Below the pieces are notes generated by a model. That model saw nothing but the letters and a program-made list of their open reading frames with translations, made no database searches and was not told the DNA's origin. This document shows positions 1-32,323 of a stretch of 32,323 nucleotides of DNA, one piece after another; within the stretch, counting starts at the first letter, position 1; each line of letters opens with the position of its first letter. The stretch spans positions 1-32,323 of the forward strand of contig JAGLMY010000005.1 in NCBI GenBank assembly GCA_023139775.1, read 5' to 3'. Both the position numbers and the translations under genes were made by a program. This DNA comes from a bacterium. Its GTDB lineage: Bacteria > Oederibacteriota > JAAXVQ01 > JAUVAV01.

Positions 1-25
1 GATTAAACCCTCGGGAATGACAAAC
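1..25. repeat. Partial dispersed GTCATTCCC-type repeat at window edge
   Basis: Read on the minus strand, the first bases give TTGTCATTCCCGAGGG followed by TTTAATC. The last 11 bases of the window, TTGTCATTCCC on the plus strand, are identical to the start of this, in inverted orientation. Elements starting GTCATTCCCG are common dispersed extragenic repeats in many bacteria. Both copies are cut by the window ends, so the full unit cannot be seen. Assignment as a repeat rests on this internal match plus general knowledge. Confidence 0.4.
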
Positions 26-286
26 TTAAGAAAACACACTTCCACAACAGATAATAAATAATATTATACTAATTTTAGTATAGCATAGGAAATCAAGACT
101 CGCAAACAGGCGGAACGAAAATGTTTTGAATTGGAACAAGCAGGAAATTACCTATATATAACTGTAAAAAAATAGCAAAACCACGTTAATGTAAGTATTT
201 TGTCAATTGTTCGCTGGAAATTAATTTTACTCCATTCTAAAAAAACCAATACTTTCAATCATATTCCTGAATAATAGCTGATTTTT
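26..286. other. A+T-rich intergenic region without a recognisable gene
   Basis: There is no supported reading frame here. The only structure I see is a 16-nt palindrome at 66-81 with arms ATACTAA and TTAGTAT. It could be an operator or a weak hairpin, but nothing nearby tells which. This stretch lies downstream of the minus-strand gene ending at 287. No clear hairpin plus T-tract terminator is visible for that gene. Confidence 0.5.
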
Positions 287-2974
287 TTATTTTAGCCCAA
301 ATTGAATTGTTACAGGTGTAAAAATATCCGGCAAAATGAAATCCAGTTGCTTTTTGGCAAAATAAATTATTTTTCCATTGCCGGATTGTTTTACTATCCG
401 GCCTTTTTTGTTGACCAGCAAGCGTGCTGTTTGCCCTTCCTTGTTCATTAAAAGAATTTGAATTAATTTATTTTTCTGGTAATGATAGGCAATCTTTTCA
501 CCCTGCGCAAACTTCATTCCTACTTGTTTCCCGGAAGTTAAATACAGTTTCTCAAAAACGACTTCCCCTTTTTCAGTAAGCAAATTAACCTGATGCATTT
601 TCTCATTACTGTTATACTCAAGTTGATTGCCGGCACTGAGCAAAACGGTTTTTAACTGACCCTGCTCAAAACGCAGCACCTGTTGTTGCCCGCCCTGTGT
701 GCGTACGACCTCAATTTTATTGTCTGCCAAATACGTAACCTGGTATGTGCTCCCTAAAAGATCACGCATTGAGGTTAACTGCTTTTCCTGATTGTAGGTT
801 TCCAGCAAACGCTCTTTTTGATTTTGTAGGAATACACGTTGGTATCCATTTACGTGTCCCCACCAATCCAATTTTTCCAGGACCTTAACCTCACCACCCC
901 TGGCAGGAGTAGCGCTCTGTAGTACCCGCACTCCAGAGCGTCCGCGCCCTAACCAGCCGGCTGTCTTGGTAAGCAACCAACACTGAAGTCCTATTCCCAA
1001 ACGAATATCCGGAATTGCCGCCTGCAGCACTTTGGGAAGTTTGTTTTGCCCGGCCGGACCGGATAATGGCACCAGGCTTTCCAATGCCGTCAGCTTATCT
1101 TCTGTGGCAGCAGCAATCCCGGTTGTTGTTGCCCTGGCCGGAATGATCTTTTTCCCGGAACCCTTGGCCAGAAAGACCGAACCGGAAACCCTCAGGGATT
1201 GCCGCTCTGAGGATAGTATCCACTCAAAACGGCTTTCATCCACTTGAATAATCAAGTGGCCGCCTCGTTGGCACAACTTATCGCGAAAAGGACGCAACGT
1301 GTACGTGGTCCAATATCCACCGGCCGGATGATCCGCATCTTCTTTCCAGATTTTTACCAGACCTCGGTTTTCTTTTACGCGATTGATAATTTTAAACACT
1401 TTTTGTTTTTGTACTTTGGGTAAAAATATTTCCAATTCCCGATACCGTATTTCAGCAAAGGCCGGATGCTCTATACACCGCAACTGTTTAAGCTGCGATT
1501 TGAGTTCTTTTACAAAGAGTACCTGCTCAGGCCGCAGGGCCCGCAAGATTACCTGGGCTTGGGTTTGTTGCCGGCTATCGCGTTGATTAAGCTGCGGACT
1601 GTTCTGCAATTGATTTTTAATTTGCTGGATCAATTCCAACTTGAAGGTTTTTAGTTCCTGCCCGGCGAAACGGGTCACAACCCGGCCCGCCCGGACCGCC
1701 GGCGTGGGCTCAGAGCTTTTTTCCTGAGCCGAAGGCATCAGAGCATACAGGTCATAAAAATCCGGATCAGCATATTGCTGCTGAGAGAGATGGAGACGCT
1801 GTTGCTCCAATAATTCCGGCGGGATCTGCAGGCGCACATTTAATTTCATTTTCCCCATCTTTTCAGGAATAACTTTCCAATCCGTTTTGGGGAAACGAGC
1901 CTCAAGGCGCGCATCGCCCCGCCGGTTGCCGGGAATTATCTTTTCCTTCCGTGAATCATATGGATATTGGACCCATTTTCGCCGTTTTTTCACCCAGACA
2001 TATACTTGGGTTTTTTTCACCTTCACCTTTTGCGCGATCACTCGTTTTTGTTCGACAAATTCGACTAACGGCAGGAAGATCACCACCTCCGAGCAATCTA
2101 TATACTTCCATCCAGCCTCAAACTGCAGGTTGCCTTTTTGCATATATTTGTCAAAAACGTCAAGCGGAAGCATTTTGTTGGGTTGTATATTTTTTAAAAG
2201 CACATCACCGCGGATTTGTCCGTGCTCATCTTTTTTAAATTGTGAACGATCCGAATAATCGTCTTCAAATCTCCGTATGAGCAATTTTGTAAATACCCGA
2301 TGCTGCTCTTCCCACACTTGCCGCAAGTCCGTCGTTACCCGCCACTGTTCCCTAATAAGTCCTGTGTTCGCGGAAACACAAAAGTAGCTGGTCTTCCCAT
2401 CCCAGGCACGCGTCTCATAATAGTTATAAGTTCTGCGATCGTCGGCCCAAGTAAAGTTGTAACGATACAGCCGGCCGGCCGGCGTATGTATGGTTTCGTG
2501 CTGAATATCACCGTCTTCCGTATAAAAACTTGCTGTCAGAAATCCTTTTTGTCGGGTTACCGCGCATTTAATTTTTTCCTGGGAGGACCGGACATATTCG
2601 GTTTGGGATATGACCTCACCTGGCGGCGATATTTTTTTAACCGGAAAACCTTTCTCATAGTGGGTTTCCAGACCATTGGGCGCTTGACGCCGGATGAGAC
2701 AACCCCGCGCATTGTAAGTCAGTACGCTCCCATCCAAGAGTGTGAAAGTAACAGTAAAATCCTCAGCCAAATGATCCCAGGTGTAATTTTTAATGGAACA
2801 ACGATCTTTGAGCAGGTTGTACATCTGCTCAGCCTGTTTACGGGGTTCTATTTTCGCGGTTGCGTCCCTGGCATATCCGGCAATGGTAAATCCCAGCAAA
2901 GTTAAGCAGACGCCAAGCAGCGCGCTGCTTTTATTGCGCTTCTTCATTTTGGGATTCTGCTCAAACTCAAGCAT
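287..2974 (-). CDS. Secreted 895-aa hypothetical protein with RHS/YD-like segments
   Basis: I do not recognise a named family. The start is ATG at 2974, with a purine-rich ribosome site (AAAGGGA) 5-6 nt upstream. A basic KKRNK stretch and the hydrophobic run LLGVCLTLLGFTIAGYA near residues 10-36 form a signal peptide with likely cleavage after AGYA. Residues about 65-220 and 690-870 are rich in short beta-hairpin-like units (for example GSVLTYNARGCLIRR and GEKIAYHYQKNKLIQIL). These resemble degenerate RHS/YD repeats, but no clean repeat array or RHS core is visible. The middle (about 360-560) is Gln-rich and predicted helical. The gene follows the 211-aa secreted gene by 11 nt and is surely in its operon. 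Likely an exported surface or periplasmic protein; its function is unknown. Confidence 0.85.
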   Translation of the reverse strand: MLEFEQNPKMKKRNKSSALLGVCLTLLGFTIAGYARDATAKIEPRKQAEQMYNLLKDRCSIKNYTWDHLAEDFTVTFTLLDGSVLTYNARGCLIRRQAPNGLETHYEKGFPVKKISPPGEVISQTEYVRSSQEKIKCAVTRQKGFLTASFYTEDGDIQHETIHTPAGRLYRYNFTWADDRRTYNYYETRAWDGKTSYFCVSANTGLIREQWRVTTDLRQVWEEQHRVFTKLLIRRFEDDYSDRSQFKKDEHGQIRGDVLLKNIQPNKMLPLDVFDKYMQKGNLQFEAGWKYIDCSEVVIFLPLVEFVEQKRVIAQKVKVKKTQVYVWVKKRRKWVQYPYDSRKEKIIPGNRRGDARLEARFPKTDWKVIPEKMGKMKLNVRLQIPPELLEQQRLHLSQQQYADPDFYDLYALMPSAQEKSSEPTPAVRAGRVVTRFAGQELKTFKLELIQQIKNQLQNSPQLNQRDSRQQTQAQVILRALRPEQVLFVKELKSQLKQLRCIEHPAFAEIRYRELEIFLPKVQKQKVFKIINRVKENRGLVKIWKEDADHPAGGYWTTYTLRPFRDKLCQRGGHLIIQVDESRFEWILSSERQSLRVSGSVFLAKGSGKKIIPARATTTGIAAATEDKLTALESLVPLSGPAGQNKLPKVLQAAIPDIRLGIGLQCWLLTKTAGWLGRGRSGVRVLQSATPARGGEVKVLEKLDWWGHVNGYQRVFLQNQKERLLETYNQEKQLTSMRDLLGSTYQVTYLADNKIEVVRTQGGQQQVLRFEQGQLKTVLLSAGNQLEYNSNEKMHQVNLLTEKGEVVFEKLYLTSGKQVGMKFAQGEKIAYHYQKNKLIQILLMNKEGQTARLLVNKKGRIVKQSGNGKIIYFAKKQLDFILPDIFTPVTIQFGLK

Positions 2975-2985
2975 GTTTTCCCTTT

Positions 2986-3621
2986 CTACTGTTTTAAAAA
3001 CTGCAGTTCATTAATTGGAATTACCTGATCCAAATCGTTCGCGTTGGTCTGAGTTGTTTGTATGTTTTTTTTGCCGTTGGGCTGATAACTACCAAGCAAT
3101 TTTCCATAGGTGTTATATTGCAGAATACGCACTTTGGCTCCCGCGGAAACAATAATGCACAAAGCCGGGTCAGCTTCACTCTTTTGCTCTTTACTTTCGA
3201 TCCCCAATTGCAAGGGACCCAGATACTGCAAAGTTTTCAATGACTTGTCCACATACAAAATAGCCCGCAAATAATTATCTACGTATAATCGTTCTTTCTC
3301 AAATTTTCCGTCCGGACTGGTTACCCAGACGGAAATCAGTCTGCCGTTTTGGTCATAGGTGATTTTTTCACGCGTGCCATCCAAGCGTTCCCGGCTTAAC
3401 AAGCGGCCCACACGGCTGTATTCTTCCGGCAAGGAAAAATTTTGCGTCAAACGATTTGCCTGCTCCACCTCCTGCGTATGTTTTTCCGCAGTCTGCCAGT
3501 TTTCTATTTTTCCCTGGAGCAAAGCATCGCCCAGGGTCGGTCCCACCCCGGTATGGCCGGAAACCGGCAATACCATCACGTTGCTTATTGATATAATGTA
3601 GAGAATTGCTAAAATGCGCAC
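2986..3621 (-). CDS. Secreted 211-aa hypothetical protein, first gene of two-gene operon
   Basis: The start is GTG at 3621, preceded by GGAGAAAGGA about 9 nt upstream. The N-terminus MRILAILYIISISNVMVL is a signal peptide with possible cleavage after VSG near residue 22. After a helical, Gln/Glu-rich segment, residues about 70-135 contain REKITYDQNGRLISV and similar units, again like a single RHS/YD-type beta repeat. The same style of sequence occurs in the 895-aa protein 11 nt downstream, so the two may work together at the cell surface. No catalytic motif or cysteine pattern was recognised. The stop is TAG at 2986-2988. Family unknown; existence of the gene is well supported by start signal, signal peptide and operon spacing. 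Confidence 0.82.
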   Translation of the reverse strand: MRILAILYIISISNVMVLPVSGHTGVGPTLGDALLQGKIENWQTAEKHTQEVEQANRLTQNFSLPEEYSRVGRLLSRERLDGTREKITYDQNGRLISVWVTSPDGKFEKERLYVDNYLRAILYVDKSLKTLQYLGPLQLGIESKEQKSEADPALCIIVSAGAKVRILQYNTYGKLLGSYQPNGKKNIQTTQTNANDLDQVIPINELQFLKQ

Positions 3622-3656
3622 AGGTCAGTTTCCTTTCTCCATTTAATAAATCATCC

Positions 3657-3754
3657 CCGCACTGAAGTGCGGAATATTCAGGTAACCCTCACCCTTTATT
3701 CCTCTCCCTAAAAGGTAGAGGGAATGCGGTAATCCCGGACTTAGGTCGGGGATT
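3657..3754. repeat. Cluster of three different short palindromes
   Basis: Three imperfect or perfect inverted repeats lie in series. The first (3657-3672) has arms CCGCACT and AGTGCGG separated by two bases. The second (3701-3721) has arms like CCTCTCCCT and AGGTAGAGG. The third (3731-3754) runs from AATCCCGGAC to GTCGGGGATT with small mismatches. They differ in sequence, so they look like members of different extragenic repeat families rather than one array. They would be transcribed as the leader of the minus-strand operon starting at 3621. Confidence 0.55.
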
Positions 3755-3792
3755 CCTTTGGTATATTGGCGCCAATTATTGTGCCTTTATAT

Positions 3793-3821
3793 ATTCTACT
3801 GTGGTTTATGCCTGGATTCAA
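3793..3821 (-). promoter_or_regulatory. Candidate sigma70 promoter for the secreted two-gene operon
   Basis: On the minus strand TTGAAT (3821-3816) is followed after exactly 17 nt by TAGAAT (3798-3793), close to TTGACA-17-TATAAT. Transcription would begin near 3786, giving a leader of about 165 nt that includes the palindrome cluster. This is a consensus match only. Confidence 0.4.
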
Positions 3822-3832
3822 GCAATGATACC

Positions 3833-3858
3833 GGGCACCCGTAAAGGGTGCCCCTACA
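3833..3858. repeat. GTAGGGGC-type palindrome, copy 1
   Basis: Arms GGGCACCC (3833-3840) and GGGTGCCC (3846-3853) enclose GTAAA and are followed by CTACA. It carries the CCCCTAC edge on one side only. It belongs to the family seen seven more times in this window and lies between two divergent transcripts. Confidence 0.65.
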
Positions 3859-3880
3859 TTTCGTTTTTTTATTTTTTTTA

Positions 3881-3889
3881 TGCTATACT
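3881..3889 (+). promoter_or_regulatory. Extended -10 promoter for the structured RNA
   Basis: TGCTATACT is an extended -10 element (TGn plus TATACT, one mismatch from TATAAT). The -35 position (about 3861-3866) is poor, which an extended -10 can offset. The predicted start is near 3896, directly before the structured RNA candidate. Confidence 0.45.
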
Positions 3890-3895
3890 TATAAC

Positions 3896-4084
3896 TACTC
3901 AAGTCTGCAAGGAGCAGGGCGCTTTGGTCTTTTTCAAGCGTGGCAGCGGTAACTGCGGAGATGTGGTTTAGAAAAGCATATCCCCCTATTGCCCGTTACC
4001 AGCCTGGACCTTGGTTTTCCGCTTTGCAATGCTTGAAAAAGACCAAAGTGACCTGCCAGGCGTGAATATTTGAATACTTTTTTT
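3896..4084 (+). ncRNA. Candidate structured small RNA, possibly 6S-like
   Basis: No protein frame fits here, but the folding potential is strong. An 18-nt stretch at 3922-3939 (CTTTGGTCTTTTTCAAGC) is the exact reverse complement of 4031-4048. The stem extends outward, through a 3x3 internal loop, to GCAGG/CCTGC (3914-3918 with 4052-4056). It extends inward through several more pairs, including GCA/TGC. Inside, GGTAAC (3948-3953) pairs with GTTACC (3995-4000). An apical hairpin pairs 3957-3965 with 3977-3985 apart from one mismatch. About 20 nt on the 3' side (4001-4020) remain as a large bulge. A T7 run at 4078-4084 may mark the end, though it does not directly follow a stem. A long closing stem, a central bubble and an apical hairpin in 165-190 nt recall 6S RNA. 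The class is an inference; the fold is visible. It could also be a miniature mobile element or an lnt leader. Confidence 0.5.
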
Positions 4085-4103
4085 ACCCACCTGAGCAGTT
4101 ACC

Positions 4104-4128
4104 TATACTTAATGAAAATTGTTTGGAG
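4104..4128 (+). promoter_or_regulatory. Candidate -10 and ribosome site of lnt
   Basis: TATACT at 4104-4109 is a plausible -10 element without a good -35. TTTGGAG ending at 4128 is the ribosome site and sits 6 nt before ATG 4135. That is why the ATG is preferred over the in-frame TTG at 4123, which overlaps the ribosome site itself. Confidence 0.4.
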
Positions 4129-4134
4129 TCACGT

Positions 4135-5799
4135 ATGTCCGACACAACCACTCAATGGCAACCCTTGCAAATCCGTTATGGCGTACTACTTGCAGTCCTG
4201 GCTGGATTTTTACAAGCGTTCTCTTTTCCCAATCTGATTTTCACCGGGCATTCCGTCTGGCACACCTGGATCGCGCTTATTGCTTTTGTTCCCTTCATCT
4301 ACCTATGGCGAAGAACTACCTGGGTCGGCACTGGTGTTTATTCCTTTCTCATGGGCTTTTTCTATTTTATCGGAATCCTGGCCTGGATCCGTTTAATTGG
4401 CCGGAATACCAATATTGACAATGCTTTTGCCTGGATCTTCTTTGCCGTATGCGGTGGTATTTATTTTGCTCTCTTTGGCCTGACTGCCCGATTAACCAAA
4501 AACCGGCTGAAACTACCGGACTCCCTGGTACTGCCTTTGGCCTGGGTGGCCTGGGAATATCTGCGCGGTCATATTCTGACCGGCGGTTGGCCCTGGGGCA
4601 GCCTGGGACACACACAGTATGGCAATGTGGTACTCCGGCAGATGGCATCAGTTGTGGGTGTGGGCGGCATCTCTTTTTTAGTGCTGCTGGTAAACATCTG
4701 GATTACCAATGGTCTGGAAAAAATACTGCACAAGCCCAAAGACCAGACCTGGTCCTTAGGCTATTTTCTGCCTCGTCGGCCTTCCTTTCCCCAATGGTTT
4801 CAAGAAAAACCTTTCGCAACCGGTCTCAGTATTGGCATGCTTCTCTTGTGGCTGATCCTGGGCGGCATTTGTGTTACTGAAACCATACAGTTTGCCAAAA
4901 CTAAAACCACAGAAGTAAAACTGGCTCTGGTACAGGGCAATATCAATACCCGCCAGAAATGGAATCGCAAGTATCGCGACGCGGCTATGAAAAAAATGAG
5001 CGCCTTGCACGCGCAAGCAGCACAAGGCCGGCCGGATTTAATTGTCTGGGCGGAATCCTGCTTTCCGGGCATCCTCGAACATCCCGGCTATCAGCAATGG
5101 GAAGATCAATTGCGCGCGCTGATCATACAGGGCAAAACACCAACCTTGCTGACCAGTAATGAATATCAGCGCGAAAAAAATCTGGAAGCCAAACATACCT
5201 GGCATCATTACAACAGCGCCTTTTATTTTGATTCGCTGGGAGAAACCATCGGACGCTACCGCAAGATCCATTTGGTTCCTTTTGGTGAATACATACCTTA
5301 TACAATTTTAAAAAAGCATTTGCAAACCGTGGTACAAGAACCCATTCCCATTGATTTTGAGCCGGGTGATGATTATTCTGTATTTAAGCTCGGAAAATCC
5401 ACGTTTGCCGCCTTGATCTGCTATGAAGATCTCTTTGAGGAACTGGGGTTTCACTTGGCCCGGGCTGGAGCTGATTTCTTTCTCTGCATGGCCAACAACA
5501 GTTGGTCCGGCAAGTCGGCCATGAGTTATCAGCATTCAGCCATGTCGGTTTTCCTGGCTGTGGAGCATCGCGCCTATGTGGCTAAAGCGGACATGACCGG
5601 ACCGACCTGCGTGATAGATCCCTGGGGCAATATCGGAGAACACCTGGAATATTATATCGCGGGTGTTAAACACGTAACCATTTACCCGGCCGTTTTCCGC
5701 ACCTTCTTTACCCGCTTTGGAAATATCATTCCCTTCTTCTTTCTCTTGCTCTTCTCCGGACTGTTGGCCGCGGCCTTTTATCAGCCAAAGAAATCGTAG
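4135..5799 (+). CDS. lnt: Apolipoprotein N-acyltransferase
   Basis: This integral inner-membrane enzyme transfers an acyl chain from phospholipid to the N-terminal diacylglyceryl-cysteine of lipoproteins, the last step of lipoprotein maturation. The 554 residues from ATG 4135 match the family's usual size of about 500-550. Several hydrophobic helices fill the first 250 residues. The nitrilase-like domain follows, with the catalytic triad visible: Glu307 in VWAESCFP, Lys377 in YRKIHLVPFGEYIP and Cys429 in LICYEDLF. A last membrane helix (FFFLLLFSGLLAAAF) ends the protein. It stands alone on the plus strand downstream of the structured RNA. The stop codon TAG (5797-5799) is part of a GTAGGGGC palindrome, so the native C-terminus may have been altered slightly. 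Identification is firm. Confidence 0.96.
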   Translation: MSDTTTQWQPLQIRYGVLLAVLAGFLQAFSFPNLIFTGHSVWHTWIALIAFVPFIYLWRRTTWVGTGVYSFLMGFFYFIGILAWIRLIGRNTNIDNAFAWIFFAVCGGIYFALFGLTARLTKNRLKLPDSLVLPLAWVAWEYLRGHILTGGWPWGSLGHTQYGNVVLRQMASVVGVGGISFLVLLVNIWITNGLEKILHKPKDQTWSLGYFLPRRPSFPQWFQEKPFATGLSIGMLLLWLILGGICVTETIQFAKTKTTEVKLALVQGNINTRQKWNRKYRDAAMKKMSALHAQAAQGRPDLIVWAESCFPGILEHPGYQQWEDQLRALIIQGKTPTLLTSNEYQREKNLEAKHTWHHYNSAFYFDSLGETIGRYRKIHLVPFGEYIPYTILKKHLQTVVQEPIPIDFEPGDDYSVFKLGKSTFAALICYEDLFEELGFHLARAGADFFLCMANNSWSGKSAMSYQHSAMSVFLAVEHRAYVAKADMTGPTCVIDPWGNIGEHLEYYIAGVKHVTIYPAVFRTFFTRFGNIIPFFFLLLFSGLLAAAFYQPKKS

Positions 5800-5873
5800 G
5801 GGCGTGATTTATCACGCCCATCATTCCGGTTTCCACACCCATATTTTTGGGCGCGATAAATCGCGCCCCTACG
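5796..5873. repeat. Paired GTAGGGGC-type palindromes, copies 2 and 3
   Basis: Copy 2 has arms GGGCGTGAT (5800-5808) and ATCACGCCC (5811-5819) with GTA before it. Copy 3 has arms GGGCGCGAT (5849-5857) and ATCGCGCCC (5860-5868) followed by CTACG. The two are inverted relative to each other, so the outer edges GTAGGGGCG and CGCCCCTAC also match. The pair fills the whole space between the convergent lnt and coiled-coil genes and could act as a two-way terminator, although no T-tract follows. Confidence 0.7.
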
Positions 5874-6143
5874 TTATTCAATACGCGCCACCCGTTTTTC
5901 CAGCATCTCAAAATCATCATACGAGACTTTCCGGCGCAGATCAGCACGAATCGCGGTTTGACCCTCATGCAATAAGGCCACTTCCTCTTTAAGCGAAGAA
6001 ACATCTTCTTTTATCGCGTGCATATCCGTCTCTACTTTGTCAAAGCGATGGTTCATTACTTCAATAATTTTCTTCTGATTGTCCTCAAATCTTTCAACAA
6101 CTGTTTTAAACTCGCTCATGGTAATTTTTCCTTCTTCTGTCAT
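5874..6143 (-). CDS. Small coiled-coil protein, 89 aa
   Basis: The start ATG at 6143 has a perfect AGGAGG ribosome site (6151-6156) with 7 nt spacing. The protein has no signal peptide or membrane segment. Residues about 12-60 show heptad-like spacing of hydrophobics (FEDNQKKIIEVMNHRFDKV, then VSSLKEEVALLHEG). They are followed by a conserved-looking tail, VSYDDFEMLEKRVARIE. It resembles the small multi-copy coiled-coil hypotheticals found in many environmental genomes; I cannot give a function. The stop TAA (5876-5874) directly abuts a palindrome. A 17-nt inverted copy of its last codons occurs at 6259-6275. A TTGACA-like -35 lies upstream on the minus strand (6184-6179), but no fitting -10 leaves room for the ribosome site. 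Confidence 0.8.
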   Translation of the reverse strand: MTEEGKITMSEFKTVVERFEDNQKKIIEVMNHRFDKVETDMHAIKEDVSSLKEEVALLHEGQTAIRADLRRKVSYDDFEMLEKRVARIE

Positions 6144-6169
6144 TTTCGCGCCTCCTGATTTTGTGATAT

Positions 6170-6193
6170 TTGGCAGGTTCTGTCAACTGCCAA
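6170..6193. other. Inverted repeat upstream of the coiled-coil gene
   Basis: Arms TTGGCAG (6170-6176) and CTGCCAA (6187-6193) enclose a 10-nt loop. It lies 27 nt before the coiled-coil start and overlaps the TTGACA-like hexamer on the minus strand, so it could be an operator. Nothing else supports a specific role. Confidence 0.35.
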
Positions 6194-6258
6194 TTCCTCA
6201 CAAATTGAGACTGGAAAACAACAAAATCCTTGCGTATTATTTTACGTTTGTTAAGGGG

Positions 6259-6305
6259 GGCGCGTATTGAATAACAGTAGGGGCACGGCATGCCGTGCCC
6301 CTACG
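6259..6305. repeat. GTAGGGGC-type palindrome copy 4 with gene-tail sequence
   Basis: Bases 6277-6304 form a perfect 28-nt palindrome starting GTAGGGGCACGGCA. It is preceded at 6259-6275 by the exact inverse of the last 17 nt around the coiled-coil gene stop. It lies 32 nt downstream of the giant gene's stop codon and could act as its transcription end hairpin, although no T-tract follows. Confidence 0.75.
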
Positions 6306-6336
6306 AAATCAAAATCACAACGACCAAAACGAATTT

Positions 6337-9300
6337 TTACGCTGCCGCTCCTACGGCCTTCAATTTCCGCTGGGGTGTTTGCGGCGCCATATCCAGCTTA
6401 ATACCCACACCAAAACCTTCCAGACTTTCGATAATTCGACCGAGGTTTTTATACTCAAGCAAGGTACGTGGTACTGCCTCAGGTGTCAAGGTAATGGAGA
6501 GCGCGTCCGCGTATTCCTTGTAAGTCATGTTAATGTTGAATCCCAGGAAGCCCAAGATTTTTGTGATATCCCCGGCAATGGCTATCTTGGTCTTGTACTT
6601 GGCATCGGATTCCACTGCCTGCAGAAGGTGCAGCAAAGCCAGACGGATGGCGCTGTTCTGACTTTCCTCGGACACTATCTGTTCTGTTCCCGCGATCTTT
6701 AAATTGGCAATGGCCTTTTTAAAGCCGGCATTGTTCAGCAAGGCATTGATTGAAATGTCTTGATAGGTTTGCGGCGGCACGCCATACTCCTTGGTGAATT
6801 CCTTGCTTTGCTTAAGCGCCTCTACAGCTCTGAGTTCTTTACCAGTGATCATCTTGGCCTGGCTTTCTACCTTCACATCGCGCGAAGCAAATACAACATT
6901 ATCCAATTGCTCCTGCACCGTGTCCGTGGGATTGATACGGAAGGCCATCTTTTTGGCCTGGAACCAGGTTGCTGTGCCTTCCAAAGCCAGGGCCGCGCCG
7001 AACACAGCCGCGCCAATACCTAGAATTATGGGTGCAACAGTGCCTACGCCCAGGATGAGTGCCGCGCCGGCGGCCAAAGATACCGCGCCCCAGCCGATCA
7101 TCTGCTGGGATTTGCTGCGGATAAAGATAAGCGGCGTTTGCTCGCTGTGCAAACGTTCTTTGCCCACAATTTTGGTAAATATCTCCTGTGACCAGGAGGG
7201 CTTCATCATCTTTTGATAGGCGGCATAGGACATACCAAATATAGTATTGAACTCCACCACCATACCCGGCTGATTTTCTGCTGCTGCTGTTTTGATCTCA
7301 GCGGCTTTTTGCTTCATCAGAGTAAAAGCCTCAGTTTCCAATTCGACGGAAGCTTCGGCCAGGTTACTCATATCCTTTTCTGTAAACTCGCGGCCCATTT
7401 TACTTTTCACTTTCTCATATAACGTTGTTAATTTCATATCTGAGGTGCAAAGAATTTTTAAATTTTCGCCGTCCATTATGTATTGTTTCAGAAATTCCTG
7501 AAAAGCGTTGTTGCCGAATCCCTTGAATCGCGGATGCTGTTTTAATTTCACGATATAGGAGTTGGTCAGGGTATCTAAGGTTTCTTCCGTGCCGCCGCCA
7601 AACAGCTTAGTTGTTGCGGCCATTATTAATTGGTTAAGCACGCTTTCTGAGAATTGTTGACCCAAGAATTTCACAGAGCTGCTATCTACCGTAACACTGG
7701 TTTTTTGTTGATCCGCTTTATCAGCTTCAGCGTCAACTGCAATGCGCTTTACGCTTTCAAGCGCGTTTGGCACCAAGTCAAAGAGCGCGGCCAGTGTGAG
7801 CGCAAAACCGTAATGATTCATCTTTTCTCCGGCCACCAATTTCACACCGCTTTCCTTTAAAATTTCTGTCAACTCTGGAACCGCCTCGCTCTTATCACGG
7901 CCTTTCATGCGTTTTTTAAACTCCGCAAACACCCCGCCGCCTGCTACAGCTTGCACGGTATCTTTGGACGCTTTATTGACAATAACCGTTTCACTGTCTT
8001 GCTCCGGCACTTTCGTGATGTAATTCATAACTTCACTGTTAAGTTTTCCTAGCGCCAAACCAACCACATAGGGCGCGGCCCAGGCCGGGGCAAAAAATAA
8101 ACTTGACACCAAACCGACTATGGCCATGGGCACAGCAGCCGGGCCCCCGCCAGACATCTTTTTCATGAAGCCCAGCATTTTATTACTGCTTTCAGCGCCC
8201 GTTTTAGCCGAGTCCTTCTTAAATCCCGAAATAATAGTGATACCCATGAACGCCAGCATCATGGCCCAGGGACAAAGACTGGTAAAGCTAAAAGCGCCTA
8301 CAACCGCTGCGCCCACAAGCAGTTTGGTTGGCGTGGAAGGTATCAGCACTCCGTTTTTCACATTAAAGAACGGGGTGAAGAACTGAACGCGGTGGATGCC
8401 GCGCACCAGGTTGTGCCATTGCTGCTTGGCAGCGAGGCCCAGCTGGGCCGCGGAACCGCTGGAATCCAACTGCTCTTTCACCACGCGTTGCAGTATCTGC
8501 GAGTTATTTCCGTATGTTTTTGGCTGCGCCTGTAAACCTGCCATTTGCGGTGTCTGCTTAAACTCGTACCGGTTGGCCAATGACTGCGCCATGACCAAAT
8601 TTTGCTGGACATACTGCACTGCCTGGTTCTTGTCCATGGTTTGGTTCTGATAGGTGATGGTTTTTCCGGCATCTGCCCGCAAGACCGGAATTTTGGCATT
8701 CACCCGGGCTATGTTTTGCAGGGATTGGTTATACAGGGACCTCACCAAATAGGGCTGACGCGCAAGCACAAATTCCGCCATAAATCCTCCGGCGATCTTT
8801 CCAATAAAGGGTATATTCAACGCGTTCAGTGATGATTCCAGACGCTGATAGACCCGCCAATCTGCTCCAAATTTATCTGCCATAGCTTTTTCGAACCAGT
8901 TCCGTCCATACTCAGCTTTCATTTTTTCATACTGTTTCTGATCTGACTGCCAGGTTGAACCAAAAGTTTTTGCCATCTGCATCTCAACCATTTGTTCCTG
9001 ACTCTCGGCTAATTTTGGGTCTTCTTTGGTTAACTCCGACATCTGATCACGTATTTCCGCTTGTTTCGTGTCAATATTTTCGAACTGATTCCATTCTTTC
9101 CAGGTTTTGGCATACGCACTGACCAAAGATATTTGGGCTGCCGAGTTTTTCAAAGCCGCAGTCTGCATCTGCATGTGGCTGACCACACTGCCTATTCCCG
9201 GAATCCAATTCACGAGACCTTTGGTACGCATATGATAGGTATGGAATGCGGGGTTTTGCAGAAGTTTTGATTGCCCTGCCTGGTTCCGGGTACGCCGCGC

Positions 9301-12300
9301 CAGGCAATCTGTCACGCCCTGGAATTCACGCAGCTTAGACGGCAGATTTTTCTCAATCTTTTTCGCCAGTTCCGGCATGTACTTGTCCGAGGTCTTGCTT
9401 ACTGACAACTTAGTGGTTTTTTCAGTCTGAATCCCGGCCTGGGTTTTATAAGCATCCGCGGATTTTGCCGCATCCACCTCGTTCAATATGCGCCTGGTAA
9501 TGCCCGTAGTAGCGCCGCCTTCACTAACCAAGAGATCGCAAAATTCCCGGATCAGATCACCCTCTATGCCCTTGGCATCCTTGTTTTTGATTTCAAAATA
9601 ACGCGCATCACCACGCCTGCTTTTCATTTTCGCTTCAGCTTTCTTAATAAACGTCTTGAATTCCTGTTTTTCGGATGTCTTGACATTGGCCGTATCATTC
9701 AAATCAATTATATTGTGGTATGTTCCCTGCGCCCGTCTAAACTCACCGGTTTTCTTATCAAATACTCCTACGCGTTTCGCGGCCTGCCGTGCCACATCCA
9801 AAGGCGACATGCGCATATCTATAATTTCAGCGCGCATGCCCTTATTGGCTGCGGTTATTTTATAGGTGTTTAAGCCCTCCCCGATTCTGGCCGCGAAAAG
9901 CATGCGCTTTTGCTTCCAGCCTGCTGGAATGACCTTACCGTCCTTTTTTGCTTCCGGAGTCTGGATTTTTTTGCCTACTTTGTCCATAGCCACACTCCAG
10001 AGGTCCGGGGCCATTCCGTCAACATAGACCAACTGGACAACATTCTTGCCGGCTTGAACTTCCAACATCATATCTACTGCCTTTTCCACCGCTTTTCTGG
10101 TTACAATATCCGCCATATCCAACATGCCATCCCTGGTCTTTACAAGCTTAATATCCGTGCCTTGGGCCTTGATTTTTTTCATAATGTCTCTTTTGTGTCT
10201 TTCAATGTATCTTTCCACTGTTTTTGTGTTTATTACCACCATCTTTGATTTATTGCCCCAATATTTCTGTCTCGCAATTTTTAATGCGTGTACCAGTACA
10301 GTTCCGTCACTATGCGTATATGCCTGATTGGTAAGCTTGCCGCCATAGTCTTTTCCTGAATCTAAATGACTCATTGCCTCTTTAAGCATAAACCGGTTTA
10401 CACGGGCGCTTTCCCGGTTTAGTACCAGCTCCAAATTGCCGTTTTTACCCTGTTTAATAGATATAATCTTGTCATCGATTTTGACTGTGAATGTCGCCTC
10501 ACCCTTTGCCACCTCTTTCAAGGCAACCTGGGGCTCGGCATTAATTTTGAGCACTGTTTTGCCCCAGGCACGAAGCGTACGTTGGGCCAGCCCCTCAAAC
10601 GTACCGGAAAAAGCCACAATATTATGCGCGCCGATTAATTGTACTGCTTCGGCCATGGTAACTCTTTCCGTCGTAGTATGCGCCAGCGCGTCGCCCGCGG
10701 TTTTGATGAAATCATCATGTTTTGTCGCGAATTCTTTATTGGTCATTCTATTAATATTAAAACCCTTCTTCTTGGCCATGGCCGCTAAAAATATCTCAAT
10801 ATGTGTAAGCGCCGCCTCGAAGGTGTCGCCTTTTATAGTGTTGGGTTTGCCTACCCCGCCTTCCATAGTACCGTAGGATGTGCCTTTGCCTTTCACATAG
10901 GTCCCGCTCCACTGATGTTTGTTTTTGCTGGACAATACCTTGACCATTTTATCCAGTATAAAGGCATCGCCGGATCTATTGTAATCAAATCCAGTCGCTT
11001 TAAGCAGGCTCGCGCGAGCCTTTTTGTTAAATGTGAACTGGCCGCGGATTTCCTTATTAACCCCGCTTTCAATACTTACAAACATATCATTAAATTTCAT
11101 CCCGCTTTTTTCAGCTGCTTTATACCATTTTCTTACCTCAGCATAGCTGCGGGTAAGGTCCAGCAGCATATCAGTCGCTTGCTCTCTCACGCCGTCGCTT
11201 AACTTATTCCACACACCCGAAGCGCCGATAATGGTATCTGTGGTATGGAATATAGCGTGAAATTCGTCCCAAGCCACTGTGCCCAATTTTTTCTGAAGTT
11301 TATTTGCTATCCAGGCATCGTTTTTGCCGGCGCTGCGCATTTCCAGCACAATGTGCTTTAGAGTTTCATTTTCCATAATATATACTTTGTTGTTTTCAAA
11401 ACCGTTTTTAATTACCTTGGCGGCATTATCTTTGCTCAGCACTTCCAGTATGCCCTGTTTGTCCCAGGTTTTAAATGCTCCTTCCTTCAGCATCTGCATT
11501 ACCAGGGTGGCGTCTTTGGTCATGTAAAGCATGGCTGGAACTTCTTTTCCCGGATGTTTAGCCATGAAAAGCTCGCGTCCCACCTCCATGGACAAGCCGG
11601 AACCTGATTTTCCGCCGCCCATGGCCAGTTGTAAAGCCGTGCCTATAAGATTTTTAATGCCGCTGTTTTTGCCGTGGAGTTCCAGGTTTAGATAATGAAG
11701 CTCTGCCTGGCGAAACAGGAAGGCCTGCGCGTCCGCATCACGGGTGAAATTCCGGTAGTTAGCATCTTTTTGAAAGCGCAGGATCACATCCGCCATGATT
11801 CTCTTTCCCTGCGTGTTCAGTTTCAGGCCCCTGGCTTCATTGAGATTCTTTATGGCAATATCCACCCGGGTACGAAGTCCTGATTTATTTGTCAGAGACG
11901 CCTCTTTTGCCGACACCGCCTGGTATCCTAATGCCTCTAACTTCGCGCCATCTTTTAACGATAACGTCACGCCCTCTTTTACAGCTTTAAATATGCTGTC
12001 CACATAAGCATTAGTATCCAGGTGCAAAGATTCTTTGATCATTTTCCTTAAAACCTTCTCAGTAATCCGGCCATGGGTATTTTCCATCTTTTTTAACAGC
12101 CTCTCGACTGATTGTTTTAAAGCTTTAGCTTTGGCTCCTTCTGATATAATTGTTTTTACTATTTCATCTCTTATTTCCGCCCGGTTGCCTGCCAACGGCT
12201 TGGCAAAACCCAGTTCATTTCTAACCATTTTCAATACTTCCGCTATACTCTCTCCCAAATTTTTTATCCTGGTGGTCTCTTTCCCATTGACTTTGATTAT

Positions 12301-15300
12301 TGCCTCGCTCATATCCGTAAGTCCTTCCAGTCCCACGGATTCCATAATTTTATCCATTAACTTGTGCTTCTGGAGTTCGGCAATCGCGTCAGCCAGTTTT
12401 TTGGCGTATCTTGATGCCCATAATTTCCTTAATGTTCCGCCATTTCTGCCTTTCGCCAGCTTTTTTCCATACTTATTTATATTTGCCAAGCTTTTAGTTA
12501 ATATTTTTTTGTCCTCAATCGATAGTTCTTTAAGCTTGTTTTTAATTTCCGTGCTATTAATGGTTTTGAAATCGCCGGTTACTTTTAACAGCTTAGCTGT
12601 CAAGCGGTCCACCTGTTTTTGGGCTGCCTTTATCTCCCGAAGCGCGGATTTATCCCAGGCAGCTTTGTCGTTGGCTATTTCTAAAGCTTGCTCAGCTTTG
12701 TGAAGTTTCTCTGTCCAAATACGGTTTTTGGCTTCTGCCCGCGCGTTAACCAGCGCTTCTATCCAGGATTTAACAGCATTTGGCGCTTTTTTAAGTGTTT
12801 CTTTCAGACGGCTGAATTTTGTTCCGGTTTTTTCTCCTGCTTTTTCAGCTTTTGCCTCACTTTTTAGCACACCTTGAGCTTTGTCGGTTGCTGCCTTTTT
12901 CCCCAGCTCCACATTCAAAAAAACTTCAGCTCTGGACTTGGCTTCGGCCCGGGAAATGTTATTCTGCTCAGCCCGGCGGTATTCATTGGCAATCTTTCTT
13001 ACTATTGCTGTTTTTTCACTTGCTGTTACTTTACGCCCATACGCGGTTTTTCTGGCACTGGCTATCTCTTTGGCTATATTCCTGATTGCTCCTCGGGTAA
13101 TTCCATTGGCTTTTTCAAGGCTTTTAATGCCCATGCTTTTTGCTAAATCTTTGGCAATAGCCTCGCGAATAACTATTTCTGCTTTGGCAGTTAATTTATT
13201 GATGGCCTCGCTGACCTGGCCCTCTTGGCCGAAATATTTGCCCAGTTCTTTCTGCAAAAATGCGGCTCTTCCTTTTTCCTGACTATATTTAATCATAGCG
13301 TTGGAAAAATCCCGGTTTTGCAGTAGATTAACTTTTTCAGCGGGCGACAGTTTCAACTCTTGCAAAAATTTCAGGGTTTTCCTGGGATTGCCGGCAAACA
13401 TTTTGGCTACTCTGCTTATTTCAACGCTGCGCACATCATTTGCTTTGATAGTGTTCTCAAATCCGGGCCGATTTTGGTTAAGCCGATTTATTGCTCTGGC
13501 CTTGGCACGCGGTGAACTATTTAAGCGCCATGCTCTTATCCCTTTTATTGATCCCAAAACAAAGGCTTGAGCTGCGTGGAATGCTGTTGCTGCTACTATA
13601 ACCTGTGCTTCATTAACCTGGCCGGTATCCCAGACCAAACGGCTGTTTGCCCATTCCCGGCTAATAGCTTCTAATAAACCTCTCATGTTTCCGGCTGCAC
13701 TTTTAAAACTTTTCATTACTTTATTTTTCTTGGATTGCAAATTTCCGGGCTCTGCCTGAGCTTGTGCGGCTTCAACCTGGGCCGGTACATCCCCCTTGGA
13801 TTTCATTTCCTTCGCAGCTATCTCCTCATTTCTGCGCTGTACATTCCTAATCTTTTTCCCGATGCCGTTCAGTCCGTTTTTGACTACCTTGTCTTTGCCA
13901 AAAACTTTACATACTTCTTTGCAGACCGTTTTAAAATTATTGAAGTTCACAGCATCTTTAATAATATCCTTCTGCAAAACCGAGTCTTTCTTCAAAAAGA
14001 GTTCTTTAAATAATGCTGTCTTTTCTTTTGCCGTTAGTTTCATGGCATCAACAAATTTCAGACCGGCCAATGGATTTTGCGTCATAATATTCTGCATGCG
14101 TTCTGTGCCCAGTTGATCCAGCAGCTTATTTGCCTTGTCCCCATGAATATTAAACGTGGTTTTCAGCGCTGCTATCTTTTTCCGGGCAGAGAGCGAACTT
14201 TGCATAATCCCCTCTATAACCGCTTGTTGCATCGCGGCTTTGGCAGGATGCTTAATTGGCAGATCAGCCACAAGTTTGGTTGTATTTTGAAGGTTCAGTT
14301 TAGACGCCAGCTTTTCCAGCAGCGGCGCCAGTCGAGCTGTATCTGCCTCAGAAGCTGTCTTTGCGGTCTCTGACTTTTTGGCTGTATCTAAACCCTCCAT
14401 AGCTTTGCCGGATTCTGCTGTTTTGGCGCTCAATTTGTTAACCAGAAGCCGCTTTTCCCGGCCGCTCATTTTTGCCAGCGCTTTATTCAGAATAGGCGCT
14501 GCCAGTGCTTCCAGCACTCCGGTCTTATCCATAACCTTAGAACTGGTTTTCTCCAACAACACTTGTGCGGCCTTGGCATCTGTTCCGGCTATTAGTGTCT
14601 TAAGCGCTATAGGGCTTTTTTCAAAAACAGCTGCTAAAATCTCATTGGTCTTGGCCGGATTCCTGCTCAGCATGGCATTGCATTCTTTTAGTCCTGCTCT
14701 GGAAAGCACGGTCTTCAATCCATCCTTATTCAGGCTGTTAATAATATTAAGCGCCTGGTTTCCGCCTTTGCCAAGCCCTCTGGCCAGCACATTTGAGGCT
14801 TTTGATACTAATTTCACGCCTTGATAGACGCTTTTGGCATTAGTATAATTATGCTTTTGCGCGATACCCATGGCCTCCAGCGCAGCCGCGTCTGATGTTT
14901 TGAAATGATTTCTAATTCTTGATATAAATGATGATTTTCCCGGCGCATTGGCCGCGCTCTTCGCGCTTACAGGTTCAATTTGCGCAGCTTCTTTTTCCAT
15001 TTCCAGCGCTGTGATGGAATCTTTTTGATTGGTAACAGATTCCAATATCTTATTAATTTTTCCAACATCTCCATTTGCGGTGCGGGAAATTTTATCAATA
15101 ACCCGGTTAGTGGTTAATCTATCCGCACCAACCCGGGCCAGTGCTGTAACAACTTTTGCCTGTACACCCTGATTCAGTTGGGTAAAGGCTTGCCTATCTC
15201 CTATTTGCATTCTTTTTCCACTGCTTTCCACTCTTACGGCAACTGCTTTTTTGATATCCTGAAAAGTTCCTTTTTTCGCGTTACGGCCTAATTTCAGGGC

Positions 15301-18300
15301 GTAAGCGGTAATATTGCGGCCATATTTATTTATAATAATCTCTGTTTGCGTCATATGAGACTTGCCTTGCGCTATACGAGTAACGCGGTTCGCGTAACGG
15401 TTGGCAAAATACGCGCGTCCGCCAACCAAGGAAAATATTCTGCCAGGTAGTTTAAGTCCCGCGGTTATCGGCGAGGTAAGCGTGTGGCGGGTGGCTTGCA
15501 ATCCGCCGACTACAAATACTCCGGCACCTTTCAAACCAAAAATCGCCCGGGTATAGCCAACAGTTTGGGCGCGCGCTTTAACGCCTTCAAATTTAAACTC
15601 CCTTCCAAAAGCCTTAACTTGTCCGCCTTTTAAATGCATAGCTATGCTGCCCATTGCCGGGATGGCGCTCAAGCCGCCTAATCCCTTGCCGTAAAAAGCG
15701 CCCAGGTCGCTGCCAAAGTATCCACCGATATACTCACCTGCCAGTCCCAAAGCGCGATTGGCAACCATAAGATACCCAAAGTTCATCACCTGATTAACCG
15801 TTGCCCTGGATACGCTGATCCCGGCTTTGCGCGCGACAGTTCCTACAAACTGGCCGCCGCCAAAGGCAAAAGCAAGTGCCTGGGCAGGATTGGTCTTTAA
15901 CATCTCCCACATATGTATCGGAAAATCAACCAAACCTGCTCCGGTTACTATCAGCGCATCCCAGTCTCCCCAGCCTTCTCCCCTGGACACATCTCTCACC
16001 ATAGTACGCACGCCATTCGCGACATCCAAAACCAAAGGCGCCATAAAACCCAGCATAATTTCCGTCTTTACGAAAAAATATGTCCCTGCGCCCAGCGCCA
16101 GTTTTGCTCCTGTTACCAAAAGATTGTCATTTGCCCAGTCAATGTGCAGCATTTTGCCAAAAGTCTCTTGATGCGCCTGGCCGGTATGCGCGGCAATTGC
16201 CGTATGCACTGCTGCTGCGTCTTTATTGCCGAAGAAGTATTTTATTTTTCCCATTAAATTATGCGTTAAAGAAGCCGCATCAATAGCGTATTCTGATGAC
16301 TGGTAAATTGCCCTGTTTATCTTATGTGAAACTGTTGCGTATGCTTCCTTGATGTCAGCCATGAAAATTTTTCTGCCAATATTTTCCGCAGTAGCACCGG
16401 CCATATCGCTTTTGCCATAAAGCTCCATCCATTGGCTTATATTGCCGGCTGTGGCAATTCTCTCGCGCGCCAGATATAATTGCTCATTTGCCGGCGTAAA
16501 TCCTTCTGTTATATTTTTAACAACCACATCATTTTTACCGCGGATGATCTTGACGGTCACCTCGCCGGCGTGCTTACCTTTCCAGCGATCTCCAGCAATC
16601 TCTCCTTTATAAGTAAACTGCTCGCCTTTCTTAGTTGTTCCATCAGCAGCATAGGTAGTGCGCAGAGTGCCGGTTTGTTCCCCTTTTCCCGGCAATGTTA
16701 GAGTTTGATTTTCCTGGGTTTTTGTCCAGCTGGTTACTTCACAGGTAATCTGCTTATCCCTGCCGGCTTCTATATGCGTGCCTGGTATATACTTTTTTGT
16801 GGTTTTTGTTTTTTGTTCAAATTCAGCGTTCCATGCATTGCCGTCTTTATCTTCAAACTGTATGCCCGTTAACTGCTTGTCTTTATTAAAGGTAATCGTC
16901 ATTTCAGGGTTGGCTTTTCCAGTCTTTTCTTTGGCAAGAGAAATCACATTAGCGGTTTGTTCTTTGTTTTTTAATGGACTGTTTTTCGCTGCTGCCAACT
17001 CTTCAGCTGTCCAGGATACGCTTGGAAGCCATTCGCCACGTTCTGTAGAATATGCGGTATACTTATCTCCAACACTAGGTACTAAACCTTTTCTCGCATC
17101 TGTCTTAGTCGCGGTTATCTCTTTCGCGTCTGTTTTCCATGTCCATTTTCCGTTCTCTAAATTGTAGATACCTTGGGCAGCTGCATCACTTTTGTTCTTG
17201 TACGCATCTCCCTGAACTCCGCCCCATTTGCCTTTCTCACTTGAATATGCCGTAAACTTCTCTCCGGTCTTGGCCAGACCTTGTTTTTCCTCTGCTGCGC
17301 TCGCTGTAAACTCCTTAGCGTCTGTTTTCCATGTCCATTTCCCGTTCTCTAAATTGTAGATACCTTGGGCAGCTGCATCACTTTTGTTCTTGTACGCATC
17401 TCCCTGGACTCCGCCCCATTTGCCTTTCTTGTCAGTCAATTGCGCAACAAACTTATCTCCCGTTGCTTTCGCTAACCCAAATTTAACTTCAGCGTTTGTT
17501 GCTATAAATTCTTTCTTATCCATTACCCAAACAAATCCTGCTTTTTTAGTCTCAGGATCAACTTTCCATTCTGATATGCTCTGTTTATCCACACTTCCCA
17601 AAACATCACTCTTCGTAACCGTCTTCGTTATATTCCCATCACCTGACATCTGCACGACCACATGCTTCTTGGTGACTTCATGCACTGTCATATTTACGCC
17701 TTTTCCATCTACATCATTATATTTGGCAAACTTCAGATTTATCTCCTGCTGTACGTCAAACTCCATTACTTCCTGCAGCCCGCTGCCGCCGCTGCTGCCG
17801 CCTGGGATCAGGCGGCGGCCGTTCGCGCTGAAGAGTTCCTGTTTGCGGGTTTTATTGTCTGTTAAGGTAAAGCTGCCGTCTGGGTTCATTTTGAAAGTGA
17901 CGTTTTTATTTTGTGTGAGTTTTTGCAGGCTGGCTGGGATCAAGTCGCCTTTGGCGTCATAGTGTAATTCAGCGTTGCCCAAATCATTGAAAATGGTTGT
18001 TGAGCCGCTAGGTTTGTTATCCTTATAAATCGCCTCGGAGACGCGGGATTTATCCGCGCTGTGTTGGGTCACTGTATAGTTTTTGGCATTGCCCGGCTGG
18101 GGAGTAATAATCATGTCATGCGCCAACATTTTGCCGGATACGTCTGCTCTTGTGAGTTGGTTGTCTTTATATTCAGCCAGATAGCCCAGAGTCTGCTCGC
18201 CTGCTTTATCAAGCTGATTTCTGCCGGCCACAAAATAATTGCCTGCCTTAATCTCAGCCTGGGTCCCGATAAATAAGGTGCCGTCTCCGGCACGATAAGC

Positions 18301-21300
18301 GCTCTTGCCTTCCAGCATCTTGGTTAGGGTCCGGGCTGAATCAGCTTTTATACCCAATTGCGTTAAATGCTCCGTAGTAATAGCTGCTACTTCAGTGGTT
18401 TCATGGCGTTTGCCGTTAATAAATATCACCGGATTCTTGCCTTCAAAAACCATGGTGGCATGATTTGTTGCATTTAAAGCTGCCAATAGTTTATCTTGGG
18501 CATAGATCATGTCAGCCGTGGCTTTTCTGGTTTGGGTATCAACTGTCAGGTGATAAATTTTTCCATTTTCTTTATGGAAGACTGACGCGCTGCCGTCAGT
18601 AATATCAGCTTGTGTAATCAGCACATAGCGGGTTACCTTTTGGCCGTCAAGCATGATTTGGACAGACATCCGTTCCTGAGTCATAGTCACGCCGTCTTCG
18701 CCTGCCTGATAAACCGCGCTGATTCCTTGCGCGTCGCTGGTCTGTATTGCGGCTACAACTATACCCAGCCCTTCTTGTTTGAAACTTATAATTATTTGCG
18801 AATAATCATTCAATTGCTGGGTAAGGGTAAGCTTGCCATCAGCACCTTTATTTATTACGCCCAGGCCTGGGACCGTTTTTTGCGTACCAAAGGGCATCTT
18901 GACAAGCTGCGGCCAGACCTGCTTAATGACTTCTTTAGTAAATTTGTCAACCATTTTCTCGCTAAAGGACTTCGGCTGGGAATCGTCAAAAAGTTTAAGC
19001 CTTTGATCCCCGGCAGAGGCATTTTTAACCATGTCTTGTAACTGTGCCATATCCTGGGGCTGCATCTGCTGCTCAAGATATTCCCAAACTCCTTCTACCA
19101 CATATTCAATCATACCACTCGTATCGTTAGCGTCTTTTAAGATAATCGCGACCTGGGCGTCTATTGCCATTTGGGCTTCTTTTGGCAACATATTTTTATT
19201 GGGAGCCATATAGGCGTGCTTGGCAGTTTCAACTGCGGCAATCATATGTCCGGCCTGGAGCTGCTTTTTGGCAGCTATGATAAGCGAGCCCGCGTCTCCG
19301 CTTTTCCGGGCCAAGTTGACCAATGCTTCTAATTTTTCCGGGGTTCTTTCCCGCTCATACTCCTCTACTGCCCGAATCATCTGGTAAGATTTCTGATGCG
19401 CTTTTTTGTGGTATTCCAGCGCCAGAGCGAGCGTCTGAACAACTTTGGCTGGATCAGGGTTTAGGGTTTGCTCTTTGAGATAATCTTCGACTATTTCTAC
19501 GGCTTTATTATATAGAAACTGATTGCCTGTCTGTTCTGTTATCTTTAGGGCCTGGGCCGCCACTTCCGCCCGCGTAGCACTATCCTTAAAACCGGATATT
19601 TTGGCCAGAACCGCGCTGACCAGGCTGTCCGCGTTTTTTACGCTTTCCGGGGTTCCGTCCAGCATATTCTCAGCATACTTCAGCGATGCGGAGGCCCAGA
19701 GACCCATGGCAGTTTCATGTTCAGGAGAACCAACGTTCGTCTCTGCCAAATAATTTTTCGCAATATCTACTGCTTCTTTGGACCAGTTACCAGCCATCTC
19801 TTGCAAGGCCTGGTTATAGGCCGGGGTGCCTGGCTGCAGATTCCGGTCTGTGAGCACTTTAATCACAGCCGGGTTTTGCGCCATAACCGAAGGATTGGAA
19901 TTGGCTATCAGTACCCGCGCGCGCCGGGTTTCGCTTGGCTGGCCTGCAACATGCCTGGTATCCAACAGAGCGGATATTTCCAGGCCGCGGTTGGTTCTGA
20001 TATAAATGCGCTGTTGGGTCTTAACCCAGGTCTTTTTAGCTGTATCGTACTTCCAGACCTGGTTGACTTGTCCTTCAAAATGTGTATACGCAATATCTGC
20101 AGGACCGTTGGGACCCATTTGACGACTGATGACTTTATTGTCCCAGAAACCACCGACTACGATATAGTCGGAAGCGCCATGAAAGTTGCCTTGTTGATCT
20201 ATAGCCAGGGTGTAACTATGACCGTCACTGGCTTTCACCTCGACCTGAGACCTGCGATCCCGGTCAACATACGGTTGATTCCACTCAGTGTCGTCTACGG
20301 TTGCAGTAACCGCTTTCCCGTCTTTTCCGGTAAATTCAAAGGTGGATGTTCCTACTGTTCCCGGATCCTTAAAGTTGATAAGACCCAGAGTCAACAACTG
20401 TGCTAAAGGAGACCAGGAGTCTTTCTTGGTTTGTTGGGACTTTGGTTTGGTTCCAGTCTTGTCAGTACCCTTTGTATCAGGTTGGCCGCTCTTGTCTCTC
20501 TCAACCTTTTTTTCCTGCTGAGCTTGCTCTTCCTTGTCCTTAACTGCGGTCTCACGTTTGGTGGTATTTTTAGTGGTATCGTTGGTGGCGCCGGCAGCTT
20601 GTTCATTCGACATCTGGTTAGTCGGGATTTTATTATCACTTTTAATCTCGGGCGTTGTTTCATCATTAGTAACCTTTGCCATAGGCTGCGTGCTATCCGA
20701 CAAAGTGCCCTTGGTTTGATCAACCGAACTCTTATTATTTAGCACTTCCGGATTGGCGGAATTATCCCCCAGCATATTATTGTCAGTACCATTATTGGCA
20801 CTGCCATCAGTGGCGCTGTCATTAGTGGCGCTGCCATGATTTTCTTCCGCGGTTGGAGGAGCACGGGTCAACATATCCTTGGGCCGTTCCACAGAAGAAC
20901 CGTCAGAATTCACCTTGTCAGGTACTTTTTGGCCATCCGCCAAGTTACGCGTTTCTTGCCCGACCATTTTGGCCACGGGCTGACCGGTTTTGTTGCCACC
21001 TTTGTCCCCAACAGTACCTCCGGTATTGTTGCTTTCAATACTCTTGCTGTCAGAACTTACGGTCATATTGGCGGCTGTGTTTCCGTTAAAGCTGACTTCA
21101 CCGTTAGGTCCAACTTTAGCTTTAATATGCACCTCTTTTGTTTTGATATTAATCATGCACGGGACTTTCTGACCTCCCGGCAAGGTGGCAGTGCCCAGTT
21201 TGGCATTACTCGGATCAAATTCACCCTGGCTGGCAGGTTTGTCAAATTTAACTTTTCCGTCCGGACCAATGGTGCCGGTCAGTGCCAGATTACCTTCATC

Positions 21301-24300
21301 ATCCAGCTTGCCAGTGGCTTTCGAACCATCTGGCAATTCCAACTCAACCGGTTTGCCTTGGCCTTGGCCTTGGCCTTGGCCCAAGGTGGATTTGCCGGCA
21401 CCGGCAGCAGCTAATGCATCAGCTTCTAAGGGTTTACCGTCTTCACCAAGTTTAACATCAGTCGCTGTTCCCTCAGAATTGCCGTCTTTATCAATCCGGT
21501 CTCCGGCTTTTTGGGGGAGTCCGGGTGTGCTCTTCTTACCATTACCTTTGCCTGGGGCGGTGCTGGCCACGCCGCCTTTGCCTGCCAAGCCTTGGGACAG
21601 ATCCATATCCGGAACTGTAAATTTATCACCTATTTGCTTGGCCTGGCCGTCGTTACCGCCGGCATAGGTGCGGGCTTCAACGCCGGCAGCACCTTGATTG
21701 AAGACGGTAGTATTGTTCTGTTTGTTGGGAAGTGTCTCATTCATAGCCAGCAACTGCGTGCTGCCATCCGGCTTAACAGCCGAAATTTCCATCATCTGAT
21801 TTCCGTCTTGATTTGTATAGGACTTCACGTTAAGGGTCGCGTTGTCAGGAACTGAAGAAAGCACATCCGGGCCCATGGTTTTTATGGCATGCTGCAAGTT
21901 TTTATTCTCTCTATACATTTCACCGGTTACTGAGCTGTTTGTGACCGAAGTTCCCTCTTTAGGAGTAGACTTGGATGGATTAGTCCCTTGGCTGCCTGAA
22001 GATTTGGCGTTCGTGGCCTTTATTTCCGTTAATTGCTGCTGAGTGGCCACGGCATTGGCTAGTGTGGTCGGAGCAACGTAAACACTGCTACTGCCGGTAT
22101 TGGCATTGGTTACATTAGAATTGGATTTGCCTCCCTCAGTGCCATCGCCCTTTGCGTCACCGCCCTCTGCGCCTTCACCTTCTGCTCCTTCGCCCTCTGC
22201 GCCTTCACCGCCACTACCACTTGTGTCACCCTCTTTTCCTTCTACTTTTTCACCATCTTGGCGTTCGCTTTTAGCCACCTTGTCGCCCTCTCTGGTTTGT
22301 TTTGTGTTCAACCCAGTTAAATCCTTGATCTCGACTTTATGTTTATCCCGGACTTGGGGCAGATTTTCCGGGTGATCTGTCAGCTCTTCACGCGAGGCAG
22401 AGTCAGTATGTTTTTGATCTTCAATCTTCGGTGTATTTAATGTGTCATCATGTGTGGTATTTGGCATCTTGGTATCAGGAATCGTCTCCTGTTTAGCGGC
22501 TTGGGGCTTGGGGTTCTCTGTTTTTGTGGTATCCGGAACCGGTTTTGGTGCATCGGCCGGCTTGGTTTTCTCGGACTTCGGCATGCTGCTCTTTGGAGTT
22601 TGTGATTTGTCGGAAACCGTATTTTGGGGCAAGCTAGAGTTGGATACAGTCGCGGTGCTGGATTCAATATTAGATTCGCTGTCCCTTTCATTATTTTCTG
22701 TAATCTCTGCTGTAGTCTCTGCTGTAGAAAATTTACCCGCATCAGTTGCAATCGGATTGCCAACAGCTTTACTATCCTGTCCTGGCATGTTCACTGCCAT
22801 ATTAGATCCGGGTCCAAACACACCAGCACCAACCACACCTTGCGCGCCAGTAACGCCGCCAGTAACGCCGCCAGTAACGTTGCCAGTCTTATTACCAGTA
22901 CCGTCGCCAGTACCGTTGCCGCTGCCGCCGCCAAACATTTTTTGTATATTAGCAGCTAAGCCGGTCCACTCCATGGTTTGTTTCGTTTCGTTCATAGCAA
23001 GACCTGGTATTATTCCGGTAACAGCATCGCCGGCCATCCCAGAAACCATATTAAGCTGGTTCGCGCCCCAGCCCTCGTCTTGCAAACCCGCGGGTTGAGT
23101 GGTTTGGATGAACGAGGAAACCGCTGCCGCGACCACAGGACGAACGATCTCATTTAAGAGAACGCCCAATTCCTGCATCATGTCCAGGCTCAGGGTCTTG
23201 CCCACGTTCTGGATATCTATTTGCGCACTGGCATAGCCCATAACACCGCTGGCCAAGGCGCCGTAAACCGCGCCGGCGCGCATGCCCTGTGCCTCATTGG
23301 GATCGCCGTCGTCTTTTAAAAACGAGACATGGATCAGGACCGATACTATGGCCCGCATCATGGGCGAGAGCAGTACCTTCGCGGTATCTAACTGCTCCAC
23401 GAAGTCTTTGCCTTTATCCATCCCTAAAATGTCCATGAGCCCGTCTTCGAGTCCGTCAAAAAAACCATCACCGGTTAGTAAGCTGGCCAAGCCGCTGGCC
23501 AGAACATCGGCGCCCAGACCCAAAATGGTCTTAAAAACCATAAATTTATCATCCAATGTATTGACAAAGAACTGCATAATGACTTCTTTAATAACCCTCT
23601 TTAAGACTTCCGGCAAAACTTTAGCGTGAGCTATGCTCTTGAGCATATCCAGAAAAGTAGTTAATATAAGCTTGACTCCGTTCTCAAGCGCACTACTAAG
23701 CGCTTTAGCCCAGCCGCCTAAGGCAGCGGTTACAATACTAAGAGCAATGTCCAGCCATTCCGGCATGGGAACAAACAAACAAATCAAACTTATTAATGCT
23801 ATTGCTACCTGAAGCGCTATCATGAAGGCTGTTCCCGCGCCCAGGGTGAAAAAGCTTACAACAATGGTAATAATCCACATGCAGATTTTGCCTATTGGCG
23901 AATTAGCAAATTCACCCAATTCCTCCATATCATCCCACTCAAAAGTAATGATTTTATACATTGTATAACCAGGGACAACAAACAGCAGCATGTCCCCAAA
24001 CGATTTCAGGCTCGGATTTGTAATAAAGTTTATTATCGCATAAATAGGTCCGAGAATTATAAGCGTGATGCCATAGGTGAAGTAATCCATACATCCCGGA
24101 CTACCCTGCGAATTATCCTGTGAGTCTTGTTCCGGCGGAGACGGATGATCCCACATGCCGGCCTGGGCCCAGGGATCTGCTCCAGCAGCATCGGAGCTTC
24201 CCCATCCCTGGCTATCCGGTGTGTGTTCTCCCTCAGGAGCGTCCTGCAAGGTCACAATCTCATCCTGCCTGCCGTCGAAAGCTTCTAAGCTTACATATTT

Positions 24301-26376
24301 AATGCGTGTATCTTCTTTCTGCGCTCCGGCAGTGACTGTAAAATTATAATCATCCCTGTCAAAGATCATGTTGACATCAACCTTTTCCGGATTTAGAGGC
24401 GCGGACATGCCGATATCAATAGTCATGTCCTCCGAATACGGATTCACCGCTTTTTTGTCCAATTCTGAATAATTTGAAGGAATGTTCTCTCCGGTGACAA
24501 TTAAATTTATGCCGCTTTGCAGTACCTCGCCCAAAGTGGCCATATACCCGGATTCGCTCACACCAACGGGTTCCAACCCCAAGCTTTGGAACACGGCTGC
24601 TGCTGATGCTTCCTGCGGCAGATCTTTCAAGTCATCGCCCAGCATATCCGCGTCCACGTTAGCGCCTTTGATTTGAGCTTCGCCTTCTTCCTCATTTTCC
24701 AGCTCGGCTTCCACACGAGCCTCCGGACCAACAATGGCAATATTATTTTCTTCATCCATTTCTGAGTCCGTGTTTTCTACCAGCACCTCATCTTCTGTCT
24801 CACCCGACAATTCAATATTTCCCTCGTTTTCCGTATCCTCGGTCTCATCCTCATCTGTCCTTGCCAGCACTGGCGATAATTCGCGGGCTTCTACAGGCAA
24901 ACCTTCTTCTTCCAATCCCAACTCTTCAAGCAACGCATTGATATCCACATCTTCTTCCAAAACCAGTCCTTCGCCGGCTTCCAAGGCGGGCATACCCTCT
25001 CCCTCCATGACCTCGCCCAGCATGTCTTCCAGCATCTCAACGTCAATATCACTGCCTTCATCCTCGCCGCCTATTCCTAACATGGCCAGTATCTGTTCCG
25101 GAAATCCTTCGCTCTCGCCCTCTTCTTTGGGTTTTTCTTCACCTTTCTCATCGTCATCTGTTTTGACAGCCGCGTCTTTTGGCGACTCTTCCTCAGACAG
25201 CAGGTTGCCCTCTTGGTCATCTTCTTTGTCTTCTACGGCTTCACCTTTTTCATTTTCTTGTGTCAACTCAGCCACTACAGTTAATGCATCTTCTTGGGTC
25301 TCTGTTTCAGTGTCCTTGACTTCGGATTCATTGTCCTGACCTGCTTCTATACCGGCTGCTGTCAGGCTATCCGGCAATTCCAGGTCTTTCGGATTTAAAA
25401 TGTCTTCCTGGTTATTGTCATCACCCAGGCCCAGCAGATTCATAAACTGCCGCGCCATGTCTGAAAACACATTGTCCGGTTTCTGTTCAATGGTTTGCTC
25501 TGCGTCTTGCTCAGCTGTGGTAGTCTGGTTGTCTTGATCTTGGGTAGTAGTGTCCGGAACATCCGCGATTTCCGGTTGTGTGGTGTCTGTCGTAACCGGC
25601 GCTTGATCATCACTCTGATCTTGCGTAACCACCACTTCGGAGACAATAATCGTATTATCAGTTGTTGCGGTAATGATTTTGTCTGTGGTTGGATCTTCGG
25701 TCCGAATCGGTTCTGTTGTGTCGCCAATCGGCTTACTATCCTGAACCACCGGCAACGGAACCGGCAGTCCTGCCAAAGCGCTGTTAGCTTCCGGACTTAA
25801 ACGTGCAGCCTCCACACCACTGCCTAATTGCAGGGTTAAGGTTAATGGTCCTTGACCTGTAGTGACTGCCTCAGCCTGAATGCCTGGATCAACGGCTGGC
25901 ATATTTGAATCCGTATCAGTTATTGGTTGTTCACCCTTTGTCTGGCCGGGAGTATTCTCAATTGCCAGGTTAATCAGCGTATCTAAGCCGGCGCCATTCG
26001 CACTTTGCTCAGCTACGGTTTGTAAAGACACAGTTTTGAGGATATCACCGTATTCTGATTTGAGCACATTTAACTGGGTGTCTCTAACGCCGCCATCCTC
26101 AGTGGTGGGTTGACAGGAGATGGCATCAAAGGCATTGGGTTGATTGTTTTGGATGTTTATGGGAGCTTGGAAATCGTCAACTGTGTCTTGATAGTAGTTC
26201 TCATTGCGGTTGGGATCATAAGCATGCGCCAGTATGATGTCGATCCCGGTCATGGTAAACATAAAAGTTACCGCCAGGATCGTTGAGATTATTTTACGTT
26301 GTCGCTCTCGCAATAATCTGCCGAAGTCCTTACACTTTTTCATTCCAGCTGTAAAAATCATTTCTATGGTTGTCAT
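6337..26376 (-). CDS. Giant exported multidomain protein (6,679 aa) with SF2/SecA-like motor core
   Basis: The frame is uninterrupted for 20 kb. ATG 26376 is preferred to GTG 26385 because AGGTGATC, a perfect anti-SD complement, lies just before it and overlaps the GTG. A basic region and the hydrophobic run IISTILAVTFMFTM form a signal peptide, cut after AHA (residue 52). Approximate residues: 53-325 Thr/Asp/Gln-rich; 325-600 strongly acidic; 760-905 several membrane helices; 1150-1185 Gly-Thr repeats; 1185-2000 disordered Ser/Thr/Lys/Gly-rich; 2010-2170 beta domain; 2170-2480 TPR-like helices; 2480-3120 beta-rich with 64-residue repeats; 3380-3680 hydrophobic Gly-rich; 3700-4880 Lys/Ala-rich helical; 4916-5535 helicase-like core; 6010-6130 and 6430-6485 membrane helices. 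Giant ORFs are known from Omnitrophota-type bacteria. Function unknown; a surface or envelope machine for protein movement or cell contact is speculation. Confidence 0.9.
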   Translation of the reverse strand: MTTIEMIFTAGMKKCKDFGRLLRERQRKIISTILAVTFMFTMTGIDIILAHAYDPNRNENYYQDTVDDFQAPINIQNNQPNAFDAISCQPTTEDGGVRDTQLNVLKSEYGDILKTVSLQTVAEQSANGAGLDTLINLAIENTPGQTKGEQPITDTDSNMPAVDPGIQAEAVTTGQGPLTLTLQLGSGVEAARLSPEANSALAGLPVPLPVVQDSKPIGDTTEPIRTEDPTTDKIITATTDNTIIVSEVVVTQDQSDDQAPVTTDTTQPEIADVPDTTTQDQDNQTTTAEQDAEQTIEQKPDNVFSDMARQFMNLLGLGDDNNQEDILNPKDLELPDSLTAAGIEAGQDNESEVKDTETETQEDALTVVAELTQENEKGEAVEDKEDDQEGNLLSEEESPKDAAVKTDDDEKGEEKPKEEGESEGFPEQILAMLGIGGEDEGSDIDVEMLEDMLGEVMEGEGMPALEAGEGLVLEEDVDINALLEELGLEEEGLPVEARELSPVLARTDEDETEDTENEGNIELSGETEDEVLVENTDSEMDEENNIAIVGPEARVEAELENEEEGEAQIKGANVDADMLGDDLKDLPQEASAAAVFQSLGLEPVGVSESGYMATLGEVLQSGINLIVTGENIPSNYSELDKKAVNPYSEDMTIDIGMSAPLNPEKVDVNMIFDRDDYNFTVTAGAQKEDTRIKYVSLEAFDGRQDEIVTLQDAPEGEHTPDSQGWGSSDAAGADPWAQAGMWDHPSPPEQDSQDNSQGSPGCMDYFTYGITLIILGPIYAIINFITNPSLKSFGDMLLFVVPGYTMYKIITFEWDDMEELGEFANSPIGKICMWIITIVVSFFTLGAGTAFMIALQVAIALISLICLFVPMPEWLDIALSIVTAALGGWAKALSSALENGVKLILTTFLDMLKSIAHAKVLPEVLKRVIKEVIMQFFVNTLDDKFMVFKTILGLGADVLASGLASLLTGDGFFDGLEDGLMDILGMDKGKDFVEQLDTAKVLLSPMMRAIVSVLIHVSFLKDDGDPNEAQGMRAGAVYGALASGVMGYASAQIDIQNVGKTLSLDMMQELGVLLNEIVRPVVAAAVSSFIQTTQPAGLQDEGWGANQLNMVSGMAGDAVTGIIPGLAMNETKQTMEWTGLAANIQKMFGGGSGNGTGDGTGNKTGNVTGGVTGGVTGAQGVVGAGVFGPGSNMAVNMPGQDSKAVGNPIATDAGKFSTAETTAEITENNERDSESNIESSTATVSNSSLPQNTVSDKSQTPKSSMPKSEKTKPADAPKPVPDTTKTENPKPQAAKQETIPDTKMPNTTHDDTLNTPKIEDQKHTDSASREELTDHPENLPQVRDKHKVEIKDLTGLNTKQTREGDKVAKSERQDGEKVEGKEGDTSGSGGEGAEGEGAEGEGAEGGDAKGDGTEGGKSNSNVTNANTGSSSVYVAPTTLANAVATQQQLTEIKATNAKSSGSQGTNPSKSTPKEGTSVTNSSVTGEMYRENKNLQHAIKTMGPDVLSSVPDNATLNVKSYTNQDGNQMMEISAVKPDGSTQLLAMNETLPNKQNNTTVFNQGAAGVEARTYAGGNDGQAKQIGDKFTVPDMDLSQGLAGKGGVASTAPGKGNGKKSTPGLPQKAGDRIDKDGNSEGTATDVKLGEDGKPLEADALAAAGAGKSTLGQGQGQGQGKPVELELPDGSKATGKLDDEGNLALTGTIGPDGKVKFDKPASQGEFDPSNAKLGTATLPGGQKVPCMINIKTKEVHIKAKVGPNGEVSFNGNTAANMTVSSDSKSIESNNTGGTVGDKGGNKTGQPVAKMVGQETRNLADGQKVPDKVNSDGSSVERPKDMLTRAPPTAEENHGSATNDSATDGSANNGTDNNMLGDNSANPEVLNNKSSVDQTKGTLSDSTQPMAKVTNDETTPEIKSDNKIPTNQMSNEQAAGATNDTTKNTTKRETAVKDKEEQAQQEKKVERDKSGQPDTKGTDKTGTKPKSQQTKKDSWSPLAQLLTLGLINFKDPGTVGTSTFEFTGKDGKAVTATVDDTEWNQPYVDRDRRSQVEVKASDGHSYTLAIDQQGNFHGASDYIVVGGFWDNKVISRQMGPNGPADIAYTHFEGQVNQVWKYDTAKKTWVKTQQRIYIRTNRGLEISALLDTRHVAGQPSETRRARVLIANSNPSVMAQNPAVIKVLTDRNLQPGTPAYNQALQEMAGNWSKEAVDIAKNYLAETNVGSPEHETAMGLWASASLKYAENMLDGTPESVKNADSLVSAVLAKISGFKDSATRAEVAAQALKITEQTGNQFLYNKAVEIVEDYLKEQTLNPDPAKVVQTLALALEYHKKAHQKSYQMIRAVEEYERERTPEKLEALVNLARKSGDAGSLIIAAKKQLQAGHMIAAVETAKHAYMAPNKNMLPKEAQMAIDAQVAIILKDANDTSGMIEYVVEGVWEYLEQQMQPQDMAQLQDMVKNASAGDQRLKLFDDSQPKSFSEKMVDKFTKEVIKQVWPQLVKMPFGTQKTVPGLGVINKGADGKLTLTQQLNDYSQIIISFKQEGLGIVVAAIQTSDAQGISAVYQAGEDGVTMTQERMSVQIMLDGQKVTRYVLITQADITDGSASVFHKENGKIYHLTVDTQTRKATADMIYAQDKLLAALNATNHATMVFEGKNPVIFINGKRHETTEVAAITTEHLTQLGIKADSARTLTKMLEGKSAYRAGDGTLFIGTQAEIKAGNYFVAGRNQLDKAGEQTLGYLAEYKDNQLTRADVSGKMLAHDMIITPQPGNAKNYTVTQHSADKSRVSEAIYKDNKPSGSTTIFNDLGNAELHYDAKGDLIPASLQKLTQNKNVTFKMNPDGSFTLTDNKTRKQELFSANGRRLIPGGSSGGSGLQEVMEFDVQQEINLKFAKYNDVDGKGVNMTVHEVTKKHVVVQMSGDGNITKTVTKSDVLGSVDKQSISEWKVDPETKKAGFVWVMDKKEFIATNAEVKFGLAKATGDKFVAQLTDKKGKWGGVQGDAYKNKSDAAAQGIYNLENGKWTWKTDAKEFTASAAEEKQGLAKTGEKFTAYSSEKGKWGGVQGDAYKNKSDAAAQGIYNLENGKWTWKTDAKEITATKTDARKGLVPSVGDKYTAYSTERGEWLPSVSWTAEELAAAKNSPLKNKEQTANVISLAKEKTGKANPEMTITFNKDKQLTGIQFEDKDGNAWNAEFEQKTKTTKKYIPGTHIEAGRDKQITCEVTSWTKTQENQTLTLPGKGEQTGTLRTTYAADGTTKKGEQFTYKGEIAGDRWKGKHAGEVTVKIIRGKNDVVVKNITEGFTPANEQLYLARERIATAGNISQWMELYGKSDMAGATAENIGRKIFMADIKEAYATVSHKINRAIYQSSEYAIDAASLTHNLMGKIKYFFGNKDAAAVHTAIAAHTGQAHQETFGKMLHIDWANDNLLVTGAKLALGAGTYFFVKTEIMLGFMAPLVLDVANGVRTMVRDVSRGEGWGDWDALIVTGAGLVDFPIHMWEMLKTNPAQALAFAFGGGQFVGTVARKAGISVSRATVNQVMNFGYLMVANRALGLAGEYIGGYFGSDLGAFYGKGLGGLSAIPAMGSIAMHLKGGQVKAFGREFKFEGVKARAQTVGYTRAIFGLKGAGVFVVGGLQATRHTLTSPITAGLKLPGRIFSLVGGRAYFANRYANRVTRIAQGKSHMTQTEIIINKYGRNITAYALKLGRNAKKGTFQDIKKAVAVRVESSGKRMQIGDRQAFTQLNQGVQAKVVTALARVGADRLTTNRVIDKISRTANGDVGKINKILESVTNQKDSITALEMEKEAAQIEPVSAKSAANAPGKSSFISRIRNHFKTSDAAALEAMGIAQKHNYTNAKSVYQGVKLVSKASNVLARGLGKGGNQALNIINSLNKDGLKTVLSRAGLKECNAMLSRNPAKTNEILAAVFEKSPIALKTLIAGTDAKAAQVLLEKTSSKVMDKTGVLEALAAPILNKALAKMSGREKRLLVNKLSAKTAESGKAMEGLDTAKKSETAKTASEADTARLAPLLEKLASKLNLQNTTKLVADLPIKHPAKAAMQQAVIEGIMQSSLSARKKIAALKTTFNIHGDKANKLLDQLGTERMQNIMTQNPLAGLKFVDAMKLTAKEKTALFKELFLKKDSVLQKDIIKDAVNFNNFKTVCKEVCKVFGKDKVVKNGLNGIGKKIRNVQRRNEEIAAKEMKSKGDVPAQVEAAQAQAEPGNLQSKKNKVMKSFKSAAGNMRGLLEAISREWANSRLVWDTGQVNEAQVIVAATAFHAAQAFVLGSIKGIRAWRLNSSPRAKARAINRLNQNRPGFENTIKANDVRSVEISRVAKMFAGNPRKTLKFLQELKLSPAEKVNLLQNRDFSNAMIKYSQEKGRAAFLQKELGKYFGQEGQVSEAINKLTAKAEIVIREAIAKDLAKSMGIKSLEKANGITRGAIRNIAKEIASARKTAYGRKVTASEKTAIVRKIANEYRRAEQNNISRAEAKSRAEVFLNVELGKKAATDKAQGVLKSEAKAEKAGEKTGTKFSRLKETLKKAPNAVKSWIEALVNARAEAKNRIWTEKLHKAEQALEIANDKAAWDKSALREIKAAQKQVDRLTAKLLKVTGDFKTINSTEIKNKLKELSIEDKKILTKSLANINKYGKKLAKGRNGGTLRKLWASRYAKKLADAIAELQKHKLMDKIMESVGLEGLTDMSEAIIKVNGKETTRIKNLGESIAEVLKMVRNELGFAKPLAGNRAEIRDEIVKTIISEGAKAKALKQSVERLLKKMENTHGRITEKVLRKMIKESLHLDTNAYVDSIFKAVKEGVTLSLKDGAKLEALGYQAVSAKEASLTNKSGLRTRVDIAIKNLNEARGLKLNTQGKRIMADVILRFQKDANYRNFTRDADAQAFLFRQAELHYLNLELHGKNSGIKNLIGTALQLAMGGGKSGSGLSMEVGRELFMAKHPGKEVPAMLYMTKDATLVMQMLKEGAFKTWDKQGILEVLSKDNAAKVIKNGFENNKVYIMENETLKHIVLEMRSAGKNDAWIANKLQKKLGTVAWDEFHAIFHTTDTIIGASGVWNKLSDGVREQATDMLLDLTRSYAEVRKWYKAAEKSGMKFNDMFVSIESGVNKEIRGQFTFNKKARASLLKATGFDYNRSGDAFILDKMVKVLSSKNKHQWSGTYVKGKGTSYGTMEGGVGKPNTIKGDTFEAALTHIEIFLAAMAKKKGFNINRMTNKEFATKHDDFIKTAGDALAHTTTERVTMAEAVQLIGAHNIVAFSGTFEGLAQRTLRAWGKTVLKINAEPQVALKEVAKGEATFTVKIDDKIISIKQGKNGNLELVLNRESARVNRFMLKEAMSHLDSGKDYGGKLTNQAYTHSDGTVLVHALKIARQKYWGNKSKMVVINTKTVERYIERHKRDIMKKIKAQGTDIKLVKTRDGMLDMADIVTRKAVEKAVDMMLEVQAGKNVVQLVYVDGMAPDLWSVAMDKVGKKIQTPEAKKDGKVIPAGWKQKRMLFAARIGEGLNTYKITAANKGMRAEIIDMRMSPLDVARQAAKRVGVFDKKTGEFRRAQGTYHNIIDLNDTANVKTSEKQEFKTFIKKAEAKMKSRRGDARYFEIKNKDAKGIEGDLIREFCDLLVSEGGATTGITRRILNEVDAAKSADAYKTQAGIQTEKTTKLSVSKTSDKYMPELAKKIEKNLPSKLREFQGVTDCLARRTRNQAGQSKLLQNPAFHTYHMRTKGLVNWIPGIGSVVSHMQMQTAALKNSAAQISLVSAYAKTWKEWNQFENIDTKQAEIRDQMSELTKEDPKLAESQEQMVEMQMAKTFGSTWQSDQKQYEKMKAEYGRNWFEKAMADKFGADWRVYQRLESSLNALNIPFIGKIAGGFMAEFVLARQPYLVRSLYNQSLQNIARVNAKIPVLRADAGKTITYQNQTMDKNQAVQYVQQNLVMAQSLANRYEFKQTPQMAGLQAQPKTYGNNSQILQRVVKEQLDSSGSAAQLGLAAKQQWHNLVRGIHRVQFFTPFFNVKNGVLIPSTPTKLLVGAAVVGAFSFTSLCPWAMMLAFMGITIISGFKKDSAKTGAESSNKMLGFMKKMSGGGPAAVPMAIVGLVSSLFFAPAWAAPYVVGLALGKLNSEVMNYITKVPEQDSETVIVNKASKDTVQAVAGGGVFAEFKKRMKGRDKSEAVPELTEILKESGVKLVAGEKMNHYGFALTLAALFDLVPNALESVKRIAVDAEADKADQQKTSVTVDSSSVKFLGQQFSESVLNQLIMAATTKLFGGGTEETLDTLTNSYIVKLKQHPRFKGFGNNAFQEFLKQYIMDGENLKILCTSDMKLTTLYEKVKSKMGREFTEKDMSNLAEASVELETEAFTLMKQKAAEIKTAAAENQPGMVVEFNTIFGMSYAAYQKMMKPSWSQEIFTKIVGKERLHSEQTPLIFIRSKSQQMIGWGAVSLAAGAALILGVGTVAPIILGIGAAVFGAALALEGTATWFQAKKMAFRINPTDTVQEQLDNVVFASRDVKVESQAKMITGKELRAVEALKQSKEFTKEYGVPPQTYQDISINALLNNAGFKKAIANLKIAGTEQIVSEESQNSAIRLALLHLLQAVESDAKYKTKIAIAGDITKILGFLGFNINMTYKEYADALSITLTPEAVPRTLLEYKNLGRIIESLEGFGVGIKLDMAPQTPQRKLKAVGAAA
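9763..11631 (-). other. SF2 helicase/SecA-like ATPase core inside the giant protein
   Basis: Motifs appear in the right order for a two-RecA-domain motor. Motif I is QLAMGGGKS (near residue 4,916; compare SecA TGEGKT). Motif II is WDEFH (near 5,037, DExH type). Motif III-like is FSGT (near 5,255). Motif V-like is IGEGLN (near 5,497). Motif VI-like is QAAKRVG (near 5,530). The core of about 620 residues fits SecA or DExH helicases. In motif VI the second arginine of the usual QxxGRxGR is not seen, so ATPase competence is uncertain. I see these motifs by eye; family placement is inference. Confidence 0.6.
17036..17540 (-). repeat. 64-residue tandem repeats in the giant gene
   Basis: DNA at 17126-17237 and 17318-17429 is identical over 112 nt apart from two bases, both synonymous, at an offset of exactly 192 bp (64 codons). 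Both encode KGKWGGVQGDAYKNKSDAA followed by QGIYNLENGKWTWKTDA. Flanking parts of the unit (KE-F/I-x-A-T/S ... GLA ... GDKF/Y-x-A) recur three times with more divergence. The near-identity suggests a recent duplication or gene conversion. Confidence 0.8.
21355..21381 (-). repeat. Six-base tandem repeat coding Gly-Gln runs
   Basis: The unit CCTTGG (plus strand) is repeated about four times and encodes GQGQGQGQG in the giant protein's disordered region. Such a run can change length by slippage in steps of two residues without breaking the frame. Confidence 0.7.
22150..22210 (-). repeat. Glu-Gly-Ala tandem repeats in the giant gene
   Basis: The region encodes imperfect repeats of GEGAE (GGEGAEGEGAEGEGAEGG), an acidic flexible linker between Ser/Thr/Lys-rich stretches. 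It is a low-complexity coding repeat, not an independent element. Confidence 0.7.
22847..22920 (-). repeat. Gly-Thr linker repeats, 12-base unit
   Basis: The unit CCAGTAACGCCG (plus strand) occurs three to four times and degrades into related units. It encodes TGDGTGNKTGNVTGGVTGG. It follows the first membrane cluster and probably acts as a flexible linker. Confidence 0.65.
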
Positions 26377-26382
26377 GCTGAT

Positions 26383-26387
26383 CACCT
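26383..26387 (-). promoter_or_regulatory. Strong ribosome site of the giant gene
   Basis: On the minus strand GGAGAGGTGATC lies before the start. Its AGGTGATC part is an exact complement of the usual 16S rRNA 3' end. The core AGGTG ends 6 nt before ATG 26376. This decides the start. Confidence 0.7.
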
Positions 26388-26428
26388 CTCCACTTGGGTG
26401 TAAACTTTAAAAAAATTAAATATATATC

Positions 26429-26440
26429 GGGATTTATCCC
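26429..26440 (-). other. Small leader hairpin of the giant gene
   Basis: GGGA and TCCC arms (extendable to GGGAT/ATCCC) form a short hairpin in the about 100-nt leader. On the minus strand a T-rich run follows some 14 nt later, too far for a standard terminator. A regulatory role is possible but unproven. Confidence 0.3.
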
Positions 26441-26465
26441 AATTTGTAATAATTACCAGAAAAAC

Positions 26466-26487
26466 ATACTTATTCTATAGTAAGTAT
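26466..26487. promoter_or_regulatory. Inverted repeat over the giant gene's start of transcription
   Basis: Arms ATACTTA (26466-26472) and TAAGTAT (26481-26487) are separated by 8 nt. They overlap the -10 element and the predicted start point near 26476. The position is that of a repressor operator; the regulator is not known. Confidence 0.4.
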
Positions 26488-26511
26488 ATCATCTGAAAGT
26501 GTTTAAGTCAA
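26483..26511 (-). promoter_or_regulatory. Near-consensus sigma70 promoter of the giant gene
   Basis: TTGACT (26511-26506) and TATACT (26488-26483) are separated by exactly 17 nt, each one mismatch from consensus. This is the best promoter match noticed in the window and is positioned to transcribe the giant gene with a leader of about 100 nt. Confidence 0.65.
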
Positions 26512-26697
26512 AATGGGCGCAAAAATAATATCCTTGTTTTACAATGGTTTTGTCGGCTTTAGGCGAGGTGCAATAAAAATCGGTTTTTTCACAGCCTAAA
26601 ACCCTAATTTATTTGTTCACAAATTCCCCAAAAAATAAGTGGTTTTTTCAACAATTCGTATATCTTACCTAAAAACGAAATAGAAAAAAGCGAGGCA
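26512..26697. other. Intergenic A+T-rich stretch between divergent genes
   Basis: There is no supported gene. The arms TTTAGGC and GCCTAAA (about 26559-26605) are complementary but separated by around 30 nt of A/T-rich sequence, so a loose hairpin is possible. Nothing else is recognised. Confidence 0.35.
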
Positions 26698-26723
26698 GGG
26701 CGACCGCCAGGGTCGCCCCTACG
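26698..26723. repeat. GTAGGGGC-type palindrome, copy 5
   Basis: Arms GGGCGACC (26698-26705) and GGTCGCCC (26711-26718) enclose five bases and are followed by CTACG. The CCCCTAC edge occurs on the right side only. It lies upstream of the transketolase operon. Confidence 0.65.
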
Positions 26724-26744
26724 CCAACGTATACACAAAATGTT

Positions 26745-26775
26745 TGTAGGGACACCCCTTGCGGGTGCCCCTACA
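26745..26775. repeat. GTAGGGGC-type palindrome, copy 6
   Basis: Outer arms TGTAGGG and CCCTACA and inner arms CACCC and GGGTG pair around CTTGC, with one A/C mismatch. Both edges are present. It sits 33 bp before the -35 element of tktN. Confidence 0.7.
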
Positions 26776-26807
26776 TTCGGTTAACTGTCTGGTACGTTTT
26801 TTATCGC

Positions 26808-26837
26808 TTGACAAAGACCACGCTGGTTTAGTACCAT
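26808..26837 (+). promoter_or_regulatory. Candidate promoter of the transketolase pair
   Basis: A perfect -35 TTGACA (26808-26813) is followed after 18 nt by TACCAT (26832-26837), a weak -10. The predicted start is near 26844, just upstream of the ribosome site TTTGGAGG (26854-26861). Confidence 0.4.
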
Positions 26838-26869
26838 CTTTTTTTCTATATTTTTTGGAGGTTTTCACT

Positions 26870-27706
26870 GTGGCATTCCCAAAAAATCCTAATCCTGCCT
26901 TTTTGCTTCAACAGGCAACAACCCTTCGTCGCGATATTATTGAGATGTTGGGCGCTGCCGGCTCCGGGCATTGCGGAGGTTCTTTGTCCTGTGCTGATAT
27001 CCTGGCAACCCTCTATTATTCCGAATTAAATCATGATCCGCAAAAACCGGACTGGAAACAACGAGACCGTTTCATCCTTTCCAAAGGACACGGCGCTCCG
27101 GCACTCTATTCCGTGCTTGCCCGAACCGGTTATTTTTCGCCGGATTTGCTGGGCACTTTACGCAAACTGAATTCCACGCTGCAAGGACACCCGGATATGA
27201 ATAAAACTCCGGGGGTTGAAATGTCCACCGGCTCTTTGGGCCAAGGTATTTCCGTGGCCTGTGGTATTGCCGCGGCAGCTCGTACACAAGACCCAAATCA
27301 GGCTGCCTACCGGGTCTATGCTTTGGTGGGTGACGGCGAGATGAACGAGGGGCAGGTGTGGGAAGCAGCCATGAGTGCGGCCCATTATCGATTGTCCAAC
27401 CTTTGTGTTATTATTGATAACAATGGACTCCAGATCGACGGAGAAACCTGCCGGATAATGAATCTCGATCCAATTCCGGAAAAATGGCGTGCTTTTGGCT
27501 GGCATGTGGTTCAGTGCAATGGGCATGATCACTGCGCTCTGGTAAATGCCTTTGCAGCAGCCCGAGCTGAAACTGCCAAACCAACGGTGATTATTGCCAA
27601 GACGGTTAAAGGCAAAGGCGTTTCATTCATGGAAAACAAAGTCAACTGGCACGGAATTGCGCCAAATCAAGAACAGGTCTGCACAGCCCTGGACGAATTG
27701 AAATAA
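26870..27706 (+). CDS. Transketolase, N-terminal (TPP-binding) subunit
   Basis: This is the thiamine-diphosphate-binding half of a split transketolase, moving two-carbon units between sugar phosphates in the non-oxidative pentose phosphate pathway. The 278 residues from GTG 26870 are the normal size of the N-terminal subunit. The GTG has GGAGG 8 nt upstream; an in-frame start at 26759 would lie within a repeat and before the promoter, so it is rejected. Motifs: GHCGGSLSCADILATLYY, SKGHGAPALY, GSLGQGISVACG and the TPP/metal motif GDGEMNEGQVWEA ending at DNNGLQIDG. It pairs with the C-terminal half 122 nt downstream. The reaction is a family assignment; the 1-deoxyxylulose-5-phosphate synthase alternative is unlikely because DXS is a single long chain. 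Confidence 0.93.
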   Translation: MAFPKNPNPAFLLQQATTLRRDIIEMLGAAGSGHCGGSLSCADILATLYYSELNHDPQKPDWKQRDRFILSKGHGAPALYSVLARTGYFSPDLLGTLRKLNSTLQGHPDMNKTPGVEMSTGSLGQGISVACGIAAAARTQDPNQAAYRVYALVGDGEMNEGQVWEAAMSAAHYRLSNLCVIIDNNGLQIDGETCRIMNLDPIPEKWRAFGWHVVQCNGHDHCALVNAFAAARAETAKPTVIIAKTVKGKGVSFMENKVNWHGIAPNQEQVCTALDELK

Positions 27707-27711
27707 AAAAA

Positions 27712-27736
27712 TCAGATCCTCCTGCTATTGATCTGA
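27712..27736 (+). other. Hairpin in the gap between transketolase halves
   Basis: Arms TCAGATC (27712-27718) and GATCTGA (27730-27736) enclose 11 nt, starting 5 nt after the tktN stop. No T-tract follows, so it is more likely an RNA-stability or partial-termination structure than a full terminator. The gap of 122 nt is long for a two-subunit enzyme; a palindrome ACCCATGGGT also lies in it near 27775. Confidence 0.35.
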
Positions 27737-27828
27737 AGATCATTACATTTCCACAGTTATTTCGCTGAACAAAACCCATGGGTATTGATTCTCGGTTGTC
27801 TGTGGTTGATAAATAAGGAGTACGTATC

Positions 27829-28767
27829 ATGAGTGAAAAAATCGCAACGCGCGACGCCTATGGCAATGTTTTGGCTGAGTTGGGCGCTTCCCATGCCAAC
27901 CTGTATGTTTTGGATGCCGATCTTTCCTGCTCAACCAAAACTAATGTGTTTGCTAAAAAATTTCCGGATCGTTTCTTCAATCTGGGAGTGGCGGAACAAA
28001 ATCTGATCGGGTGGGCGGCAGGATTAGCTGTGGCCGGCAAGATCCCTTTTGCTTCTACTTTTGCTGTTTTTGCCACCACCCGGGCTTTTGATCAAGTACG
28101 CAATTCCATTGCCTTTCCAAATCTCAATGTGAAAATCGCGGCCAGTCACGCCGGTCTCTCCGTAGGACCGGACGGCGCTTCGCATCAAGCCCTTGAGGAC
28201 ATTGCCCTCATGCGCATCATGCCGAATTTTACGGTCGTGGTTCCGGCCGACGGCCCGCAAGCCGCCGAAGCCACACGTTGTGTGTTTGAGCATCAGGGCC
28301 CGGTCTACCTGCGGTTGGGACGGCCAAAAGTCGAGAGCATCAACGCCCAGGAACCTTTTGTGCTGGGCAAAGCGCAAACCCTGCGCGCCGGAGAGGATAT
28401 CACCATCATCGCCTGCGGCACCATGGTCAGAGAAGCCTTGCTGGCCGGCGAACAGTTGCAAAAAGCGGGCGTCTCTGTACGTATTGTGAATATGCATACG
28501 ATCAAACCTTTGGATCAAGCAGCCATCTTAGCGGCTGCCCGGGAAACCGGCGCTATTGTCACAGCAGAAGAACATACCATTATCGGCGGTTTGGGAAGTG
28601 CGGTAGCTGAAGTACTGGCAGAATCCAGGCAAGCGATTCCCTTCAAACGGGTCGGTGTGGCAGATCAATTCGGCGAATCCGGAGAACCGGATGAGCTTTT
28701 TGATAAATACGGTATTTCCGCCAAACACCTGGTGAGCACAGTAAAGACTTTGGTCAAACAAAAGTAG
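27829..28767 (+). CDS. Transketolase, C-terminal (pyrimidine-binding) subunit
   Basis: This is the second half of the split transketolase, carrying the pyrimidine-binding and C-terminal domains. The start ATG 27829 has AAGGAG 8 nt upstream. The 312 residues are the usual size. Key stretches are YVLDADLSCSTKT, FFNLGVAEQNLIGWAAGLA with the conserved catalytic-type Glu, FASTFAVFATTRAFDQVR, HAGLSVGPDGASHQALED and VPADGPQAAEA. A C-terminal transketolase fold follows (TAEEHTIIGGLGSAVAEVLAE). The stop codon TAG (28765-28767) is contributed by a palindrome that also supplies the stop of the convergent HD-GYP gene. Function follows from the family and from the adjacent N-terminal half. Confidence 0.93.
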   Translation: MSEKIATRDAYGNVLAELGASHANLYVLDADLSCSTKTNVFAKKFPDRFFNLGVAEQNLIGWAAGLAVAGKIPFASTFAVFATTRAFDQVRNSIAFPNLNVKIAASHAGLSVGPDGASHQALEDIALMRIMPNFTVVVPADGPQAAEATRCVFEHQGPVYLRLGRPKVESINAQEPFVLGKAQTLRAGEDITIIACGTMVREALLAGEQLQKAGVSVRIVNMHTIKPLDQAAILAAARETGAIVTAEEHTIIGGLGSAVAEVLAESRQAIPFKRVGVADQFGESGEPDELFDKYGISAKHLVSTVKTLVKQK

Positions 28768-28791
28768 AGACGCGATTAATCGCGTCTCTAC
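28764..28791. terminator. Perfect 28-nt palindrome shared by two convergent gene ends (copy 7)
   Basis: The sequence reads GTAGAGACGCGATT and then its exact reverse complement. By symmetry it gives TAG to tktC (28765-28767) and TAG on the minus strand to the HD-GYP gene (28790-28788). It would form a strong hairpin in either transcript, fitting a bidirectional end, though no T-tract follows. It belongs to the GTAGGGGC family with A replacing one G. Confidence 0.65.
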
Positions 28792-31001
28792 GATTTATCA
28801 TTTTCTTCCTTAATCCGGTTCTCAATCTCTTCACTCAATTGAACCCATACTTTTTCAAAAGCATCTGTCACTTGAGGGTCAAATTGCGTGCCTGCCGCCT
28901 TTCGTATAATCCGAAAAGCATCCCAAGGTGTTTTGGGGGCATGATACGAACGCACACTGGTGATAACATCAAAGGCATCACAAATCGCGATAATCTTGGA
29001 TCCCAGAGGAATAGCCTCCCCTTTGATTCCGGCAGGATAGCCATTGCCATCAAAGTGTTCGTGATGATGCAGGATCAAGTCCTTGATTTCCCAAGGAAAT
29101 TCCACGTTTTCTATAATTTGCACTCCTATTTCCGAGTGCCGTTGCATGGCTGAGTATTCCTTTGCTCCCAACTTGGCTGGTTTCAATAAAATGTTTTCCG
29201 AGATTCCAATTTTACCGATATCATGCAACAAACCGGCCATTTTAATCCGCTCTACTTCATCGCGAGGCAATTGCATTTGCTCGGCAATAGTCGCGGAATA
29301 CGAGGAGACACGTTCCGAGTGACCGCGGGTGTACGGCTCCCGGGCATCCACCATATCGGAAATAACTTGCACAATAGAATGATAGCTGCGCTTCAATTTG
29401 TTATACAGATTGGCATTCTGTATGATAACTGTGGCCTCAGAAGCCAGGGTCTTAAACAAGCGCACATCATTTCCGGTAAAGCTGCTCTGTTCCCGTTTGT
29501 TGGCCACAAAAAAAACACCCAAAGTCTGTTCTTGTCCGCGCAAAGGTACTGCCATAAGATTGCGCAAGGTAAAAATATTTTTAAATTCCGCTTGCACCAG
29601 CGGTTCCTGCTCGGCAGTATTCGTAAACAGCGGACGTGCTGTGCGAAACACTTGAGTCGAGACTACCGTGGCTTCCAGGGACACACGCATCCCTGCGATT
29701 TGTTCTTCATCAATACCTATCGCAGCCGGATGCGTAGCCAAGGTGTTGTCCTCACGGCTGTGGAACATAAACCAGCTTTTTTCCGCGTTCAATACCCCAC
29801 TCACGCGTTCAACTATTTGTTCCAAGGCAATGTCCAGATTGGACATTTCACTGATCACTTGTGCCACTTCATACAAGGCCAATAATTCCTGAGAACGGCG
29901 TTTGGTTTCTTCGAACAAACGGGCATTGTCAATCGCGTTGGCGGCTAGAGTGACTAAGGTCTTCATCAAGTATTGTTCTTCCGAAGAGAAGGCTCTTTTT
30001 TGTTTGGAATAAAAATGCATAACTCCAATGACTTTATTCTTGGTTTTTAAGGGGACAATCGCCAAAGAAGCAATTCCCACAATTGTCAACCGGTCCTTAT
30101 CCACATTGGCGTCATTTTCAATCTGCTCAACCCAGACCGGATCCCCGCCGGCCAGGACCTGATACGAATAGGTTTCTGTAAAAAGAACCCGCTGAAATTC
30201 TTTATTCAATCCCAGACCGCTATGATAGATCATTTCGGTCTGTTTTTCCCCTTTTAACCAAATGTCCCCGCCCTGATACCGCATGGCTTTGGTGACTTCC
30301 AGGATAATCAGACGTAATAAAATATCCAAATCCATGGTGGAATTTATGTTCTGGGCAATCTCAGAGACAGCGGCAGCTTGACGCAAACGTTTTTCGACCT
30401 GCTTTTTTTGTTCCAGTATGGCCAAGGCCATTCGCGCTTGCGGCAGGAAAAAGTCAATGGTTTTTAAATGCTCTTTTTTCCAATCCCGCAGTTTGACCAC
30501 CAGTACTTTGGCCGCCGCTTGACTCATATCCCGGTTGGCTTTGCCCGGCGAATCCAAAGAGATCAGCAAAAGTTTGGCTCGTTGGTAGGCTTTTCCCAGC
30601 CACGGTATATCGTTCTGTCTAAGCGCTTCCAAGTCTGCGGGATTGGCCGGCGTTTCCAGCTTGTGGGTAGCCTCATGATATACGGTATATGGTTTTATTT
30701 TATCCGGCAGGTAGAGCAGTATGGTTTTACGCTCCACTATATATTCAATCAATCCGGCCGGCAAGCCGGCCGGTGCAGACACGGCAGCCGGAGCATTCAA
30801 GATAAATGGTTTGTTCCCTGCTGGCGGCAGCATAATGATCCAGGCCTGTTCGGCCTTGAACAATTGTTTACACTCGACGGCTACGCGCTGCGCCACCTGT
30901 TTGCGGCTACGCGCTGCCAATACATACTGTAGAAAACTATCTTCCGGTAATCTGCCGGTCTTTTTTTTCATGACTTTCTTCGTGTTTTTTATCTTTTTCA
31001 C
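28788..31001 (-). CDS. GAF-GAF-HD-GYP signalling protein (cyclic di-GMP phosphodiesterase type)
   Basis: The start is GTG 31001, 2 nt after the cutA stop, with AGGTGG 7 nt upstream; this gives 737 aa. A longer in-frame start at 31046 would overlap cutA and is not favoured. Residues about 1-165 are a divergent sensor-like region. Two GAF domains follow (about 185-345 and 375-545), each preceded by helices of the EVAQVISEMSNLD type. The C-terminal HD-GYP domain (about 555-725) keeps HSERV, the HDIGKIG metal site, HHHEHFDGNGYP (the GYP signature) and CDAFDVITSVRSY, so it looks catalytically intact. Such proteins usually degrade cyclic di-GMP in response to a GAF ligand. No membrane segment is evident, so it is cytosolic. 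The stop TAG comes from the shared palindrome. Confidence 0.92.
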   Translation of the reverse strand: MKKIKNTKKVMKKKTGRLPEDSFLQYVLAARSRKQVAQRVAVECKQLFKAEQAWIIMLPPAGNKPFILNAPAAVSAPAGLPAGLIEYIVERKTILLYLPDKIKPYTVYHEATHKLETPANPADLEALRQNDIPWLGKAYQRAKLLLISLDSPGKANRDMSQAAAKVLVVKLRDWKKEHLKTIDFFLPQARMALAILEQKKQVEKRLRQAAAVSEIAQNINSTMDLDILLRLIILEVTKAMRYQGGDIWLKGEKQTEMIYHSGLGLNKEFQRVLFTETYSYQVLAGGDPVWVEQIENDANVDKDRLTIVGIASLAIVPLKTKNKVIGVMHFYSKQKRAFSSEEQYLMKTLVTLAANAIDNARLFEETKRRSQELLALYEVAQVISEMSNLDIALEQIVERVSGVLNAEKSWFMFHSREDNTLATHPAAIGIDEEQIAGMRVSLEATVVSTQVFRTARPLFTNTAEQEPLVQAEFKNIFTLRNLMAVPLRGQEQTLGVFFVANKREQSSFTGNDVRLFKTLASEATVIIQNANLYNKLKRSYHSIVQVISDMVDAREPYTRGHSERVSSYSATIAEQMQLPRDEVERIKMAGLLHDIGKIGISENILLKPAKLGAKEYSAMQRHSEIGVQIIENVEFPWEIKDLILHHHEHFDGNGYPAGIKGEAIPLGSKIIAICDAFDVITSVRSYHAPKTPWDAFRIIRKAAGTQFDPQVTDAFEKVWVQLSEEIENRIKEENDKS

Positions 31002-31003
31002 TG

Positions 31004-31336
31004 TTATTCCACCTGCTCTTGGTCTGTGGTTTCCTGCTCCACCCAAGCAAGATAGGACGCAGATCCTGCCACAATCGGCAGGGCAATGATCTCCGGCACT
31101 TCGTACGGATGATTGCTTTGCACCAGTTTTATTAAAGGATCGACGAATTGGCGCCGGGTTTTAATGATTAAAAGCAGTTCCTGATCTTTTTCAATGTTTC
31201 CCTGCCAGTGATACCAAGAGGTCAATCCCGGCACACAATTCACGCAGGCGGCCAGCCGCCCTTCCACCAGCAGCCGGGCAATCTTTTCACCGGTTTCCTG
31301 ATTCGGTACTGTTACCAAGACCACACACAATTCCAT
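31004..31336 (-). CDS. cutA: CutA1-family divalent-cation tolerance protein
   Basis: This 110-aa protein matches the full CutA1 family size. Signature segments in order: VLVTVPNQETGEKIARLLVE, RLAACVNCVPGLTSWYHWQG with the conserved ACVN and YxWxG pattern, IEKDQELLLIIKTR, and HPYEVPEIIALPI with SASYLAWVEQET at the end. CutA1 forms trimers with a ferredoxin-like fold similar to PII signalling proteins. The copper-tolerance role is historical and weakly supported, so the physiological role here is open. The start ATG 31336 follows GGAGG at short spacing (4 nt). It is the middle gene of the memo-cutA-HD-GYP operon, with 2 nt to the next start and a palindrome in the 36-nt gap behind it. Confidence 0.94.
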   Translation of the reverse strand: MELCVVLVTVPNQETGEKIARLLVEGRLAACVNCVPGLTSWYHWQGNIEKDQELLLIIKTRRQFVDPLIKLVQSNHPYEVPEIIALPIVAGSASYLAWVEQETTDQEQVE

Positions 31337-31353
31337 CGGTCCTCCAAATTTAC

Positions 31354-31376
31354 GGGCGCACGCAGTGCGCCCCTAC
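31354..31376. repeat. GTAGGGGC-type palindrome, copy 8
   Basis: Arms GGGCGCAC (31354-31361) and GTGCGCCC (31365-31372) enclose GCA and are followed by CTAC. On the minus strand it begins GTAGGGGC and supplies the TAG stop of the memo-family gene. It lies inside an operon, so it evidently does not block transcription completely, or it attenuates it. Confidence 0.7.
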
Positions 31377-32179
31377 CCTACTATTACACCCGCATAACCA
31401 ACCACGCGATCTTTATCTCCGGAAAAATCAGCCGAGGTGGTGTATTCCACCAATTCCGCTTCTTGTGCTCCCATTTCCCGGGCGGCAAAAAGCATAACTG
31501 CCGTAGGACCGGCGCCACACATGGAAATATTCTTCTTCCGAACCGTCTCCAACAACCCGATTGGATCGCGTTCCAAAACATGTTGCAAGGCACTTTCGTC
31601 CAACTGCCTGGTTCTCTCCAGGGACTCAAAATGATTCATATCCGAAGATGCTATGATCAGGCATTTTTTATTACTGGCTTGCAGGCATTGGGCCAAGCTC
31701 TTTCCCAACGCCTCCAAAGTCTGTATACGTTGGGTGCCCAAAACAATTGGGATAATGGTTATCGGCCGGCCTGGCATTTGCAAAAAAGGCAGTTGTACTT
31801 CCAGGGAATGTTCCTGAAGATGAGCTAATTCATCCAACTGCACTTCGGAATTTATATTTAGAATGGTCCGGACCATGGACTGCTCTACTTGAACCTGTCC
31901 CAGGGGTGTCTGCCAGGCTTCGGCTGCTGAAATTGCCACTGCTTTTCCATGCCCGGTATGATTGGGCCCAAGCAAAACATACACGTCTGCCGGACATAAG
32001 CGCGCGTATACTGCCGCGGCCGTATGACCGGAATAGATATAACCGGCATGCGGAACCATGACACCCAAGGCCTGCCGCGTAGACACCGGCGCCGAGGGCA
32101 TGAGTTGCTGAATCTCCGCGCGTAAACGACCGGCCGTGCTCTCATAAAACATCCCGGCGACTACAGGCTGTCGAACCAT
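31373..32179 (-). CDS. Memo-family protein (AmmeMemoRadiSam system protein B)
   Basis: The 268 residues span the full Memo-like fold, related to LigB-type extradiol dioxygenases. Visible motifs: RQPVVAGMFYES at the N-terminus; MVPHAGYIYSGHTAAAVYA with the first putative metal-binding His; LLGPNHTGHG; QEHSLEVQLPFLQ; IIASSDMNHFES with a second His; and CGAGPTAVMLFAA near the end. In many genomes this protein sits with an AMMECR1 protein and a radical SAM enzyme; here neither partner is in the window, and cutA follows instead. Start ATG 32179 is preceded by GAGGTGG at 4 nt. The stop TAG (31375-31373) lies within a palindrome. Biochemical role unsettled; family firm. Confidence 0.92.
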   Translation of the reverse strand: MVRQPVVAGMFYESTAGRLRAEIQQLMPSAPVSTRQALGVMVPHAGYIYSGHTAAAVYARLCPADVYVLLGPNHTGHGKAVAISAAEAWQTPLGQVQVEQSMVRTILNINSEVQLDELAHLQEHSLEVQLPFLQMPGRPITIIPIVLGTQRIQTLEALGKSLAQCLQASNKKCLIIASSDMNHFESLERTRQLDESALQHVLERDPIGLLETVRKKNISMCGAGPTAVMLFAAREMGAQEAELVEYTTSADFSGDKDRVVGYAGVIVG

Positions 32180-32323
32180 TCTGCCACCTCAATATCTGTC
32201 TATTCCGAAATGATGACATAAGTTATTTGAAAAAGGAAGAAAATTCTGGATTCCGGCGTATCTGGTCAGTAAAAAAAACGTAACAGATCAGTCAAGTGCA
32301 GTTAAACAAAGATTGTCATTCCC
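32180..32323. other. Upstream region of the memo operon, ends in a GTCATTCCC repeat
   Basis: The region upstream of memo contains TTGACT on the minus strand, but I see no -10 at a proper distance, so no promoter is claimed. The last 11 bases TTGTCATTCCC match, in inverted orientation, the sequence at the start of the window. Confidence 0.35.

Follow-up and report, generated by a model that had tools for sequence, protein, structure and literature searches.

A 6,679-residue predicted membrane protein with a SecA-like core and its relatives in one bacterial order

The locus and its giant reading frame

The window, that is, the whole stretch of 32,323 nucleotides analyzed here, contains no Ns and belongs to a genome assembly of 3.59 Mb in 362 contigs that is 90.6% complete. 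Its central feature is a single giant open reading frame on the minus strand, and the following genes lie at and downstream of it:

6337..26376, minus strand: giant ORF of 6,679 aa from ATG, an open frame with GGAGAGG 8 nt 5' of the ATG and even codon-position GC
4123-5799, opposite strand to the giant: Lnt-like (apolipoprotein N-acyltransferase-like) gene, 60.8% identical in G002:C9
2986..3621, minus strand: 211-aa protein downstream of the giant, with a weak RHS-repeat match (E=0.005, below the cut-off)
287..2974, minus strand: 895-aa protein with a signal-like N-terminus and no known domain, homologue in G002:C36

The frame is open across 6337-26385 and counts 6,682 codons from an alternative GTG start at 26385. 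Since the GGAGAGG lies eight bases before the ATG at 26376, the 6,679-residue start is the better choice; the residue numbers of features and motifs nevertheless run from the GTG (ATG numbering + 3). Given the base composition, the probability of such an open frame arising by chance is ~10^-168. Complete homologous frames of 5,516, 6,537, and 7,826 aa are present in other assemblies, further ones end at contig edges, and none of the homologues contains an internal stop or frameshift. An assembly join as the origin of the giant frame is ruled out, since long homologous frames exist in independent assemblies. A preliminary description of this DNA had claimed one uninterrupted 20-kb frame and named an assembly join within it among the conditions that would count against this; the frame is borne out, and the homologues speak against the join.

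The protein can be divided into the following parts, all encoded on the minus strand:

26206..26292, minus strand: signal peptide or first membrane segment, residues 32-60 (hydropathy, flank charge +6/-4)
24106..26208, minus strand: acidic, probably disordered region, residues 60-760 (24.4% D+E, 4.7% K+R)
22999..24087, minus strand: membrane cluster 1, residues 767-1129 (hydropathy; conserved in G006:C113 and G002:C36)
20386..22998, minus strand: low-complexity region, residues 1130-2000 (composition)
17530..19392, minus strand: conserved module, residues 2332-2952 (blastp to G006, G002:C36, G001, and G002:C49)
17056..17427, minus strand: repeat region, residues 2987-3110 (exact 39-aa copies)
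13525..17112, minus strand: variable middle module, residues 3092-4287 (62-67% identical to G003:C318)
13549..13605, minus strand: last membrane segment upstream of the motor, residues 4261-4279 (flank charges -1 on the N side, +6 on the motor side)
9241..11868, minus strand: SecA-like SF2 ATPase core, residues 4840-5715 (ten-locus alignment, motif positions, Foldseek to SecA)
8047..8346, minus strand: C-terminal membrane hairpins 1 and 2, residues 6014-6054 and 6079-6113 (similar segments after the motor in relatives)
6967..7101, minus strand: C-terminal membrane hairpin 3, residues 6429-6473 (both flanks basic, +2/+2)

The N-terminus is signal-like, with a KR-rich stretch followed by IISTILAVTFMFTMTGIDIILAHAYD and flank charges of +6/-4, so that export is predicted as in the preliminary description, and the first 340 aa are conserved in G002:C36. 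The disordered acidic third of that description shrinks to residues 60-760 (24% D+E), about one tenth of the protein; the low-complexity residues 1130-2000, with 13.5% D+E, are not acidic and have no blast match in the relatives. No Pfam domain was found in the conserved module 2332-2952. As to the beta repeats mentioned earlier, a repeat is indeed seen, with exact 39-residue copies at 2987-3025 and 3051-3089, while the TPR-like helices find no counterpart: Pfam detects neither TPR nor any other credible known domain above its curated cut-offs in the giant, and scans with NCBIfam and PHROGs likewise returned no credible domain. The middle module is 62-67% identical to that of G003:C318, whereas the motor of the same pair reaches only 23%, a gap that points to module exchange, possibly between paralogues.

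A SecA-like SF2 core

Within the core, the motif set of SF2 ATPases is conserved, comprising Walker A GGGKS at 4923-4927, motif II DE at 5040-5041, motif III SGT at 5260-5262, motif V GEGLN at 5502-5506, and motif VI Q5534/R5538. In an alignment of ten loci from six genomes (the window and nine loci outside it, in five other genomes), core identity to the window ranges from 19 to 47%, and the columns of the P-loop (G.GK), DE, SGT, GEG.N, and Q...R show little or no variation. The family sequence around motif II, DE.HSAFHTTDTI.GSSG, can be aligned by eye with DEVDSILIDEARTPLIISG of SecA.

SecA is an ATP-driven pump that pushes proteins through membranes. In the giant core, motifs I, Ia, II, III, V, and VI follow one another as they do in SecA, and the spacing is similar between motifs I and II (114 residues vs. 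107 in SecA) and from motif V to the Q of motif VI (31 vs. 32), whereas the distance between motifs III and V is longer (241 vs. 116). Motifs II and III are 222 residues apart, compared to 166 in canonical SecA and about 30 in other SF2 helicases, and this insertion sits where SecA carries its preprotein-crosslinking domain, a match in position and size only. Structure prediction points in the same direction. An AlphaFold model of the full core is of low confidence (pLDDT 55, pTM 0.34, with an input of four rows only), and a Foldseek search with it places SecA at ranks 1-7 of 350,542 PDB chains (best E=1.4e-5, prob 1.00). A model of NBD1 alone (pLDDT 61, above 70 over most of residues 100-180) retrieves almost exclusively SF2 ATPases, with SecA first and then mostly RIG-I, MDA5, and further SecA chains, and no match, SecA included, passes E=0.001. 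TM is ~0.2 for both models. As regards two RecA-like folds, the models are of low confidence, and their best PDB matches are SF2 ATPases.

At the sequence level, the core differs from SecA. The SecA_DEAD (PF07517) and P-loop_SecA (PF21090) profiles match neither the window protein nor five relatives, profile-profile comparison of core and SecA fell short of significance (hhalign prob 0.1; NBD1 pairwise P=0.016), as did comparisons that also used 38 SecA proteins and the SecA parts of the sister giants described below, and sequence searches of the PDB, run with the core and with its profile, yielded chance matches only. Unlike SecA, the core moreover forms part of a 6,679-aa chain that has a signal and membrane segments. 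Since the best Foldseek match and the motifs come without significant sequence similarity or a Pfam SecA domain, the core is best described as SecA-like by predicted fold and motifs rather than as a member of the SecA family. The SF2/SecA-like core of the preliminary description holds up in this sense.

Membrane segments and predicted topology

According to a plain hydropathy scan, used in place of a trained topology predictor, the membrane segments lie at residues 767-1129, 4261-4279, 6014-6113, and 6429-6473, in agreement with the spaced membrane clusters claimed before. Among the seven members of the family that have a last membrane segment upstream of the motor, its motor-side flank is the more positive one in five (+6 in the window, and +5, +4, +2, and +1 in the other four), and two show the opposite. 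The flanks of the C-terminal hairpins are often neutral or basic on both sides among the members. The flank charges favor a motor on the cytosolic side, which lends support to the arrangement proposed at the outset, with the motor inside and long N-terminal parts outside. A composition classifier separating cytosolic from exported proteins, with 87% and 78% correct assignments in cross-validation, gave no clear call for the motor.

Family distribution and gene neighborhood

Six of eight genomes of one order carry the core family, and the 376 genomes outside it, 45 of them from the same phylum, yielded no member (384 relatives searched in total); G002 carries three copies. A scan of viral contigs returned no relative of the giant. 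The preliminary description had pointed to Omnitrophota-type bacteria as known carriers of giant ORFs; an assignment to Omnitrophota is not supported, since the named relatives are Candidatus Goldiibacteriota DeMMO3_7 and candidate division FCPU426.

Where blast blocks are shared, their order is constant: N-terminal signal region, cluster 1, module 2332-2952, middle module, motor, and hairpin C-terminus. The blocks are not universal among the relatives, G001:C44 for instance having no match to membrane cluster 1. The domain order, which had been put forward as possibly new, is not unique to the window protein but common to the sampled relatives.

Part of the neighborhood is conserved as well. 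In G002:C36 a homologue of the 211-aa gene (48% identity) directly follows the giant, and a homologue of the 895-aa gene (39% identity) is found at the same place. A split transketolase lies upstream of the giant both in the window and in G001:C44. Lnt-like genes adjoin giants in the window and in G002:C9, and LNT_N matches are several in G002 and one to three in most relatives. G002:C9 also encodes a YD/RHS-like repeat protein of at least 2,216 aa (2-6649, minus strand), the N-terminus of which is 31% identical over 121 aa to the 895-aa protein of the window.

Sister giants with SecY and SecA

A second set of giants fuses SecY and SecA_DEAD in one chain and occurs in four genomes (G002:C4, G003:C297, G004:C62, and G005:C13). 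In these proteins a complete SecY (profile matches of ~1e-39 to 1e-47) is followed by the SecA DEAD domain (~1e-11 to 1e-16) and in some by the preprotein-binding domain. The open frame in G002:C4 comprises 9,337 aa, with SecY at 2.6e-47, SecA_DEAD at 6.6e-14, and the SecA preprotein-binding domain at 1.6e-5; outer-membrane efflux (OEP) and cellulase-like matches are seen further along this chain. Like the window protein, the SecY-SecA giants combine a giant chain, membrane segments, and a SecA-type motor, and a signal-like N-terminus is seen in G002:C4, the other SecY-SecA contigs being incomplete. Unlike the window protein, they carry a recognizable SecY plus SecA_DEAD, and blastp detects no similarity between the two sets. 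Their occurrence in four genomes links giant chains to Sec translocation in this bacterial family.

The genome of the window itself encodes a 3,301-aa frame (G000:C42:374-10279, minus strand) with SecA_DEAD, P-loop_SecA, and a Fis-type HTH; its N-terminal module of ~460 aa is common to six other long frames. This giant is the best SecA_DEAD match in the assembly of the window, where no canonical SecA was found, which may reflect the incompleteness of the assembly (90.6%). The SecA_DEAD matches listed for the 384 genomes are mostly canonical SecA.

Proposed function and alternative readings

A bioRxiv preprint of 2023 by West-Roberts et al. is said to report divergent secA DEAD helicase domains in the majority of giant genes, so that giant transmembrane proteins of this general type, with divergent SecA/DEAD domains, are already known. 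The window protein fits this class as it is reportedly defined (>5,000 aa, several membrane regions, a SecA-like domain). What seems new are the variants, namely the family confined to one order and the SecY-SecA fusions, and a literature search, which was not exhaustive, found no published report of such fusions. Giant ORFs are also common in Omnitrophota, and a role in attachment or predation has been ascribed to them there (Seymour et al., 2023, PMC10066038; PMC12057145). They resemble the window protein in their very long frames, many membrane helices, and few known domains; however, they come from another phylum and their adhesion domains were not found in the window protein.

The reading we tentatively favor is that of a membrane-anchored giant with a SecA-derived ATPase, a motor devoted to exporting or assembling a cell-surface giant. 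The frame, motif conservation, best structural match (SecA), and module order are computed results; the topology, the ATPase activity, protein as the substrate, and a channel partner are inferred. The N-terminus would be exported by the ordinary Sec route, so that the bulk of the initial ~4,200 residues would be periplasmic or surface-located, and the chain would return across the membrane at segment 4261-4279. The SecA-derived SF2 ATPase and the C-terminal membrane hairpins would then lie at the inner face of the cytoplasmic membrane, where the ATPase most likely would spend cytosolic ATP on pushing polypeptide through a Sec-type channel, candidate substrates being the long exoplasmic parts of the giant itself or partner surface proteins. 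What speaks against this reading is that no SecY-like channel is recognized in the chain of the window protein, that the profile comparisons with SecA are not significant, that the structure models are poor, and that the motor is low in cysteine, a point taken up below. The preliminary hypothesis of a single-chain envelope machine becomes more plausible because the sister giants carry both SecY and SecA.

The strong divergence from SecA, together with a chain that has no recognizable channel, would also agree with a SecA-derived domain retained to bind ATP in a structural or regulatory role, with no part in translocation. We consider this unlikely, since the Walker motifs, motifs III and V, and the Q/R of motif VI are kept at 19-47% identity, as expected for hydrolysis coupled to movement.

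Two further readings appear improbable to us. In the first, the giant serves at the surface or in predation, and its SecA-like part works outside the producer, for instance after delivery of the C-terminal part into another cell, using the ATP of that cell. The link of Omnitrophota giants to attachment and predation (PMC10066038) and the variable middle between conserved ends are in line with it, as is the cysteine depletion along the whole chain, motor included. The motors contain 16 Cys in 8,811 residues (0.18%); in G002, exported proteins have 0.41% and those lacking membrane segments 1.36%. Such a low content would be compatible with a location outside the cytoplasm. However, the SecA parts of three SecY-SecA giants, linked to SecY and expected to be cytosolic, are equally Cys-poor (0-3 in ~700 aa), and cysteine depletion is set aside as a topology argument for this reason. 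The positive-inside charges furthermore favor the cytosol of the producer, and Pfam finds no delivery system or toxin domain in the chain. In the second, equally improbable reading, the giant frame is translated and its product cut into an exported N-terminal part and a cytosolic motor. This would suit a very long chain and the doubt voiced about the integrity of giant proteins, which has been called unclear (PMC12057145), whereas the homologues are free of internal stops and frameshifts and keep the module order, although cleavage would be compatible with both observations.

Least probable is a membrane-tethered SF2 nucleic-acid translocase, for example in DNA uptake or transfer, which would accord with the SF2 motifs, the RIG-I/MDA5 matches of the NBD1-only model, and the basic core of the window giant (17% K+R, 11.5% D+E), but helicases rank below SecA in the full-core search, the large insertion between motifs II and III sits at the SecA position, and the motors of several relatives are not basic (net -1.4 to +1.3%).

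Returning to the favored export or assembly motor, a broader and rather doubtful extension is that the order builds private translocation machines as single giant chains, with a SecY plus SecA family carrying surface and enzyme domains and the highly diverged window family combining a SecA-type motor with its own hairpins; each would export or move the surface parts that belong to it. To our knowledge, the translocation ATPases of known Sec systems are separate subunits. Giant chains that include the motor, joined in the sister genomes by the channel, would link ATP and a surface structure in a new way, and would give a handle on how bacteria export proteins thousands of residues long and on the role of giant ORFs in uncultured bacteria.
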